NCBI RefSeq assembly: GCF_030252325.1
Contig: NZ_CP126981.1
Span: 4,774,001 to 4,838,000, forward strand
Direction of reading: 5' to 3'
DNA: 64,000 bases
Source: Candidatus Mycobacterium wuenschmannii
GTDB taxonomy: Bacteria; Actinomycetota; Actinomycetes; Mycobacteriales; Mycobacteriaceae
Numbering within the stretch: the stretch's first letter is position 1; every line of letters starts with the position of its first letter. Position numbers and translations under genes: made by a program. Shown one piece after another: positions 1 to 64,000 of this stretch. The notes under the pieces were generated by a model, which had not been told where the DNA came from, did no database searches, and saw only the letters and a list, made by a program, of their open reading frames with translations.

Positions 1-1
1 C

Positions 2-310
2 GCGGTGCGCAATGCCGAGCAGGCGGTCGAGCTGACGGCGAACACCCTCGACGGCGCGGCGCGGCATCGCGCCAAGAGTCAGGTGGTGCTGGCCGCGGCG
101 CTGTGCAGTGCCGGGGCGCTCGACCGGGCGCGCGGCGTGGCAGAGGCGGCGCTGGAGCTCACCGAGGAGTTGGGGCTGGTGCCGTTGCGCTGGGCGCTGG
201 CCTGCTTGCTGGTCGACCTCGCCGACACCGGTGCGCGGGCCGCTGACCTGCGCGCGGTGCGCGATGACTGTGCCGCCCGCGTCGTGCGATGGGGCGGGAC
301 CTGGCGGTAG
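2..310 (+). CDS. C-terminal fragment of a helical (TPR-like) conserved protein
   Basis: The reading frame is open from the first bases of the window to the stop at 310, so the N-terminus lies outside it. The visible ~100 residues are Ala/Leu-rich amphipathic helices (AALCSAGALDRARGVAEAAL, then a second helix pair), the pattern of TPR-like repeats. In M. tuberculosis the conserved genes near sigD and Rv3412 lie in this position, and a helical protein of the Rv3415c kind is a possible match. That assignment is an inference from context only. It converges on the DUF5319 gene that follows. No function can be given. Confidence 0.5.
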   Translation, partial: AVRNAEQAVELTANTLDGAARHRAKSQVVLAAALCSAGALDRARGVAEAALELTEELGLVPLRWALACLLVDLADTGARAADLRAVRDDCAARVVRWGGTWR

Positions 311-334
311 AGCTGGAATCGGGTGGCGCCCAAA

Positions 335-2504
<2,170 letters not shown>

Positions 2505-2523
2505 ATTGAACTGAGGACCGCTC

Positions 2524-3660
2524 ATGCGTGACATGGTTGAGATCGGCATGGGCCGAACCGCCCGGCGCACTTACGAACTCGACGACATCAACATCGTCCC
2601 GTCGCGACGCACCCGCTCATCGCAGGACGTCACGACGGCCTGGCAGCTCGACGCCTACCGGTTCGAGATTCCGATCGTGGCCCACCCGAGCGACGCGTTG
2701 GTGTCGACCGAGTTCGCCATCGAACTCGGTCGTCGAGGCGGCTTGGGCGTGCTCAACGGCGAGGGGCTGATCGGCCGGCACGCCGATGTCGAAGCCAAGA
2801 TCGCTCAGGTCATCGAGGCGGCGTCCAAAGAGCCCGAGCCGTCGGCGGCGATCCGGCTGCTGCAACAGTTCCACGCCGCGCCGCTGGACCCCGACCTGCT
2901 GGGTGCCGCGGTGGCCCGCATCCGCGAGGCCGGCGTCACCACCGCGGTCCGGGTGAGCCCGCAGAACGCCGAGGCGCTCACACCGGCGCTGCTGGCGGCC
3001 GGCATCGACCTGCTGGTCATCCAGGGCACCATCGTCTCCGCCGAACGGGTCGACAGTCACGGCCAGCCGCTCAATCTCAAGACCTTCATCTCCGAACTCG
3101 ACGTCCCGGTGGTGGCCGGCGGCGTGATCGACCACCGCAGTGCGCTGCACCTGATGCGCACCGGCGCCGCGGGCGTCATCGTCGGCTACGGCTCGACCAG
3201 GGGAGTGACCACCAGCGACGAGGTCCTCGGGATCAGCGTGCCGATGGCCACCGCGATCGCCGACGCCGCCGCGGCCCGTCGCGAGTACCTCGACGAGACC
3301 GGCGGCCGCTACGTGCACGTGCTCGCCGACGGCGACATCCACACCTCCGGCGATCTCGCGAAGGCCATCGCCTGCGGCGCCGACGCGGTGGTGCTGGGCA
3401 CGCCGCTGGCCGAGGCCGCCGAGGCGCAGGGCGAGGGTTGGTACTGGCCGTCCGCGGCCGCGCACCCGTCGCTGCCGCGCGGGGCCCTGCTGCAGATCGC
3501 GGTCGGCGAGCGGCTGCCCCTGGACCAGGTGCTCAACGGGCCGTCCGACGACCCGTTCGGCTCGCTCAACCTCGTCGGCGGTCTGCGCCGTTCGATGGCC
3601 AAGTCGGGCTACTGCGACTTGAAGGAATTCCAGAAGGTCGGGCTGACGGTCGGGAGCTAG
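2524..3660 (+). CDS. guaB3: GuaB3 family IMP dehydrogenase-related protein
   Basis: A 378-residue IMPDH-like TIM barrel without CBS domains, the actinobacterial GuaB3 family (Rv3410c, about 375 aa). The N-terminus VEIGMGRTARRTYELDDINI and the phosphate-binding segment GGVIDHRSALHLMRTGAAG are characteristic. The family keeps the barrel but its role is uncertain: GuaB3 proteins of mycobacteria are not the essential IMPDH, and for related proteins GMP-reductase-like or regulatory roles have been considered. The ATG at 2524 follows GAGGAC at good spacing; the ATG at 2533 (MVEIGMG) matches the annotated start in M. tuberculosis and is an equally possible start. Confidence 0.93.
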   Translation: MRDMVEIGMGRTARRTYELDDINIVPSRRTRSSQDVTTAWQLDAYRFEIPIVAHPSDALVSTEFAIELGRRGGLGVLNGEGLIGRHADVEAKIAQVIEAASKEPEPSAAIRLLQQFHAAPLDPDLLGAAVARIREAGVTTAVRVSPQNAEALTPALLAAGIDLLVIQGTIVSAERVDSHGQPLNLKTFISELDVPVVAGGVIDHRSALHLMRTGAAGVIVGYGSTRGVTTSDEVLGISVPMATAIADAAAARREYLDETGGRYVHVLADGDIHTSGDLAKAIACGADAVVLGTPLAEAAEAQGEGWYWPSAAAHPSLPRGALLQIAVGERLPLDQVLNGPSDDPFGSLNLVGGLRRSMAKSGYCDLKEFQKVGLTVGS

Positions 3661-3744
3661 CCCGGCGACGATGCAGAGCGCGCAGCGCGATGAGGAGGAG
3701 CCGGGCCAGTGGAACTAGCCCCCTAATCCAGGCTTTCTGGCTCA

Positions 3745-3767
3745 TTACCCGCCGGTAAGTACATACT
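3745..3767 (+). promoter_or_regulatory. Palindromic operator and leaderless promoter of the choD-like gene
   Basis: TTACC-CGCC-GGTAA (3745-3758) is a perfect inverted repeat with a 4-base centre. Directly downstream, CATACT (3762-3767) could be a -10 element; its last base is 7 bases before the GTG at 3775, the spacing expected for a transcript that begins on the start codon. The palindrome would cover the -35 region, so it looks like a repressor or activator site. Seen in sequence; the binding protein is unknown. Confidence 0.5.
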
Positions 3768-3774
3768 GGACGGC

Positions 3775-5544
3775 GTGGAAGCTGACTACGACGTCTTGAT
3801 CATCGGTTCGGGTTTTGGTGGCAGCGTCACGGCGCTGCGACTGACCGAGAAGGGCTACCGCGTAGGTGTGCTCGAGGCCGGCCGCCGCTTCTCCGATGAG
3901 GACATGGCGAAGACCTCCTGGAACCTCCGCAAGTTCCTGTGGGCGCCGAAATTCGGCATGTACGGCATCCAGCGCATCCACCTGTTGCGCAACGTGATGA
4001 TCCTGGCCGGCGCGGGAGTCGGCGGGGGATCGCTGAACTACGCGAACACGCTGTATGTGCCGTCGAAGCCGTTTTTCGAGGACAAGCAGTGGTCGCACAT
4101 CACGGACTGGCAGTCGGAGTTGCTGCCGCACTACGACCAGGCCAAGCGGATGCTGGGCGTGGTCACCAATCCGACCTTCACCGACGCCGACCGCATCCTC
4201 AAAGAGGTCGCCGAGGACATGGGCTGCGGCGACACCTTCGTACCGACCCCGGTCGGGGTGTTCTTCGGACCCGACGGCACCAAGGCGCCCGGCCAGACGG
4301 TGCCCGACCCGTACTTCGGTGGTGCCGGTCCGGACCGTACCGGCTGCCTGGAGTGCGGCAGTTGTATGACGGGCTGCCGCTTCGGCGCCAAGAACACGCT
4401 GCTGAAGAATTACCTGGGCCTGGCGGAACGCAATGGCGCAGAAGTGATTCCGATGACCACCGTCACCAACTTCGAGCAGCGCGAGGATGGGATCTGGGAG
4501 GTCCGCACCGCGCGTACCGGTCGGGCGTTGCGCCGCAAGAAGCGCACCTTCACCGCCAAGCATGTGGTGCTGGCCGCCGGCACCTGGGGAACCCAGCAGC
4601 TGCTGTTCAAGATGCGCGACGCCGGGAAACTGGACAAGCTGTCGGACAGGCTGGGCGAGCTGACCCGGACCAACTCCGAATCAATCGTCGGCGCAGGGCG
4701 TTTGAAGGTCAGCGACGACCTGGACCTGACGCACGGGGTGGCGATCACGTCGTCGATCCATCCCTCCTCGGACACCCACATCGAGCCGTGCCGCTACGGC
4801 AAGGGCTCCAATGCGATGGGCCTGCTGCAGACCCTGATGACCGACGGCCCGGGCGAAGGCGGCAGCGATGTCCCGCGGTGGAAGCAATTGTTGGACAACG
4901 CCGGTCATGACCCGCGCGGCACGCTGCGGCTGCTCAACCCTCGGCGCTGGAGCGAGCGCACGATGATCGCACTGGTCATGCAGAACCTGGACAACTCGAT
5001 CACCACCTACACCAAGCGGACCAAGCTGGGTCGCCGCCGCGTCGTCAGCAAGCAGGGCCACGGCGTGCCGAACCCGAGCTGGATCCCGGCCGGCAACGAG
5101 GCCACCCGTCGCATCGCCGAGAAGATCGACGGCGTCGCCGGCGGAACGTGGGGCGAGCTGTTCAACATCCCGCTGACCGCGCACTACCTCGGCGGTGCGG
5201 CGATCGGCGACAGCCGCGAGGCCGGCGTCATCGACCCCTACCACCGGGCCTACGGCTACCCGACGTTGTTCGTCGTCGACGGCGCCGCGATCTCCGCGAA
5301 TCTCGGGGTGAACCCGTCGCTGTCGATCACCGCGCAGGCCGAGCGGGCCGCGTCGCTGTGGCCCAACAAGGGAGAGAACGACATTCGACCGCAGCAGGGT
5401 GAGGCCTACCGCCGGCTCGACCCGATCGCGCCTGCCCACCCGGTGGTGCCCGAGTCGGCGCCCGGCGCGCTGCGCTGGCTGCCGATCGAATCGATCGATT
5501 CGGTGAAGAAGCAGGAAGCGTCCGGCCTCAGCTCGGCTGGTTGA
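3775..5544 (+). CDS. choD: GMC-family oxidoreductase, cholesterol oxidase ChoD type
   Basis: A 589-residue FAD-dependent GMC oxidoreductase matching Rv3409c (578 aa) almost throughout. The N-terminal dinucleotide fold YDVLIIGSGFGGSVTALRL binds FAD; GAGVGGGSLNYANTLYVP is the second FAD-contacting segment; the C-terminus has LTAHYLGGAAIGDS and DGAAISANLGVNPSLSITA, the His/Asn part of the GMC active site. A Cys-rich stretch (GCLECGSCMTGCRFGAKNTL, about residues 187-206) is typical of the mycobacterial ChoD branch. It is named a cholesterol oxidase, but genetic work in mycobacteria puts the main sterol 3-beta oxidation elsewhere, so the physiological substrate is uncertain. The GTG start lies 7 bases after a possible -10 box, suggesting leaderless translation. 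Its 3' end overlaps the convergent GH65 gene by 17 bases. Confidence 0.9.
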   Translation: MEADYDVLIIGSGFGGSVTALRLTEKGYRVGVLEAGRRFSDEDMAKTSWNLRKFLWAPKFGMYGIQRIHLLRNVMILAGAGVGGGSLNYANTLYVPSKPFFEDKQWSHITDWQSELLPHYDQAKRMLGVVTNPTFTDADRILKEVAEDMGCGDTFVPTPVGVFFGPDGTKAPGQTVPDPYFGGAGPDRTGCLECGSCMTGCRFGAKNTLLKNYLGLAERNGAEVIPMTTVTNFEQREDGIWEVRTARTGRALRRKKRTFTAKHVVLAAGTWGTQQLLFKMRDAGKLDKLSDRLGELTRTNSESIVGAGRLKVSDDLDLTHGVAITSSIHPSSDTHIEPCRYGKGSNAMGLLQTLMTDGPGEGGSDVPRWKQLLDNAGHDPRGTLRLLNPRRWSERTMIALVMQNLDNSITTYTKRTKLGRRRVVSKQGHGVPNPSWIPAGNEATRRIAEKIDGVAGGTWGELFNIPLTAHYLGGAAIGDSREAGVIDPYHRAYGYPTLFVVDGAAISANLGVNPSLSITAQAERAASLWPNKGENDIRPQQGEAYRRLDPIAPAHPVVPESAPGALRWLPIESIDSVKKQEASGLSSAG

Positions 5545-7909
5545 CCGACCGGTACGCGTTCCGGTGCATCGGGGCGCGGCCGGGCGGCTGCTGAGGCGTG
5601 GGCAGTAACGGTTCGCGCTTGACCAACTCGATCGTCGTCGGTTCGGTGGTGCTGAGCTCGATGTCCTCGTTGGCGTGCCGGATGGTCAACTGCTGATCGG
5701 TGGGGCCGTCGCGCAGCGTGTAGGTGACCTTTTCGTGCTCGACGTCGACGGTGAGCCGAAAATCACGCCAGCGCAACCGGAATCGCAGTCGCGAGATGGC
5801 GTCGGGCAGATAGGGGTTGAGCGCGAGCACGCCTTCGTCGTCGCGCAGGCCGCCGAAGCCGGCGACCAGCGCTGTCCAGGCGCCGGCCAGCGACGCCATG
5901 TGCAGGCCGTCCTTGGTGTTGTGGTGCAGATCGCGCAGGTCGACCAGCGCCGCCTCGTAGGTGTAGTCGTGCGCCAACTCGACATGGCCGACGTTGGCGC
6001 ACATCACCGCCTGGGTGCAGGCCGACAGTGACGAGTCGCGCACGGTGCGCCGCTCGTAGTAGTCGACGTTTCGGGCCTTCTGCTCGTCGCTGAATTTGTG
6101 GCTCTGCCAATACATTGCGAGCACCAGGTCGGTCTGCTTGACCACCTGCGCCGAGTACAGCAGCGCGTAGGGTTCGTGCAGCAGCAGCGGATACTTGTTG
6201 CGGTTCTCGAAATCCCACTCGGCGTAGGTGGTGAATCCTTCGGACTGCGGATGCACGCCGAGTTCTTCATCGTAGGGAATGTGTGCGGCGTCCGCGGCGG
6301 CCCGCCACGTGGCGGTCTCGTCGCTGGAAACGCCCATCTCGCGGGCTCTTTCGGAGTGACGCGAGCACGCATCGGCGGCGACGCGGAGGTTGTGCGCGGC
6401 CATCATGTTGGTGAAGACGTTGTCCCGCACGATCGCGGTGTATTCGTCCGGACCGGTCACCCCGTCGAGGTGCCAAACGCCGTGCCGGTCGTGATGGCCC
6501 AGCGAATGCCACAGCCGGGCCGTCTCGACGAGCACTTCCAGACCGCATTCCAGTTCCAGCGAGTCGTCGCCGGTGACAATGCGATAGCGCTCGAACGCCA
6601 TCGCGATGTCGGCGTTGATATGCCACGCCGCGGTGCCGGCCGGCCAGTAGGCCGAACATTCCTGACCGCGGATGGTCCGCCACGGGTAACTGGCGCCTTT
6701 GAGGTCGAGTTGTGCGGCGCGCTCTTTGGCCAGGTCCAAAGTGGAAGCGCGCCAACGCAATGCGTCGGCCGCGGCCTGCGGCCAGGTGTAGGTGAGCACC
6801 GGCAGGACGAACCCGTCGGTGTCCCAGAAGACGTGGCCGTCGTACCCGGTGCCGGTCAGCCCCTTGCTGGCGATGCCGCGGCCCTCGGCGCGGGCACTGG
6901 CCTGCAGCAGGTGGAACAGCCCGAAGCGGACGGCCTGCTGACAGATCGGGTCGCCCTCGACCTCGACGTCGGCGCCGTCCCAGAAGTCGTCGAGAATTTT
7001 GCGCTGCGCGTCGAGTAGGCCCTGCCAGCCGCTGTAGCGCGCGCTGTGCAATGCGGCGGCGGCCTGGTCGCGCAGCGCGGGGCGGGACCGCTGGCTGGAC
7101 CAGCCGTAGGCCAGGTATTTCACGATGCGCAGTTTCTGGCCCGGGCGCAGGCCGCAGATCACGGTGGTGCGGGCGAGGTCGCCGCTGGCGTCGTTGCTGA
7201 TCTCGTAGCGGCCCTCGACCTCGATCTCATGGTCCATCGCCGCGGCCATCATCAACGCACTGGCGCGGGTTCGGTGCATCAGCAGCGCGCCGCACTCGGT
7301 GTCCTCGTGCTGCACGGCCTCCAGCGGGTTGTCGAGGATGGCCGCAACGCGCGGATCGCCGGACGTGACCGGCTGCTCCTCGTTGGCGACGAGCTCGGAT
7401 TGCACTGTGACACGGACGAATTGGTCGACGGCTTCGACCACGTACTCGATCGCGACGACGCTGCGCTGCGACAGCGACACCAGCCGGGTCGAGGTCACCT
7501 TGACCTGCTTGCCGACCGGCGACTGCCAGTGCGCGTCGCGGGTCAGCGTCCCAGCGCGCAGGTCGAGGATCCGTTCATGGCTGATCAGCTTTCCGTAGCG
7601 CACGTCGAACGGTTCGTCGTCGACCAGCAGGCGCAGAATCTTGCCGTTGGTGACGTCGACGACGGTCTGGCCGGCCTCCGGATAGCCGTAGCCCGCTTCG
7701 GCGTAGGGCAGCGGCCGCACCTCGTAGAACGAGTTGAGGTAGGTGCCGGGAAAGCCGTGTGGCTCGCCTTCGTCGAGGTTTCCGCGAATTCCGATGTGCC
7801 CGTTGGACAATGCGAACAGCGACTCCGACTGCGCCAGCACGTCGAGGTTCAGCTTGGGTTCGCGGATCTGCCACGGTTCGACGGGCAACGTGTCATCGGG
7901 AATCATCAC
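5528..7909 (-). CDS. Glycoside hydrolase family 65 (maltose/trehalose/kojibiose-type phosphorylase)
   Basis: A 793-residue family GH65 protein matching Rv3401 (786 aa). An N-terminal beta-sandwich (RSVVAIEYVVEAVDQFVRVT) is followed by the (alpha/alpha)6 barrel with FWDTDGFVLPVLTYTWP and GVWHLDGVTGPDEYTAIVRD; the Glu of GPDEYT is the catalytic general acid position of the family. GH65 enzymes split alpha-glucosides with inorganic phosphate, releasing beta-glucose-1-phosphate. The HAD protein encoded just upstream (6 bp gap) is of the beta-phosphoglucomutase type that would turn this product into glucose-6-phosphate, so the pair forms a two-step disaccharide salvage route. The exact disaccharide cannot be read from sequence. 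The 3' end overlaps choD by 17 bases. Confidence 0.93.
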   Translation of the reverse strand: MMIPDDTLPVEPWQIREPKLNLDVLAQSESLFALSNGHIGIRGNLDEGEPHGFPGTYLNSFYEVRPLPYAEAGYGYPEAGQTVVDVTNGKILRLLVDDEPFDVRYGKLISHERILDLRAGTLTRDAHWQSPVGKQVKVTSTRLVSLSQRSVVAIEYVVEAVDQFVRVTVQSELVANEEQPVTSGDPRVAAILDNPLEAVQHEDTECGALLMHRTRASALMMAAAMDHEIEVEGRYEISNDASGDLARTTVICGLRPGQKLRIVKYLAYGWSSQRSRPALRDQAAAALHSARYSGWQGLLDAQRKILDDFWDGADVEVEGDPICQQAVRFGLFHLLQASARAEGRGIASKGLTGTGYDGHVFWDTDGFVLPVLTYTWPQAAADALRWRASTLDLAKERAAQLDLKGASYPWRTIRGQECSAYWPAGTAAWHINADIAMAFERYRIVTGDDSLELECGLEVLVETARLWHSLGHHDRHGVWHLDGVTGPDEYTAIVRDNVFTNMMAAHNLRVAADACSRHSERAREMGVSSDETATWRAAADAAHIPYDEELGVHPQSEGFTTYAEWDFENRNKYPLLLHEPYALLYSAQVVKQTDLVLAMYWQSHKFSDEQKARNVDYYERRTVRDSSLSACTQAVMCANVGHVELAHDYTYEAALVDLRDLHHNTKDGLHMASLAGAWTALVAGFGGLRDDEGVLALNPYLPDAISRLRFRLRWRDFRLTVDVEHEKVTYTLRDGPTDQQLTIRHANEDIELSTTEPTTIELVKREPLLPTPQQPPGRAPMHRNAYRSVNQPS

Positions 7910-7915
7910 GGCCTC

Positions 7916-8647
7916 CTAAAGTAGTTCGCTGAGGTCGGCAACCACGACATCGGCCCCGTGGCTGCGTAATTCGTCGGCCTGGCCGACACGGTCGACACCG
8001 ACCACGAAAAACTTGCCCGCCCGGCCGGATTCGACACCGGACAGCGCGTCCTCGAACACCGCCGCCGCCGCGGGCTCCACGTTCAGCAACTCCGCCGCGC
8101 GCAGGTACGAGTCCGGCGCCGGCTTGCCCGCGATGTGCTCCTCGCGCAGTGTCACGCCGTCGACGCGCTCCTGGATGAACTGCTCGAGGCCGGTGATCTT
8201 CAGCACCTCGCGGGTGTTCGCACTCGACGACACCACCGCGGTGGCCAGGCCGGCGGCCGTCACCTCTTCGAGGTAGCGGCGCGAACCCTCGAACACCTTC
8301 ACACCGTCCTTGTGCAAAGTCTCTTGGAACGCATCGTTTTTGCGCGTACCCAGCCCGTAGACGGTGTCTTTGTCGCCGGTGTCGTCGGGATCGCCGTCGG
8401 GCAGTTCGATGTCACGGCTGGCCAGAAACGACCGCACGCCGTCTTCGCGCTTCTTGCCGTCGACGTACTTGAGGTAGTCCTCGACCGCGTCGAACGGCAC
8501 GAACTTCTCGCCGTTGGCTTCGGCGTGCTCCTCGAGGAAGGAATCGAACATCACCTTCCATGCCTTGGTGTGCACGCTGGCGGTGTCGGTCAATACACCG
8601 TCGAGATCGAACAGGCAGGCGCGTACCGCTTCGGGTAAACCGAGCAC
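7916..8647 (-). CDS. HAD-family beta-phosphoglucomutase
   Basis: A 243-residue HAD hydrolase-fold protein matching Rv3400. Motif I is [20 protein letters not shown] with the nucleophile and acid/base Asp pair; motif II is [12 protein letters not shown] (Ser), motif III a Lys in [12 protein letters not shown], and motif [17 protein letters not shown] with acidic Mg2+ ligands. The cap domain between motifs I and II is of the beta-phosphoglucomutase type. It is the first gene of a pair with the GH65 phosphorylase (6 bp gap, one transcript), which would supply beta-glucose-1-phosphate. The conversion to glucose-6-phosphate is inferred from family and context. Confidence 0.9.
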
Positions 8648-8771
8648 AACGGACCCCTTCCCAGGTGATTTCGGCCGCGGGTCGGCTACTACCTCACCAT
8701 GCCCGAACCGGGTTCGCCATCCGTTCCGGCCTACCGGCCGTTTTTGAGTCGGCAGTGTCAGGTTGGCAACG

Positions 8772-9383
8772 TCAGGTCGGCGGCGTGCCGGTGAACACCC
8801 CTTCGGCCAACCTGAGCCAGGCTTCGAGGAATTGCTCGGCGTCGATGTTGCCGGGGGTGTGTCCGATGAGCATCCGCGCGATCGGCAGATAGGCCAGCGC
8901 CGCGACCAGCACGCTGGCGGTCGCCTGGGGGTCCTGGGCCGGCGACAGACCTGCGTCCCGGGTGGCAGTCAGCGCCCGGCCCATCCGGTTGTAGGCGGTG
9001 GTGGCCACCGTCGACCAGACCTCGTCGAGCATGTCGCCGAGTGCCTCGGGTTCGCGGAACATGATCCGCAGCAGCGCGGTGTTGTTGTCGATGCTGGCCC
9101 AGATCTGCTCGGCGCCCTGGCGTAGGGCGCCCTGGACATCGGTGGGACGGGTTCGGACGTAGTCGTCGTGCATGACGGCCATCTGTTCCATCTGCCGCCG
9201 GGCGGCTTCCTGCAGCAGCGCCTTCTTGGACGGGAAGTGCTTGTAGAGCGCGCCGGATCCTGGCGACAGACCGCAGGCCTGCTGGATGTCGGCGATCGAG
9301 GTCGAGGCGTATCCCTGCCGGGCGAACAACGTCATAGCCGCGTCGAGCAGGCGGTCCCGAGTGCTGGCATCCGGCGCTGTCAT
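8772..9383 (-). CDS. TetR-family transcriptional regulator
   Basis: A 203-residue TetR regulator: helix-turn-helix at about residues 8-55 ([20 protein letters not shown], then [18 protein letters not shown]) and an all-helical ligand domain behind it. It lies 62 bp downstream of the tauD-like sulfatase gene on the same strand, so it can be co-transcribed with it. It resembles in placement the Rv3405c regulator next to Rv3406, except that in M. tuberculosis the two are divergent. The palindrome at 9403-9419 directly before its start is a natural autoregulatory site; whether it also binds the paired sites before the sulfatase gene is not known. Confidence 0.9.
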
Positions 9384-9402
9384 GGGCGTGACCGTACCCC
9401 GG

Positions 9403-9419
9403 ATTCACTCGTGGTGAAT
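9403..9419 (-). promoter_or_regulatory. Likely TetR operator ahead of the TetR gene
   Basis: ATTCAC-TCGTG-GTGAAT is a perfect 6-base inverted repeat with a 5-base centre, 20 bases upstream of the TetR start codon and within the 62-bp gap to the sulfatase gene. Short TTCAC/GTGAA palindromes are common TetR sites. The assignment to this TetR is an inference from position. Confidence 0.5.
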
Positions 9420-9445
9420 GACCTCTCACCCAGGGCGGTCCTGGT

Positions 9446-10324
9446 TCAGCTCGCCGCCTGCAGGGGTGCGCCGCTGACCACCCGGCTGCGTTGGCCGTGC
9501 ACGTCGACGGGAACGTCGCCCTGCACGGTGACCCGGTTCATCAGCCGGTACTGGTCGTCGTAGTCGTCGACCGCCCGGTGCTGGGTCGCGCGGTTGTCCC
9601 AGATCGCGACATCGCCGGGCGCCCAGTTCCAGCGAACGGTGTTCTCCGGCATGGTGATTCGGCGTTGCAGCAACTCGAGCATCGTCTGTGACTCGAAGCT
9701 GTCGAGCCCGACGAAGCCACGGACGAAGTCACCGGCCACCAGCGTCCGTTCGCCGGTCTCGGGGTGCACGCGGACGACCGGGTGCTCGGTGCGAAAGTCG
9801 ATCTTCTCGAAGCGGGCGCGGTAGGACGCCTGGTCGTCGGTCTGGGCTTGCGGCGCTGCGACGTAGTCGAACCGATTGCTGTGCACGGCCCAGAGATTGT
9901 CGGCGAGATGCTTGAACGACTCGGGCAGATGGTCGTAGGCCGCGGCGGTGTTGGTCCACAGTGTCGACCCGCCGTAACTCGGGAGCGTCACCGCGCGCAA
10001 CACCGACGCGGCCGGGTAGTTCGCCACGAACGTCACGTCGGTGTGCCAGCGGTTGGCCTTGCCGTACTCCGAGTCGATCGGCGTGATGACGGGCATGTTC
10101 TCCTGCTGCACCGCGGGGTGGGCGATGGGAGTGCCCAGGCGCGCGGCGAAGGCGTGCTGCCCGTTGTCGTCGAGGTGGTGCTGGTCGCGGAAGAAGACCA
10201 CCTTGTGGCGCAGCAACGCCTTTCGGATATCCGCGACGGTGCCGGCATCGAGATCGCCGGACAGTTTCACGCCATCGATGCGAGCGCCGATGCGGCTGCC
10301 GAGCTGGGTCATGGTCAGTGCCAC
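9446..10324 (-). CDS. Fe(II)/alpha-ketoglutarate-dependent alkyl sulfatase (TauD/TfdA family, Rv3406-like)
   Basis: A TauD/TfdA dioxygenase closely matching Rv3406, which cleaves alkyl sulfate esters by hydroxylation and so supplies sulfate. The iron ligands are visible: NRWHTDVTF (His94 and Asp96 from the start chosen here) and the distal His in [19 protein letters not shown], whose following Arg binds alpha-ketoglutarate. The frame is open to an ATG at 10354, but that ATG lies inside an operator palindrome; the GTG at 10324 has AAAGGACC at 6-7 bases and gives 292 residues, close to Rv3406 (295). Two tandem operators lie upstream, between this gene and the divergent guaA. The TetR gene follows 62 bp downstream. 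Confidence 0.93.
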
Positions 10325-10345
10325 GGGAGGTCCTTTCACCTTCAC

Positions 10346-10397
10346 TGTAGTCATTTGACTACACCATCACGATCGAAAGTGTAGACATATGACTACA
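10346..10397 (-). promoter_or_regulatory. Two tandem 18-bp operators between the sulfatase gene and guaA
   Basis: Site 1 (10346-10363) is TGTAGTCA-TT-TGACTACA, a perfect 8-base inverted repeat. Site 2 (10380-10397) is TGTAGACA-TA-TGACTACA, with one mismatched pair. Centres are 34 bp apart, about three helical turns. The pair lies 22-73 bases upstream of the GTG start of the sulfatase gene and close to the guaA promoter. This is direct sequence evidence for a strong dimeric repressor or activator binding at two sites; which protein binds is not shown. Confidence 0.75.
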
Positions 10398-10433
10398 GTC
10401 GCGTCAAGCGATCGGCAACGGCGGGTGCGGCTC

Positions 10434-10439
10434 TAGACT
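10434..10439 (+). promoter_or_regulatory. -10 element of guaA
   Basis: TAGACT ends 7 bases before the GTG at 10446, so transcription would begin on that codon and guaA would be leaderless. No good -35 hexamer is seen. The sulfatase operators lie about 35-90 bases upstream. Confidence 0.4.
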
Positions 10440-10445
10440 GTGCCG

Positions 10446-12005
<1,560 letters not shown>

Positions 12006-12051
12006 CCTGACCCGTCTATTGACCCGGGCTTCGGGGGCGTGGTACCAACTA

Positions 12052-12080
12052 AGCAATTGAAAACAGCATTTTCAATTGCT
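12052..12080 (+). promoter_or_regulatory. Perfect 12-bp inverted repeat, operator of the DUF1214-sulfotransferase-TetR operon
   Basis: AGCAATTGAAAA (12052-12063), a 5-base centre CAGCA, and TTTTCAATTGCT (12069-12080) form a perfect, AT-rich palindrome in a GC-rich genome. It lies 27 bases before the preferred GTG start of the DUF1214 gene and 47 bases after the guaA stop. There is no T-run after it, so an operator is more likely than a terminator. The TetR encoded as third gene of the operon is the natural candidate for binding it. Confidence 0.7.
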
Positions 12081-12107
12081 GGTGAGCGACCTGGCTGGAG
12101 TGACGAC

Positions 12108-13340
12108 GTGGCCGAAGATGCCTGGAAGAACTCGATGGCGTGGCTGCCGCACACCATCGCGGAAGCGGCTCTGTCGGATGCCGACGGCGGCGCGGTGGAC
12201 CTCGCGGACGCGTGGAAACACCTGCAGGAGCGGCTGTCTGCCGCCGAGCAACTCGTCCGCACCGCTCCGGTCAACAAGAATCGTCTCGACTATGCCGCCG
12301 GAATGCGCCACCTGATGGTGCTGCTCGCGGTCGGTACGGACGTCGCGCTGCGCGTCGACCCCGACCCGGTCCTCGCGGTCAACCGCGCCAGCATGGACGA
12401 CATCGTCACCTGGGGGCTGGAATGCCCGGACTGCGTGTACATGAACGCGAGCCTGCGGCCCGGCGAGACGTACCGGCTCGTCGGCAACCGGGGGACGGCC
12501 CGCTACGTCGGGTTGCAGACGATGGACGGCATCGCGGCGACGGCGAACTGCCTCGTCGACGATCTCGACGTCGGAGCCGACGGCAACTTCGAGGCGATCC
12601 TGTCCGCCGACGAGCACGACGGCAACTGGCTGCGCCTGGCCGGCGATCATCCGACTCTGACCGTGCGAAACTTCCTCTACGACTGGGACACCGAGGTTTT
12701 GGCGAGCCTGCGGATCGAGCGGGTCGGCGACGAGGCGACGCCACCCGAGCACTCGGTCGCATTCGATGTATCGGTCTCGCGTCAACTCCACGCGTTGGGC
12801 GACTTCGTCTATGACAACCTGAAGTTCTTCCTCGACTTCGGTGCGATGCCGCCGGCCAACGGCTTCATTCCGCCGATGGACATGAGTGAGATGGGTGCCG
12901 CGGCCGAAAACCGGCCCGTCATAGGCAGATTCGAGCTGGAGCCCGACGAGGCGCTGATCCTCGAGGTGCAACCGCCGGTCGGCGTCTACTGGAGCATCTC
13001 GTTGGGCAATCCCTGGCTGGAGACCATCCACTACGGGCGCCATCAGTCCAGCCTCAACGGCCATCAGGCCGTCCTCGACGCCGACGGGATGTTCCGGGCC
13101 GTCATCGCCGCAACCGATCCCGGGGTGGCGAACTGGTTGGACACCGCGGGCCACAGCAACGGCGCAATGCTCTTGCGTTGCGTGCGAACCGAATCCGCGC
13201 CGATGCCGAGCACTCGGGTGGTCAGGGTCGACGAGGTCCGGGCGTCGTTGCCGGCCGGCACCGCCATGACCGCCCCCGAGGAGCGCGCCCGCGTCCTCGA
13301 CGCACGTCGTCGCGCCGTACACGAAAGGTTCTACCGATGA
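12108..13340 (+). CDS. DUF1214 domain-containing protein
   Basis: An acidic, soluble protein of about 410 residues with a C-terminal region (VYWSISLGNPWLETIHYGR, HSNGAMLLRCVRTESAPMP) of the DUF1214 type, found in mycobacterial lipid or steroid-related clusters without known activity. The frame is open to 12039, but a 29-bp operator palindrome lies at 12052-12080; the GTG at 12108 (VAEDAWKNSMAWLPHTI) follows a GGAG and is the better start. The stop overlaps the ATG of the sulfotransferase gene (ATGA), so the two are translationally coupled. Function is unknown; a role with the sulfotransferase on the same substrate is inference. Confidence 0.8.
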   Translation: MAEDAWKNSMAWLPHTIAEAALSDADGGAVDLADAWKHLQERLSAAEQLVRTAPVNKNRLDYAAGMRHLMVLLAVGTDVALRVDPDPVLAVNRASMDDIVTWGLECPDCVYMNASLRPGETYRLVGNRGTARYVGLQTMDGIAATANCLVDDLDVGADGNFEAILSADEHDGNWLRLAGDHPTLTVRNFLYDWDTEVLASLRIERVGDEATPPEHSVAFDVSVSRQLHALGDFVYDNLKFFLDFGAMPPANGFIPPMDMSEMGAAAENRPVIGRFELEPDEALILEVQPPVGVYWSISLGNPWLETIHYGRHQSSLNGHQAVLDADGMFRAVIAATDPGVANWLDTAGHSNGAMLLRCVRTESAPMPSTRVVRVDEVRASLPAGTAMTAPEERARVLDARRRAVHERFYR

Positions 13341-14482
13341 GCTTCTCCGCTGACGAACTCGAAGACGGTGCGCGTGCCGCTACCGGTCTCGACGATTTCG
13401 GCTCGCCTTACTACCGCGAGGGTCTCGAGCGGACCGTCGAGGCGCTGAACAGCGAAGCCGAACTCAACGACCTCGGCGACGTCATGCAGCACGCGACGAT
13501 CAGCAACGCCCTGATCCAACGGCTCAAGATCGTGGACACCTACAAGCAGCACCCGGAGATCGGCGACGAGGTGGTCGACGGGCCGGTCGTCATCCTCGGC
13601 CTGCCCCGCACCGGCACCACGGCGCTGGGCCAATTGATCGCTGCCGACCCACAATTCAGGTCGCTGCGGACATGGGAGTCGCAGGCCCCCACGCCGCCGC
13701 CCGAGTCGGCGACGCAGCACAACGACCCGCGGATCGCGCAGGCCGCGGAGGGCATCGGGATGATCTCGCAGATGTTCCCCGATTTCCAGACGATGGTCAG
13801 TTCCGAAGCCGAGGCGGCGACCGAATGTCAGGACCTGATGGGGATGAGCTTTCGGACGTTCCACTTCGACGGCGTGGTTCGGGTCCCCAGTTATGTGGAG
13901 TGGCTGCTGCAGACCGACATGCGCGAGACGTACGCCTTCCACAAGGACGTCCTGAAACTGCTTCAGTGGCACTGCAAACCGAACCTGTGGCATTTGCGCA
14001 CGCCGGTGCACATGTTCGCGATCGACGCGTTCGTCGACGCTTATCCGAACGCGAAATTTCTGTGGAGCCATCGCGATCCGGCCAAGGTGCTGGGGTCGGT
14101 GTGCAGCCTGATCGCCTACGTCCGCAGTTGGAGCAGCGACCGCGCAGACCCCGAAGAGCTCGGCGCCGAACAACTCGCGTGGTGGTCCGAGGGAATGCGG
14201 CGGGCCATGGACTTTCGTAAGAAGTTCGGCGACGACCGGTTCGTCGATGTCTCCTTCGCCGACCTGCAGAACGACTCGGTCAAGACCGTCGCTGACAGCT
14301 ACGACAAGCTCGGTCTCACGTTCACCGATGCGGCGCGCGCGACGGTGCAAGCGTGGGCCGACGAACACCAGCCCGGTCACCGCGGCACGCACAGCTACGA
14401 GCTGGCCGACTACGGGCTGACTCCCGAGCGAGTGCACGAGGCGTTCGCCGACTACATCGCGACCTACGATGCGTCTGCCTGA
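13337..14482 (+). CDS. PAPS-dependent sulfotransferase family protein
   Basis: A 381-residue sulfotransferase. The 5'-phosphosulfate loop is visible as VVILGLPRTGTTALGQLIAA (about residues 80-99) and the 3'-phosphate-binding segment as AKFLWSHRDPAKVLGSVCSL. Mycobacterial members of this family sulfate lipids, sterols or trehalose derivatives using PAPS; the acceptor cannot be read here. The frame extends upstream to 13178, but that part overlaps the DUF1214 gene; the ATG at 13337 overlaps its stop by 4 bases. The 3' end overlaps the TetR gene by 14 bases, so all three are one operon. Confidence 0.9.
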   Translation: MSFSADELEDGARAATGLDDFGSPYYREGLERTVEALNSEAELNDLGDVMQHATISNALIQRLKIVDTYKQHPEIGDEVVDGPVVILGLPRTGTTALGQLIAADPQFRSLRTWESQAPTPPPESATQHNDPRIAQAAEGIGMISQMFPDFQTMVSSEAEAATECQDLMGMSFRTFHFDGVVRVPSYVEWLLQTDMRETYAFHKDVLKLLQWHCKPNLWHLRTPVHMFAIDAFVDAYPNAKFLWSHRDPAKVLGSVCSLIAYVRSWSSDRADPEELGAEQLAWWSEGMRRAMDFRKKFGDDRFVDVSFADLQNDSVKTVADSYDKLGLTFTDAARATVQAWADEHQPGHRGTHSYELADYGLTPERVHEAFADYIATYDASA

Positions 14483-15143
14483 TCGGACCGAGATCGGCCG
14501 GGCCGGCGGGCGCAAGAAGGTCGAACCGGACCCGCAGGTCCGCGCGGCATTTGTGGCCGCTGCCACCGAAGTGATTCGCGCCCAAGGGGTTCAGGCCGTG
14601 TCGGTCGCCCAGCTACTCGGCAGGACCAACCTGAGCACCCGGGCGTTCTACCGCCATTTCGACTCCAAGGATCAACTGGTCGCCGCGGCGTTCCTCGAGA
14701 TGGCGCACGCCGAGGTCGCCCGGCTGGAGAAGCGGATGTCCGGTCGTCGCGACCCGGCCCGCGCGGTGGCGGCCTGGATCGACGGACGGCTCGACATCGC
14801 CTTCGATCAGCGGGTCCGCTCCGATCTGCGGCAGCTGTCCCTCGAGGCGCAGACGCAGATGTTCCTGGCACCCGAACTCGTCGCACCGGCCTATCGGGAG
14901 ATCCTGCGGCCGCTCGTCGAACAGCTCACGCGCGGAAAGGCTTTGGGGACCTTCACCGAGATCGACCCGGAAGGTGAGGCGCTGTCCATCCACGGCGTGG
15001 TGTGGGCGAACGTCGAGCGGCACTGGGCGACGGCCGCGCGCGAGCCCGATGCGATCCGCGATCGCGTGCAACGGTTCTGCCTCGGCGGGCTGGGACTGAC
15101 GCCGGAAGCGATCGATGCGGCGCTTGGCGTTGTGGACTCCTAG
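14469..15143 (+). CDS. TetR-family transcriptional regulator
   Basis: A 224-residue TetR regulator with a short basic N-terminal arm (GRAGGRKKVEPD) and helix-turn-helix at about residues 25-70 (AAATEVIRAQGVQAVSVAQL, then STRAFYRHFDSKDQLVAAAF). It is the last gene of the DUF1214-sulfotransferase operon (14-base overlap) and probably represses it through the 29-bp palindrome at 12052. Its end overlaps the convergent SDR gene by 4 bases. Confidence 0.9.
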   Translation: MRLPDRTEIGRAGGRKKVEPDPQVRAAFVAAATEVIRAQGVQAVSVAQLLGRTNLSTRAFYRHFDSKDQLVAAAFLEMAHAEVARLEKRMSGRRDPARAVAAWIDGRLDIAFDQRVRSDLRQLSLEAQTQMFLAPELVAPAYREILRPLVEQLTRGKALGTFTEIDPEGEALSIHGVVWANVERHWATAAREPDAIRDRVQRFCLGGLGLTPEAIDAALGVVDS

Positions 15144-15946
15144 GTCGGTCCCAGCGCGTAGGCGCCGGTCTCCGGGTGGTGGTACCAGCCGCTGGCGGCG
15201 TGCGTTCCACCGTCGACATGGATTGTCTGCCCGGTGACGTAGCTGGACAGGTCGGAGGCGAGAAAGACTGCGGCGCCTGCCATCTCGTCGACGTGACCGG
15301 CGCGTCCCATCGGCACGGTGCGGCCGAACCGCTCTTCGGAGCCCGGGGGTGCGATGTTCATGATCCCCTCGGTCAAGGTGATGTCAGGTGCCAGCGCGTT
15401 GACCCGAATACCGTGCGGCGCGAGTTCGAGCGCGGCGGTCTTGGTGTAGTTGATCACCCCGGCCTTGGCCGCGGCGTAGGTGGCGTAACCCGGTGCGGCG
15501 CGGACACCTTCGATCGAGGTGACGCTGATGATGCTGCCCGGCAACTGCTTTTCCACCAGGCCACGGGCCACCCGCTGGGTGCACAGGTAGACGTGCCGCA
15601 GGTTCGACTTGTACAGCGCGTCCCAGCCGTTCTCGCTGGTGTCGAGGATTCCGGACCAGAACACCCCGCCGGCGTTGTTGACCAGGATCGTGACGGGCCC
15701 GAGTTCGGCGACGGTGTGTGCGAGCGCCGCGTCCACCGAGGCGCTGTCCCGGACGTCGGTGGGAATGCCGAGCGCGCCGATCTCGTCGGCGGCCGCGGCG
15801 CACGACTCGGGGTCCCGCTCCCAGATCGCCACCGTCGCGCCGAAGGCCTTCAGCCCCGCGGCGATACCGCGGCCGATGCCGGCCCCGCCGCCGGTGACCA
15901 CTGCGACGCGGTCGTTCAGATAGATGCCTGCCGGATCGAGTGCCAT
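15140..15946 (-). CDS. Short-chain dehydrogenase/reductase
   Basis: A 268-residue classical SDR. The cofactor fold is VAVVTGGGAGIGRGIAAGL (TGxxxGxG), the NNAG motif is LVNNAGGVF, and the catalytic Ser-Tyr-Lys are in SVTSIEGVRAAPGYATYAAAKAG. The acidic residue after beta-2 (IWERDPES) suggests NAD(H). Convergent with the sulfotransferase operon (4-base overlap with the TetR gene). Substrate unknown; an alcohol or steroid dehydrogenase role is common for such mycobacterial SDRs. Confidence 0.92.
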   Translation of the reverse strand: MALDPAGIYLNDRVAVVTGGGAGIGRGIAAGLKAFGATVAIWERDPESCAAAADEIGALGIPTDVRDSASVDAALAHTVAELGPVTILVNNAGGVFWSGILDTSENGWDALYKSNLRHVYLCTQRVARGLVEKQLPGSIISVTSIEGVRAAPGYATYAAAKAGVINYTKTAALELAPHGIRVNALAPDITLTEGIMNIAPPGSEERFGRTVPMGRAGHVDEMAGAAVFLASDLSSYVTGQTIHVDGGTHAASGWYHHPETGAYALGPT

Positions 15947-16044
15947 GGGCTAAGCATGCGCGTGCCCGTCTGAGGTTTGCTGGCCGGGGCCGTGGGCCGG
16001 CTTTCGCTTGACCTTGTCGGTGGCTGGGTATTGACTACGAGTAT

Positions 16045-16060
16045 TCGAACATACATTCGA
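16045..16060 (+). promoter_or_regulatory. LexA (SOS) box of imuA'-imuB
   Basis: TCGAAC-ATAC-ATTCGA matches the mycobacterial LexA consensus TCGAAC-N4-GTTCGA with one mismatch. It lies 37 bases upstream of the imuA' ATG, overlapping the likely promoter (a TTGACT at 16031-16036 could be the -35). A further half-site (TCGAAC at 16057-16062) follows directly. DNA-damage induction of this cassette is established in M. tuberculosis. Confidence 0.85.
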
Positions 16061-16096
16061 ACATCATTAGTCACACCCGTACCGCAGGAGTAGTCG

Positions 16097-16771
16097 ATGA
16101 CGGCGATGCTCGCTTCCGAACAGCCGCATCTCGACCGCGCTGAACAGCTAAAACAGCTGCGTCGGCAGATGGCTGCGGTTTCCGGGAAGGTCGGCGCTGC
16201 CCGGCGCGGCCCCGTCCACGTCGCCGACCTGCTGCCGGATTCGGAAGCCAGACTCCCGGTTCCGCCGTTGCTGTCGGAGCTGTTGCCTCATGCGTTGCCA
16301 CGAGGAACGGTCGCGGTGCTGTCGGGTGCCCGTTCGCTGCCGCTGAGCATGGTCGCCGCGGTGACGGCCGCCGGTGGAAACGCGGCCATCGTCGGGCAAC
16401 CGGACACCGGTCTGCTGGCCGCGGTGGAGATGGGGGCCGATCTGAGCCGGGTCGCGGTGATCCCGGATCCCGGCACCGACCCCGTCGAGGTGGCGGCGGT
16501 GCTGATGGACGGGATGGACCTGATCGTGCTGGCGCTGAAAGGGCGCACGGTGCCGATGACCCGGGCCCGGGCCGTGGTGGCGCGGGCCCAACAGAAAGGC
16601 TGCACGCTGCTGGTCACCGACGGCGACTGGCAGGGCGCGTCGATGCGGTTGAAGGCCCGGGTCAGCGGCTACGAAACCACCTCGGAGAGGCCGGGTTTCG
16701 GGCGGATCAGCAAGGTGCGGCTCGAGGTGTGCGCCGCGGGGCGGGCGACCAGGCGGGCCCGGGCGGGATGA
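16097..16771 (+). CDS. imuA': ImuA', mutasome accessory protein
   Basis: A 224-residue RecA-like protein of the mycobacterial ImuA' type (Rv3395c). It begins [20 protein letters not shown] after a clear AGGAG at 7 bases. The central part ([22 protein letters not shown], with the P-loop degenerate) and [20 protein letters not shown] resemble the RecA core without a functional Walker A. With ImuB and DnaE2 it forms the damage-inducible mutasome for translesion synthesis. It overlaps imuB by 4 bases (ATGA) and is behind a LexA box. Confidence 0.93.
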
Positions 16772-18351
16772 GCGCGGCGTCCCGGGTATTGGCGATCTGG
16801 TGCATGGACTGGCCGGCGGTCGCGGCGGCGGCCGCGGCGGGACTGCCCGCCACGTCCCCGGTCGCCGTCGCGTTGGCCAACCGGGTGATCGCCTGCTCGT
16901 CGGCGGCTCGCGCGGTCGGCGTGCGGCGCGGGCTGCGGCGGCGCGAGGCGTCGGCCCGCTGTCCGCAACTGCATGTCGTCGCCGCCGACCCCGACCGCGA
17001 CGCCCGCTACTTCGAGGGGGTCGTCGCGGCGGTCGACGACCTGGTGCCCCGCGCCGAGGTGCTGCGTCCCGGCCTGGTGGTGCTGCCGGTCCGCGGGGCG
17101 GCCCGGTTCTTCGGGCCCGAGCAACAGGTCGCCGAGCGGTTGACCGATGCGGTGGCGGCGGCGGGTGCCGAGTGTCAGGTCGGCATCGCCGATCAACTGC
17201 CGACCGCGGTCTTCGCCGCCCGCGCCGGTCGCGTCCTGACGCCGGGGGAGGACGCGCGGTTTCTGGCGGCGCTGTCGATCCGGCAGCTCGCCACCGAGCC
17301 CAGCCTGGCCGGACCGGGCCGGGACGACCTTGCGGACCTGTTGTGGCGGATGGGTATTCGCACGATCGGGCAGTTCGCCGCGCTGTCCCGCACGGACGTG
17401 GCCTCCCGGTTCGGCGCGGACGCGGTGAGCGCGCACCGGTTCGCCCGCGGCGAGCCGGAGCGTGCGCCGTCCGGTCGCGAGACGCCGGCCGAGCTAGATG
17501 CGGTGCTGCCGTGCGATCCGCCGATCGACCGGGTCGACGCCGCCGCGTTCGCAGGACGCTCGCTGGCCAGTGCGTTGCACCAGACGTTGCTGGCCGCCGG
17601 GGTGGGCTGCACCCGGCTGGCCGTCCACGCGGTCACCGCCAATGGCGAAGAGCTGAGCCGGGTTTGGCGCTGTGCCGAGCCGTTGACCGAGGACGCCACC
17701 GCCGACCGGGTGCGCTGGCAGCTGGACGGCTGGTTGAACACCCGTGTCGTCGTCGATCGGCCCACCGCGCCGGTGGTCCAGTTGCGGCTGCAGGCGGTGG
17801 AGGTGGTGTCGGCCGGGGCGCTGCAGCTACCACTGTGGGGCGGTCTCGGCGAAGAGGACCGGATGCGGGCCCGTCGCGCGCTGGTCCGGGTGCAGGGTCT
17901 GCTCGGCCAGGAGGCGGTCCAGGTGCCGATGCTGTCGGGTGGTCGCGGGCCGGCCGAACGCATCACGCTGACACCGCTGGGTGACGAGCCGGTGCCACGT
18001 GCCGACCCGGATCGCCCCTGGCCCGGTCAGCTGCCGGAGCCGTCGCCGACGGTGCTGCTCGACGATCCGGTGGAACTGTTTGATTCCCAGGGCAATTCGA
18101 TTCGAGTGACCAGTCGCGGGCTGTTCTCCGCCGACCCGACACGACTGACCGCCCGCGGCCGCGACAACCGGCTGCACTGGTGGGCGGGCCCGTGGCCGGT
18201 CGACGAACGGTGGTGGGACCCGGACTCCGTAGGGGGCCGGACGGCTCGGGTGCAGGTGCTGCTGCAGGGTGAGCGGTCGTCCGATCCCGGCACCGCGCTG
18301 CTGCTCTGTTATCGGCAGAGGAGGTGGTACCTGGAGGGGATCTACGAGTGA
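16768..18351 (+). CDS. imuB: ImuB, Y-family polymerase-like mutasome scaffold
   Basis: A 527-residue DinB/UmuC-like protein, identical in length to Rv3394c. The Y-family fold is seen from residue 5 ([20 protein letters not shown]) to the little finger. Family members lack the full set of catalytic carboxylates and act as adaptor between the beta clamp and DnaE2. The clamp-binding motif QLPLWG is at residues 353-358. The long C-terminal part (about 360-527) ends in the conserved [10 protein letters not shown]. The ATG at 16768 overlaps the imuA' stop; the longer frame from 16729 only adds out-of-family residues. Confidence 0.95.
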
Positions 18352-18426
18352 AAATGCGTCTCGTGGGCCCGCCGTACGCAGGTACGATCAGCGTCAATCT
18401 ATCGGCGGCCAAGAGGAAGACGCGTC

Positions 18427-19113
18427 GTGTCGGAGACCGAGGACGAACGGAATGCCGTCGTTGACGACGAGCAGCGGGTCGCTGCCGAGGGTGCACAGTC
18501 CTCTGTCTGGCAGCGACTTTCGCTCAAGCAACTGCGCTGGACGGCCCTTGCGCTCATTCTGGTCGCCACCGCGGCGTTCGGTGGCTTGAAGACGGCTCAC
18601 CACAGCACGCTCATCTCCCTCGGCCAGTCGTACACCGCCGGAGCGCTCACGGTCACCCCGCGCTCGGTCTCACTGGTCGACCGCTGGACAGGGCTGCCCC
18701 GTCTCGCGCCGCAGTGTCGCTACCTCGTGCTCAAGGTGACGATCCAGAACACTGCGCACGAATCCGTTCCCTATCCGCTTACCGGACCGCTGGCGGGTCG
18801 GCCCAGCGACTGTGCCCCGCCACACCCGCGCGCAGACACCGAGGCCTTCGGGCTCACCGGTGTCGCCAATCAATTCGCGGCAACATTTCGCGGCAAGGAG
18901 ACCATCACGGTCCCCACCATCAGCGCCGGGTTCACCTACGACTACTCGGTGCTGTGGGCGGTGTCGAAGGCCGACCTGGCGCATCGCCCGGTGATCTCGA
19001 TCCGCTTCTACCGGATGTATTCGTTCATCTCCACGCTCGTCCTCAGCCGGCGCTGGGGCGGCGACTACGACCGCTTCGGGGAGTTGCGGATCTCGAATGT
19101 GGAGTCGGCATGA
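18427..19113 (+). CDS. Single-pass membrane protein with exported domain, first of three
   Basis: 228 residues: about 35 acidic cytoplasmic residues, one membrane helix (LRWTALALILVATAAFGGL, about residues 37-55) and a ~170-residue exported domain. The domain starts SLGQSYTAGALTVTPRSVSL and continues with LVLKVTIQNTAHESVPYPL, a beta-sandwich pattern like DUF4352-type domains. Start is GTG. The stop overlaps the next start (ATGA). No enzymatic motif is seen. I do not recognise the family; DUF4352 likeness is by eye only. Confidence 0.75.
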   Translation: MSETEDERNAVVDDEQRVAAEGAQSSVWQRLSLKQLRWTALALILVATAAFGGLKTAHHSTLISLGQSYTAGALTVTPRSVSLVDRWTGLPRLAPQCRYLVLKVTIQNTAHESVPYPLTGPLAGRPSDCAPPHPRADTEAFGLTGVANQFAATFRGKETITVPTISAGFTYDYSVLWAVSKADLAHRPVISIRFYRMYSFISTLVLSRRWGGDYDRFGELRISNVESA

Positions 19114-19688
19114 CCGTACGGATGGCGCTGCCGCCAGCGGTTCGCGGAATTCTGGCCGCTGCGCTACTGGTCTGCGCGGGAGCGATGTGGTCACTGCTAC
19201 CGACGAAGTTGCAGTCGTGGGCCCCAATAGACGTCCACGGGCAGCTTGGGCAACGAATTACCGGTCGCGATATCGCGGTCACCGTCGCCCGCACCTACCT
19301 CGCTCGCGCGGTAACCGCCAAGAGCCCAAACGGATTGAACGTTTTTTCGACGAAGGGTGTCTGGCTGGTCATGATGGTCAGCTACGAGCCATTGTTCACG
19401 CCCCAATCGCCGCACTTCGACCTCCGTGTCGGTGACAGCACCTATGACACCAACCTGTCGGGTTTTCACAGCATGGTGCAACCAGGTATGCCACTGAGCA
19501 GTCCTATGGCATTCGAACTGCCGACCACTCCCACGAGCGCCACGCTATTGGTCAGCAACGTGCGGGTGGAGAGCAGCATGGCGGAGATGGACACTGCGCC
19601 ACTCGATTCTCGTGTTGCCGTAGACATGTCGTTGTCGGGCCTGGTTCCAGTCGCTTCGCTCAACCTGGACGAACTGGCCGATCGATGA
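19110..19688 (+). CDS. Single-pass membrane protein with exported domain, second of three
   Basis: 192 residues from the ATG that overlaps the preceding stop; the longer in-frame extension to 18714 lies within the previous gene and is not used. A membrane helix (GILAAALLVCAGAMWSLLP, about residues 13-31) precedes an exported beta-rich domain (GQRITGRDIAVTVARTYLAR, then VWLVMMVSYEPLF). The layout, a Gly-x-x-(I/L)-x-(G/A)-x-(L/I) strand pair followed by a hydrophobic strand, parallels the first protein. Stop overlaps the third gene (ATGA). Function unknown. Confidence 0.75.
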   Translation: MTVRMALPPAVRGILAAALLVCAGAMWSLLPTKLQSWAPIDVHGQLGQRITGRDIAVTVARTYLARAVTAKSPNGLNVFSTKGVWLVMMVSYEPLFTPQSPHFDLRVGDSTYDTNLSGFHSMVQPGMPLSSPMAFELPTTPTSATLLVSNVRVESSMAEMDTAPLDSRVAVDMSLSGLVPVASLNLDELADR

Positions 19689-20281
19689 ACTCGTGGATTC
19701 GTCGCAACGGCAGGGCGATCGTGATCAGCGTGCTCGTCGTCGGCCTCATCGGAATTACCGTCACCCTGCCGGCCTGGCGGGAGAACATCGGCTACCGACT
19801 GCCCAAACACGTAGTGCCCTACGGTAGTTCAATCGTGATTGGCAACACTCGCTGGCAGTTGTCTCCGGTCACCGCGCCGAGCGTCCAAGAGTTGCGTAAG
19901 AAGAGGGGCTTCCTGCCCGACGATCCATACGACATCCCGCCGGACGGGCGACTGGCCACCTATCTGCTGCGCCGCACCAAAAACGGTAAGCCGGTGGGCG
20001 TTCCGGACGGCTACCCCGCCTGCACCGCCGCCGTCAACTCCGGCGATCGGCAGTGGACGAGGGCTTCGTTCTCGCTCGGGGTCACCGAGTGGGAGATCAA
20101 CGGTGGTGTCTCCGCCATCTGCTCGCCGCGGCACACCGAGCCTTTGCTGGTGGCAATCATCGTTCCCAAGGACGTCACACTGACGTCCGTCGACGTTCAG
20201 TTTCTTCCCGAATCCTGGGACAACAAGAAGCAGATGTCGAAGGCGACGGACCTACTCGTGATCCGTTTCAACACTGGATAA
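19685..20281 (+). CDS. Single-pass membrane protein with exported domain, third of three
   Basis: 198 residues: short basic N-terminus (MNSWIRRNGR), membrane helix (AIVISVLVVGLIGITVTLPA, about residues 11-30) and exported domain with two Cys (YPACTAAVNSG and GVSAICSPRHTE) that could form a disulfide. Begins SSIVIGNTRWQLSPV, again a strand pair as in the two preceding proteins. Its 3' end overlaps the convergent polytopic membrane gene by 30 bases. Function unknown. Confidence 0.75.
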   Translation: MNSWIRRNGRAIVISVLVVGLIGITVTLPAWRENIGYRLPKHVVPYGSSIVIGNTRWQLSPVTAPSVQELRKKRGFLPDDPYDIPPDGRLATYLLRRTKNGKPVGVPDGYPACTAAVNSGDRQWTRASFSLGVTEWEINGGVSAICSPRHTEPLLVAIIVPKDVTLTSVDVQFLPESWDNKKQMSKATDLLVIRFNTG

Positions 20282-21589
20282 TTCGTCGTCGGGAGTGTGA
20301 TCGCCGGCTGCTTCTTCGCGGGTCGCCTCGACGCGTACCCGGTCGACGCAGAACCAGTACGTGGCGGCGACCAGCGAGATGCGCAGCGGGTCGACCACCG
20401 CGCCGATCAACGCCCTGATCAGTTGATCGTAGGTCTGCCACCAGGGCCAGTCGTGCGGCCCGATGAGCAGCGCGACACCCCGCCACAGGTAGCCGTCGGT
20501 CACCTTCGCGTCCCAGTAGGCCCCGTTCGGCGCCAGGAGCACCAGCGCCGTATAGGCCAGCACGAAAAACGCGATGGGCAACGCTCCGCCGTGCAGGATC
20601 AGTCGCCAGGCATCCGCGATCGGCCCGAACCGGCCCAACTGTGATCGGGCGAACTCGCCCGCGCGCCGGCGGATCTCGGCCGGTACCCGTTGCCATCGAG
20701 GCTGTGCCGCGTGGCGGCCGCGTTCGATCGCCGAACTGACAACCGTCGCCGCGCGCTCTCCCAGCAGGACCCGGCGCGCGCTGGCCCACGTCGGCCGGAA
20801 TGGCGTGCCGTAGATCGCGGCGCCGATGGCCAGCCATGCCAACGCCAGGGCCACCACCGAGATCATCGCTCCCAGGACGGTTCCCGCCGTGTTCCAGATG
20901 TGCGCGAGCCAGGCGACGTGTGCGAGCGCCGCATCGCGAACCGTGCCTAGCCACACCACGATTCGCCGTTCCCGGATCCATTGCGGCGAACCGAACAGCA
21001 GCACCGCCGACGCCTTGAGGGCGAAGTACAGCCACACCACTTCGAGGTAGGCGGCGACAATCATCGTCCAGCGGGGCAGCCGCTCGCGAAAACGAGTCAT
21101 CAGTTGGCGCAGGACGAAAGCGATCAGGATCGCCAGCCACAGTTTGGGGCCGATTGCCGAGCCGTAGATCTCGTGGGCCGCCGCCGTCTTCCAGTCGTTG
21201 AGCAGTGCATGGGTCACGCTCGTGACGTAGACGTAGTAGTCCTCGACGAGCAGTTTCCACGCGGTGTAGATGACCAAGAACGGCAGAATGGCGGTCATCA
21301 CCACGTCGAAGACGCCCTTGGCCTGCTCGCCGTCGGTTTCGACCCCCTGCAGCCCCGGTGCGGCGGACCGGATCACCAGGAACATGGCGAGATACATCAG
21401 AAGCCGGACCAACGGAGCCAGCGGCAGAACCAGGCTTCCCCAAAAGTCGCCGTGGCTGAAGGCGATCTGGATTGCCAGGTGGATCGCCCAGTACCTCAAG
21501 AACCAGCCGATGAGGTAGATGGCGACAAGCCATGGCCAGGTCTGCCACCACAGGCTGACCGTCCGCCGCAGGATTGTGAGCACCCGCAC
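20252..21589 (-). CDS. Polytopic membrane protein of unknown function
   Basis: 445 residues with about eight predicted hydrophobic segments, for example WLVAIYLIGWFLRYWAIHLA, LAPLVRLLMYLAMFLVI, LWLAILIAFVLRQLM and VLGAMISVVALALAWLAIGA, and a charged C-terminal tail (TREEAAGDHTPDDELSSVET). No transporter or enzyme motif is recognised. It is convergent with the three single-pass proteins, overlapping the third by 30 bases, and is the last gene of a minus-strand run starting at the TetR gene at 30694. Presence beside the three anchored proteins suggests a common envelope task, as inference only. Confidence 0.8.
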   Translation of the reverse strand: MRVLTILRRTVSLWWQTWPWLVAIYLIGWFLRYWAIHLAIQIAFSHGDFWGSLVLPLAPLVRLLMYLAMFLVIRSAAPGLQGVETDGEQAKGVFDVVMTAILPFLVIYTAWKLLVEDYYVYVTSVTHALLNDWKTAAAHEIYGSAIGPKLWLAILIAFVLRQLMTRFRERLPRWTMIVAAYLEVVWLYFALKASAVLLFGSPQWIRERRIVVWLGTVRDAALAHVAWLAHIWNTAGTVLGAMISVVALALAWLAIGAAIYGTPFRPTWASARRVLLGERAATVVSSAIERGRHAAQPRWQRVPAEIRRRAGEFARSQLGRFGPIADAWRLILHGGALPIAFFVLAYTALVLLAPNGAYWDAKVTDGYLWRGVALLIGPHDWPWWQTYDQLIRALIGAVVDPLRISLVAATYWFCVDRVRVEATREEAAGDHTPDDELSSVETDHE

Positions 21590-21640
21590 CTCCCAAGTGG
21601 CCTAACGATAGCGGCTGATCGCCTCCGACAAGGGCGGCTT

Positions 21641-22696
21641 TTAGTCCAGGCCGCCGGCGAACCGCCCCACCCGGTCGACGAACAGGTCGAAGAACCGCGC
21701 CGAGTCGGCCCGAACGGCGATCAGCGCGTTGGGTTTTCGGGCCCATTGGCCGGTCCAGTCGGTGACGGTCATGCCGCGCGTCAACGTTCCGGTCAGCTCG
21801 ACGTCCACCGTGGCCGGCTGCAACTCGACGAGTCGGGGATCCAGCGCGACGGCGGCCGCAAGCGGATCGTGCAGATGCGCGAGGTAGCCGTGGCCCAGAT
21901 CGTGGTACGACTCGAGGTAGAACCGCGTCGCGTCCTCGATCACCCGGATCAGCGGGTTCGATGCTGACGATCGTCTGCCGCGTTCGTCGTCGAGGCTCAG
22001 CGCGACCGTCGTGGAATTCGCCGCGGCCGCCAGCCGGGCAAGAATCTCGGGCGTGAGTTCGATCTGCCGGGTCACGTCGAGGCCGCACAGGATCGGAAGG
22101 CTGAGTGGCCCAATGCTTTCCGGGTCTTCTGGGGCTATCGTCGCCGACCACGCCGCGAACACTTCGGCCGCGGCCTCCGGGTCGAAGGCGATGTTCCATT
22201 CCGCGGCCGGAGTGGTGTTGCCGCGGTGGTCGTAGGCGCCGCCCATGATCACCAACTGGCGCAACAGCTTCGGCAGCGCCGGCTCCTGGCGCAGCGCCAG
22301 TGCCAGGTTGGTCAGCGGCCCGGTGGCCACCCCGATGAGCTCGCCGGGGGCCGCATGGGCGGCACGCACCCAGGCCGTCGCGGCGTCGTCGCCGGCCAGC
22401 CGCCGGGAACTCGGCGCCAGCTCGGCGTAGCCCAGACCTTGCGGACCGTGCACCGCGCTGTCGGCGCGGACGGATGCGTTCAGCGGTCGCTCGGACCCGC
22501 GTGAGACGGGCACCCCGCCGACGCGGCACAGGTCGAGCAGGCCGAGGTTGTTGTCGCATACCTGGTCCACCGGTACGTTGCCGGCGGTCGAGGCGATGCC
22601 CACCAGTTCGGCGTCCGGACTGGCCAGCAGGTAGATCAGCGCGATGGCGTCGTCGACACCGGTGTCGACGTCGGCGAAGACGGGTGCGGCGGCCAC
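21641..22696 (-). CDS. iunH: Inosine-uridine preferring nucleoside hydrolase
   Basis: Hydrolyses the N-glycosidic bond of nucleosides, giving ribose and base. The Ca2+ and ribose site is PVFADVDTGVDDAIALIYLL at the N-terminus (DxDxxxDD), with the C-terminal Asp in YLAHLHDPLAAAVAL; other parts are VIMGGAYDHRGNTTPAAEWN. 351 residues from the GTG at 22696; the frame extends further upstream but overlaps the PP2C gene. Corresponds to Rv3393. It follows the PP2C gene by 17 bp. Confidence 0.93.
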   Translation of the reverse strand: MAAAPVFADVDTGVDDAIALIYLLASPDAELVGIASTAGNVPVDQVCDNNLGLLDLCRVGGVPVSRGSERPLNASVRADSAVHGPQGLGYAELAPSSRRLAGDDAATAWVRAAHAAPGELIGVATGPLTNLALALRQEPALPKLLRQLVIMGGAYDHRGNTTPAAEWNIAFDPEAAAEVFAAWSATIAPEDPESIGPLSLPILCGLDVTRQIELTPEILARLAAAANSTTVALSLDDERGRRSSASNPLIRVIEDATRFYLESYHDLGHGYLAHLHDPLAAAVALDPRLVELQPATVDVELTGTLTRGMTVTDWTGQWARKPNALIAVRADSARFFDLFVDRVGRFAGGLD

Positions 22697-22713
22697 CGCG
22701 CAGACGTTACCCG

Positions 22714-24666
22714 CTACTGCCGGGTCGAATCGTTGGCGATCGTGTCGGTCGAAAGCGGCAGACCAACGAGCATCAGCACGTGATGGGCCGGGCTTCCCGG
22801 CGGTGCGACCAGACCGAGCTCGGTGCCGTTCTGGCGTGCGCGCTGCTGTGCCTCGGCCAGCACCCGTAGACCGGCCGAGCCCAGGTGCGTCACCGAGGCC
22901 ATGTCGACGGTCAAAGGATGTGTGCCGGAACGGCTTTGGCGGGCGATCTGGGTGCCCAGCGTTGGGGCGGTCGCATTGTCGACGTCGCCCTTGACGATCA
23001 GGCGATCGCCGGTGACCTCGGTGGAGAACTCGGGCGCGCCGGACGGTTCGACGGCGGGCACGACGTTCGGGTCGATCACGATGCGCGCGGGCCGGTTCAG
23101 TCGGTGCGAAATCGACGCCGTGGTACCGGTTTCGCTGCCGACGATGCGACTGTCGGTGGCCAGGGCATCGGCCAGCATCAGACCGCGGCCCCGCATGCCC
23201 GGATCCGCCGACGGCGGCTTCCACTGCCCGCGGTCCGACACCGACGCGTGCAGCAGACCCTGGTCGTCGAGCGACGCCTCGACGTCGATGGACTCGGTGG
23301 TCGCCGAACGGTATCCGTGCTCGAACGAGTTCTCCACGAATTCGCACAAGATCTGGACGATGATCATCACGTCGACATCGTCGGCGCCGATGTCGGCCAG
23401 CCAGGCCCGCAGGGGTGCGCGTACTTCGCGCGCGGCCTGCACGCTGGCCTGAACGGTCAGCGCCAACGGGGCGGGCGGTGTACGACGCTGCGCCGCAAGC
23501 AAAGTCACGTCGTCGTTGTAGCCGGTGGTGCGCAGCATCAATTCCAGCGTCTGGGAGCACAGTCGCTCGACGGGTCGCGTCGATTCGATCGGGAACGCCG
23601 AGTCGCCGAATACGCGCACGGCGATGTCGGCGAACTCGGCGGTGCTGGCGGCCACCGGCCGGCCGGGTCGCTCGATGATGCCGTCGCTGTACAGCAGCAC
23701 GGCGTCACCGACCTCCAGGTTCTGGCGGCGGGTGGAGAAACCCGTGCCGCTACCCAACGGGCCCGCACCGGTCGGCTCGAGGAATTGCGTTGTGCCACCG
23801 CTGATCAGCAGTGGGGGAGGGTGCCCCGCCGTGCAGTACTCGAAGGTCCCGTCGGTCGTGTCGAGGCGGCCGATGCACAGTGTCGCGGCCTTCGAACCCG
23901 GGATGAACGCGCTGAATTCGTCTACTGCCGTAAGGCTTTCGGCGATGTCCTGGCCGCGCAACAGGGCCATCCGGATCGCGGTGCGCAGCTGCGCCATCAC
24001 CGCAGCGGCCTCGACCCCGTGGCCGACCACGTCGCCGACCACGAGGTACACGCTCCCGGATGCACCGGGCATCGCCTCGAACCAGTCACCGCCGGCGCCG
24101 GCGTCCTGGGTCGCGACCAGGTATTCGGCGGCGATGTCCACGCTAGGCAGCACCGGCAGCGCCGGTGAGAGTAGAGCGCGTTGGACCAGAATGCCGAGAT
24201 CGCGCACCTGGGTGTAGCGCTCGGACAGTTCTGCCTCGCGGTCCTCGGCGGCCCGGCGCTCCTGGACCCGGGCGGTGGCATCGGACAACATCACTTGGGT
24301 GCCCTCGATGCTGCCGTCGCGGGCTATCCGGGGGCTGACCACGATGTCGCCGCAGATTTCCTGCATCGTTCCCGATCCGTCGAAGTCGAACTGGAAACGC
24401 CACTCGCGGCCGTGCTGGATTTCGCCGGTGCGATAGACCCGATTGAGGATCTCGATCAGGTTCTGGCTTTCGAATTCGGGAAACAGCTCGCGCGCCGGTA
24501 CTCCCAGCCGCACCGCCGGAAAAGCGGTTCGGGTTGCCGCGTTGGCTGCGACGTAATGGTGCTCCGGACCTGCGAAGGCGACGATGAACACGGGAAGGCT
24601 GTCAAAAGCCCGCCGGACCAGATCGGCTTCGCCGACCGTGCTGTCCAGGTCCGGATCATCCCCCAC
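22714..24666 (-). CDS. PAS-PP2C phosphatase-kinase-STAS multidomain regulator (Rv1364c-like)
   Basis: 650 residues in four modules, the layout and length of Rv1364c (653 aa). A PAS domain (about 15-130: FDSLPVFIVAFAGPEHHYVA), an SpoIIE/RsbU-type PP2C phosphatase (about 165-390: AGAGGDWFEAMPG, VGDVVGHGVEAAAVM, acidic metal ligands), an anti-sigma kinase-like HATPase (about 415-525: CEFVENSFEHGYRS, GMRGRGLMLADAL) and a STAS anti-sigma-factor-antagonist domain (about 545-640) whose phosphorylatable Ser is in HLGSAGLRVLAEA. Such proteins control a general-stress sigma factor of the SigF type by phosphorylating and dephosphorylating an antagonist. Start is GTG. It lies between acrA1 and iunH, which in M. 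tuberculosis are separated by other genes. Confidence 0.92.
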   Translation of the reverse strand: MGDDPDLDSTVGEADLVRRAFDSLPVFIVAFAGPEHHYVAANAATRTAFPAVRLGVPARELFPEFESQNLIEILNRVYRTGEIQHGREWRFQFDFDGSGTMQEICGDIVVSPRIARDGSIEGTQVMLSDATARVQERRAAEDREAELSERYTQVRDLGILVQRALLSPALPVLPSVDIAAEYLVATQDAGAGGDWFEAMPGASGSVYLVVGDVVGHGVEAAAVMAQLRTAIRMALLRGQDIAESLTAVDEFSAFIPGSKAATLCIGRLDTTDGTFEYCTAGHPPPLLISGGTTQFLEPTGAGPLGSGTGFSTRRQNLEVGDAVLLYSDGIIERPGRPVAASTAEFADIAVRVFGDSAFPIESTRPVERLCSQTLELMLRTTGYNDDVTLLAAQRRTPPAPLALTVQASVQAAREVRAPLRAWLADIGADDVDVMIIVQILCEFVENSFEHGYRSATTESIDVEASLDDQGLLHASVSDRGQWKPPSADPGMRGRGLMLADALATDSRIVGSETGTTASISHRLNRPARIVIDPNVVPAVEPSGAPEFSTEVTGDRLIVKGDVDNATAPTLGTQIARQSRSGTHPLTVDMASVTHLGSAGLRVLAEAQQRARQNGTELGLVAPPGSPAHHVLMLVGLPLSTDTIANDSTRQ

Positions 24667-24706
24667 GGTTCTCAGGGTAACCCGAGCGGAATCGCCAACG
24701 GTGCGA

Positions 24707-26728
24707 TTACCAGTGCACTCCAGGAACCAGACGTACCAACCGCTTTACCGGACCGGGGACCCGCATGCTGGCCACCGCCGCGCGAACAGGCGGTTTCGGC
24801 CTGCGCGACGACTGCTGTTTCCCAACGCTTTCCGGGGTTTGCTGCGTCATCTCGCCACGCGCCGCGGCCGAATCCGGATAGCCGAGATAGACCTGGTGCA
24901 GGATGCGGCGCGACAACTTAGGGGTGAAGTAATGACCGGCCTCGGACAGCGTGCCCAGCGGGGTGTCGATCCGAAGCGGCTTGTCGATCAAGCCGCGGAC
25001 GACCATCGCGGCCGCGTGCTCGGCGGTGATCGGCGGAACGGGATTGAGCCGCCGCGAGGGCTTGATCATCGGGGTGGCCACCAACGGCATGTGCACGTTG
25101 GTGAACGTGACGTGATCGGAGAGTGTCTCGGTCGCAACCACTTCGGAGAACGCGTCCAGTGCGGCCTTGGTCGGGAGGTAGGCGCTGTATTTCGGGCTGC
25201 GCGCCTGAACCCCCGCGCTGGACACGTTGACGACGTGCCCGAACCGGCGCTCCCGCCAGTGCGGCAGCAGCGCGAGCACCATGCGAACCGCGCCGAAGTA
25301 GTTGACCGCCATCACCCGTTCGTAGTCGTGCAGTCGATCGGTCTGGTTGACCACCGAACGGCGGATCGACCGGCCCGCGTTGTTGACCAGGTAGTCGACG
25401 TGACCGAAGCGGCCCAGGATGTCCTTGACGGTGTGCTCGACCGACCCGGTATCGGTGACGTCGCAGGTGAACGCGTACGCCTGCCCGCCGTTGGCGCGAA
25501 TCTCGGCGACCAGGTCGTCGAGCGCGTCGCCGTTGCGGGCCAGCGCGAAGACGCATCCGCCACGCTCGGCGACCGCAATCGCGGATGCCCGGCCGATACC
25601 GCTGGACGCACCGGTGATGATCACGTGCCGGCCGACCAGGGGGCCGTCCGGGTCGTCGCGGCGGGCCCGATCGGGGTCGAGATGTTCGGCCCAGTACCGC
25701 CACAGCGCCGGTGCGTAGCTGCCGAACTCGGGGACCGCGATTCCGCTGCCGCGCAAGGCTTTCTGCGTGTGCTCGGAGAAGAAGGTAGGCGCCAGGTCGA
25801 CGACGTCGAGCACCTCGCCCGGGATGCCCAGCTGGGTCGCGACCATGTTGCGCCACACCTTGGGCCGGCCCCGCACCTTGAGCACCGGCGCCGCAACCGA
25901 CCGGGGCAGCGACCCGCGCAGCGGCGGCAGGCCGGCGGCTCCGGCCACGCCGCGGTAAATGCCGCGCAGCCCAATGGTTTTCGGAGATGTCAGATGGAAG
26001 GTCTGGCCGTCGCGGCCGTTGGCATGCAGCAGCTCGACCAGTGCGTCGACGACATAGTCGACCGGCACGATGTTGGTACGGCCGGTGTCGGGCAACATGA
26101 TCGGCGTCAGCCGGGGGAGCACGGCCAGCTTGGCCAGCATGCCGAAGAAGTAGTACGGGCCGTCGACCTTGTCCATCTCACCGGTCCGCGAGTCGCCCAC
26201 CACCACCGCGGGGCGGTAGATCCGGTAGCGCAGCCCCGATGTAGAGCGCACCAGCAGCTCGGCCTCGAACTTCGTCTGGTGATACGGCGTTGGCAGCTGT
26301 TGGCCGATGTCGAAGTCGTCCTCGGTGTACTCGCCGTGGAAGTCGCCGGCCACCGCGATCGACGACACGTGGTGCAGCGTCGCGTCGAGTCGGCGAGCGA
26401 GTTCGATGACGGCCTGGGTCCCCTCGACGTTGGCCGCGCGCTGCTCGGCCTCCCCGACGGTGATGTCGTAGATCGCCGCACAGTGCACGACGTGGTCGAC
26501 GGAGCCCAGCTCGGCCAGGGCGTCGTCGGTCAGCCCAAGGTTCGGCTCGGTCAGCTCGCCGACCAGCGGCTTCGCCCGCTCACCCCAGGCTTTGGCCAGG
26601 CGTTCGAACCGGCCGAGCGAGGAGCGACGGACCAGGATCCACACTTCGGCGTCCGGGTGGGCGTCCAACAAACGGGCCACCACGCGGCGCCCAATAAACC
26701 CGGTACCGCCGGTAACGACATAACGCAT
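24707..26728 (-). CDS. acrA1: Fatty acyl-CoA reductase (AcrA1-like), fused NAD-binding and SDR domains
   Basis: 673 residues in two reductase domains. The N-terminal extended SDR/FAR part begins MRYVVTGGTGFIGRRVVARL, with YHQTKFEAELLVR as catalytic Tyr-Lys; the C-terminal classical SDR (from about residue 375) has VIITGASSGIGRASAIAVAE, LVNNAGRSIRR and YSAYLPTKAALDAF. This is the layout of Rv3391 and of bacterial reductases that make fatty aldehyde or alcohol from acyl-CoA. The start is the ATG at 26728; the longer frame overlaps mmpL. It sits 32 bp after mmpL on the same strand, suggesting that product formation and lipid export are linked. Alcohol products would also fit the WS/DGAT gene at 35095. 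Confidence 0.9.
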   Translation of the reverse strand: MRYVVTGGTGFIGRRVVARLLDAHPDAEVWILVRRSSLGRFERLAKAWGERAKPLVGELTEPNLGLTDDALAELGSVDHVVHCAAIYDITVGEAEQRAANVEGTQAVIELARRLDATLHHVSSIAVAGDFHGEYTEDDFDIGQQLPTPYHQTKFEAELLVRSTSGLRYRIYRPAVVVGDSRTGEMDKVDGPYYFFGMLAKLAVLPRLTPIMLPDTGRTNIVPVDYVVDALVELLHANGRDGQTFHLTSPKTIGLRGIYRGVAGAAGLPPLRGSLPRSVAAPVLKVRGRPKVWRNMVATQLGIPGEVLDVVDLAPTFFSEHTQKALRGSGIAVPEFGSYAPALWRYWAEHLDPDRARRDDPDGPLVGRHVIITGASSGIGRASAIAVAERGGCVFALARNGDALDDLVAEIRANGGQAYAFTCDVTDTGSVEHTVKDILGRFGHVDYLVNNAGRSIRRSVVNQTDRLHDYERVMAVNYFGAVRMVLALLPHWRERRFGHVVNVSSAGVQARSPKYSAYLPTKAALDAFSEVVATETLSDHVTFTNVHMPLVATPMIKPSRRLNPVPPITAEHAAAMVVRGLIDKPLRIDTPLGTLSEAGHYFTPKLSRRILHQVYLGYPDSAAARGEMTQQTPESVGKQQSSRRPKPPVRAAVASMRVPGPVKRLVRLVPGVHW

Positions 26729-26760
26729 GAAGGACAGGGTGCGCCTGGTAGCGCGGCGTG

Positions 26761-29655
26761 TCAACGCACTGTGACGTGTTCGTCGTCCGGGTCGTCCCAC
26801 AGCAGCAGCTGGCGCACCGCCGGGCGCGATCCGTACGGCTGCAGCATCGAGCTGGCCGGGCGCGGGCGCACCCGCAGCGGCCACCAGAACCACCGGCCGA
26901 GCAGCGTGGCGATCGCCGGCGTCATGAACGACCGCACGATCAACGTGTCGAACAGCAGGCCGAGGCCGATGGTGGTACCGATCTGGCCGAGCGTCCGCAG
27001 GCCGCTGAAGATGAACCCGCACATGGTCACCGCGAAGACCAGCCCGGCGGCGGTCACCACCGAGCCGGATCCCGCCATCGCGCGGATGATCCCGGTCTTC
27101 AACCCCGCATGGATCTCCTCCTTGAACCGGGAGATCAACAGCAAGTTGTAGTCGGATCCCACCGCCAACAGCAGAATGACCGCCAAAGGTAATACGACCC
27201 AACATAATTCGATGCCGGCAAGGTATTGCCACACCAGTACTGACAGCCCGAACGAGGCGCCCAGCGACAGCGCCACGGTGCCCACGATCACGATGGCAGC
27301 GACGAGGCTGCGGGTGATCAGCATCATGATCAACAGGATCAGGCTCAGCGACGCGATCGCGACGATCAACATGTCGTAGTTCGCCATGTCCATGATGTCT
27401 TTGTAGGTCGACGCGGTGCCGCCGAGATAAAAGTTGGCGTTCGCCAGCGGAGTGCCCTTGGCGGCCTCGTGCGCGGCCAGTTTGATCGGTTCGACGCGCG
27501 CGATGGCCGGCGGCTCAGCGGGATCGCCCTCGTGGGTGATGATCAGCCGCGCCGCCTTGCCGTCCGGCGACAGGAACAGCTTGAGTCCGCGCTGGAAATC
27601 GGGGTTGGAGAAGACTTCCGGCGGCAGATAGAACAGGTCGTCGTTCTTCGACTTGTCGAACGCCTGCCCCAGCGCGGCCGGGTTGTCGTTCGCCAGTTCC
27701 GACTGCTTGTTGATGCCGAGGTTGGTGGCGTAGTTCTTCAGCGCCAGTTCGCGATTGACCTCTTGGCTGGCGATCTGCTGCGGGATGAGCCCGACCAGTT
27801 GCGGTTGGATCGCGTCGAGCTTGTCCAGGCTGGTCGTCAGGTCGCCGAACTTCTCGGTGAGCTCGTCGATGCTGTCGATCGACTCGAAGGTATTGCGCAG
27901 CGCGAAGCAGATCGGGATGTCGTAGCAGTGCTTCTCCCAGTAGAAGTAGCTGTGCAACGGCCGAAAGAAGTCGTCGAAGTTCGCGAGCTTGTCCCGGACC
28001 TCGTTGATGATCGCCAGCGTCTCGTGGAACTTCTGCGTCTCGTCGTGGGTAGCGGTGGCGAGTTGCTGCTGCAGCGTGTACTGCTGCTGCAGGATTCCGA
28101 TGGTCTTGTCGAGTTCCTGTGACTGCGTGAGCAAGTCGCGCGCGCGGTCCGCCTGATACTTCAGGTTCTGCACCTGACCGACACTCTGCTGGCTGATCTG
28201 GAACGCGATCGAACTGTGGTCCAGCGGTGCGCCCAGCGGACGCGTAATCGACTGCACCTGAGCGATTCCGGGAATGTGGAAGATGCCTTTGGCGATCTTC
28301 TCCAGCACCAGCATGTCGGCCGGGTTGCGCAGGTCGTGGTCGGCCTCGACCATCAGCAGCTCGGGCTCTAACCGAGCGCGGGAGAAATGCCGCTCGGCGG
28401 CGGTGTACCCCACGTTGGCCGGCGCGTCCGACGGAATGTAGGGACGGATGTCGTAGCTGGTTTTGTAGCCGGGCAGGGCGAGCAGTCCAATGAGGGCAAC
28501 TGCGATGGACACCACCAGAATTGGGCCCGGCCACCGGACGATCGCGGTCCCGATGCGGCGCCAGCCGCGAGTCTGTAGCGCGCGTTTGGGATCGAACAGC
28601 CCGAAGCGGCTGGCGATCACGAGGATGGCCGGACCCAGCGTCAGCGAAGCGACGAGCGCGATGACGATGCCGATCGCGGCGGGGATGCCCAGGCTCTGGA
28701 AGTAGGGCAGTCGGGTGAAGGCGAGGCAGGCCACCGCGCTGGCGACGGTCAGGCCCGAGCCCAGCACGACATGCGACGTGCCCTCGTACATTTTGTAGTA
28801 CGCGTCTTCACGCTCGTCGCCGGCCGACCGGGCCTCCTGGTAGCGGCCGACGAAGAATATGGCGTAGTCGGTGCCGGCCGCGATCACCAGCAGCGTGAGC
28901 AGATTCGTCGCGTAGGTCGACAGCGGCAGAACTCCCGCGTTGCCCAAAAATGCGACAAACCCACGCGCGGCGGCCATTTCGATCAGCACGGTGGCAAGAA
29001 CCAGTCCGGTGGTGGCGAACGACCGGTAGACGAAGAACAGCATCACCGCAATCACGGCAACGGTGAGCCCGGTGACTTTGTTGTTGCCCTTGTTGCCCGC
29101 GGTGAACTGGTCGGCGATCGCCGGCGCGGCGCCGGTCAGGTAGACCTTGACGCCGGGCGGCGCCTGCATGTGGTCGATGGTGTTGCGGATGGCGTCGACG
29201 GAATCGTTGGCCTTCGCGTCGCCCTGGGCCCCGGCGAGGAACAGCTGGACGTAGGCGGCCTTACCGTCGGTGCTCTGTGACCCGGCCGCGGTCAGGGTGT
29301 CACCCCAGAAGTCCTGGATGTGCTCGACGTGCGCGGTGTCGCGCTCCAGCTTGTGGACCATCTGGTCGTAGAACTTGTGCGCGTCCGGGCCGAGGGGCTT
29401 GTCGCCCTCGAGCACGATCATCGCCGAACTGTCGGAGTCGAACTCGTGGAACACCTTTCCGATGTGCTTGATCGACTGGTACGACGGCGCATCGGGGGAA
29501 CTGATGCCGACGTTGTGCAGCCGCCCGACCTCTTCCAGTTGGGGGATGACGATGTTCGGGATCATCGCCGCCGCCACCCAGAACAGCAGGATCGGCAATG
29601 CAAGCCGGTGAATGAGATGCGGGACGCGGGGCCGCCGCGCGCTGTGGTCGCTCAT
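26761..29655 (-). CDS. mmpL: MmpL family RND lipid transporter
   Basis: 964 residues with the RND/MmpL layout: first membrane helix (LALPILLFWVAAAMIPNIVI), a periplasmic domain, helices 2-6 (YAIFFVGRYQEARS, SGLTVASAVACLAF), a long second periplasmic domain (about 390-740) containing a Gln/Leu-rich coiled-coil stretch (ILQQQYTLQQQLATATHDET), and helices 8-12 (SDYNLLLISRFKEEIHAGL). Length and sequence fit the MmpL4/MmpL5 branch, which works with an MmpS partner in siderophore or drug export. The ATG at 29655 overlaps the mmpS stop; the frame further upstream is not coding. Regulated probably by the TetR gene at the head of the operon. Confidence 0.93.
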   Translation of the reverse strand: MSDHSARRPRVPHLIHRLALPILLFWVAAAMIPNIVIPQLEEVGRLHNVGISSPDAPSYQSIKHIGKVFHEFDSDSSAMIVLEGDKPLGPDAHKFYDQMVHKLERDTAHVEHIQDFWGDTLTAAGSQSTDGKAAYVQLFLAGAQGDAKANDSVDAIRNTIDHMQAPPGVKVYLTGAAPAIADQFTAGNKGNNKVTGLTVAVIAVMLFFVYRSFATTGLVLATVLIEMAAARGFVAFLGNAGVLPLSTYATNLLTLLVIAAGTDYAIFFVGRYQEARSAGDEREDAYYKMYEGTSHVVLGSGLTVASAVACLAFTRLPYFQSLGIPAAIGIVIALVASLTLGPAILVIASRFGLFDPKRALQTRGWRRIGTAIVRWPGPILVVSIAVALIGLLALPGYKTSYDIRPYIPSDAPANVGYTAAERHFSRARLEPELLMVEADHDLRNPADMLVLEKIAKGIFHIPGIAQVQSITRPLGAPLDHSSIAFQISQQSVGQVQNLKYQADRARDLLTQSQELDKTIGILQQQYTLQQQLATATHDETQKFHETLAIINEVRDKLANFDDFFRPLHSYFYWEKHCYDIPICFALRNTFESIDSIDELTEKFGDLTTSLDKLDAIQPQLVGLIPQQIASQEVNRELALKNYATNLGINKQSELANDNPAALGQAFDKSKNDDLFYLPPEVFSNPDFQRGLKLFLSPDGKAARLIITHEGDPAEPPAIARVEPIKLAAHEAAKGTPLANANFYLGGTASTYKDIMDMANYDMLIVAIASLSLILLIMMLITRSLVAAIVIVGTVALSLGASFGLSVLVWQYLAGIELCWVVLPLAVILLLAVGSDYNLLLISRFKEEIHAGLKTGIIRAMAGSGSVVTAAGLVFAVTMCGFIFSGLRTLGQIGTTIGLGLLFDTLIVRSFMTPAIATLLGRWFWWPLRVRPRPASSMLQPYGSRPAVRQLLLWDDPDDEHVTVR

Positions 29656-30098
29656 CCGGACTTGTCCAGACAGAAGGTGTAGGCGCTCAATTCGTTGACG
29701 GTCCTCTCGTCCTTGACGACGCCGTTGACGGTGATTCGGCACCCGAGTGTGTTGCCGTTGCCCTGGGCGACGACGTTGGCGATCACCGCGGGGTCGGTGG
29801 TGGTGATGGTGTACGACCATGGCAGCGGGGCGTTGTCGATCCGTTGCGGAGCGGCGTGCACGTCCTGGTAGTTGATGGTCGCGGTGGCCCCGGGTGTGCC
29901 GAAGACCTCGTACACCACGTGCTTGGGGTTGAACGGGACGATCTCGTCGGAGGCGCTGGCGCCGTGTGCGGCGTTCTTGCCCGAGTCGAAGGCGCCGTGC
30001 AGTCGGTCGACTCCGAAAGCGGCGAGGACGATCACGACGACCGCGACGATGAGCATCCATCGTCGCCGGACGAATGCCGTCGGCGAAAAGCTTTTCAC
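29652..30098 (-). CDS. mmpS: MmpS family membrane accessory protein
   Basis: 148 residues: one N-terminal membrane helix (RRRWMLIVAVVVIVLAAFGV, residues 10-29) and the exported beta-sandwich of MmpS proteins with VVYEVFGTPGATATINYQD, LPWSYTITTTDPAV and the two conserved Cys (GCRITVNGVV, AYTFCLDK). Start is a GTG that overlaps the TetR stop (GTGA); stop overlaps the mmpL start (ATGA), so the three are translationally coupled. Works as the partner of the adjacent MmpL. Confidence 0.92.
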   Translation of the reverse strand: MKSFSPTAFVRRRWMLIVAVVVIVLAAFGVDRLHGAFDSGKNAAHGASASDEIVPFNPKHVVYEVFGTPGATATINYQDVHAAPQRIDNAPLPWSYTITTTDPAVIANVVAQGNGNTLGCRITVNGVVKDERTVNELSAYTFCLDKSG

Positions 30099-30694
30099 CG
30101 GTTCACCTTTCGGCTGAGGCTCGGGAGCAGAACCTCGTCGACGAGGGCCGCCACCGTTGCCTTGGTCGGCGGGTTGTTCGGCATGATGATCCGGAAGATC
30201 AGGTAGCCGGGCAGCAGATCCCAGAGTTCGTCGCTGATCGCCGCGGCGTCGATCTCGCCGCGCTTGACTGCGTCGTGCAACACCTCGTCGATCAGCGCCT
30301 TGCGTTGGTCGAGGAACTGATGCTGCAGCGCCTCGTTTAGGGCGGGGTGGCGCGAGGTCTCGACGAGCACCGCGCGGATGGTGCCGGCCTGGGCGGAGGC
30401 CTGCTCGCGGCACGCCTCCCCGAATGCGATGAGGTCGCCGCGCAGGCTGCCGGTGTGCGGATGCACCGCGACCTGCCGGACACCCTCGATAAAGGCGGCC
30501 AACACCAGTTCGGCCTTCGACGGCCAGCGCCGGTACACGGTGGCCTTGCTGGCCCGGGCCCGGGCGGCCACGGCGTCCAGGGTGAGACGGTCGTACCCGT
30601 GCTCCTGCAGTAGCTGCAGAGTCACGTCGAGCAACTCGGTTTCGCGCGGCGACCAGGGCGAAGCAGTCACGCCGTGCTGAACCGTCCCGGTCAC
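30095..30694 (-). CDS. TetR-family regulator of mmpS-mmpL
   Basis: A 199-residue TetR repressor: helix-turn-helix at about residues 20-65 (LLQEHGYDRLTLDAVAARAR, then SKATVYRRWPSKAELVLAAF). C-terminal domain ends MPNNPPTKATVAALVDEVLL. It is the first gene of TetR-mmpS-mmpL, overlapping mmpS by 4 bases; this arrangement is known for drug-responsive MmpS/MmpL pumps in non-tuberculous mycobacteria. The palindrome at 30722-30735 just upstream is its likely operator. Ligand unknown. Confidence 0.92.
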   Translation of the reverse strand: MTGTVQHGVTASPWSPRETELLDVTLQLLQEHGYDRLTLDAVAARARASKATVYRRWPSKAELVLAAFIEGVRQVAVHPHTGSLRGDLIAFGEACREQASAQAGTIRAVLVETSRHPALNEALQHQFLDQRKALIDEVLHDAVKRGEIDAAAISDELWDLLPGYLIFRIIMPNNPPTKATVAALVDEVLLPSLSRKVNR

Positions 30695-30721
30695 AGCGGA
30701 TAACCCTAGAGGGCAGGGGTA

Positions 30722-30735
30722 GTACTGTCCAGTAC
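30722..30735 (-). promoter_or_regulatory. Likely TetR operator of the TetR-mmpS-mmpL operon
   Basis: GTACTG-TC-CAGTAC is a perfect 6-base inverted repeat, extended by partly matching outer arms (GGTA at 30719 and TACC further right). It lies 28 bases upstream of the TetR start and in the intergenic gap to lpqD, whose 3' end faces it. Confidence 0.6.
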
Positions 30736-30761
30736 CGTACCGAACGGATGAATTCGCTACG

Positions 30762-31466
30762 TCAGTAGCTGAAGTCCTTGATCCCGTCCCACTCGACCAA
30801 TGTCCAGCCCAGCACCGGGCTGCCGGTGATCACCACGCGGCCGAGGTTGGGCAGCGGATGGCTGGTCGCGAGGCTGTCCTTGGGGTTCTTCACGTTCATC
30901 AGCGTCCAGTACATGATCGACTCGGCGTGCGCGAACGCCACCGGCCTGCTGTTGCCGCTGTCGTAGATCTTCTGCACCGCCGCGCTGAACTGGTCGTTGA
31001 ACTCAACACCGCTGATCGAGCCGGGGACCGCGTCCTTGACGTCGCCCTTCAACCACAGCGACGGGGCGATCAGGTAAGTGAGGTCGGCCCGCTTGGATGG
31101 GGAGTTGTTGTAGCGGCCCGCATCGATTTCCCGTAAGCCAGGCAGGATTTCGACGTGCTTGCCCAACGCGTGGGCCAGCGGTTCCGCCGTCTCCGAGGTG
31201 CGGACCATGTTGGACGCGTAGACGCCGTCGAAGTTGTTGCGCGACAGCTGATGCGCGAGTTGCTCGGCCTGCCCCTTGCCGTCCGCGGTGAGTCCCGGGC
31301 CGGGAACGTCGGTGTTGATGACGTGCTCGGCGTTGCTGGTCGACTCGGCGTGCCGGATGAACGTCAGCGTGATGCTGCGCACCTTCGGCGAACTCGAGCA
31401 GGCGGCGACGGTGATCACGGCGGCGAGGACGGCAGCCACCTTCCAGGCGACAGTGCGATTGCGCAT
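30762..31466 (-). CDS. lpqD: LpqD-like lipoprotein of the histidine phosphatase superfamily
   Basis: 234 residues. Signal peptide MRNRTVAWKVAAVLAAVITV followed by lipobox VAAC with the lipid-modified Cys23. The exported domain has the phosphoglycerate-mutase-like motif LTFIRHAESTSNAEHV (RHAES), a second catalytic His in VAFAHAESIMYW and GLREIDAGRYN. Corresponds to Rv3390. The frame is open for a further 760 bases upstream, but that stretch is the shadow of htdY; the ATG at 31466 is right at the signal peptide. Substrate unknown. Confidence 0.92.
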   Translation of the reverse strand: MRNRTVAWKVAAVLAAVITVAACSSSPKVRSITLTFIRHAESTSNAEHVINTDVPGPGLTADGKGQAEQLAHQLSRNNFDGVYASNMVRTSETAEPLAHALGKHVEILPGLREIDAGRYNNSPSKRADLTYLIAPSLWLKGDVKDAVPGSISGVEFNDQFSAAVQKIYDSGNSRPVAFAHAESIMYWTLMNVKNPKDSLATSHPLPNLGRVVITGSPVLGWTLVEWDGIKDFSY

Positions 31467-31601
31467 GCGGACAGCCTGCCTTGCCGGGGCCCTCGGCGGG
31501 GCACGTTTGCCAGGGTTGGCTGAATAAATCACACCGGTGGGCGGGTGATGAAATGGCGTTGCCAAATCAATGAGACCCGGCCGACCGAAGAGGAGACCCG
31601 C

Positions 31602-32474
31602 ATGGCGATCGACCCGAATGCCGTCGGCGCGACCACCGAGCCCCAGTTGTTCGAGTGGACCGACCGCGACACCCTGCTCTACGCGCTCGGGGTGGGGGCC
31701 GGTCTCGACGATCTCAAATTCACCACCGAGAACAGCCACGACATCGACCAGCAGGTGCTGCCGACGTACGCGGTGATCTGCTGCCCGGCATTCGGGGCGG
31801 CCGGCAAGGTCGGGTCGTTCAACTGGGCGATGCTGCTGCACGGTTCGCAGGGCATCCGGCTGCATGCGCCGCTGCCACCCGCGGGCAAACTTTCGGTGAC
31901 CACCGAGGTGGCCGACATCCAGGACAAGGGGGAGGGCAAGAACGCGATCCTGATGCTGCGCGGTCGCGGCACCGATCCCGACACCGGCGCGCTGGTCGCC
32001 GAGACGCTGACCACGCTGGTGATCCGCGGCGAGGGCGGGTTCGGCGGACAGCCGGGCGAGCGTCCCGTCGCGCCGGAGGTGCCCGACCGCGAGCCCGACG
32101 CCCGGGTCGCGCTGCCCACCCGCAAGGACCAGCCGCTGATCTACCGGCTCTCCGGCGACCGCAATCCGCTGCACAGCGACCCGTGGTTCGCCAAGGAGCT
32201 GGCCGGCTTTCCCGAGCCGATCATGCACGGACTATGCACCTACGGGTTCTCCGGTCGCGCGCTGATCGCCGAGCTCGGCAAGGGCAACGCCGACGCGATC
32301 ACCGCGATCGACGCCCGGTTCACCAAGCCCGTGTTTCCCGGCGAGACGCTGACGACGCTGATCTGGCGCACCGAGCCCGGCAGGGCGGTGTTCCGCACCG
32401 AAGCGGCCGGGCCCGACGGCAGCAATGCCCGACTGGTGCTCGAAGACGGCGCGGTGGAATACACCGAGGTTTAG
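31602..32474 (+). CDS. htdY: Double hot-dog 3-hydroxyacyl dehydratase/hydratase HtdY-type (MaoC)
   Basis: 290 residues, identical in length to Rv3389c (HtdY). An N-terminal hot-dog domain (LFEWTDRDTLLYALGVGAG) and a C-terminal MaoC hot-dog with the R-hydratase motif LIYRLSGDRNPLHSDPWFA (catalytic Asp and His) and GLCTYGFSGRAL. It hydrates trans-2-enoyl-CoA or dehydrates 3-hydroxyacyl thioesters in fatty acid turnover. The ATG at 31602 follows GAAGAGGAG at 7 bases. Divergent from lpqD. Confidence 0.93.
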   Translation: MAIDPNAVGATTEPQLFEWTDRDTLLYALGVGAGLDDLKFTTENSHDIDQQVLPTYAVICCPAFGAAGKVGSFNWAMLLHGSQGIRLHAPLPPAGKLSVTTEVADIQDKGEGKNAILMLRGRGTDPDTGALVAETLTTLVIRGEGGFGGQPGERPVAPEVPDREPDARVALPTRKDQPLIYRLSGDRNPLHSDPWFAKELAGFPEPIMHGLCTYGFSGRALIAELGKGNADAITAIDARFTKPVFPGETLTTLIWRTEPGRAVFRTEAAGPDGSNARLVLEDGAVEYTEV

Positions 32475-32502
32475 CCCGGTCGTCCGCGTGGCAGTCCCGG
32501 GC

Positions 32503-32745
32503 ATGGCATTCAAACTCACTTACAGCGACGGACAGTCGACCGATTACGACGACAGCACCAAGTGGGAAGTCGACAACGGGGTCGTCAAGCTGGGCCGCGA
32601 CGAGGGCGACTGGACGGTTTTCATCTCGCCGAGTCACTGGGCGACGCTCGAACTCGACACCGGCAAGAGCGAGAAGTCGGACGACAAGAAGTCTGACGAC
32701 AAAAAGCCTGATGACGACAAGTCTGACGACGACAAGGACAGCTGA
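32503..32745 (+). CDS. Small protein with Asp/Lys repeat tail
   Basis: 80 residues. The first ~50 form a compact domain (MAFKLTYSDGQSTDYDDSTK, then VVKLGRDEGDWTVFISPSHW); the last ~27 are a low-complexity tail of repeated Ser-Asp-Asp-Lys units, encoded by imperfect direct repeats of GACGACAAG (about 32680-32740). Start could also be a GTG at 32488. I do not recognise a family. It is followed by the XRE operator at 32749. Confidence 0.55.
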   Translation: MAFKLTYSDGQSTDYDDSTKWEVDNGVVKLGRDEGDWTVFISPSHWATLELDTGKSEKSDDKKSDDKKPDDDKSDDDKDS

Positions 32746-32748
32746 GGC

Positions 32749-32765
32749 ATTACCTGTCAGGTAAT
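32749..32765 (+). promoter_or_regulatory. Perfect 17-bp palindromic operator ahead of the XRE regulator
   Basis: ATTACCTG-T-CAGGTAAT is a perfect 8-1-8 palindrome, 36 bases before the ATG of the XRE regulator. Autoregulation by that protein is the simplest reading. Its outer half ATTACC...GGTAA resembles the choD operator at 3745, with a different spacing. Confidence 0.7.
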
Positions 32766-32800
32766 CGTGGCGCCGGTGCCGCGCGGCTAGCATCGGGGCG

Positions 32801-33598
32801 ATGACGACCCTGACCCGCGGCTCGCGTGCGACGCCGGCAGTCGGTCAGCTGCTGCGGGAGTGGCGTGAGCGCCGCCGAATCAGCCAGCTGGACTTGTCGA
32901 TTCAGGCCGAGATCTCGGCGCGGCACCTGAGCTTCGTGGAGACCGGACGTTCGCAGCCGACGTCGGGGATGATCTTGCGGCTCAGCGAACAACTCGATGT
33001 CCCGCTGCGGGAGCGCAATGCGCTGCTACTGGCCGGCGGGTACGCGCCTGCCTATCCCGAGCATGCGCTCGACGAGCCGGAGCTGACCCGGTTTCGCGCC
33101 GCTATGCGACAGATCCTCACCGGCCACGAGCCGTATCCGGCGCTGGTGATCAATCGATGGTGGGACATGCTCGACGGCAACGCCGCCATCGCGGTGCTCA
33201 TCGAAAGCTGCGACCCCGCGCTGTTGACGCCGCCGATCAACGCCCTGCGGGTGTCGCTGCACCCGGACGGCATGGCGCCCCGTATCGTCAACCTGCCCGA
33301 GTGGCGGGCGCACGCGCTCGAGCGGGTGCATCGGCAGGTGCTCGCGACGCGCGATCCGCGACTGGCCGAACTGTTGGACGAGGTGTCGGCCTACCCGGGC
33401 GGCGAGGCCGAGCGTCCCGAACCGACCGACGTCGCGGTACCGCTTCGGTTGCGGCACAACGGAAAAGAGCTCGCCTTCTTCAGCATGATCGCTGTAGTCG
33501 GGGCGCCGTTGGACGTCACGGTCGCCGAGCTGGCGATCGAATCGTTCTATCCGGCCGACGCCGAGACCGCCGAGGTCTTGCACGCACTGAGGAAGTGA
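32801..33598 (+). CDS. XRE-family regulator with MmyB-like ligand domain
   Basis: 265 residues. N-terminal HTH_XRE (about 10-68: LLREWRERRRISQLDLSIQA, HLSFVETGRSQPTSGMILRL) and a C-terminal MmyB-like ligand-binding domain (PYPALVINRWWDMLDGNAAI, then LNALRVSLHPDG-like segment around 148-160). In actinobacteria these regulators often control a neighbouring redox or lipid gene; in structure the ligand domain binds a fatty acid in some homologues. Followed after 4 bp by the thioesterase gene, so the two are probably one transcript, under the palindrome at 32749. Confidence 0.92.
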   Translation: MTTLTRGSRATPAVGQLLREWRERRRISQLDLSIQAEISARHLSFVETGRSQPTSGMILRLSEQLDVPLRERNALLLAGGYAPAYPEHALDEPELTRFRAAMRQILTGHEPYPALVINRWWDMLDGNAAIAVLIESCDPALLTPPINALRVSLHPDGMAPRIVNLPEWRAHALERVHRQVLATRDPRLAELLDEVSAYPGGEAERPEPTDVAVPLRLRHNGKELAFFSMIAVVGAPLDVTVAELAIESFYPADAETAEVLHALRK

Positions 33599-33602
33599 GC
33601 CG

Positions 33603-34001
33603 ATGACCGACAGCGCAGCCACCGAGATGATTCACGGCCTGGTTCCACTGGCCGTCACGCTGGGCATCACCGCCGACGCCGCAAGCCCGGAAGAGGTTGT
33701 GCTGAGCCTGGATTGGGCGGAAGGTCTGACGACCGGCGGGGGTGTGCTGCACGGCGGCATCGTGATGGCCCTGGCCGACACGAGCGGTGCGGTGTGCGCG
33801 TTTCTCAACCTTCCCGAAGGTGCCGGTACCACGACGATCGAATCCAAGACGAACTTTCTCGGTGCGACCAGGTCGGGCACGGTCAAGGCGCACAGCCGCC
33901 CACTGCATGTCGGGCGGCGCGTCATCGTGGTGGAGACCGAGATTCGCGGTGAGAACGGCAAGTTGGCCGCCAAAACCATTCAGTCGCAAGCGGTTTTGTG
34001 A
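33603..34001 (+). CDS. PaaI-type hot-dog acyl-CoA thioesterase
   Basis: 132-residue hot-dog thioesterase. The catalytic helix region is GGGVLHGGIVMALADTSGAV (family motif HGG-x(5)-D with the Asp/Glu), followed by TTTIESKTNFLGATRSG. Releases CoA from acyl or aryl thioesters. Co-transcribed with the XRE regulator. The 3' end overlaps the convergent otsB gene by 22 bases. Confidence 0.9.
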   Translation: MTDSAATEMIHGLVPLAVTLGITADAASPEEVVLSLDWAEGLTTGGGVLHGGIVMALADTSGAVCAFLNLPEGAGTTTIESKTNFLGATRSGTVKAHSRPLHVGRRVIVVETEIRGENGKLAAKTIQSQAVL

Positions 34002-35038
34002 TCGACCCGGTCCGCTAGCCGCGCGGTGAATTCGCGAGCTTTGTCGGGGCTTTCCAGCGCGTAGCGGGCGGCGGTGGCACGGTCGCCGTCGTCGTCGTGA
34101 CGCACCAGGATCGCGACGCCGTCGTCGGCGACCGCGTCGAAGGCGTCCTCGTCGGTGATGTCGTCGCCGAGGTAGATCGGCAGTAGCGGGCCGCCGCCCT
34201 GGTTGTCGCGGATGTAGTCGAGCACCCAGCGCAACGTTTTTCCTTTGTCCCAGTCCACATCCGGGCGCAGCTCGATGACCTCGCGGCCCGTCGTCACCCG
34301 CAGCGACGTGCGCTGCCCGGCCTGTCGCACCGTCGCCAGCACCTCACCGACCCGGTCGCGCGCAGCGTTGCGGTAGTGCACCGCTACACCAAATTGCTTG
34401 TGCTCCACGGCAACTCCGGCAATGCCGCCGAGCTGATCGGCCAGCTCGCGGGCGGCTTCGGTCAACACCGGTATTGACGCGGCTGCTTCAGCATTCTGGT
34501 GATGCTGTCCGTCGGGTCCGGTCAGCTCGAAGCCGTGACTGCCCGCGTACCACAGGCCGGGCAGGCCCACCCGATCCCGCACGTCGGCCAGATCCCGACC
34601 GCTCAGAATCGCCACCGGGCACTGGTTGCATAGCGCTGTCAGTGCGTCGGCCGCGCCGTCGACCAACCGCGCGGCGGCGGGGTCGTTGACGATCTCGGAC
34701 AGCGTCCCGTCGAAGTCGTAGAACACGGCGGGCTTGCGGGCGACGTCGAGAGCCTGCATACCGTCGGGCAATTCGGACATCCGGCGATCCCCGGTGCGGA
34801 TGTCGACGTCAGCGACGTCGCCCCTGCCGATCACCAACGCGAAACCGGCGGCCCGGGCGGCTTCCGCCGAGTCTTCGGTGGACGCGACCACGGCGCTGCG
34901 GCCGATCCGCACCGATTGCGCGTCGTCAGATCGACCGACGCGAATGCCCGCGTCTGCAAGGCGTGCCGCGAACGTGGCATCGGGTTCGTCGTCGAACAAC
35001 ACGGTGTCGATGCGGCGTGGGTCGATGGTGACCGGCAT
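33980..35038 (-). CDS. otsB: Trehalose-6-phosphate phosphatase
   Basis: Removes phosphate from trehalose-6-phosphate, the last step of the OtsAB trehalose route. HAD motif I is PAVFYDFDGTLSEIVNDP (about residue 105), motif II AILSGRDLADV, motif III and the Mg2+ site LYLGDDITDEDAF-like (LPIYLGDDITDEDAFDAV). An N-terminal ~100-residue extension (DTVLFDDEPDATFAARLADA) resembles a degenerate HAD domain, as in OtsB2 (Rv3372, 391 aa); this protein is shorter, 352 residues. The 3' end overlaps the thioesterase gene by 22 bases. Confidence 0.94.
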   Translation of the reverse strand: MPVTIDPRRIDTVLFDDEPDATFAARLADAGIRVGRSDDAQSVRIGRSAVVASTEDSAEAARAAGFALVIGRGDVADVDIRTGDRRMSELPDGMQALDVARKPAVFYDFDGTLSEIVNDPAAARLVDGAADALTALCNQCPVAILSGRDLADVRDRVGLPGLWYAGSHGFELTGPDGQHHQNAEAAASIPVLTEAARELADQLGGIAGVAVEHKQFGVAVHYRNAARDRVGEVLATVRQAGQRTSLRVTTGREVIELRPDVDWDKGKTLRWVLDYIRDNQGGGPLLPIYLGDDITDEDAFDAVADDGVAILVRHDDDGDRATAARYALESPDKAREFTARLADRVDHKTACD

Positions 35039-35094
35039 GCCCCGCCTTCCCGGCCCGCGGTCGCGGCGCCGGAAGCCAGATTAGTCGGTGACCG

Positions 35095-36492
35095 TCAGAC
35101 AGATTTGCGGTCGAACAGCAGGATCGAGTCCTGGCTGAGCATGTCCAGCCGCGACACGGCGATCTTGATGCCGTCGGCGAGCACCTCGATGTCGGATCCC
35201 GCGTCGTAGTCGGCGGTGATCCCGAACACCAGGTCGTCGGCATAGCTCATGATCGCGACGCCGGTGCGCAGTTGCAGCGCGATCGGCGGAATGGGCAGCA
35301 GCCGGCTGACCGTGCCGCCCATCATCTCCAGCCGGCGATGCGGTCCCGGGACGTTGGTGGCGAGGGTGACGATGCCGCGCTGCGGTAACCGGGTGAGCAG
35401 TCGAATCAGCCACGAGGAGAACATGAATGGCACGTATCCGGTCACCGAGACCGCCATGTTGCCGGCCTGCTTCTGCCCGCCCTGCTTGGTGCGGGTCATC
35501 CGGCTGTGCACCGCGCGCAGCTGCTGCAGCGGATCGTCTTCCTCGACCGGGAGGTAGGGCAGCATGATGGAGATCTTGTTGCCCGGCTGGTCCGCCGACT
35601 CGCCGCCGCGGACCGACACCGGCACCAGGGTCCGTAACGAGTCTGGCCGCGGCTGCTCGCCGCGATGCAGCAGGACGGATCGGTAGCCCTCGGTGATCGC
35701 CGCCAGCGCGACGTCATTGATGGTGACGTCGAACTTGTTGCAGATCTGCTCGACATCGGTCAGCGGGACGCGGACGGCGCGATATTTGCGCATCGCCGTC
35801 ACGGGGCCCACCAGCGACGATCCGGCCGTCGGGCGCATCAGGCCGGCCGCGATCTCGGTCGCGCCGCCGACCGTCCGGGTCACCGTGTTGGTGAGTCCGG
35901 TGGCGGTCCGCCAGAGGTTGTTCAGCGGGTGGGAGCGCGCCGGGTTCTCCGGCACCGATGCCAGGTGTTTGGGGCGACGGCCGCCCCGCTTGGCGACGAC
36001 TGGGCGGGCGAACACGTCGCCGTCCATCTCGTCGCAGAGCCGGGCGAGGATGCGGGTCGCCGAGATCCCGTCGGCCATGCAGTGGTGGACCTTCATCAAG
36101 ATCGCCCACCGGTTGCCCTTGAGGCCCTCGATCACCCAGCATTCCCACAGTGGCCGATCGCGATCGAGGCGACGCTCGAGCACGTCGGCGACGACGCGGA
36201 ACAATTCGTTGTCGTCGCCGGGGCGCGGTACGGCGATCCGGCGAACATGGCGGTCGATGTCGAATGCTGGATCTGCCACCCACTGTGGGGCGCCGAGATC
36301 GAAGGGTTGGGTACGCAGCATCTGCATGCAGCGGGGAATGGACTGAACACGTTCTGCCAGAACGGCTTTGAACTTCTCGTGATTGGGTAACTTACCGTCG
36401 ACGATGGCGATGCCACCGATCGCCAGGCTGACATTGCGGTCTGAATCCTCGGCCATGAGGAAGCCGGCATCGAGCGTGTTGAGCTGCTCCAC
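35095..36492 (-). CDS. Wax ester synthase/diacylglycerol acyltransferase (WS/DGAT)
   Basis: 465 residues, matching Rv3371. The acyltransferase motif HHCMADG is at residues 136-142; the C-terminal domain has NVPGPHRRLEMMG and IMSYADDLVFGITADYDA. Esterifies diacylglycerol or long-chain alcohols with acyl-CoA for storage lipid. Start is GTG (MEQLNTLDAGFLMAEDSDRN). A role with the fatty acyl reductase at 24707, which would supply alcohol, is inference. Divergent from dnaE2 over a 303-bp gap. Confidence 0.94.
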   Translation of the reverse strand: MEQLNTLDAGFLMAEDSDRNVSLAIGGIAIVDGKLPNHEKFKAVLAERVQSIPRCMQMLRTQPFDLGAPQWVADPAFDIDRHVRRIAVPRPGDDNELFRVVADVLERRLDRDRPLWECWVIEGLKGNRWAILMKVHHCMADGISATRILARLCDEMDGDVFARPVVAKRGGRRPKHLASVPENPARSHPLNNLWRTATGLTNTVTRTVGGATEIAAGLMRPTAGSSLVGPVTAMRKYRAVRVPLTDVEQICNKFDVTINDVALAAITEGYRSVLLHRGEQPRPDSLRTLVPVSVRGGESADQPGNKISIMLPYLPVEEDDPLQQLRAVHSRMTRTKQGGQKQAGNMAVSVTGYVPFMFSSWLIRLLTRLPQRGIVTLATNVPGPHRRLEMMGGTVSRLLPIPPIALQLRTGVAIMSYADDLVFGITADYDAGSDIEVLADGIKIAVSRLDMLSQDSILLFDRKSV

Positions 36493-36767
36493 GAATCATC
36501 ACCGCCGTTCGACTTTGGGATGCCTACGAGTATTGGCGGTGACCGGCGGTCAGAGGTGGCGGCCAGATTAATTCGTGTAAACAACTGGAGTCGGTTGTGT
36601 GGCAACGCAGTTGGACTCGCGTTCAAGAGGGTAGAGGCTGAGATTCTCTGAGATTCAAGCGAATTGGCGGCGCGCGGATTTTGAGTCTTTGCGGATGACG
36701 AGCCCGCGCGGGCGAACCGCTTGTCAGCCGGGCCGGGTCAAACGAGGCGCGACGGCATGCGAGCTAT
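36493..36767. other. Intergenic region between WS/DGAT and dnaE2
   Basis: No open gene is supported. It is more AT-rich than the flanks. A tandem pair of 10-base repeats, CTGAGATTCT then CTGAGATTCA (36638-36657), is the only regular feature seen; it may belong to the WS/DGAT promoter side. Confidence 0.5.
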
Positions 36768-36789
36768 TCGAACATGAGTTCGATACACT
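36768..36789 (+). promoter_or_regulatory. LexA (SOS) box and leaderless promoter of dnaE2
   Basis: TCGAAC-ATGA-GTTCGA (36768-36783) is a perfect mycobacterial LexA box. TACACT (36784-36789) follows at once as -10, and the GTG start of dnaE2 comes 7 bases after it, so the transcript begins on the start codon. The LexA box covers the promoter just upstream of -10. Confidence 0.92.
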
Positions 36790-36795
36790 GTTGCG

Positions 36796-39700
36796 GTGGG
36801 GTGGAGCAATGGGCCGCCGGGTTGGTCGGAGATGGAGCGGGTGCTCTCCGGCAAGCCGCGCCGTGCGGGCACGCCGACGGTGTGGACGCCGGCGGACGAG
36901 GCGCCGCGGTCGCCTAAGCGAGTCGCCTACCAGCCGCCGGACGAAGACCGGCCGAGCCGTTCGGCCGTCCCGTACGCCGAACTGCATGCGCATTCGGCGT
37001 ACAGCTTTCTCGACGGGGCCAGTGCCCCCGAGGAGCTGGTCGAAGAGGCGGTGCGGCTTGGCCTGCGTGCCATCGCGCTCACCGATCACAACGGGCTGTA
37101 CGGCGCGGTGCGGTTCGCCGAGGCCGCCGTCGAGTTGGACATGCGCACGGTGTTCGGTGCCGAACTCTCGTTGGGATCCATCGCCCGGACCGAGGACCCC
37201 GACCCGGCCGGCCCGCATCTGCTGGTGCTGGCCCGCGGACCGGAGGGCTACCGCCGGTTGTCGCGACAGCTGGCCGCGGCACACCTGGCCGGCGGTGAGA
37301 AGGGCAAGCTGCGCTTCGACTACGACGCGCTCACCGCGGCGGCGGGTGGCCACTGGCAGATCCTGACCGGGTGCCGCAAGGGCCATGTCCGCTCCGCGTT
37401 GGTCGCCGGTGGACTGGAGGCGGCGTCGGCGGCCCTGGCCGATTTGGTGGACCGGTTCGGGCGGAGGCGTGTCAGCGTCGAATTGACCCAGCACGGCTGC
37501 CCGGGTGACGACGACGTCAACGCCGACATGGCCGTGCTGGCGCAGCGATTCGGGCTCGCTTGCGTGGCTACCACCGGCGCGCATTTCGCCGGGCCGTCGC
37601 GGCGAAGGCTGGCGATGGCGATGGGTGCGATCCGGGCCCGGCAGTCGCTGGACGAGGCGGCGGGCTGGCTCGCGCCGCTGGGCGGTTCGCATCTGCGCTC
37701 CGGTGAGGAGATGGCGCGGCTGTTCGCGCAGCACCCCGACGCGGTGACCGCCGCCGCCGAACTCGGCGAGCAGTGCTCCTTCGGCCTGGCGCTGATCGCC
37801 CCGCAGTTGCCGCCGTTTGACGTCCCGGCCGGACACACCGAGGACAGCTGGTTGCGCGAGCTGACGATGGCGGGGGCGCTGCTTCGTTACGGTCCGCGGG
37901 CCCGGGCGCGCCAGGCGTATACCCAGATCGAGCACGAGCTGAGAATCATTGAGCAACTGAAGTTTCCGGGCTACTTCCTGGTGGTCTACGACATCACCCG
38001 GTTCTGCCGGGAGAACAACATCCTGTGCCAGGGCAGGGGATCGGCGGCCAACTCGGCGGTCTGCTTCGCGCTCGGCGTCACCGCGGTCGACCCGGTGGCC
38101 AACGAGTTGCTGTTCGAGCGGTTCCTGTCGCCGGAGCGCGACGGGCCGCCCGACATCGACATCGACATCGAGTCGGACCTGCGCGAGAACGTCATCCAGT
38201 ACGTCTACGACAAGTACGGTCGCGACTACGCCGCACAGGTCGCCAACGTGATCACCTATCGCAGCCGAATCGCGGTGCGCGACATGGCACGAGCCCTCGG
38301 GTTCTCCCAGGGCCAGCAGGACGCGTGGAGCAAGCAGATCAGCCACTGGAGTGGACGTCCGTCGGACATCGAGGGCATCCCCGAGCAGGTTATCGACCTG
38401 GCCGAGCAGATCCAGAACCTGCCGCGGCACATGGGCATCCACTCCGGCGGCATGGTGATCTGTGACCGGCCGATCGCCGACGTCTGCCCGGTCGAATGGG
38501 CGCGCATGGCGAACCGCAGCGTGCTGCAGTGGGACAAAGATGACTGCGCGGCAATCGGTTTGGTGAAGTTCGACCTGCTCGGGCTGGGCATGCTCTCGGC
38601 GCTGCACTACGTCATCGACCTGGTCGACGAGCACAAGGGCCTCAAGGTCGACCTGTCCACGCTGGACCTGTCCGAACCCGCGGTCTACGAGATGCTGCAG
38701 CGCGCCGACTCCGTCGGGGTGTTCCAGGTCGAGTCGCGCGCGCAGATGGCCACGCTGCCGCGGCTCAAGCCGCGGGTGTTCTACGACCTGGTGGTCGAGG
38801 TCGCGTTGATCCGCCCCGGGCCCATCCAGGGCGGGTCGGTGCACCCCTACATCCGGCGACGCAACGGCCTCGACCCGGTCGAGTACGACCACCCGTCGAT
38901 GGAGCCGGCGTTGCGGAAGACGTTGGGAGTGCCGCTGTTTCAGGAGCAGTTGATGCAACTCGCGGTGGACTGCGCCGGCTTTTCCGGCGCTGAGGCCGAT
39001 CAGCTGCGCCGGGCCATGGGATCCAAGCGGTCGACCGAACGCATGCAGCGGTTGCGCGACCGGTTCTTCGACGGCATGCGGGATCTGCACGGTGTCCCCG
39101 ACGACGTGATCGACCGGGTTTACGAAAAGCTAGAGGCCTTTGCGAATTTCGGCTTCCCGGAAAGTCATTCGCTGAGCTTCGCGTCGCTGGTGTTCTACTC
39201 GTCGTGGTTCAAGCTGCATCACCCGGCGGCGTTCTGCGCGGCGCTGCTGCGGGCGCAGCCGATGGGGTTCTACTCGCCGCAGTCGCTGGTGGCCGACGCC
39301 CGACGGCACGGCGTGACCGTGCACGGACCGTGCGTCGCGGCCAGCGTCGTGCACGCCACGCTGGAGAACGCCGGGACCGAGGTGCGACTGGGTCTCGCCG
39401 GGGTCCGTCATATCGGCGACGAGCTGGCCGAGAAGCTGGTCGAGGAGCGAAAAGCACATGGCCCCTTCACTTCTCTGCTGGACATGACGACCCGGGTCCA
39501 GCTGTCCGTGCCGCAGACCGAGGCGCTGGCCACCGCGGGCGCGCTGAACTGCTTCGACATGTCGCGGCGCGAGGCGCTGTGGGCGTCCGGCGCGGCCGCC
39601 ACCCAACGGCCGGACCGGCTGCCGGGTGTCGGCTCGTCGTCGCATGTCCCGTCGCTGCCCGGAATGAGCGAGGTGGAGTTGGCCGCCGCCGACGTATGGG

Positions 39701-40077
39701 CCACCGGCATCTCGCCGGACAGCTACCCGACTCAGTTCCTGCGCTCGGACCTCGACGGGCTGGGGGTGATTCCCGCGGCCGATCTGCTGTCGGTGCCCGA
39801 CGGAGATCGGGTGCTGGTCGCCGGGGCGGTCACCCATCGGCAGCGGCCCGGTACCGCACAGGGGGTGACGTTCGTCAACCTCGAGGACGAGACCGGGATG
39901 GTCAACGTGCTGTGCACCCCCGGGGTGTGGGCGCGGCACCGCAAGGTGGCCCAGACGTCGCCGGCGCTGCTGATTCGCGGCCAGGTCCAAAACGCCAGTG
40001 GCGCAGTCACTGTCATGGCCGAGCGGATCGCCAAGCTCAGCTTGAAAGTCGGATCGAAGTCCCGCGATTTCCGGTGA
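36796..40077 (+). CDS. dnaE2: Error-prone DNA polymerase III alpha subunit DnaE2
   Basis: 1093 residues. The N-terminal PHP domain is at YAELHAHSAYSFLDGASAPE; the polymerase core has GRGSAANSAVCFALGV and the metal-binding PDIDIDIES (about residue 452); then the helix-hairpin-helix tandem and OB-fold C-terminal part (VLVAGAVTHRQRPGTA, MVNVLCTPGVWARH). DnaE2 is the damage-induced C-family polymerase of the mutasome and acts with ImuA' and ImuB, also encoded here, in translesion synthesis and induced mutagenesis. The GTG start is fixed by a perfect LexA box and -10 element 7 bases upstream, and by the N-terminus GWSNGPPGWSEMERVLSGKP that resembles M. tuberculosis DnaE2. Confidence 0.97.
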   Translation: MGWSNGPPGWSEMERVLSGKPRRAGTPTVWTPADEAPRSPKRVAYQPPDEDRPSRSAVPYAELHAHSAYSFLDGASAPEELVEEAVRLGLRAIALTDHNGLYGAVRFAEAAVELDMRTVFGAELSLGSIARTEDPDPAGPHLLVLARGPEGYRRLSRQLAAAHLAGGEKGKLRFDYDALTAAAGGHWQILTGCRKGHVRSALVAGGLEAASAALADLVDRFGRRRVSVELTQHGCPGDDDVNADMAVLAQRFGLACVATTGAHFAGPSRRRLAMAMGAIRARQSLDEAAGWLAPLGGSHLRSGEEMARLFAQHPDAVTAAAELGEQCSFGLALIAPQLPPFDVPAGHTEDSWLRELTMAGALLRYGPRARARQAYTQIEHELRIIEQLKFPGYFLVVYDITRFCRENNILCQGRGSAANSAVCFALGVTAVDPVANELLFERFLSPERDGPPDIDIDIESDLRENVIQYVYDKYGRDYAAQVANVITYRSRIAVRDMARALGFSQGQQDAWSKQISHWSGRPSDIEGIPEQVIDLAEQIQNLPRHMGIHSGGMVICDRPIADVCPVEWARMANRSVLQWDKDDCAAIGLVKFDLLGLGMLSALHYVIDLVDEHKGLKVDLSTLDLSEPAVYEMLQRADSVGVFQVESRAQMATLPRLKPRVFYDLVVEVALIRPGPIQGGSVHPYIRRRNGLDPVEYDHPSMEPALRKTLGVPLFQEQLMQLAVDCAGFSGAEADQLRRAMGSKRSTERMQRLRDRFFDGMRDLHGVPDDVIDRVYEKLEAFANFGFPESHSLSFASLVFYSSWFKLHHPAAFCAALLRAQPMGFYSPQSLVADARRHGVTVHGPCVAASVVHATLENAGTEVRLGLAGVRHIGDELAEKLVEERKAHGPFTSLLDMTTRVQLSVPQTEALATAGALNCFDMSRREALWASGAAATQRPDRLPGVGSSSHVPSLPGMSEVELAAADVWATGISPDSYPTQFLRSDLDGLGVIPAADLLSVPDGDRVLVAGAVTHRQRPGTAQGVTFVNLEDETGMVNVLCTPGVWARHRKVAQTSPALLIRGQVQNASGAVTVMAERIAKLSLKVGSKSRDFR

Positions 40078-40177
40078 GGTGTCCGATCGAGAGTGAATTT
40101 CGCGACGCAACACACCGAGTACGCGTCGTAGAACGCACACTCGCGGGAGGTGTCGGCGGGATGAGTAGTCTCCAAGC

Positions 40178-40822
40178 ATGGCCCTCAACCTTTCAGTCGA
40201 CGAACTGCTCACCACCACTCGCTCAGTCCGCAAGCGTCTCGACTTCGAGAAGCCGGTATCGCGCGAGGTCCTGATGGAATGTCTCGACCTGGCGCTGCAG
40301 GCGCCGACCGGCTCCAATTCCCAAGGCTGGCAATGGGTTTTCATCGAGGACGAGGCCGAGAAGAAGGCGATCGGCGATATCTACCTGGACAACGCCCGGG
40401 GCTACCTGAAGGCGCCGGCGCAGGAGTACGCCGACGGCGACACCCGCGGCGAGCGGATGCCCGCGGTTCGCGACTCGGCGTCCTACCTGGCCGAGCACAT
40501 TCACGAAGCGCCGGTGCTGATGATTCCGTGCATCGAGGGCCGCGAAGACCAGACCCCCATGGGCGGTGCGGGGTTCTGGGCGTCATTGCATCCCGCCGTC
40601 TGGAGTTTCTGTCTCGCTCTGCGCTCACGCGGGCTGGGCACCTGCTGGACGACGTTGCACCTGATCCGTGGCGGCGAGCAAAAAGTCGCCGACATCGTCG
40701 GCATCCCGCACGAAAAGTTCAGTCAGGGCGGCCTTTTCCCGATCGCCTACACCAAGGGCACCGACTTCAAGCCGGCCAAGCGGCTTCCCGCCGACCAGCT
40801 CACCCACTGGAACACCTGGTAG
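40178..40822 (+). CDS. Nitroreductase family FMN oxidoreductase (Rv3368c-like)
   Basis: 214 residues, the same length as Rv3368c. The N-terminal TTRSVRKRLDFEKPVSREVL and LALQAPTGSNSQGWQWVFIE form the FMN site of nitroreductases; LGTCWTTLHLI is the conserved C-terminal part. Reduces nitro-aromatics or quinones with NAD(P)H; physiological role unknown. Convergent with trmL, 1 bp between the ends. Confidence 0.92.
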   Translation: MALNLSVDELLTTTRSVRKRLDFEKPVSREVLMECLDLALQAPTGSNSQGWQWVFIEDEAEKKAIGDIYLDNARGYLKAPAQEYADGDTRGERMPAVRDSASYLAEHIHEAPVLMIPCIEGREDQTPMGGAGFWASLHPAVWSFCLALRSRGLGTCWTTLHLIRGGEQKVADIVGIPHEKFSQGGLFPIAYTKGTDFKPAKRLPADQLTHWNTW

Positions 40823-40823
40823 G

Positions 40824-41279
40824 TCAGACCGCGCCCGCAAAATTCTGCTGTCGCCACGCCTCGTAGACCGCAACCGCGGCGGCGTTGGCCAAGTTCAGCG
40901 ACCGTCGGCCGTCCAGCATCGGGATGCGCACCCGCTGGGTGATGTGTGGATCGGCCAGCGTCGCGGCGTCCAGTCCGGTGGGCTCCGGGCCGAACATCAG
41001 CACGTCGTCGGGCTCGTAGCTGACATCGGTGAACAACGTCGTCGCATGCGCGGTGAACGCGAACACCCGCTGCGGCGCAATCGCCGCCCACGCGTCGTCC
41101 AGTGCCGGGTGGACGGTGACCGACGCCAGGTCGTGGTAGTCCAATCCGGCGCGGCGCAGATTCGGCTCGGACAAATCGAAACCCAACGGCTCGACCAGAT
41201 GCAATTCGGCTCCAGTTGCCGCCGCCGTCCGGATTGCATTACCGGTATTGGGCGGGATTCGGGGCGAGACAAACATCAC
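40824..41279 (-). CDS. trmL: tRNA (cytidine/uridine-2'-O-)-methyltransferase TrmL-like, 5' end remodelled by the element
   Basis: A SPOUT methyltransferase matching Rv3366 (154 aa). The first strand and PPNTGNAIRTAAATGAELHL, the middle RRAGLDYHDLASVTVHP, and the SAM knot (DDVLMFGPEPTGL and VRIPMLDGRRSLNLANAAAV) are intact. It methylates the wobble base of a tRNA-Leu in family members. The N-terminus is unclear. The native start is probably the GTG at 41279 or ATG at 41276 (about 150 aa). The frame is open into the integrated element up to an ATG at 41312, which would add residues such as MLRGVPCKV. No strong ribosome site precedes any of these. Confidence 0.88.
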   Translation of the reverse strand: MMFVSPRIPPNTGNAIRTAAATGAELHLVEPLGFDLSEPNLRRAGLDYHDLASVTVHPALDDAWAAIAPQRVFAFTAHATTLFTDVSYEPDDVLMFGPEPTGLDAATLADPHITQRVRIPMLDGRRSLNLANAAAVAVYEAWRQQNFAGAV

Positions 41280-41282
41280 CTT

Positions 41283-41288
41283 ACACGG
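41283..41288. repeat. Candidate attL core
   Basis: ACACGG, repeated at 54865. It lies between the trmL 5' end and the integrase start. Joining the outer flanks would give attB CACCTTACACGGTAACCGG, centred on the dyad TTAC-ACG-GTAA. Short cores are usual for serine integrases. An alternative is the 9-base repeat AACACCGCG at 41289 and 55087. Confidence 0.4.
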
Positions 41289-41301
41289 AACACCGCGTAG
41301 C

Positions 41302-42888
41302 ATGTCATCCATGTCGCGGAGCGTATCTCAGCAACTTCGGGTCCTCGGGCGAGTTCGGTTGTCCGCCGACCGGGAAGAAAGCACGTCGGTCGAGCGGCAA
41401 CGCGAGGTCATAGTGCAGTGGGCCACAACCCACGGGCACCTGATCGTCGGGTGGGCCGAAGACGTCAACGTGAGCGGATCGGTCGACCCGTTCGACACCC
41501 CGTCGCTGGGGCCATGGCTGAACGACCGAGCACCCGAGTGGGATGTGATCTGCGCGTGGAAGTTGGATCGACTCGGACGAGATGCGATCAGGCTCAACAA
41601 GCTCTTCGGGTGGTGCGTCGAACACGGCAAGACGGTCGTGTCGGCCACCGAGGCGATAGACCTCGGTACGCCGGTCGGCCGGCTGATTGCGAACGTAATC
41701 GGCTTCCTGGCTGAGGGGGAGTTGGAAGCTATCCGGGAGCGCACCCGCGCGAGCCGTGCGAAGCTGCGGCAGTCCGCGCGGTGGCCAGGAGGCAAACCCC
41801 CTTACGGGTTCAAGGCCGTGCCCCGCGATGGCGGGGGGTGGATGCTAACCCAGGACCGGGAGGCCGCCTCCGTGGTCCAGAGGATCGTTCGGGACCTACT
41901 GAGCGGGGCCACGATGACCGGAGAAGCCCGCACGTTGACCGCCGAGGGTGTCTGCACACCGGCTGACCATTACCGAGCCCAGCGAGGCCTACAGCCCCTC
42001 GGGCGCCGTTGGCGGACAACGCCGCTGCGGAATCTGCTCACGTCCCCGGCCCTGTTGGGCCGCGTACACCACGACGGCGAGTTGGTCCGCGATGACGAGG
42101 GCCAGCCGATTCAGTTCGCGGAACCGCTTGTCTCGCTGGATGAGTGGGACCGGATACAGGCGTTCGTACAGGGCAACCGGGATGCCCGAAAGGACGACCG
42201 CCGATCCGAGACCAGTCTGTTGTCGGGGCTCGCGTTCTGCTTCGCTTGTGGCGGCGCGCTGCACCACGATCTGAACGTCGTGAAACGCCCGTACCGGACG
42301 TACGAGTACCGGTACCTCCGATGCAAGAACAGGTGCTCTCCTCAGATTCCGGCTGAGAAGTTGGAGTTGTGGGCCGAGGAGGAGTTTCTTAAACACTTAG
42401 GGCACCGCGAAGTCCGAGAACGTGTGTGGGTGCCCGGCGACAGCAACCAAGAGGCGCTGGCCGAGGCTGTGCGGGCTGTGGACGAACTTTCAGCGGCAGC
42501 GGGGAGGGCGACATCGGCCACGATGCGCCAACGCCTTCAGAAGCAACTCGACGCGCTCGACGCTCGGATAGCCGAACTGGAGGCCCAGCCCGCCCAGCAG
42601 GCGCGCTGGGAGTGGGTTGCAACGGGCGGCACCTACGGCGATGCGTGGGAGTCGGCTGGCACCGAAGGTAGGCGAGCGCTGCTTCAGCGATCGGGGATTA
42701 CCTTCTCCGCCAGCAGTCCTGGAGGCAAATCTCTGAATACTGACATCAACATCCCTGCCGGGGTCTACACAGAGCCGGAGCTGACAGATCAGCAACGAGC
42801 CATCAGGGAGGGGTTGGCTGATCCAAACGGCACTGGAGCAAATACCAACCCGGACGGTTCGGTGACGGTCGTCCGCTCCGGATGCTGA
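41302..42888 (+). CDS. int: Large serine recombinase (phage integrase)
   Basis: 528 residues. Catalytic domain: LRVLGRVRLSADREESTSVE, with the nucleophilic Ser in RLS, then KLDRLGRDAIRL and the long helix ANVIGFLAEGELEAIRERTR. Recombinase domain from about residue 165 (PPYGFKAVPRDGGGWMLTQD), zinc ribbon (FCFACGGAL and LRCKNRC, four Cys) and a coiled coil (MRQRLQKQLDALDARIAELE, about residues 405-425). Performs attP x attB integration without high homology. The start is the ATG at 41302 or at 41311, only 13 bases from the proposed att core, so the phage att arm overlaps the start codon. Reading starts before 41302 would run through the att site. Confidence 0.95.
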   Translation: MSSMSRSVSQQLRVLGRVRLSADREESTSVERQREVIVQWATTHGHLIVGWAEDVNVSGSVDPFDTPSLGPWLNDRAPEWDVICAWKLDRLGRDAIRLNKLFGWCVEHGKTVVSATEAIDLGTPVGRLIANVIGFLAEGELEAIRERTRASRAKLRQSARWPGGKPPYGFKAVPRDGGGWMLTQDREAASVVQRIVRDLLSGATMTGEARTLTAEGVCTPADHYRAQRGLQPLGRRWRTTPLRNLLTSPALLGRVHHDGELVRDDEGQPIQFAEPLVSLDEWDRIQAFVQGNRDARKDDRRSETSLLSGLAFCFACGGALHHDLNVVKRPYRTYEYRYLRCKNRCSPQIPAEKLELWAEEEFLKHLGHREVRERVWVPGDSNQEALAEAVRAVDELSAAAGRATSATMRQRLQKQLDALDARIAELEAQPAQQARWEWVATGGTYGDAWESAGTEGRRALLQRSGITFSASSPGGKSLNTDINIPAGVYTEPELTDQQRAIREGLADPNGTGANTNPDGSVTVVRSGC

Positions 42889-42905
42889 GCAATCCTGAGC
42901 CGTCG

Positions 42906-43625
42906 TTAGCGGTGCGGCTCGGGGACTATGTGCGCCGCTTCGATGTCGATCACAGGACTCATGCGCGTGGGGTTGAAGGCCCACCACGGCCAGAGTTTCC
43001 AGTGCAACGCCTTCTTGGCGATGGATTCCTTGATCTGCTCGGGTGCGCGGGTGGTGTCGATCCCAAGCTCCCGGAGTTCAGGACAACCGAGCGGCATCTC
43101 GATCTCGGCGCTGTCCTGAGGCGGTAAGACGAGATCCTCTTTCCACCCACCGATCGGAGCCATCGTCGGATCAGCGGGGTGGTCACCGAGCTTGCTCTGG
43201 AGGTTCTGCGGGACATCAACTCCGATGATCACCTTGTTGAGCCTGCCAGCCACTAGCCCCTCGTTCCAGACACCCGCGATAGCAGTGAGGGTGTCATGCC
43301 CCTCTTCGCAGCGACCGCGAAGCGCGATCTCGGAGTCAATCTTCATGAAAACGCCCGACTTTCGTGCCATGTCGACGGAGAGGTCGGCCTGTTGCTTAGC
43401 GATCCGCGCTGACTCCTCGGCCGTCCGCTCCGACGCTTGAGCCGTCTGCCACGAAAGCCACGCTGCGATGGCGGCGAAGATTGACGCGGTCGAAGTGAGC
43501 ACGGCCCCCAACCCGGCCAGCACCGGCTTCACGCGCGGCCACCAGCCATACAGCCGATCTCTTGTCCGCTTCAGCCGACCGCCGGATGCCGCTGCCGGAC
43601 TGCTCGGGTTGTTTGACGTTGTCAT
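42906..43625 (-). CDS. Single-pass membrane protein of the element, cytoplasmic or exported C-terminal domain
   Basis: 239 residues. After ~35 polar, basic residues (GGRLKRTRDRLYGWWPRVKP) there is one hydrophobic segment (VLAGLGAVLTSTASIFAAIA, about 35-54), then a helical stretch (TAQASERTAEESARIAKQQA) and a C-terminal domain (ALRGRCEEGHDTLTAIAGVW). No family is recognised. It is last in the leftward group tail-DUF1883-membrane protein and stands back to back with the integrase end. A superinfection-exclusion or defence role is possible by position but not shown. Confidence 0.75.
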   Translation of the reverse strand: MTTSNNPSSPAAASGGRLKRTRDRLYGWWPRVKPVLAGLGAVLTSTASIFAAIAAWLSWQTAQASERTAEESARIAKQQADLSVDMARKSGVFMKIDSEIALRGRCEEGHDTLTAIAGVWNEGLVAGRLNKVIIGVDVPQNLQSKLGDHPADPTMAPIGGWKEDLVLPPQDSAEIEMPLGCPELRELGIDTTRAPEQIKESIAKKALHWKLWPWWAFNPTRMSPVIDIEAAHIVPEPHR

Positions 43626-43699
43626 GGTTGGTTACCTCCGTTTCGAGCGGCGCCCCGAGGCGGGCGGCCCCGAATGGAGCCGCCCACCAGGGAGTTTCG

Positions 43700-43978
43700 C
43701 TAGACGCCCTGCGGTGAGAGCACCTCAACGGACGCCCGCCCACGGCCGGCATAACCGCCGTAGTCCACGGCGATGAACCAGTGCCCGTAATTCGGCACCG
43801 TGAGCACCGCCGGGGACCGCGTGTAGTTCCCGCCCCAGCAGCGATGCTGCTCTCCGCGCTGGTAGGAGCGGTAATTCGAGCTATCCAACAACCGGACGTT
43901 TGCCGCGTTGCCTTCCAGATTGACGCGGACGACCGCGCCGCGATCCTGGTAACCGAGATCGAACTTAAGGTGCTGCAT
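43700..43978 (-). CDS. DUF1883 domain protein
   Basis: 92 residues, almost entirely one DUF1883 domain: MQHLKFDLGYQDRGAVVRVN, then NVRLLDSSNYRSYQRGEQ and the aromatic end NYGHWFIAVDYGGYAGRG. The ATG at 43978 is preferred over the upstream start at 44011 because AAGGA stands 7 bases before it. The domain is a small beta-sandwich of unknown function; in some bacteria it is joined to signalling domains. It lies 74 bp upstream of the membrane protein gene and 285 bp downstream of the tail gene, so it may form a small operon with the former. Confidence 0.85.
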   Translation of the reverse strand: MQHLKFDLGYQDRGAVVRVNLEGNAANVRLLDSSNYRSYQRGEQHRCWGGNYTRSPAVLTVPNYGHWFIAVDYGGYAGRGRASVEVLSPQGV

Positions 43979-44175
43979 CTCTATTCCTTCGCCGGAAGGG
44001 TTTAGAAACACGACGCCACCTTCATGCCCTCCTATAGGCCATGAAGTTGACCAAGGTGTACCGTCCTACTGGCATTCCCCAATGCGAGGTAGGGGCGGTA
44101 ACCCTCGGCCAGTGGTCGGGGGTTTCGCTTCCGAACGGGTCGAACACTACCCCTGGGATGCGACATCAAGGCGCA

Positions 44176-44213
44176 ACACAACAACTTGTGTAGTCGGCGT
44201 GTCGCGCGCGACA
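44176..44213 (-). promoter_or_regulatory. Two palindromes in the gap between the tail and DUF1883 genes
   Basis: ACACAA-CAAC-TTGTGT (44176-44191) and the perfect 14-base palindrome TGTCGCGCGCGACA (44200-44213) stand 8 bases apart in a 284-bp gap (43979-44263). A third, shorter ACCCT/AGGGT inverted repeat follows. They would lie upstream of the DUF1883 gene. No convincing gene is in the gap; a 50-codon plus-strand frame at 44041 is not supported. Confidence 0.4.
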
Positions 44214-44263
44214 AACCCTCCTTTGTAGGGTAATAGCGCGCTGTTGAATCCCCTTGATATGCC

Positions 44264-46213
44264 TTAGAGAATCCCAATCTGGCCGAGACCTTGGTTGATC
44301 TCTCGAATCCACTCCAGCGCTTTGAACGCCGGGTCCTGCGGTTCGCGGTAGCCGATCGTGATGTCCCAGCCTTTGGAACCGTCTTGGTCCCAGCCGTATC
44401 CGAGCTTGGTGACCCGCTCGACGAACACCGTGAACGGAACCGGGAACTCGGCAACCGTTGTGCCGACCCGGTTTCCGAGCCAGAAGTGGCCGTAGCCTTG
44501 CTCACCGATCAGGTAGGGACCCGCGTCGGACACCTTGATGGTGTGCGTGATGCGAGCCCGCGTAGCCCAGATCTTCGCCCGGATCGCCATGACGGCCGAG
44601 AGCGTGAACGCACGCTCGGCGCCGTCGGCCCAGCCCTCGAAGAGGTGGAAGTCCCCGAGGGAGGTCTTGGTGGACTCCAGGCCGGCCAGCGGGAGGTTGA
44701 TCCCGTCTTGCGCGGCGCGGTCGGTGCCGACCTCCATAAACGCGAGAAACACGTTCTCGTAGAGGATCTTGGCGATAGCGTCCATCACCCCGCCCAGCGG
44801 CGGCAGGTCGATCGCGGTACCCAGCCCACCCGTCGGCGCGAGAGCTGAGTTCACCAGCGACGTCAGGAAGTCCCCGGCCATGTTCACACCAGCACTGATG
44901 CCGTCGTTCACGCCAGGCATCGACTGCCCGCCGGTCAGGAAGGACGTGTCTCCGGCTTCGTTGTAGGTGAACTCGGAGGACTCGATGCCGGTCCCCGCGC
45001 CGTCCTCGAAGATGACGTGCGGGTAGCCCGGGCTGGTGCCGAGGTACTCGGGTCGGTAGTACTGCTCGGGAAACGTTGGGTCCCCGGTGAATACGTCGAT
45101 GCCCTCGGTGGTGCCGTCCGAGCCGACGTTCACGGCGGCCCGGATGAGGCCGGTCATCAGCGATCCGCCGAACGACGTTCCGGTGCCCCACTCCGAGTTG
45201 TCCACGATGTCCCAGACCAGGCAGCCCTCCCTGAGCGGGATGGCCTGCGCGATGGTCTCGATGAAGTCGTTGTCCAGCTCCCCCTGGAGATCCGAGAACG
45301 GGTGGTGGTCACCTTGCGACGGCAGGTAGCGACGGCACACGACGGTGAGCTGAGCGTCCTCCAGCACCTTCTTCGCCACGTCGAACCACGACTTGAAGCG
45401 CGAGAAGACGATGACGAGGTTGGAGTTGTCGGCGAAGAACGGGAACGGCTTGACGATGTTCCGCCACGTCCCCGGGTTGAACGACGCCGGCATCCACTCG
45501 TTGATGTCGAGCGGATTATCCGGCAGCGTCCACAGCGACGTTTCGAGCCGAAGTATGTTGACGAACAACGTAAGTAGCAAGCACCACTTCGCGGGGCCGA
45601 AGACCACCCACAGCTTCGGGAACTGGAGCTCCGGACGCAGGAACGGGTTCGCCCAGCAGAGGATGTGCTTCGCCTGCTCGAAGTCGTGTTTGAACACGAC
45701 CTCTAGGTAGGCGTCGTTCGACTTGTCCTTCTTGATCGTGTAGCTGACCATGTAGCCGGACCAGCGGGTGCCCTGTTTGTCGATCGTGATGTGGACGTTC
45801 CGCTTCTCGCGTCCGCTGAAATTCATGACCCACCGAGCCAGGTAGTGGCTCAGCGAGAGCTTCAGAGAGCAAGTGCCGGTGTCGTTCTCGATCCACTCGT
45901 AGTTCACCGCCCGCCAGCCGGCGACCTCGCCACGCAGGCGGTAGTCGCCGTCGTAGAGCTGGATCAGCGGCGGCGCGAGCCGGATCTTCTCCAGCTTCTC
46001 GTCGCGCTTCAGGACGTCCTGCCAGAGCCGCTCGTGCTCGGTCAGCCGGGTCGTGTCGTACGGCCCGTCGAGCTTCGTCGGGGGCTTGCCGTAGTACGGC
46101 AAGATGGCGCCTGATGCAGGCCCCTGATCGGGCTCTGAGGCCACGATCCTGTCGAAGAGAGCCTGCGACTCGTCGAGAGTCGAGAGTCCAGGCTCGGCCA
46201 AAGTAGTTGTCAT
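44264..46213 (-). CDS. Phage minor tail protein (Gp37-like)
   Basis: 649 residues, of the siphovirus Gp37-like minor tail family that is common in mycobacteriophages, where it is encoded after the tape measure gene. Family features are the N-terminal LIQLYDGDYRLRGEVAGWRA, WIENDTGTCSLKLSLSHYLA, KQGTRWSGYMVSYTIKKDKS and the C-terminal WDITIGYREPQDPAFKALEW. ATG at 46213 chosen (MTTTLAEPGLSTLDESQ); an upstream start at 46231 is less likely. It is the only recognisable structural gene in the element and is full length, without frameshift. In phages this protein sits at the tail tip and can affect host recognition. Confidence 0.88.
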   Translation of the reverse strand: MTTTLAEPGLSTLDESQALFDRIVASEPDQGPASGAILPYYGKPPTKLDGPYDTTRLTEHERLWQDVLKRDEKLEKIRLAPPLIQLYDGDYRLRGEVAGWRAVNYEWIENDTGTCSLKLSLSHYLARWVMNFSGREKRNVHITIDKQGTRWSGYMVSYTIKKDKSNDAYLEVVFKHDFEQAKHILCWANPFLRPELQFPKLWVVFGPAKWCLLLTLFVNILRLETSLWTLPDNPLDINEWMPASFNPGTWRNIVKPFPFFADNSNLVIVFSRFKSWFDVAKKVLEDAQLTVVCRRYLPSQGDHHPFSDLQGELDNDFIETIAQAIPLREGCLVWDIVDNSEWGTGTSFGGSLMTGLIRAAVNVGSDGTTEGIDVFTGDPTFPEQYYRPEYLGTSPGYPHVIFEDGAGTGIESSEFTYNEAGDTSFLTGGQSMPGVNDGISAGVNMAGDFLTSLVNSALAPTGGLGTAIDLPPLGGVMDAIAKILYENVFLAFMEVGTDRAAQDGINLPLAGLESTKTSLGDFHLFEGWADGAERAFTLSAVMAIRAKIWATRARITHTIKVSDAGPYLIGEQGYGHFWLGNRVGTTVAEFPVPFTVFVERVTKLGYGWDQDGSKGWDITIGYREPQDPAFKALEWIREINQGLGQIGIL

Positions 46214-46236
46214 ATAGTGTCTTTCGGGCATACAAA

Positions 46237-46264
46237 AGCCCCCCAGCTCGAAAGCTGAGGGGCT
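46237..46264 (-). terminator. Hairpin between the leftward genes and the tail gene
   Basis: AGCCCCCCAGCT (46237-46248), loop CGAA, AGCTGAGGGGCT (46253-46264): a 12-base stem with one mismatch. On the minus strand it is followed by TTTTG, so it may end transcription coming from 46809-46316. It is also one of three hairpins that stand directly before leftward genes. Confidence 0.6.
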
Positions 46265-46315
46265 GCACGGTCTTTGGGTGGCGGGCCTAAGACTGTGGTG
46301 CGGTCGCGGCGGCGG

Positions 46316-46501
46316 CTACCTGTGCCAGCGGCGAGCACCTTGGACGCGAGCGTTGATCAAGCGCTCCTCGTCGGTGTACTCGATGCTGTCGACCGACTCT
46401 GTGGACTTCTTCCACGGTGGTCGGTCGCCGCCCTGGGGCTGGGCTCTGGGCGGGGGCGGCTCCGGCACGTACTCCTCGGGCCACGGTTCGCGGGCCGTCA
46501 C
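46316..46501 (-). CDS. Small proline- and charge-rich hypothetical protein
   Basis: 61 residues from a GTG that overlaps the stop of the preceding gene (GTGA). Sequence begins MTAREPWPEEYVPEPPPPRA and ends with an acidic then basic stretch (SIEYTDEERLINARVQGARR). The longer frame from 46564 would start inside the preceding gene. No family recognised; coupling to the neighbour supports it as real. Confidence 0.55.
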   Translation of the reverse strand: MTAREPWPEEYVPEPPPPRAQPQGGDRPPWKKSTESVDSIEYTDEERLINARVQGARRWHR

Positions 46502-46809
46502 ACCAGCACCTCGCCTCGCCGCCATCGCTGCCGTACGTCGCGGCGGCGGGAGATCGCCAGCCACGCCACCGGATTGGCGTGGCGCCAGCGTCGTTGGCGG
46601 TACGCCTGGTAGTCAGGCGTCCGGTTCTGGTGGTTGGCGGTACGTGCGTTGCAGCACGGTCGGCAACTGCCGTTGAGACCGCGCCACCCATCCGGGCGCA
46701 GCGTGAATTTGTCCAGCGTCAGCGGCTCTTTGTACGTGGTGCACTGCTTCAAGCCGCGCTGATAGAGCCGATCGCGGTAGTCGCGCTCGGCCTGGCTGAT
46801 CCCAGCCAT
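46498..46809 (-). CDS. Cys-motif small protein, HNH/endonuclease VII-like zinc fold
   Basis: 103 residues, starting after a perfect AGGAGGAAGAG ribosome site. The pattern K-x-C...DGWRGLNGSCRPCCNARTAN resembles the zinc-binding part of phage recombination endonuclease VII and HNH proteins (KPLxxF...DGxxxxCKxC), here with one Cys lacking (KQCTTYKEPL). The rest is very basic (YRQRRWRHANPVAWLAISRR). Nucleic-acid binding is probable; nuclease activity is uncertain because no clear His-Asn-His is seen. Confidence 0.65.
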   Translation of the reverse strand: MAGISQAERDYRDRLYQRGLKQCTTYKEPLTLDKFTLRPDGWRGLNGSCRPCCNARTANHQNRTPDYQAYRQRRWRHANPVAWLAISRRRDVRQRWRRGEVLV

Positions 46810-46879
46810 CTCTTCCTCCTGGTGAATGTAACGATTCGGTCTCGACGACTTCGTAACCCGTACATGTGAGGGCGGACGG

Positions 46880-47330
46880 ATTACCGACCGATCGCACCCC
46901 CGGAGGGGGAGGGGTACCCCCCTGGGGTACCCCAGGCGGCCGGAGGCCGCCCGGCAAGCGGCGCTGCCCCGATGCCGGCAGGACCCCCGACCCCGAGCGC
47001 ACCCCCTGATGCCGAGCCACGTACCCCATCCCCTGCACCCCCGCGCACACACCCCCAACGCCGACCCGCCTGCCGGCGGCCACCCCGAGAGGTGCGTGCT
47101 GCCCTTGCCGAGGGTGCGGGGTGCCTGCCATCCCTGGCCCAGCCCTGCCCCTGCACACCCCCGCCTCTATGCCCCTACCCCTACGCCTACACCCCGCACC
47201 CCGAGGGTGGGGTGCGGTGTGCCCCGCCCTTGGCCTTACGCCCCCTTGTGCACCCCACACCACTCCTGTCTGTGGTGCTGCCACCCCATGCGCCCACGAT
47301 GCAGAGCACGGAGCGGAGCGCGCGACACGG
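46880..47330. other. C-rich tract (G-rich on the minus strand), non-coding
   Basis: About 450 bp with more than 25 runs of three to six C on the plus strand, e.g. ACCCCTACGCCTACACCCC (around 47180-47200), and few G runs apart from the left edge (GGGGTACCCC twice, 46914-46945 region, and GGCGGCC-GGA-GGCCGCC). Frames here are open only because of composition. The minus strand could form G-quadruplexes. It lies in the 630-bp gap between the leftward gene at 46809 and the rightward secreted gene at 47441. Confidence 0.65.
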
Positions 47331-47344
47331 AGGCTCCCAATTAC

Positions 47345-47399
47345 CAGGGAAATCCCTGTATCCCGTAGGAGTCCGGTCGGCATACCGTCTGTACAGGGA
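47345..47399 (+). promoter_or_regulatory. Control region of the secreted-protein genes with three CAGGGA half-sites
   Basis: CAGGGA-AA-TCCCTG (47345-47358) is an inverted pair, and a third copy CAGGGA (47394-47399) lies 36 bases further on; TCCCTGTA (47353-47360) and TACAGGGA (47392-47399) form a second, wider inverted repeat. Between them CATACCGT (47381-47388) could be a -10 element. A dimeric regulator of the element would fit. Confidence 0.5.
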
Positions 47400-47440
47400 G
47401 GCGATCCACCGCCTTCGGCCAGACGGGAGACCTCAAAACC

Positions 47441-47686
47441 ATGAAAATCACGCGATTCGCGATCCTCGCCGCAGCGGCAGGCGTAACAGCGGTTGGCCTG
47501 TTCACCACTCCGATGGCAAGCGGAGATGAACCTCCTCAGTGTTCCCAGGGCCAATACCCCACAACAGACGGATCGGGATGCGCGGGCGTGCCTGACCCCA
47601 CCAAATACGGCTGCCCGGCGGGTGACTTCAAGTGCATGTTCAATTCGATTGGGGCGCCCGGATCGAACAACAAGCCGCAACAGTAG
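47441..47686 (+). CDS. Small secreted protein with four cysteines
   Basis: 81 residues. Signal peptide MKITRFAILAAAAGVTAVGL, cleavage probably near residue 26-28. The mature part of about 54 residues has Cys34, Cys47, Cys58 and Cys65 (CSQGQYPTTDGSGC and GCPAGDFKC), enough for two disulfides. Opposite in direction to the leftward operon and with its own promoter, so it may be made in the integrated state. No family recognised beyond general mycobacterial secreted proteins. Confidence 0.75.
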   Translation: MKITRFAILAAAAGVTAVGLFTTPMASGDEPPQCSQGQYPTTDGSGCAGVPDPTKYGCPAGDFKCMFNSIGAPGSNNKPQQ

Positions 47687-47712
47687 GCCGGTCGCTTAGA
47701 TAGGAGTAGGTG

Positions 47713-48036
47713 ATGGTGATTGTTCGGGCTTTAGCGCCTGCCGTTGTCATGGCTTGGGCCGCTGTCGGGTTGGCGTCCCCGGCATCGGCCGAACTTACTG
47801 ACGGCACCTACCAGATGACGTACTTAGCTAGCTCAGGGCCGGCACCGAGAACTCTCCTCGTCACTTCGTGTGGCGTCGATTGCAAACAGGTCCAAATTGA
47901 AGGCCCATACACGCCTGAGCAGTATCACCTAAACGGAAACGCATGGACCACTTCTGACGGTACGAAGACAATCAACAACGACACTCTCGCTGGAACGGCC
48001 AACACCTGGGCTATCCAGCTAACCAAGAACGGCTGA
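47713..48036 (+). CDS. Small secreted protein
   Basis: 107 residues from the ATG at 47713 (AGGAG about 10 bases upstream; a GTG at 47710 is also in frame). Signal peptide VIVRALAPAVVMAWAAVGLA ends with ASPASA, an AxA cleavage site. The mature ~80 residues (ELTDGTYQMTYLASSGPA) look beta-rich and carry two Cys (TSCGVDCKQ). Follows the first secreted gene by 26 bp, so the two form one transcript. Function unknown; cell-envelope modification of the lysogen is a possibility. Confidence 0.78.
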   Translation: MVIVRALAPAVVMAWAAVGLASPASAELTDGTYQMTYLASSGPAPRTLLVTSCGVDCKQVQIEGPYTPEQYHLNGNAWTTSDGTKTINNDTLAGTANTWAIQLTKNG

Positions 48037-48086
48037 GGCGGTAGGACTCGCCGTGATCGGCGCCGTCCGGGGCTGGAAGCCGGCGA

Positions 48087-48467
48087 CTATCGACCGGTGG
48101 AACGCCGCTCGTCCGTCCCGTGCTTGAGTGCATGCCACTGCTGATCAGACACCCCAACCTCGCGGGCGGCTTCGTAGATCCGCCTGTCGGACCGGTAGAA
48201 CTCGGTTAGGGCGTCGTTCAACGCCACGGCGGCTAGCCAATGCTCGGTGTCTTTCGTTGCCTCGCATAGCCGTTGAGCTCGTTCCAGCTCGTAGTGGACT
48301 ACCGAGCAGATCACGCTGCACGCCTTGCCTCGGTCACGGCCGGTGCGTAGTCCCCGGCCACAACCTTCACGGACGCACTTCGGATTTCCGCCCCGGCCTC
48401 GTCGGCCCCGGCGGGGGCGGCGTCGTGGTTCATCCCCGGGCGGGAAGATCGAAGCATCTGCCGTCAC
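48087..48467 (-). CDS. Hypothetical protein with Cys cluster
   Basis: 126 residues. Very basic N-terminal part (RRRPRRGRRGRGGNPKCVRE), a Cys-rich segment (CVREGCGRGLRT, then GKACSVICSVVHYELERA) that could bind zinc, and a helical C-terminal part (ALNDALTEFYRSDRRIYEAA). ATG overlaps the stop of the preceding gene (ATGA). It ends 51 bp from the convergent secreted gene. Function unknown. Confidence 0.65.
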   Translation of the reverse strand: MTADASIFPPGDEPRRRPRRGRRGRGGNPKCVREGCGRGLRTGRDRGKACSVICSVVHYELERAQRLCEATKDTEHWLAAVALNDALTEFYRSDRRIYEAAREVGVSDQQWHALKHGTDERRSTGR

Positions 48468-48865
48468 GCTGGCCGACCGCCGTTGATCGTTCCGCCTGAG
48501 CCGCCGAGAGCGGCTTGGAGCAATTCAAGTCCGTTAAGGGCCAGATGCCCCGATGCGGCCCCTCCGCCGATGGCCTGCGTGAGCTGCTCGGGCAACGTCA
48601 ACGGTGGTTCAGCCTCTTCCTCGGCTTCGCGCTGGGCGCGGTCGGCCGCGTATTGATCCTGCCAACGGCGATCTTCGAGGAGGGCGCGAACAGCCTCGCC
48701 CCGTCGATCAGGCTCGGGCTCGGAATCGACGACGCCGCTGACTATCCCGCGCTGCTCCATCCGGCGCATCGCTTCCAGCTCGAACTCGCCGCCGATGGTC
48801 GTCGGGGCCGTCGACGGAGTGCGGTTGAGCATCCTGACAAATCGTCTCGCTGATCCTGTAGACAT
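48464..48865 (-). CDS. Hypothetical protein of the leftward operon
   Basis: 133 residues, acidic in the middle (AQREAEEEAEPPLTLPEQLT) with a long charged helix and a Gly/Ala-rich end (AIGGGAASGHLALNGLELLQ). Good ribosome site (AGGAGAACGCG). Overlaps the next gene by 4 bases. The composition resembles small accessory structural proteins of phages, but I recognise no family. Confidence 0.65.
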   Translation of the reverse strand: MSTGSARRFVRMLNRTPSTAPTTIGGEFELEAMRRMEQRGIVSGVVDSEPEPDRRGEAVRALLEDRRWQDQYAADRAQREAEEEAEPPLTLPEQLTQAIGGGAASGHLALNGLELLQAALGGSGGTINGGRPA

Positions 48866-48874
48866 CGCGTTCTC

Positions 48875-48940
48875 CTATCGATCTTTCGGGTCGGTGCGGT
48901 GCCGCATGAACAGCGCGCGGCGGCGCTCGTCGGGGGTCAT
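48875..48940 (-). CDS. Possible 21-codon gene inside the operon
   Basis: ATG overlaps the stop of the 261-residue gene (ATGA), and the frame reads MTPDERRRALFMRHRTDPKD plus one Arg before TAG. The stop lies 9 bases before the start of the next gene and overlaps its ribosome site region. It may be a real small protein or only a coupling leader that carries ribosomes to the next gene. Confidence 0.35.
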   Translation of the reverse strand: MTPDERRRALFMRHRTDPKDR

Positions 48941-49722
48941 CGCCGTGATGCCGGGGAGTTCGCGACCGGCGCCGGGCGGTTCCGGGCGATGATCTCGTGG
49001 CGGATCACGGCGGACTCCCTCAGCGTGGTCAGCTCGAAGGCGACACCCTCGCGAGCGGCGACGAACAGAACCTTGTCCAGCGCCTCCAACGTCTGGTTGC
49101 CGTTGGCCCGGTGCGCTTCATCCAGACGGGAGAGCTGGCGTCCGTCTGCGGGTCGCAGGACTCCGCGCAGCGCGGGGTCCGGCTCGGTCTGCTGACCGGG
49201 CAGGCTGGCGACCGACTGGACCCACGCGGCGACGGCGCGCAGGTATCGGGCTGCGTCTTGTGCGGCACCGAACGCGGACAGCGCGGACGGGCCGGCCTCG
49301 ATCAGCGATCGGTCGTTGAGGTCCTCGGGAAGGACGCTCACCGCGTCAACGTAGGCGGCAGCGTGCCTGACGAAATCCGGGGTCAACTGCTCGATGATGC
49401 CGGGGACGGCGGCGCTCGCCTCGCGGAGCACCGCGCGGGCGGCGGTGTCGACAGCGGTCGCCTTGGCGACCTCTAACACCGGACGTTCCTCCGCTTGGCT
49501 CAGCGACGGCAAGAGCTCGTTGGCGTAGTCGTAAATCGCCCGCTCGGCGTTCTCGGGGGTGATCCCGCTCAGGTCGAACACCGGCTGGTGTCCGATTTCG
49601 ACCCAGCGCAACGACTCAAGGATGTCTATCGCCGCCGTGAGCGGCTTCGGCAGCTTGACGCCGAGTTGCGGCCAGTCCGCGACGTTGCCGGCGATGTGGG
49701 TTGGCGTGGCGTATCCGTACAT
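48937..49722 (-). CDS. Helical hypothetical protein of the element
   Basis: 261 residues from an ATG with AGGAGA 8 bases upstream. Mostly helical and Ala/Leu-rich (VLEVAKATAVDTAARAVLRE, AAYVDAVSVLPEDLNDRSLI, LSAFGAAQDAARYLRAVAAW). The N-terminal part is MYGYATPTHIAGNVADWPQL. The frame runs on upstream to 50307, but that overlaps the winged-helix gene. I recognise no family; the size and helix content would fit a scaffold-like or DNA-associated protein. Confidence 0.7.
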   Translation of the reverse strand: MYGYATPTHIAGNVADWPQLGVKLPKPLTAAIDILESLRWVEIGHQPVFDLSGITPENAERAIYDYANELLPSLSQAEERPVLEVAKATAVDTAARAVLREASAAVPGIIEQLTPDFVRHAAAYVDAVSVLPEDLNDRSLIEAGPSALSAFGAAQDAARYLRAVAAWVQSVASLPGQQTEPDPALRGVLRPADGRQLSRLDEAHRANGNQTLEALDKVLFVAAREGVAFELTTLRESAVIRHEIIARNRPAPVANSPASRR

Positions 49723-49749
49723 GGGTTTCTCCTGGGTGTTGAAATGAGA

Positions 49750-49777
49750 AGCCCGCCAGCGGAATTGCTGACGGGCT
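49750..49777 (-). terminator. Hairpin between the winged-helix gene and the 261-residue gene
   Basis: AGCCCGCCAGC (49750-49760), loop GGAATT, GCTGACGGGCT (49767-49777), one mismatch in the stem. On the minus strand GGGCTTCTCATTTC follows, a weak T-tract. Nearly the same left arm and flank (AAATGA..AAGCCCGCCA) recur at 51285-51303. Confidence 0.55.
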
Positions 49778-49805
49778 CGGGTGGTGTTCGGTATTCGTTT
49801 GCGGC

Positions 49806-50927
49806 CTATATGGCTTGGGAGGCCGCCGCCGTCTCGGCGAAAGGATCGGGCCAGTCCAACCGGGCGCCGCCCTCGTTCCACGACGGCAACTCCCAGAAGG
49901 GTTCGGCCGTCGCCAGATCGGGCGCCGCCCACTCCTGCGGCGTGTCCTGCGCTGCTCGCTGCGCTCGCACCTCTCGGTATCCCTTTCGTTCGCGGTCGAA
50001 CCGTTCGGTTGCTCGGTCGTGCCAGTCCGCCACGCCGTACTCCTCGGCTACCCGATCGCGGTCTCCGTTCGGGTCCAGCTTGTACACGGCGTTCCGTTGT
50101 CCTTGCCGGGTCAGCAGCCCGTGATCCACCAATCGGTCCGTCTGCGTTCTGACGGTCCGAAGGCATATCCCCGTTGCATCGCCCAGTACCTTGCGGGTCG
50201 CACCCTCGGGGTGCTCCAGCAGGTACTCCCAGATGCGTTGAGCGCTCTTGCCAAGGGCCTTCTGCGACCAGCACGGATGCGTTGTTAGGGGCAATAGTGG
50301 GACACACAGAGTAGTGGGGGATGTAACAACTCTGTGTGTTCGGGTATTGCCCTTAACGGGGGGCAACCAGTCGAGGTTGACCCTGTAGGTCCCGGCGTCA
50401 TCCCCGTCCCGATCAGAGGACGGGGTGACTAGTCCCTTGCGGACGAGACGCGCCAGAGCGCGGCTCACGGTGTCGAGCCCGAGCACCGCTCGTAGTGCCA
50501 GCTCTCGAACGCTGGCGTCCACGGTGTACCGGTTGGTCTCGTGGCCGAGCGTCACCAACGCGAGCGCCACGGCCCGTTCGGAAGAACCTCCTCGTCCTGG
50601 CCACGGCGCAGCTTGCAACCGCATCAGCAGCTCTCCGAGCCGCGCTCTGACGGCGCGCTCGGGGTAACCCCAGTCGTACCGCTCGTCGGCGTTGTTCCAA
50701 GCGCCCCGAAGGTTCTTATCGAACTGCCCCCGGGTCTTGAAGTCGGTCTTCGCGCCGGTGCGGTAGGTCCGGCCCAGCTCCGAGTTCCAAAGCAGGTCCG
50801 AGAACTGCTCGAAGGTCCAGTCCTGGCCGTAACACGTCCACGCCACCGACGAGACTGCCGCCCAGGTGGTTTGGAGCGTGAGGCTGCCGTCGAGCAGCCG
50901 CAGCGTCCGATCAGGTAGCCCGGACAT
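49806..50927 (-). CDS. Double winged-helix protein, candidate replication initiator or operon regulator
   Basis: 373 residues. One winged helix is at about 110-170 (SSERAVALALVTLGHETNRY, ALRAVLGLDTVSRALARLVR), a second at about 215-285 (SAQRIWEYLLEHPEGATRKV, GICLRTVRTQTDRLVDHGLL). The N-terminal region (TTWAAVSSVAWTCYGQDWTF) and the acidic Trp-rich tail (FWELPSWNEGGARLDWPDPF) are not recognised. Two winged helices in one chain is the layout of plasmid Rep initiators and of some phage-satellite proteins; this is inference. The start overlaps the preceding gene by 17 bases. Confidence 0.75.
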   Translation of the reverse strand: MSGLPDRTLRLLDGSLTLQTTWAAVSSVAWTCYGQDWTFEQFSDLLWNSELGRTYRTGAKTDFKTRGQFDKNLRGAWNNADERYDWGYPERAVRARLGELLMRLQAAPWPGRGGSSERAVALALVTLGHETNRYTVDASVRELALRAVLGLDTVSRALARLVRKGLVTPSSDRDGDDAGTYRVNLDWLPPVKGNTRTHRVVTSPTTLCVPLLPLTTHPCWSQKALGKSAQRIWEYLLEHPEGATRKVLGDATGICLRTVRTQTDRLVDHGLLTRQGQRNAVYKLDPNGDRDRVAEEYGVADWHDRATERFDRERKGYREVRAQRAAQDTPQEWAAPDLATAEPFWELPSWNEGGARLDWPDPFAETAAASQAI

Positions 50928-51075
50928 GCTCGGTGCCTTTCAAGGCCACGTCGATCTCATCTCGCAGCGCGGCCAGGGCCGGCGCATCGAACAGTAGGAA
51001 TCGCGAAGTGCCAACGGGGGAAACGCGATACGTCGTTGCTCGGCGATCGCGGTCCCACCGTTTCTCGATCGTCAC
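50911..51075 (-). CDS. Small hypothetical protein
   Basis: 54 residues from a GTG that overlaps the stop of the preceding gene (GTGA). Sequence TIEKRWDRDRRATTYRVSPV, then LLFDAPALAALRDEIDVALK. The longer frame upstream overlaps the TTG-started gene in another frame and is rejected. Overlaps the winged-helix gene by 17 bases. Confidence 0.6.
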   Translation of the reverse strand: MTIEKRWDRDRRATTYRVSPVGTSRFLLFDAPALAALRDEIDVALKGTEHVRAT

Positions 51076-51245
51076 GCGATCAACGCCGCCTCGATCACGG
51101 CCAGCCTTTGGCGTGAGTCTCGCAGCGCGAAGCGGTACTTCGACTCGTTGATCCGGGCGCAGTGGAGACACCCGCCGTTGGCGCGGCGGTCCTGCGGCCC
51201 TCGGATGACGTGCCGCCCGCTGCGGCACAGTTGCGGTTGAGGCAA
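51072..51245 (-). CDS. Small Cys-motif protein with TTG start
   Basis: 57 residues, too short to stand out by length. A GAAGGAGGG ribosome site lies 6-7 bases before the TTG at 51245, and the stop overlaps the next GTG (GTGA). The product reads MPQPQLCRSGRHVIRGPQDR, then RANGGCLHCARINESKYRFA: C-x(n)-H plus C-x-x-C, like small zinc-ribbon proteins common in mycobacteriophages. The tight fit at both ends supports it over the alternative frame from 51364. Confidence 0.65.
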   Translation of the reverse strand: MPQPQLCRSGRHVIRGPQDRRANGGCLHCARINESKYRFALRDSRQRLAVIEAALIA

Positions 51246-51294
51246 TGGAGCCCTCCTTCTCGATGACTCATCGTTATTTCGGAAATGAAAGCCA

Positions 51295-51331
51295 AGCCCG
51301 CCAACGGAGTTCGTCTGGTCCGGTGACGGGC
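51295..51331 (-). repeat. Repeat related to the 49750 hairpin
   Basis: AGCCCGCCAACGGAGTT (51295-51311) matches the hairpin arm and loop at 49750 (AGCCCGCCAGCGGAATT) in 15 of 17 bases, and TGACGGGC (51324-51331) matches the right arm. Between them 12 extra bases are present. It is in the 136-bp gap upstream of the TTG-started gene. Confidence 0.6.
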
Positions 51332-51381
51332 GGGCGCTCGACAGGTTGTGCCCAGGAAGACCACCCGGAGCGCACGGAGGG

Positions 51382-52170
51382 CTAGCGACCTAACCGGCGC
51401 TTGCCCTCTGCACCCTTAGTGAGCAAATCGACCATTTCGAGCCGCACCGAACTGCGATCTCGGTTACACGCCAGCCGCGCCCGGTGCCGGACCTCGATAT
51501 GGGCCGGCTTCATGTCGTTGGCCTGGCGGTTGTCCCTCCAGCACCGCGTCTCGGGATAACGGACCTGTCGCCGGCAGCTCGATAACTCGTGCTGCTGGTA
51601 CCACCCGTCCTCATCGACGGGCCACGCGCGTCCCTTACGTCGCCCCGGCTGACGCCTGAGGTTGTTTCCGATACGCGTGCACTCTCCTGGGCAGTACCTA
51701 CGCCTGGTCTTGTCGTTCGGCAATGCTGACCCGCACACGGCGCACAGGGCTGCCGCGACGGACCACCGGGCGTGCTGGTCCACGTGCCACGTTCCGCGAG
51801 GCATCGTGACTCTTTGATCATCGGCACGCTTCCCGCCGTACCGCGCTCGGCGGACGCGGTGCCCGATGTCCTCGCCGTGCCAGTAATCCCTCTCGCCGCT
51901 GAAACCCCAGCCTCCACCGCTGCCCGCGTCACGCTCGTCGTCTTGCCACGCCCGTCCCGGTTGGCAGTAGTCAGGGCTTCCAGCCCCCTTCGCGTCCCGG
52001 AGCACCTGGCGGTACGTGTAGGGCTTGCTGGCAACGCCCACTCCGGTCGGCCAGGCTGTGCAGCCGGCCTCCGCCCACCGTTCGAAGCCTCGGTCGTCGT
52101 AGGCGACCAGAGAGTGTGGCGCCGAAGTCCCGCGCTCTGGTGAGTTCCCTTCGATCGCTGCGGCTTTCAC
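51382..52170 (-). CDS. Zinc-finger hypothetical protein
   Basis: 262 residues from a GTG that overlaps the preceding stop (GTGA). The N-terminal half is rich in Gly, Trp and charged residues (ERWAEAGCTAWPTGVGVASK, GGGWGFSGERDYWHGEDIGH). A Cys4-type motif CAVCGSALPNDKTRRRYCPG with a further CTR follows at about residues 142-165, then very basic sequence. Likely nucleic-acid binding. The region before 52170 in the same frame belongs to the preceding gene's span and is not used. Confidence 0.7.
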   Translation of the reverse strand: MKAAAIEGNSPERGTSAPHSLVAYDDRGFERWAEAGCTAWPTGVGVASKPYTYRQVLRDAKGAGSPDYCQPGRAWQDDERDAGSGGGWGFSGERDYWHGEDIGHRVRRARYGGKRADDQRVTMPRGTWHVDQHARWSVAAALCAVCGSALPNDKTRRRYCPGECTRIGNNLRRQPGRRKGRAWPVDEDGWYQQHELSSCRRQVRYPETRCWRDNRQANDMKPAHIEVRHRARLACNRDRSSVRLEMVDLLTKGAEGKRRLGR

Positions 52171-52523
52171 TTCTGCGGCTCCCGCATGACGCCGTGCGCC
52201 GCCTCCCACGCATCCCGTATGACTCGGGTGATGCTGTGGTCGTTGGCGACCATCCGCCACTGCGGTCCTGCGTAGAACGCGATCCGGATCGGATAGTCGG
52301 GGTTGTACTCGCCGGGGGGTTGTTCCCACTCGGCGAGAAGCAGCAACCCGAACTGGCGGACGTACGCCTGGGCACGCTGCCACGAGTCGTCGCTGTCCAT
52401 CGACAGCGGCCCGCGCTCTACCCACAGATGCGTTCCGCCGGCGTCAGCCGACACATGGATCTGGTCGACGGGGTTGTCCTCCAGAATCACTGCCATCCGC
52501 ATCCCGTCACGGTCGTAGTTCAC
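52167..52523 (-). CDS. Hypothetical protein of the leftward operon
   Basis: 118 residues, GTG start overlapping the preceding stop (GTGA). The domain MAVILEDNPVDQIHVSADAG, WVERGPLSMDSDDSWQRAQA and YPIRIAFYAGPQWRMVAND looks like a small alpha/beta fold. No family recognised. Confidence 0.7.
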   Translation of the reverse strand: MNYDRDGMRMAVILEDNPVDQIHVSADAGGTHLWVERGPLSMDSDDSWQRAQAYVRQFGLLLLAEWEQPPGEYNPDYPIRIAFYAGPQWRMVANDHSITRVIRDAWEAAHGVMREPQK

Positions 52524-52693
52524 CCCTCTCGCCGACCCATCTTCTCCATCAGCGCGGCCAATTCCTTTGCGCCGTCGCCGGTTATCACGTCCAACAGTTC
52601 TTGAATGCTGTTGCCGTGGACCTCGACCCGAGGGGCGTCCGGTCTCTGGCCGCCCCGAAAGGTCAGAACGAACTTGCTGTCGGTGTCAGTCAT
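52520..52693 (-). CDS. Small hypothetical protein between two overlapping genes
   Basis: 57 residues: MTDTDSKFVLTFRGGQRPDA, then PRVEVHGNSIQELLDVITGD and a helical end GAKELAALMEKMGRREG. The ATG shares one base with the preceding stop (TGATG), and the stop overlaps the next start (GTGA). Strand-then-helix pattern; no family recognised. The overlaps at both ends make it a convincing gene despite its length. Confidence 0.7.
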   Translation of the reverse strand: MTDTDSKFVLTFRGGQRPDAPRVEVHGNSIQELLDVITGDGAKELAALMEKMGRREG

Positions 52694-53064
52694 CACGCCG
52701 CCACCTCGTAGACCGTCAGCTCGGCACGGCCGAACACCATGACGCCGGAGTCAGCCAACTCACGGGACAGGTCACCGGGAACTAGTCCCTCGGTGAAGTC
52801 GGCCAGCCGCTTGTAGCGCGGGCCGTCCAGCTCATCGTGGTCCCGTAGTTGAACGCTGCGGTAGGTGAACGCCCGGCGGGTACCTGTAGCCCGCTCAGTC
52901 ACCCACCCGGCGAACAGCCAATGCGGCTCGCAGATCGCCAGCTCGATACCGATGCCCCGGACGGTTCCCGGCTGCGCCGAGCCTCGGGGCGGGTAGCCGG
53001 CCTCGTCGAGCGCGTCCCACGCCGCCGTCTCGGCGAAGTGCAAAAGTCTTTCTACCGTGTCCAT
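52693..53064 (-). CDS. First gene of the leftward operon, hypothetical protein
   Basis: 123 residues: MDTVERLLHFAETAAWDALD, then IGIELAICEPHWLFAGWVTE, and FTYRSVQLRDHDELDGPRYK. Two helices then a beta-rich part. It is the first gene leftward from the control region that it shares with the divergent repressor gene, so it is expected to be an early, repressor-controlled gene. Function unknown. Confidence 0.7.
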   Translation of the reverse strand: MDTVERLLHFAETAAWDALDEAGYPPRGSAQPGTVRGIGIELAICEPHWLFAGWVTERATGTRRAFTYRSVQLRDHDELDGPRYKRLADFTEGLVPGDLSRELADSGVMVFGRAELTVYEVAA

Positions 53065-53165
53065 GTCTGCTCTTTCTGTCGATGTGCCCTGACCGCTACT
53101 AGCCCGTCCAACATATGCTTGGCAGGCCGTTAGTGCGTGACCGACGTTACATCGTTGCTAACGCT

Positions 53166-53195
53166 TTGGTCAACCCATGTCGGCCAAGGTAGTAT
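53166..53195 (+). promoter_or_regulatory. Promoter of the element's repressor gene
   Basis: TTGGTC (53166-53171), an 18-base spacer and TAGTAT (53190-53195). The ATG at 53202 is 7 bases after the -10, so the mRNA begins on the start codon. The gap to the leftward operon (53065-53201) also has GTTAG (53130) and CTAAC (53157) in opposite directions, possible operator half-sites. Confidence 0.65.
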
Positions 53196-53201
53196 CGACT
53201 C

Positions 53202-53768
53202 ATGGCGGGCAGGCAAAACCCCAAAGTGGTTATCGAGCAGCGGATCGGCCCCTGGCAAGTCGCCCTGGCGTGGCCTGACGATGCGGACCAAGGCGGGCCA
53301 GTTGAAATCTCGATTAAGCCCTACGCCGATGCCACCGACGATGAATTGATCGGCGGACTCTCGTCTACCGTTCTGCGGCATATCGACTTTCGGGCTGCCC
53401 GTGAGAAGTGGGTGGCGATCAAAGCTCATGGCCTTGACCGGCCTGACGGATTGGCAACGCTCCGGGACGCTCAACTGCGGAAGGTGTTAGAACGCGATGG
53501 GGTCACCGACACATATCTGGCGCTTCTGGCGAACGCTTACATTCAGTTGACCCGAGCGGGTGAGAGCTCGGTGTCCAAGCGGCTCGCGGAGGCAACCGGA
53601 AGATCCCCTGACACGATCAAGCAACACCTACATCGAGTCCGCAAAGAGGGAATGCTGACGGCAATCTCGGGCAAGGCAGGCGGACTCCTCACCATGAAGG
53701 CGGTCGAGATCATCCGCGCCGCAGGCGCCGCGCAACGCAAACGCGATGAGGCCGGCTCCGCCTCCTAG
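53202..53768 (+). CDS. HTH protein, likely repressor of the element
   Basis: 188 residues. The N-terminal ~110 residues (KVVIEQRIGPWQVALAWPDD, then FRAAREKWVAIKAHGLDRPD) are not recognised. The C-terminal part has a helix-turn-helix: SSVSKRLAEATGRSPDTIKQ, HLHRVRKEGMLTAISGKAGG. It is the only rightward gene beside the divergent leftward operon and has a leaderless consensus promoter, the usual position and expression mode of a lysogeny repressor. Alternative: an activator or excise-like regulator. Confidence 0.7.
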   Translation: MAGRQNPKVVIEQRIGPWQVALAWPDDADQGGPVEISIKPYADATDDELIGGLSSTVLRHIDFRAAREKWVAIKAHGLDRPDGLATLRDAQLRKVLERDGVTDTYLALLANAYIQLTRAGESSVSKRLAEATGRSPDTIKQHLHRVRKEGMLTAISGKAGGLLTMKAVEIIRAAGAAQRKRDEAGSAS

Positions 53769-53825
53769 CGCTGGATTGTGTGTGAGCGGCCGGGCAGTTT
53801 CAGCAAAAAATACTAAGAGTGTGAT

Positions 53826-53897
53826 TTAGCACTCGATCCGGTCGGGTGCTAAGGGTACGATCTCCTCAGCGCAGCAAGCCCCAGGTCCATGCCTGGG
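53826..53897 (+). promoter_or_regulatory. Palindrome and hairpin in the leader region of the DUF1508 gene
   Basis: TTAGCAC (53826-53832) and GTGCTAA (53846-53852) form a perfect 7-base inverted repeat around 13 bases; the TTAG/CTAA ends recall those in the repressor control region. CCCAGG-TCCATG-CCTGGG (53880-53897) is a hairpin. The 299-bp gap 53769-54067 has no supported protein gene and could carry a long structured leader or small RNA. Confidence 0.45.
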
Positions 53898-54067
53898 AGG
53901 CTCGGGTTCCTGAGGCTTGTGCTTCTACTTGGAGTGTAGAAAGCCAAGCTAACAGGAAACAATGTGTCGTGGAAGGATTTCCAGCACATTGTGACCAGGG
54001 TTTCACCTTGCCGCGTTGCTGGTCGCGCCCAAATTGGGCCCGACCGTAAACGGAAGGATACTGAAAC

Positions 54068-54388
54068 GTGTTGACCTTTAAGGCCGACTACGACCGAGGG
54101 GGCCACCCAAGTTGGTGGCTCACAAGCAGCAACGGCGAAGAGGTTGGGTGGGCAGGGCAATCCTTCGCCTCGCTCAGCAGTGCCAAGCGTGCGGCGGAGT
54201 CATTCAAAGCGGGCGCCGCAACCGCTAGGTACGAGGTGTACAAGGACACCGGCGGCCACTACCGCTGGCGTGCGTGGAGGTCGAGCGACAAGGTCGCCTC
54301 TTCGGGCGAGTCGTTCTACAGCGAGTTCAACGCCAAGCGCGCAGCTGAGAACGTCCGAGTCAACGCCAGGACGGCTGTAGGGCCGTAA
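54068..54388 (+). CDS. Tandem DUF1508 (YegP-like) protein
   Basis: 106 residues built of two DUF1508 repeats: DRGGHPSWWLTSSNGEEVGW with SLSSAKRAAESFKAGA, and DTGGHYRWRAWRSSDKVASS with SEFNAKRAAENVRVNA. Start is GTG with GGAAGGA about 9 bases upstream. The family is common in bacteria and phages, with unknown function. Followed by a strong hairpin at 54405. It is a candidate cargo gene expressed in the integrated state. Confidence 0.82.
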   Translation: MLTFKADYDRGGHPSWWLTSSNGEEVGWAGQSFASLSSAKRAAESFKAGAATARYEVYKDTGGHYRWRAWRSSDKVASSGESFYSEFNAKRAAENVRVNARTAVGP

Positions 54389-54404
54389 CGCCGATCACGC
54401 GAAA

Positions 54405-54432
54405 CACCCCCTGGGCGAAAACCCAGGGGGTG
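54405..54432 (+). terminator. Strong hairpin after the DUF1508 gene
   Basis: CACCCCCTGGG (54405-54415), loop CGAAAA, CCCAGGGGGTG (54422-54432): a perfect 11-base stem 17 bases after the stop. No T-run follows, as often in mycobacteria. Confidence 0.7.
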
Positions 54433-54533
54433 CTCCGTGTCGTGCGGCTCTAGTGAGCGGGGCCGGGTGGTGGCCATGACCGTCGTCGGCCTCTTTCGGC
54501 CGGCTTGTCCACGACGGCCGGGGGCGCGTCGGG

Positions 54534-54770
54534 CTAACCAATCGAGTAGCGCGGCGGCGCGGGCGTAATCCCGGCCTGCTTCTCTAGCGCAACGAGACGA
54601 TTTTCGATCTCCATCAAGTTGCCGACAACGACGGCGACGACCACTTTCGCGGTCTCGTCGGGGGAGACGTTGGCGGCGGTCGCTCGTGCGACCATCGTCT
54701 GGATGTTTCGCGAGAGATTCAGCTCTTCCGGGATGTCCAAATTGAGGAAACGCTCTAGTTGCTCAGCCAT
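54534..54770 (-). CDS. Small helical hypothetical protein
   Basis: 78 residues, MAEQLERFLNLDIPEELNLS, then TAANVSPDETAKVVVAVVVG and a C-terminal coiled-coil-like NLMEIENRLVALEKQAGITP. No family recognised. It is the last gene before the proposed right end of the element and faces the DUF1508 gene. Confidence 0.6.
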   Translation of the reverse strand: MAEQLERFLNLDIPEELNLSRNIQTMVARATAANVSPDETAKVVVAVVVGNLMEIENRLVALEKQAGITPAPPRYSIG

Positions 54771-54864
54771 CCTCTCAACGTATAGACGGCATCTGACAAC
54801 CTGCCCTGTCCAGCTTTCTGCGCTTCGTCATGCCCGAGGAGAAAAACAGCAGCCTGAACACAAC

Positions 54865-54870
54865 ACACGG
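54865..54870. repeat. Candidate attR core
   Basis: ACACGG, the second copy of the proposed core. To its right the sequence TAACCGG and 230 bp of AT-richer DNA would be the native upstream region that trmL and the sensor kinase shared before integration. Confidence 0.4.
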
Positions 54871-55103
54871 TAACCGGAATTAGTTTGCTCGGTCACGTCA
54901 GGCCACGTCTGAGGGACGTCGGTGAACTCTGTCTGTTCAGTAAGAATTCTGGTCACACCAGCCACAGCCTGGCATACTCGCTGAATTGCCAGGCGTATAT
55001 CGCTTGCCCGTCGCTCGGGGTGAGCGCAATTAGCAGGAAGTCCCATGAACGACGCGCTAACACTGCGATTCAGCGGAGCGGACGCTAACACCGCGCTAGT
55101 CCA
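54871..55103. other. Intergenic region upstream of the sensor kinase
   Basis: No gene supported. AT-rich compared with flanks. If the right end of the element is at 54870, this is the former divergent promoter region of trmL and the kinase operon. A 9-base repeat AACACCGCG at 55087-55095 has a second copy at 41289-41297. Confidence 0.45.
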
Positions 55104-57842
55104 GTGACCATCTTTGCCCGTGCCACGCGGGCCCGCTCGTCGTCGAAGAATCCGGCCGCGGATGGCGAAGGCGTCGAATCCGCGTCGATGAAACGGCCCC
55201 CGTCCTGGTCGCTGCGCAATTGGCCGGTCCGATGGAAAATCGTCGCCATTGTCGCGGTGCCTTTGGTGCTGGCAATGGTGTTCGGTGGATTTCGCATTGC
55301 TGCAGCGCTGAACGACGCGCACCGGCTCCGTCTGGCCGCCGACCGGGCCGAGATGGTTCCGGCAATCGCCAAATACATGTCGGCGCTCGACGTCGCTTTG
55401 CTGGCCAGTTCGACCGGCGGTGACGCCGAGGGGGCCAAGAAGAACTTCGACGCCCGCCGGAACGAACTCGAGGCCCGGCTGCGCGGAACCGACGTCGCGC
55501 CCGACGTGAGCGCCGGCGTCGACGCCATTCTGGACGGCGGGCAGTCGTTGCTGGACAACGTCGCGTCGAACACGCTCGGCCTGCGGCCGCGAGTGACCAC
55601 CTACGCGCCGATTCTGTTGACCGCCGAGAACGCGATCGACGGTTCGGTGCGCGTCGACAACGAGCAGATCCGGGCCGAGGCGCAGGGCCTGAGCCGCGCG
55701 ATCGGGGCCCGCGGCCAGATGATGATGCAGCAGGTGCTGATCGGGCGGGGTGCCGATCTGCCCGAACCCGAACTGCGGACGTCGATGATCACGCTCGCCG
55801 GAACCGAGCCGTCGACCCTGTTCGGGATGGCCGAGGTACTCGGCGTCGGTTCGCCGGAGGCCAAGTCGCTGCAGCAGCAGATGGTGACCCGGATGGGCCT
55901 GATGTCGGACCCGGCGCAGAAGCTGGTCAACAATCCGGGCTTGCTGAAGTCGGTGCAGACCACCGACAGCATCGCCGCGAAGATCATCGAGGACATCAGC
56001 GCGAAGGTCACCAAGGCCGTCGAGGGGCAGGCGCACGAGCGGCGCAACGCGGCGATCCGCGACACCGTGCTGGTGCTGTCCGCTATCATCGCCGCGCTGA
56101 TCCCCGTGTTGCTTGTCGCCAGGTCGCTGGTCCGGCCGCTGCGCGTGCTGCGCGACGGCGCGCTGAAGGTGGCCCACGAGGACCTCGAGCGCGAAATCGC
56201 CCGGGTCCGCGCCGGTGACGAGTCGCCGCCTCAGCCGCTGCCGGTGCACACCACCGAGGAGATTGGCCAGGTCGCGCACGCCGTCGACGAATTGCACACG
56301 CAGGCACTGCTTCTGGCTGGCGACGAGGCGCGGTTGCGGCTGCTGGTCAACGACATGTTCGAGACGATGTCGCGGCGCAACCGGTCGCTGGTCGACCAAC
56401 AGTTGTCGCTCATCGACCGCCTCGAGCGCAATGAGGAAGACCCCGAGCGCCTCGACAGCCTGTTCCGGCTGGACCACCTGGCCGCCCGCATGCGGCGCAA
56501 CGGCTCGAACCTGCTGGTGTTGGCGGGCGCGCAGGGTTCCCGCGGCGACCAGCGCACCAGCGTCCCGCTGTCGTCGGTCATCCACGCCGCCGCCTCCGAA
56601 GTCGAGGACTACCGCCGCGTCGAGACGTCGATGGTGCCGGACTGCACGCTCTCCGGCGCCGCGTCCGGCGACATCGTGCACCTGCTCGCCGAGTTGATCG
56701 ACAACGCGCTGCGCTACTCGCCGCCGGCCTCGCCGGTCCGGGTGTCGGCCGGGTTCCGCAGCGACGGCGCAGTCCTGCTGCAGATCGTCGACGTCGGCTT
56801 GGGCATGACCGACGGCGACCGCCGAATCGCCAACATGCGGTTGCGTGCCGGGGGAGAGGTCAGCCCCGACAGCGCCCGGCACATGGGCCTTTTCGTGGTC
56901 GGCCGGTTGGCGGACCGGCATGGGATCCGGGTGCGGTTGCGCGGGACCTCACTGGAGGAAGCGCGGTCGGGGTCGACGGCTGAGGTCTACCTGCCGGCGA
57001 CGGTGCTGGCGGGCGCCGACGCGGGAAAGGCGCCGCCGAGCGAGCCCGAAGCCGCGGCGCCGACCGTCGCCGCCGTGCCCGCCCTGCCGGTCGACGAGCC
57101 GGACTACGTGGCCGACCTCGCCCCCGAGGAGGACACCGGCGACCGCAGCGGCTCGCCCGCGACCGAGTCCTCGGTCAGCCTGCTGCCGCGGCGACGGCCC
57201 GGAGGCAGCGGCATCACCGGCGGCCCGGCCGCGCTGCCGGCGGAAGACGCCGAACCGGTACCGGAAAGGCCCGCGGCACAGCCGGTTTCGAACACGTCGT
57301 CGTTCTTCGGTTCTCGGGTCCGGTTCAACAAGGAGAGCCGCAAACGGCCGGAACCGGAAGTGCCGCCCGTCCCGCAACCCGAGCCCGAGGCCGAGGACGT
57401 GTGGGCCGCTGAAACCCCTGCGCCGGTGGCCGCCCGTCCCGCCGAAGACGATCTGATCTACCAGCGGATGCTTTCCGAATGGCTGGTCGATCCGACCGAC
57501 TTGGCGCAGAGCCCGGATCTCGATTGGCAGTCGGTGTGGGACCGCGGCTGGTCGGCCGCCGCCGAGGTGGACAACACCCCGGTGCAGACCCACACCGAGC
57601 AGGGCCTGCCGGTGCGCGACCCCGGCGCCCGCCTGGTGCCCGGCGGCGCCCGCGACGAGCAGAATGGCACCGCGCACCACCGCGCCGGCGACGAGAACGG
57701 AACGACCACCAACGGCGGGCACGCCCAGCCGCCCGCCCGCGACCCTGAGGCCATCCGCGCCTCGATGAGCAGCCATTTCGGCGGCGTCCGCGCTGGACGC
57801 GCCCATGCCCGCGACAACGATCAAGGATCCGATCCCGAATGA
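55104..57842 (+). CDS. Membrane sensor histidine kinase of the roadblock/GTPase operon (Rv3365c-like)
   Basis: 912 residues (884 if the ATG at 55188 is used). A membrane helix ([20 protein letters not shown]), a helical sensor region of the nitrate/nitrite-sensing type, a second membrane helix ([20 protein letters not shown], about residue 315), HAMP ([20 protein letters not shown]), a dimerisation part with [20 protein letters not shown], and an ATPase domain ([37 protein letters not shown]). A ~250-residue disordered Pro/Ala/Glu-rich tail follows. First gene of the conservon-like operon; overlaps the roadblock gene by 4 bases. Signal and output are not known. Confidence 0.92.
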
Positions 57843-58255
57843 CCTCTGGCCACCACCCCGCTGGCTCCGACAATTCACTGGACTGGCTGGTGTCGAATTT
57901 CGCCCGCGAAGTCCGCGGAGTCTCGCACGCGATCCTGGTGTCGGTCGACGGGTTGCTGATGGCGGCCAGCGAGCGCCTGCCCAAGGAACGGGCCGACCAG
58001 CTTGCCGCGGTCTCGTCGGGCCTGGCCAGCCTCGCCAACGGCGCCGCGCAGCTGTTCGACGGCGGCCAGGTGCTGCAGTCGGTGGTGGAGATGCAGAACG
58101 GCTACCTGCTGCTGATGCAGGTCGGTGACGGCTCGCACCTGGCGACCCTGGCCTCGACGTCGTGTGACATCGGACAGATCGGCTACGAGATGGCCGTCCT
58201 CGTCGAGCGGGTGGGCAACGTCGTGCAATCGACCCGACGCGCCCCGACACGGTAA
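57839..58255 (+). CDS. Roadblock/LC7 domain protein
   Basis: 138 residues. The Roadblock/LC7 fold is seen in [39 protein letters not shown] and [20 protein letters not shown]. In mycobacteria (Rv3364c) and streptomycete conservons it is the partner of the small GTPase encoded two genes downstream. Start overlaps the kinase stop by 4 bases; the next gene begins 6 bp after its end. Confidence 0.94.
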
Positions 58256-58261
58256 CCGCGC

Positions 58262-58645
58262 ATGGACAACCGAGAAGGCCCGCACTTCGAGCCGCCGCCC
58301 CCGGAGGCGAGCCTCGTTCGCCCGTACACGCTGACTGCCGGCCGGACGAAGGCAACCGTCGAGATCCCGCTGGAAGCGCCGGTGCAGGCGCTGCAGTCGG
58401 CGATGTTCCATCGGTGGCCGCTGCACGACGTCCGCGGCAGGATTGTGCAACTGTGCGTCAAGAGCCCGTCGGTCGCCGAAATATCGGCCCGGCTGGATTT
58501 GCCGCTGGGTGTCACGCGCGTGTTGGTCGGCGATCTGGTGACTTCGGGTTACCTTCGAATCAATCGGACGTTGACCGAACGCTCCACCCGTGATGAACGC
58601 CGCGAACTGATAGGAAGGACGCTCCGTGGCCTACGAGCGCTTTGA
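58262..58645 (+). CDS. DUF742 protein
   Basis: 127 residues, winged-helix-like DUF742 of the conservon operons (Rv3363c). Typical parts: RPYTLTAGRTKATVEIPLEA and LCVKSPSVAEISARLDLPLG, then VTRVLVGDLVTSGYLRINRT. Acts with the roadblock and GTPase proteins in signal output; precise role unknown. Overlaps the GTPase gene by 20 bases. Confidence 0.93.
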   Translation: MDNREGPHFEPPPPEASLVRPYTLTAGRTKATVEIPLEAPVQALQSAMFHRWPLHDVRGRIVQLCVKSPSVAEISARLDLPLGVTRVLVGDLVTSGYLRINRTLTERSTRDERRELIGRTLRGLRAL

Positions 58646-59228
58646 CGCGGGGTCCGCCCCGCAGCCGAAGTCGCGCGATACCGCGTCCACGAAGATCGTC
58701 ATCGCCGGTGGATTCGGTGCGGGCAAGACAACTTTCGTCGGTGCGGTGTCGGAGATCATGCCGCTGCGTACCGAGGCGATGGTCACCGACGCATCCGCCG
58801 GTGTCGACATGGTCGACGCCACCCCGGACAAGAAGACCACCACGGTCGCCATGGATTTCGGTCGGATCACCCTGGACGAGGATTTGGTGCTCTACCTGTT
58901 CGGGACGCCCGGGCAGCGCCGCTTCTGGTTCATGTGGGACGACCTGGTGCGCGGCGCGATCGGCGCGGTGATCCTGGTGGACTGCCGGCGGCTGGAGGAC
59001 TGTTTCGCCGCGGTCGACTTCTTCGAGCACCGCAACCTGCCGTTCCTCATCGCCGTCAACGAATTCGATGGCACACCAAGGTATCCCGCGGCCGAAGTGC
59101 GCAAGGCGCTGACGCTGCCTGCCCATGTCCCGGTGATAAACGTCGACGCCCGCGATCGCCGATCGGCGACCGACGCCCTGATCGCGGTCAGCGAGTACGC
59201 GCTGGCGAGTCTGTCGCCCACCGCGTAG
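58626..59228 (+). CDS. Small ATP/GTP-binding protein of the conservon (MglA-like)
   Basis: 200 residues, GTG start. P-loop KIVIAGGFGAGKTTFVGAVS (GxxxxGKT at about 22-40), switch region TTTVAMDFGRITLDEDLVLY, LFGTPGQRRFWFMWDDLVRG (DxxG replaced by GTPG), and INE-FD type base motif in LIAVNEFDGTPRYPAAEVR in place of NKxD. This is the Rv3362c family, working with the roadblock protein. In M. tuberculosis the matching protein is linked to MfpA and fluoroquinolone susceptibility. Its stop shares a base with the mfpA start. Confidence 0.94.
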   Translation: MAYERFDAGSAPQPKSRDTASTKIVIAGGFGAGKTTFVGAVSEIMPLRTEAMVTDASAGVDMVDATPDKKTTTVAMDFGRITLDEDLVLYLFGTPGQRRFWFMWDDLVRGAIGAVILVDCRRLEDCFAAVDFFEHRNLPFLIAVNEFDGTPRYPAAEVRKALTLPAHVPVINVDARDRRSATDALIAVSEYALASLSPTA

Positions 59229-59773
59229 TGGATTGGAGCGATAGCGAATTCGTCGGCCGTGACTTTCGCGACGACGACCTCAGTCGGCTGCGCACCGAAC
59301 GGGTGGTGTTCACCGAATGCGATTTCCGCGGCGTCAACATGGCCGAGTCCGAGCACGTGGGGTCGGCGTTCCGCAACTGCTCGTTCAACCTGACGACGCT
59401 GTGGCACAGTACTTTTCGTCAGTGCAGCATGCTGGGCTCGGTCTTCGTACGCTGCCGGTTTCGGCCGCTGACGCTCGATGAGGTCGACTTCACGCTGACC
59501 GTGCTCGGCGGAAATGACCTGCGCGGCATCGACTTCAGCGGTTGCAGGCTGAGGGAGGCCAACCTGGTCGAGGCCGACCTGCGCAAGACCGTGCTGCGCG
59601 GCGCCGACCTGTCCGGCGCCCGGACCACCGGAACCCGGCTGGACGAGGCGGACCTGCGCGGCGCGCGGGTGGACCCGTCGCTGTGGACGACGGCGTCGCT
59701 GACCGGGGCGCGCATCGACGTCGAGCAGGGCCTGGCCTACGCCGTCGCGCACGGATTGCGGCTGGACGCCTAG
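59228..59773 (+). CDS. mfpA: Pentapeptide repeat protein MfpA
   Basis: 181 residues (MfpA of M. tuberculosis has 183). A right-handed beta-helix of A/C-(D/N)-(L/F)-x-x repeats: CDFRGVNMAESEHVGSAFRN, CSMLGSVFVRCRFRPLTLDE, ANLVEADLRKTVLRGADLSG. It mimics DNA and binds gyrase, giving some protection against fluoroquinolones. The GTG at 59228 shares one base with the GTPase stop (TAGTG), so translation is coupled; the longer frame from 58934 is the shadow of the GTPase. Last gene of the operon; its 3' end overlaps the FHA-ABC gene by 4 bases. Confidence 0.95.
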   Translation: MDWSDSEFVGRDFRDDDLSRLRTERVVFTECDFRGVNMAESEHVGSAFRNCSFNLTTLWHSTFRQCSMLGSVFVRCRFRPLTLDEVDFTLTVLGGNDLRGIDFSGCRLREANLVEADLRKTVLRGADLSGARTTGTRLDEADLRGARVDPSLWTTASLTGARIDVEQGLAYAVAHGLRLDA

Positions 59774-62379
59774 CGTTTCAGCCGGATGCTCCACCGCACG
59801 TAGCCGGCGTAGGCCAGTGACAGCGCCAGCAGCATGCCCAGGTCGAAGAAGAAGATGTGCTGGGAGTGTTGCCAGATCGGGTCGTTGGTCGGAATCTGCT
59901 TGACCTTCACCAGGCTCGGGAAGTCGATCGACGACGCACCAGCGGCGTAGCCCCAACGTCCGGGGGTGATCCACGACAGTTGGTTCAGCCCCGCGCGGCC
60001 GGTCACCGGAATCATGCCGCCGGCCAGCACCAGCTGGGACATGATCGTCACCACCAGCAGCGGCATGATCTGCTCGGTCGTCTGCGCCACCGCGGACATC
60101 AACATGCCGAGAATGGCTGAGGCGACACAGGTTCCGGCGACGGTGATGAAGAGCGCGAAGGTGGAGTCGCCGAAGAACGGCGGATGCGCTGTGGGAGCAC
60201 CCTTTCCGAGGCGCACGATGAACGTCGCAATCGCGGCCTGTGTCGTCGCGAAGAGGCAGAACACCGACACCTTCGCCAGCAGATAGGCCGTCGTCGACAA
60301 CCCGACTGCCTGTTCTCGCCGGAAGATCGGCCGCTCGCCGATCAGGTCTCGGATGGTCAGCGCCGTGCCCATGAACACGGCGCCGATATTGAGCAGCACC
60401 ATGATGTACTGCGGCTGCGTGGGCGCCAGACCTAATGGATCTGCCGGTCCCAGACCGGGTTTCGGGCCCTTCACGGTCAGCGACAGCGCGCCGATCAGGA
60501 ACGGCAGCACCGCCAGGAATATCGAGTAGCCCCGGTCGGAGATGACCAGCCGGACCTGTCGTCGGGCGATCGTCGAGAGCTGACGGAACAGGTCGGTGTG
60601 CACGGGTTCGCCGAGGTCGGCCGGACTTTGTTTGTCCGGCGGCTTGGCCTCTGACCTCCCGCCGCGTTCCACGAAGCGGCGATTGGCCTCATCCGGGTCG
60701 GCGCCGACGTTGGCGAAGATGTCGGCCCAGTTGGTGGTGCCCAGCGCCTCGCCGACCTGGCTCGGCGGCCCGTTGAAGGCCATCCTGCCGCCGGGGGCCA
60801 GCAGCAGGATCTGATCGCAGACGTCCAGGTAGGACACCGAGTGCGTGACGACCAGAACCACACGCCCGGCGTCGGCGAGTTGCCGCAGCATGAGCATGAC
60901 CTGCCGGTCCAGTGCCGGGTCGAGGCCGGAGGTGGGCTCGTCGAGCAGCAGCAGCGACGGCTGGGTCAGCAGCTCGAGGGCGACCGACGCACGCTTGCGC
61001 TGACCACCGGACAGCTTGTCGACGCGGGTGTTGGCGTGCTTGGTCATGTCGAGTTCTTCGAGCACCTGCGCGACGACCTGCGCGCGTTCCTCTTTGCTGG
61101 TGTCGGGCGGCAACCGCAGCTCGGCCGCGTAGCCGAGTGCCTGGTTGACCGTCAACTGACGGTGCACCACGTCGTCCTGCGGCACCATCCCGATGCGGCT
61201 GCGCATCGTCGCGTATTCGGCATGCAGGTCGTGACCTTCGAAGGTCACATTGCCCGAACTGGGCCGGGTGTATCCCGCGATCAGCCGCGACAGTGTCGTC
61301 TTGCCCGCACCCGAGCCGCCGATGATGGCCGTCAGGGTGCCGGGGCGCGCGGTCAGCGAAATGCCGTCCAGCAGTTCCTTGCCGTCGATGCGGAAGTGCA
61401 CCCCATTGACCTCGAGGCCGCCGGTGCGGGTGGCCGCCTCGGTGCGCCGGACCAGGGTGCCGTCGTTGAAGGCGAGGTCGATGTTGCCGATCGTGACGAT
61501 GTCGCCCTCGTTGAGCACCGCCGACCCGACACGCACGCCGTTGACGAAGGTGCCGTTGACGCTGCTGGCGTCGCGGATCTCGGTGCCCAGCGGCGAGTCG
61601 ACGAGGAATGCGTGATGGCGCGAGGCCAGCACGTCCTGGATCACGATGTCGTTGTCGTTGGCGCGCCCGATCGTCATCGACCCGGCGGGCTTGTTCGGCG
61701 TGGACGAGCCGGGCAGGATCGCCTGGATCATCTTGGTGGCCAGGTTGCCCGCCTCCGGCGGCGTGCTGATAACCGGTGCGGGGCCCATCTGGGTCTTGGG
61801 CGCGGCGTCGACCGGTACCGGTGCGGGCTGCCGGATCGGCGGTGGCGCCTGGTGCTGCGGGTAGGCGGGCGGGCGCTGTCCCGGGTGGGGCTGCTGGGGC
61901 GGTCCGCCGGGGTATGGCCGAGGGCCCGGTCCGGGCGGCGGTCCCTGCCGAGGTCCCGGCGGCGGACGGTGCGGCTGCTGGGGGCCGGGGCCGGGTCCGG
62001 GTCGTAGCGGAGCGCCGGCGCGGGCGATCGGCATCGATGTGGTCTGGGGCGGCCGGCCGGCAACGCCGTCGTGGCGGCCGATCTCGAAGCTGAGCGCCGG
62101 GCCGTCGGGGTTGCCGATGTTGACCGTTTGCCCGTCGTGCAGGTCGATCGTCGGGGCGCGCCGGCCGTTGACGTAGGTCCCGTTGAGCGAGCCGTTGTCG
62201 ATCGCCCGCCAGCGGCCCTGCTCGAAGCGCAGTAATAGGTGCGCCCGCGAGATCAGCGGATGGGTGATGCGCATGTCGGCGCGCAGATCGCGGCCGACCA
62301 CGATGTCGTGTCCTGCGGCGAACGTGCGTTGGGATCCGTCGTAGCGGACTGTCAGCGCGGGCGGGGCTGCAGAATTCAT
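59770..62379 (-). CDS. ABC exporter with two FHA domains (Rv1747-like)
   Basis: 869 residues, the layout and length of Rv1747 (865). FHA1 (about 1-100: VVGRDLRADMRITHPLISRA), a ~90-residue Pro/Gly/Gln linker, FHA2 (about 225-305: TIGRANDNDIVIQDVLASRH, SSVNGTFVNGVRVG), the ATPase domain with Walker A IIGGSGAGKTTLSRLIAG, signature KLSGGQRKRASVAL and Walker B LLLLDEPTSGLDPALD, then six membrane helices (ABCG type, VVTIMSQLVLAGGMIPVTGR). In M. tuberculosis the FHA domains are bound after phosphorylation by Ser/Thr kinase PknF and the protein affects cell-envelope lipids. Here it stands convergent with mfpA. Confidence 0.95.
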   Translation of the reverse strand: MNSAAPPALTVRYDGSQRTFAAGHDIVVGRDLRADMRITHPLISRAHLLLRFEQGRWRAIDNGSLNGTYVNGRRAPTIDLHDGQTVNIGNPDGPALSFEIGRHDGVAGRPPQTTSMPIARAGAPLRPGPGPGPQQPHRPPPGPRQGPPPGPGPRPYPGGPPQQPHPGQRPPAYPQHQAPPPIRQPAPVPVDAAPKTQMGPAPVISTPPEAGNLATKMIQAILPGSSTPNKPAGSMTIGRANDNDIVIQDVLASRHHAFLVDSPLGTEIRDASSVNGTFVNGVRVGSAVLNEGDIVTIGNIDLAFNDGTLVRRTEAATRTGGLEVNGVHFRIDGKELLDGISLTARPGTLTAIIGGSGAGKTTLSRLIAGYTRPSSGNVTFEGHDLHAEYATMRSRIGMVPQDDVVHRQLTVNQALGYAAELRLPPDTSKEERAQVVAQVLEELDMTKHANTRVDKLSGGQRKRASVALELLTQPSLLLLDEPTSGLDPALDRQVMLMLRQLADAGRVVLVVTHSVSYLDVCDQILLLAPGGRMAFNGPPSQVGEALGTTNWADIFANVGADPDEANRRFVERGGRSEAKPPDKQSPADLGEPVHTDLFRQLSTIARRQVRLVISDRGYSIFLAVLPFLIGALSLTVKGPKPGLGPADPLGLAPTQPQYIMVLLNIGAVFMGTALTIRDLIGERPIFRREQAVGLSTTAYLLAKVSVFCLFATTQAAIATFIVRLGKGAPTAHPPFFGDSTFALFITVAGTCVASAILGMLMSAVAQTTEQIMPLLVVTIMSQLVLAGGMIPVTGRAGLNQLSWITPGRWGYAAGASSIDFPSLVKVKQIPTNDPIWQHSQHIFFFDLGMLLALSLAYAGYVRWSIRLKR

Positions 62380-62389
62380 CGCCCCAACA

Positions 62390-63586
62390 TTAGCTGCTCG
62401 GCACGCTGTCCGGGGCTCCGGTGACCACGCAGCGGGTGCGTGTGTAGATCGTCGGCATGCAGCGGTTGCAGTGCGTGCACGCCGAGTGGACGGCGGCGCC
62501 GTCGCGGGCGATCCGGTTGATCAGATCGGGCTCGGCCAACAGCGCGCGGCCCATCGCGACGAATTGGAAGCCTTCGGCCATCGCCAGGTCCATCGTCTCG
62601 CGATTGGTGATGCCGCCCAACAGGATCAGCGGGATGGTCAGCTCGGCGCGGAACTGCCTGGCCTCGCGCAGCAAGTACGCCTCGCGGTAGGGGTATTCGC
62701 GCAGGAACTTGTTGCCGGTCATCCGCATGCCCCAGCGCAGCGGTGGCTTGAAGGCACCGGCAAATTCCTTGAGCGGCGCGTCGCCGCGGAACAGATACAT
62801 CGGGTTGACCAGCGAGCTGCCCGCGGTGAGCTCGATGGCGTCCAGGGCGCCGTCGCCCTCCAACCACTTTGCGGTGGTGATCGCCTCCTCGACCGAGATG
62901 CCGCCGCGCACGCCGTCGGACATGTTGAGCTTCGCGGTCACCGCGATCTGGTCTTTGACCGCTCGTCGGACCGCCATGACCATCCCGCGGGCCACCTTGG
63001 CGCGGTTCTCCAGCGATCCGCCGAACTCGTCGTTGCGGCGGTTGATCAGCGGGCTCAGGAACGAGCTGGCTAGATAGTTGTGGCCCAAATGCACTTCCAC
63101 GGCGTCGAATCCGGCGTCGACAGCCAGCCTGGCCGCGTTGGCGTGGTCGGCGATCACGGTGTCGATGTCGTCGCGGCTGGCTTTCTTGGCGAACCGCATG
63201 CCGATCGGGTTGAAGAAGCGGACCGGTGCCAGCGCTGTGGCCTTGTTGGATTTCGCGTTGGCGACCGGTCCGGCATGGCCGATCTGCGCGCTGACCGCCG
63301 CGCCCTCGGCGTGGATTGCGTCGGTCAGCTTGCGGAAACCGGGCACGGCCTCCGGACGCATCCAGATGCCGTTGCCTTCGGTGCGGCCGCCCTGCGAGAC
63401 CGCGCAGTAGGCGACGGTGGTCATGCCGACGCCGCCGGCGGCCGGCAATCGGTGGTACTCGATGAGGTCGTCGCTGACCAGCGCGCCGGGCGTGCGGGCT
63501 TCGAAGGTCGCGGATTTGATCGTGCGATTGCGCAGCGTGATGGGCCCGAGCTTCGCCGGTGCCAGCACGTCCGGGGCTTCGGACAT
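62390..63586 (-). CDS. Old yellow enzyme family NADH:flavin oxidoreductase (Rv3359-like)
   Basis: 398 residues, FMN-dependent TIM barrel. N-terminal [20 protein letters not shown], the substrate His segment [37 protein letters not shown] and [20 protein letters not shown] are the family marks. A C-terminal [19 protein letters not shown]ys cluster resembles the [4Fe-4S]-binding part of the 2,4-dienoyl-CoA reductase branch, but no third domain follows. Start is the ATG at 63586; the frame continues upstream over the folD promoter. Substrate unknown. Confidence 0.92.
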
Positions 63587-63635
63587 GGTCAGGAGCGTAC
63601 TAGCCGGTGTCGGCTGGCATGCCAGACTGGACGGC

Positions 63636-64000
63636 GTGGCTGCAATCACGTTGGACGGCAAACTCACCCGCGATGAAATCTTCGTCGACCTCAAGGAGCG
63701 GGTCGAGGCGCTGACCGCGGCGGGCAAGACGCCCGGCTTGGGCACCGTGCTGGTGGGCGACGATCCGGGGTCGCAGGCCTACGTCCGCGGCAAGCACGCC
63801 GACTGCGCCAAGGTCGGTATCACCTCGCTGCGCCGCGACCTGCCCGCCGACATCACCCAGGCCAAGCTGAACGAGACCATCGACGAACTGAACGCCAACC
63901 CCGAGTGCACCGGCTACATCGTCCAGTTGCCGCTGCCCAAGCACCTCGACGAGAACGCGGCGCTGGAGCGAATCGACCCGGCGAAGGACGCCGACGGATT
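63636..64000 (+). CDS. folD: Methylenetetrahydrofolate dehydrogenase/cyclohydrolase FolD, 5' part
   Basis: The frame runs from a GTG at 63636 past the end of the window, so only ~121 residues of about 281 are seen. The sequence [20 protein letters not shown], then [40 protein letters not shown] and [20 protein letters not shown] is FolD (Rv3356c) with the catalytic Tyr and Lys region. It interconverts methylene-, methenyl- and 10-formyl-tetrahydrofolate. Divergent from the old yellow enzyme gene, 49 bp between the starts. Confidence 0.94.

Follow-up and report, generated by a model that had tools for sequence, protein, structure and literature searches.

The 64,000-nucleotide stretch of the Candidatus Mycobacterium wuenschmannii chromosome analysed here (the window) contains an element of about 13.6 kb inserted in the spoU attB site. 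The element runs from approximately position 41,277–41,282 to approximately 54,851–54,855. Its junctions were placed by comparing it by eye with the start of spoU in relatives (22 regions, of which that of G019 is occupied). Both junctions lie within about 20 bases of the limits given in a preliminary description made from the sequence (41,283 to 54,870). The element is thus integrated and bounded by defined ends; it has its own integrase and lacks the genes for a complete virion, as expected of a phage satellite. Its features are collected in Table 1.

Table 1. Features of the element (window coordinates).
Feature	Position	Strand	Basis or remark
attL region	41277..41300		5′ end of spoU, about codon 6; by-eye spoU comparison
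Large serine integrase	41302..42888	+	PF00239 7.8e-24, PF07508 6.7e-11, phrog_95 8.8e-116; start codon uncertain
239-aa protein	42906..43625	-	no Pfam match; phrog_11860 only, at E 0.0074
DUF1883 protein	43700..43978	-	PF08980 1.4e-24; 78% to copy in G189 element
Baseplate hub protein, N-terminal extension of about 58 aa	44264..46231	-	PF14594, phrog_110
EndoVII/HNH-like protein, shortened	46498..46809	-	phrog_1035 1.1e-10
cos-type packaging site	46880..46930	-	nhmmer 27.4 bits, E 4.4e-6; adjoins EndoVII/HNH-like gene just upstream
Two small secreted-looking proteins	47441..48036	+	signal-like N-termini read from translations
126-aa satellite marker protein	48087..48467	-	phage-record matches limited to M. 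aichiense elements
122-aa partner of 261-aa protein	48464..48832	-	longer start at 48865 possible
261-aa protein in capsid slot	48937..49722	-	20 elements, capsid gene in none by profile
Double winged-helix protein	49806..50927	-	MarR-type HTH matches and weak replication-initiation phrogs
Leftward operon, small genes	50911..53064	-	50911-51075, 51072-51245, 52167-52496, 52520-52693, 52693-53064; gene calls
Repressor-like HTH protein	53202..53768	+	phrog_11473 ("HTH DNA binding protein") 3.3e-38
DUF1508 protein	54068..54388	+	PF07411 1.6e-8
78-aa protein, no family given	54534..54770	-	gene calls
attR region	54843..54870		likeness to spoU start of empty sites

Gene calls agree with the preliminary description in finding many small genes whose frames are mostly intact; within the leftward operon, positions 51,382 to 52,166 are poorly resolved. 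The profile matches likewise bear out the serine integrase, the double winged-helix protein, the single tail gene and the repressor-like HTH gene divergent from the operon; the sequence suggests a leaderless transcript for the repressor. The integrase matches that of RhynO at 55.8%, those of complete phages at 54–56% and that of M. aichiense WillG at 52.6%. Scanning viral contigs for it with short peptide patterns gave no match, which is weak evidence of absence. The two secreted-looking proteins have no match in Pfam or PHROGs and are probably accessory genes. The double winged-helix protein is possibly a replication initiator; tblastn against 50,697 phage records gave no match to it. Its BLASTP match to the HTH protein of WillG (24% over 143 aa, E 0.012) was set aside. 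In the same 50,697 records the 126-aa protein matched only eight 10.9-kb elements of M. aichiense, all of one kind.

The absence of a recognisable terminase, portal, capsid, tape measure or lysis gene, noted in the preliminary description, held up in profile searches of the window, in which lysis was represented by the LysB profile only. Neither the satellite profiles (capsid, scaffold, small terminase, adaptor, stopper, tail terminator and tape measure) nor the single-sequence profiles from phage Sheen (large terminase, portal, protease, capsid, major tail and LysB) gave a match in the window at E≤1e-4. In the host's own genome, searches for the small terminase and for the satellite capsid, the latter run without a positive control, were also empty. 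A Sheen-type portal was not found there either (best E 0.13), so that a helper must be external or of another type.

Sequence comparison places the element in a large and mosaic family of satellites of about 10 kb, kin to the isolated 10.9-kb elements of M. aichiense such as WillG. Relatives G189, G062, G019 and G039 occupy the same spoU site. The closest, G189, carries capsid, scaffold and small terminase genes, and its counterparts of the operon genes at 52167 and 52693 match those of the window at 77% and 61%. As for recurrence at other att sites, a check suggested in the preliminary description, G069 has a comparable set at another site with another integrase: a 261-aa-like protein, a 126-aa-like profile match, EndoVII and a hub, without capsid or terminase. 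Further elements of about 10 kb also carry the 261-aa and winged-helix proteins, among similar neighbours. We compared 20 elements with a 261-aa protein, the window included, with 29 that carry a capsid gene. The 126-aa profile matches 7 of the 20 and 19 of the 29, the winged-helix profile 3 of the 19 other 261-aa elements and 2 of the 29, and the repressor-like HTH profile 12 of the 20. A tape measure was detected by profile in nine elements and a hub in four. Portal, protease and large terminase were found in none of the 49 with the single-sequence Sheen profiles, within the stretches fetched.

The preliminary description had seen no packaging module, and here it has to be corrected. A cos model built from the sites of other satellites, with the window excluded from training, detects one strong site of 51 bases in the window, the runner-up scoring 8.3 bits and the best of 60 dinucleotide shuffles 9.5 bits. 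Four mycobacteriophages match the site at the very right-hand end of their records; the blastn matches end on the last base of the record for Phacado (E 0.007), Kratark (0.03), SWU2 (0.09) and HINdeR (1), each being weak alone. Scored with the same model, Sheen reaches 46.1 bits across its joined ends. On the opposite side, part of the motif occurs again inside many phage records, within a few hundred bases of their end and at up to seven places per record, and right after the cut the window reads AATCCG, as against ATGCG in the others. The element has a packaging signal in common with a group of phages, as judged from the match to phage record ends, and is likely to be packaged cos-dependently by a Sheen-like helper. 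Sheen-like phages are assigned to cluster A.

A cos site is present in 15/20 261-aa elements and 27/29 capsid elements; 17 of these 42 formed the training set, and the weak matches of L083 and L084 (E 0.057 and 0.009) were scored as missing. The model was built without duplicates of one place under two locus numbers (L026, L038) and without two regex matches judged to be other than cos (L152, L162); L166–L170 were not taken as satellites, and the site of the G069 element, at only 10.4 bits, was left uncounted. Sixteen sequences from other loci gave no cos match at E≤0.1. They are a soft control because the set is mixed: among them are the satellite of G069 (L183), a part of the G193 element that stops short of its site (L037), phage or prophage stretches and unclear loci. 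The EndoVII-like protein encoded beside the site keeps its Cys-rich half and is missing the HNH half of its relatives, which could mark an onset of decay.

Residues 59–655 of the hub match PDB entry 9d93 ("Baseplate hub, gp25") at E 9.9e-280; the protein matches Sheen gp29 at 72–73% and the G189 hub at 82%. Simple NG86 estimates, used for all dN/dS values here, give about 0.24 against G189 and about 0.31 against G062, and the hub gene is intact and, on these estimates, under purifying selection. The N-terminal extension is common to three satellites, those of the window, G189 and G062. In 396 genomes there are 47 hub places, spread over 43 of them; close matches that begin within the first ten residues are limited to these three, and the extension was not seen in closely matched phage and prophage hubs. 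The window is the only one of the 20 261-aa elements with a hub by profile. We lean towards incorporation of the satellite hub into particles.

The hub and the integrase are also what might recall a complete prophage from which all was lost save a Sheen-like integrase, the hub and cos. Both genes are kin to those of Sheen-like phages and stand in the same convergent order, although in Sheen four further tail genes lie between them, and the EndoVII-like gene is shortened. Against such an origin, both ends and most frames are intact, the hub is under purifying selection with an extension not seen in closely matched phage and prophage hubs, and the 261-aa and winged-helix proteins, which have no match in the 50,697 phage records, recur in other elements of about 10 kb. 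The gene order of a known phage, as a complete or recently deleted prophage would show, was not found. Nor were the same genes seen in the same order in a complete phage among the records searched, the finding that the preliminary description had named as fatal to its preference for a satellite over a broken prophage; of the proteins compared, the integrase and the hub do occur in complete phages. We therefore consider a deletion derivative very improbable, and the element is very probably an integrated phage satellite, as its sequence features suggest.

The 261-aa gene of the window occupies the position where many related satellites keep scaffold and capsid genes. None of the 20 261-aa elements has a capsid gene by profile and none of the 29 capsid elements has a 261-aa protein; in these counts L034 (weak capsid match, 3e-7) was excluded and L162 (1e-7) included. 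The 122-aa profile matches 14/20 and 0/29, respectively. The small terminase occurs in 28/29 capsid elements and 9/20 261-aa elements, the window being without it. Among the best 40 small-terminase places, 27 had a capsid, five a 261-aa protein, none both and seven neither, and one was a phage; the zero overlap has a chance of 0.0014 if places are independent. This sample is not blind, since every one of the five 261-aa places, and eight capsid places out of 27, had themselves been rows of the query alignment. G092 and G185 were tallied as "neither", the other five such places being remnant-like or incomplete elements as judged by eye, and the second element of G069 is outside all counts. Proteins of G092, G185 and G069 are likely distant 261-aa relatives, judging from an hhalign probability of 73% over 218–228 columns against the 20-row alignment; against a 9-row alignment it was only 5%.

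No convincing match to the 261-aa protein was found in Pfam, PHROGs, the PDB or phages. Searching the 50,697 phage records by tblastn gave no match, nor did two divergent members and one likely distant relative match phage records. Against the PDB, its profile retrieved a single chain, a polyketide synthase at E 2, and no capsid or scaffold chain. The best of the weak family matches, to CoaE of Pfam in a single one of the 20 members (E 0.0035) and to phrog_20697 in two others or the like (E 0.011), were judged to be chance. Scans of genome and viral contigs with short peptide patterns of the family found no match; such patterns make weak evidence of absence, since genome scans missed members that the genome search found. 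AlphaFold modelling of the protein alone gave a mean pLDDT of 42. With fold prediction of no use, a capsid role rests solely on position, from which we tentatively suggest that the protein acts on the capsid.

Could the 261-aa protein itself be a true, very divergent capsid protein, with which the satellite builds its own shell? The shared slot, the mutual exclusion with capsid genes and a length of about 245–270 aa, compared with mostly 273–291 aa for capsids (two of 361), would fit. However, hhalign against the satellite capsid profile gave a probability of 0.2–0.3%, the low-confidence model is mostly helix, and adaptor and stopper, usual in capsid elements (20 and 19 of 29), are rare in 261-aa elements (1 and 3 of 20). 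This makes a divergent capsid protein distinctly unlikely. For the 261-aa and 122-aa proteins and the distant relatives, homology to capsid or scaffold was rejected likewise (hhalign probability 0.1–0.3%).

The element may also be viewed as a G189-like capsid satellite that has lost its capsid and small terminase and persists either as a remnant in decay or simply as a vehicle for accessory genes. Its closest relative, at the same site and with an 82% hub, does have capsid, scaffold and small terminase, genes that the window lacks, and the EndoVII-like gene is shortened. On the other hand, two genes occupy the slot as a pair, and both are found by profile in 14/20 comparable elements. Between three pairs of relatives, dN/dS is 0.18–0.31 for the 261-aa and 0.16–0.42 for the 122-aa gene; for the 261-aa gene of the window against that of G585 it is 0.53, at high divergence. 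Moreover, L057, L058 and L059, in which a small terminase was likewise not seen, keep an EndoVII-like gene beside cos. We regard such decay as unlikely.

Alternatively, the hub variant and the slot protein could be anti-phage devices that poison tail and head assembly of the helper, mobilisation being secondary. Interference with tail assembly is known in satellites and PICIs (PMC11364771 and PMC12987554). The helper-type cos site speaks for packaging, however, and past its extension the hub matches functional phage hubs over its whole length, which renders a mainly anti-phage role highly unlikely.

We thus favour an element that probably rides in borrowed, partly rebuilt phage particles. When a Sheen-like phage infects or is induced, the element would excise and replicate, perhaps from the winged-helix protein, and the helper terminase would cut its DNA at the cos site. 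The 261-aa protein and its 122-aa partner would divert the coat protein of the helper so that it forms heads fitting the satellite, and the satellite hub would take the place of the helper hub, giving chimeric tails. Taken as a whole, a satellite packaged by a Sheen-like helper into particles with the satellite hub and with heads remodelled by the 261-aa protein appears a rather probable reading. Also tentative is the proposal that the 261-aa protein represents a new capsid-remodelling family, spread over six or more genera within a single actinobacterial family, which would replace the scaffold–capsid pair of sister satellites and, together with swappable hub, tape-measure and connector genes, would make modular satellites that choose which helper parts to replace. 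The nine tape-measure and four hub elements suggest that satellites of actinobacteria may commonly replace tail parts of their helpers. Satellite searches based on capsid or core genes can miss elements of this type, which carry neither; the cos-type site common to satellites offers a way to find them and indicates the group of phages that serve as helpers. Through the slot protein, a possible new way of altering capsid size can be tested directly.

Among known systems, WillG, Anya, Caroline1 and their relatives from Mycolicibacterium aichiense (about 10.87 kb; OR387111–OR387121 among them) resemble the element in their related integrase, 126-aa marker gene and size class. WillG has its own small terminase, adaptor, stopper, capsid and tape measure (so named in GenBank), whereas the window has instead the 261-aa protein, the EndoVII-like gene and the hub; its profile searches gave no match to the capsid or small terminase typical of WillG. 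The cos model finds no site in WillG, joined ends included, but the same motif is readable at its ends with a gap. Candidate mycobacterial PICIs (Abad et al. 2023, PMC10654092) are likewise integrated mycobacterial elements with phage genes, and their attB-29 is the spoU start. They are defined there by an integrase and a major capsid protein in one region, a combination absent from our element, which has no recognisable capsid gene and would escape the rule.

Capsid-forming PICIs are similar in that related satellites supply their own capsid and some head–tail genes. According to the summary in PMC10690885, they further bring portal, protease and both terminases, and the set of capsid, portal, protease, connectors and both terminases is not found in the element. 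Redirection of capsid assembly in P4 and SaPIs (Sid, CpmB, Ccm) resembles the function proposed for the 261-aa protein, which has no consistent Pfam family. The PLE satellites of V. cholerae have a large serine recombinase (PMC6002521), a capsid-remodelling protein, TcaP (PMC10945586), and, in PLE11, their own baseplate hub, tape measure and chaperone, which yield chimeric tails (PMC12987554). The PLE11 paper states that no tape measure had so far been reported in other satellites. The preliminary view that serine-integrase satellites with a tail gene are not a standard described class must be qualified accordingly, hub and tape-measure satellites having since been described in V. cholerae (PMC12987554). 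The PLE helper ICP1 is contractile-tailed and the host Gram-negative, and the likeness is drawn from descriptions of the PLE proteins; within these terms, the element of the window has a large serine recombinase, as PLEs do, and a hub of its own, as PLE11 does, and a remodelling role such as that of TcaP is a proposal for its 261-aa protein.

The element had been described as lacking a packaging module. This does not hold, since a cos-type site lies at 46,930-46,880 (27.4 bits) and matches the ends of phage records. Upstream of the small terminase a common motif recurs, in which a CCCCAGGGG-like inverted repeat is followed by a C-rich stretch and then by GACCGG-CGGT-ATGCG; a cos model was built from 19 such sites with the window left out. 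At E<1e-3 the model finds the site in 15 of 20 elements encoding a 261-aa protein (see below) and in 27 of 29 encoding a capsid; 17 of these 42 had trained it. It missed the site in L081-L085 (weakly present in L083 and L084), L164 and the isolated Mycolicibacterium aichiense element WillG. The next best match in the window scores 8.3 bits, and 60 dinucleotide-shuffled versions of the 64-kb window reached at most 9.5 bits. The joined ends of the complete mycobacteriophage Sheen score 46.1 bits, and its body gives no match at the limit.

Among the 40 blastn rows listed (347 phage records matched), those of Phacado, Kratark, SWU2 and HINdeR extend to the last base of the record (E of 0.007, 0.03, 0.09 and 1, respectively). 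Judged from sequence, these are the cohesive ends of the four phages. Many other listed rows involve the C-rich part only; because this part is matched within the last few hundred bases of phage records, and at several places in one of them, it is not specific by itself. All evidence combined, we read the window site as the cos of a mycobacteriophage group, which we take to be cluster A. It departs from the others just after the cut, with AATCCG for ATGCG. At the deposited WillG ends (L022), where the model finds no site, a version of the motif lacking about 20 bases can be made out; the deposited sequence seems about 20 bases short at the cos junction compared with its relatives.

The genome is a single 5.10-Mb contig in which ~13.57 kb is inserted between spoU and a large gene, presumably a sensor kinase; we take this gene order to be the arrangement in M. 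tuberculosis. Comparison of the start region across 22 spoU loci of relatives, one of them (G019) occupied, showed that spoU is retained from about codon 4-6 onward at the left side, and that sequence resembling its lost start region is present at the right side. The insertion site is attB-29 of Abad et al.; a serine-integrase vector was predicted to insert there, at codon six of a SpoU-like gene (PMC10654092). At the insertion, element DNA supplies spoU with a new N-terminus, and possible start codons of spoU and the integrase overlap head to head.

Four other elements (G189, G062, G019 and G039) use the spoU site, and three more (L076, L080 and L083), from two other genera, also adjoin spoU. 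The G189 element resembles that of the window in its integrase (78%), DUF1883 protein (78%) and hub (82%), and the G062 element in its hub (~66%); both carry a capsid and a hub, whereas the window element has a hub and no capsid. The integrase was searched in 297 genomes of the genus, with inspection of the surroundings of 15 of the best places. Many matched integrases sit in ~10-kb elements with capsid, scaffold-like protein, small terminase and head-tail genes, as in WillG, whose copy of the capsid is Phage_capsid (PF05065). Two or three distinct satellites or satellite remnants of this family occur together in some genomes, namely G395 (L143, L144, L145), G179 (L063, L142) and G069 (L032, L183). 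Profiles detect a tape measure in nine satellites (L022, L041, L042, L043, L064, L081, L082, L146 and L165). Satellite tape measures span 641-855 aa stop to stop versus 1126 aa in Sheen, so that shorter tails may be expected.

In place of scaffold and capsid, the window element encodes the 261-aa protein. A search of 396 genomes of the genus detected this protein in 10, and a 9-row alignment run against 401 genomes of the family detected it in 11, spread over 6 of 31 genera; each count includes the element's own genome, and G621, one of the 11, matches weakly (2.5e-4). All 20 elements encoding it were fetched. By profiles within the fetched stretches, none contains a capsid, scaffold, large terminase, portal, protease, major tail or LysB gene; 17 have a serine integrase, 14 the 122-aa partner, nine a small terminase, seven the 126-aa satellite marker, six EndoVII, four a tape measure, three a stopper, one an adaptor and one a hub. 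Conversely, profiles found neither the 261-aa nor the 122-aa protein in the 29 capsid elements, of which 28 are genomic and one is WillG; these carry the small terminase (28), scaffold (27), adaptor (20), stopper (19), 126-aa marker (19), tape measure (4) and hub (2).

The small terminase was matched in 103 of 396 genomes (E<=0.001). The best 40 places (E<=2.3e-29) comprise 27 with a capsid, five with the 261-aa protein, seven with neither, one phage and none with both. The hypergeometric chance of zero overlap is 0.0014, relatedness ignored. The list is not blind: judged by the genome handles, it covers the sample used for the genus-wide 261-aa search, and the 17-row query already contained all five 261-aa places and eight of those with a capsid. 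The 26 places that are neither query rows nor phage include 19 with a capsid, none with the 261-aa protein by profile and seven with neither. A 267-274-aa protein fills the capsid slot in three further elements (G092, G185 and the second of G069); in hhalign it resembles the 261-aa family end to end (73%), but not with a smaller alignment (5%). Comparisons of slot proteins with capsid and scaffold gave only 0.1-0.3%. Searches of 20 family members against Pfam and PHROGs gave no convincing match, the profile matched nothing in the PDB beyond one chain at E 2, and three members and one distant relative had no match in 50,697 phage records.

The hub matches PDB chains 9d93_Oa ('Baseplate hub, gp25'; E 9.9e-280), which we take to be from phage Bxb1, and 8zdo_s ('Baseplate hub protein (gp18)'; E 8e-47). 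Megablast matched 372 phage records, all mycobacteriophages, and the 20 matches listed cover the hub; from these matches and the order of spoU and the presumed kinase gene, we take the host to be a Mycobacterium. The hub frame is open throughout, and the gene evolves under constraint, with a dN/dS (NG86) of 0.24 to G189 and 0.31 to G062 (integrase, 0.14). Its N-terminus is longer by ~58 residues than that of the phage hub in the PDB or of Sheen, and by eye the added part repeats a helix-like stretch of the phage N-terminus. The extension is shared by G062 and by G189, there in frame upstream of the called start. A search of 396 genomes gave 47 hub places in 43 of them (E<=1e-20). A close match starting within the first ten residues was seen for just three, those of the window, G189 and G062; the distant G009 (26%) begins at residue 11. 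For residues 1-70, the best phage match had an E of 0.2 and is not meaningful. The five hub places that rank next include three (G231, G322 and G289) that adjoin large terminase and portal genes, and one, G371, that looks like a remnant prophage. This remnant (L189/L185) appears Sheen-like: it has genes for the hub, distal tail and major tail, and its repressor is 62% identical to that of Sheen. The fifth, G069, is a further, comparable satellite of ~10-11 kb. Its integrase is a different one (31%), and it has EndoVII, a hub without clear extension, a 261-aa-like protein and a 126-aa-like profile match; capsid, terminase and portal were not found there by profile.

Several satellites carry unrelated opposite-strand genes near cos, some with signal-like N-termini, and this region is probably an accessory-gene spot. 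The EndoVII-like protein of the window consists of the Cys-rich half alone, the HNH half being kept in relatives. A 57-aa protein matches the phage class II ribonucleotide reductase family phrog_364 (E 4.6e-7).

Features of the element and its borders, in gene order, and probable accessory-gene spots of related loci
Feature	Position	Remark
spoU	40824-41312	minus strand
New spoU N-terminus; overlapping start codons	41277-41312
Integrase		first gene
239-aa protein		after integrase
DUF1883 protein		after 239-aa protein
Baseplate hub	44264-46231	after DUF1883
EndoVII/HNH-like protein	46498-46809	shortened; after hub
Two small secreted-looking proteins	47441-48036	opposite strand; accessory-gene spot
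126-aa protein		after secreted-looking pair
122-aa protein		after 126-aa protein
261-aa protein	48,937-49,722	after 122-aa protein
Double winged-helix protein		after 261-aa protein
Run of small genes		after double winged-helix gene
57-aa protein	52520-52693
Repressor-like gene		divergent; after small-gene run
DUF1508 gene, then 78-aa gene		last genes
Large gene	55104	plus strand
Accessory-gene spot, L058	12781-13843
Accessory-gene spot, L059	6869-7977
Accessory-gene spot, L062	6086-7391
Accessory-gene spot, L063	1723-2531

No paper on WillG elements or this satellite family was found in the open literature, mostly without subscription papers and bioRxiv preprints, on M. aichiense phages and satellites, mycobacteriophage and actinobacterial satellites, capsid redirection, mycobacteriophage hubs and satellites with tail genes. 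The preliminary description held that serine-integrase satellites with a tail gene are not known to be a standard described class. A tail fibre gene is present in MiniFlayer (PMC10690885) and a hub in PLE11, so a satellite with a tail gene is no novelty as such. As far as our searches go, the novelty lies in how the genes are combined, in the setting of actinobacterial siphophages, in a cos that links the element to a helper group and in a slot protein that is uncharacterised.

We propose that the element would excise upon helper infection, that the helper terminase would cut it at its cos site and that its DNA would enter heads built of helper coat protein. The 261-aa protein, found where scaffold and capsid would otherwise lie, is expected to act in assembling the head. 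The satellite hub would replace that of the helper in the tail; according to a preprint, the hubs of mycobacteriophages form trimers, which seal the tail tube and gate ejection (PMC13252515). The proposed use of helper heads together with an own hub has its parallel in the PLE satellites, where TcaP makes small shells from helper coat protein (PMC10945586) and, in PLE11, a satellite-encoded tape measure, chaperone and baseplate hub serve in chimeric tails (PMC12987554).
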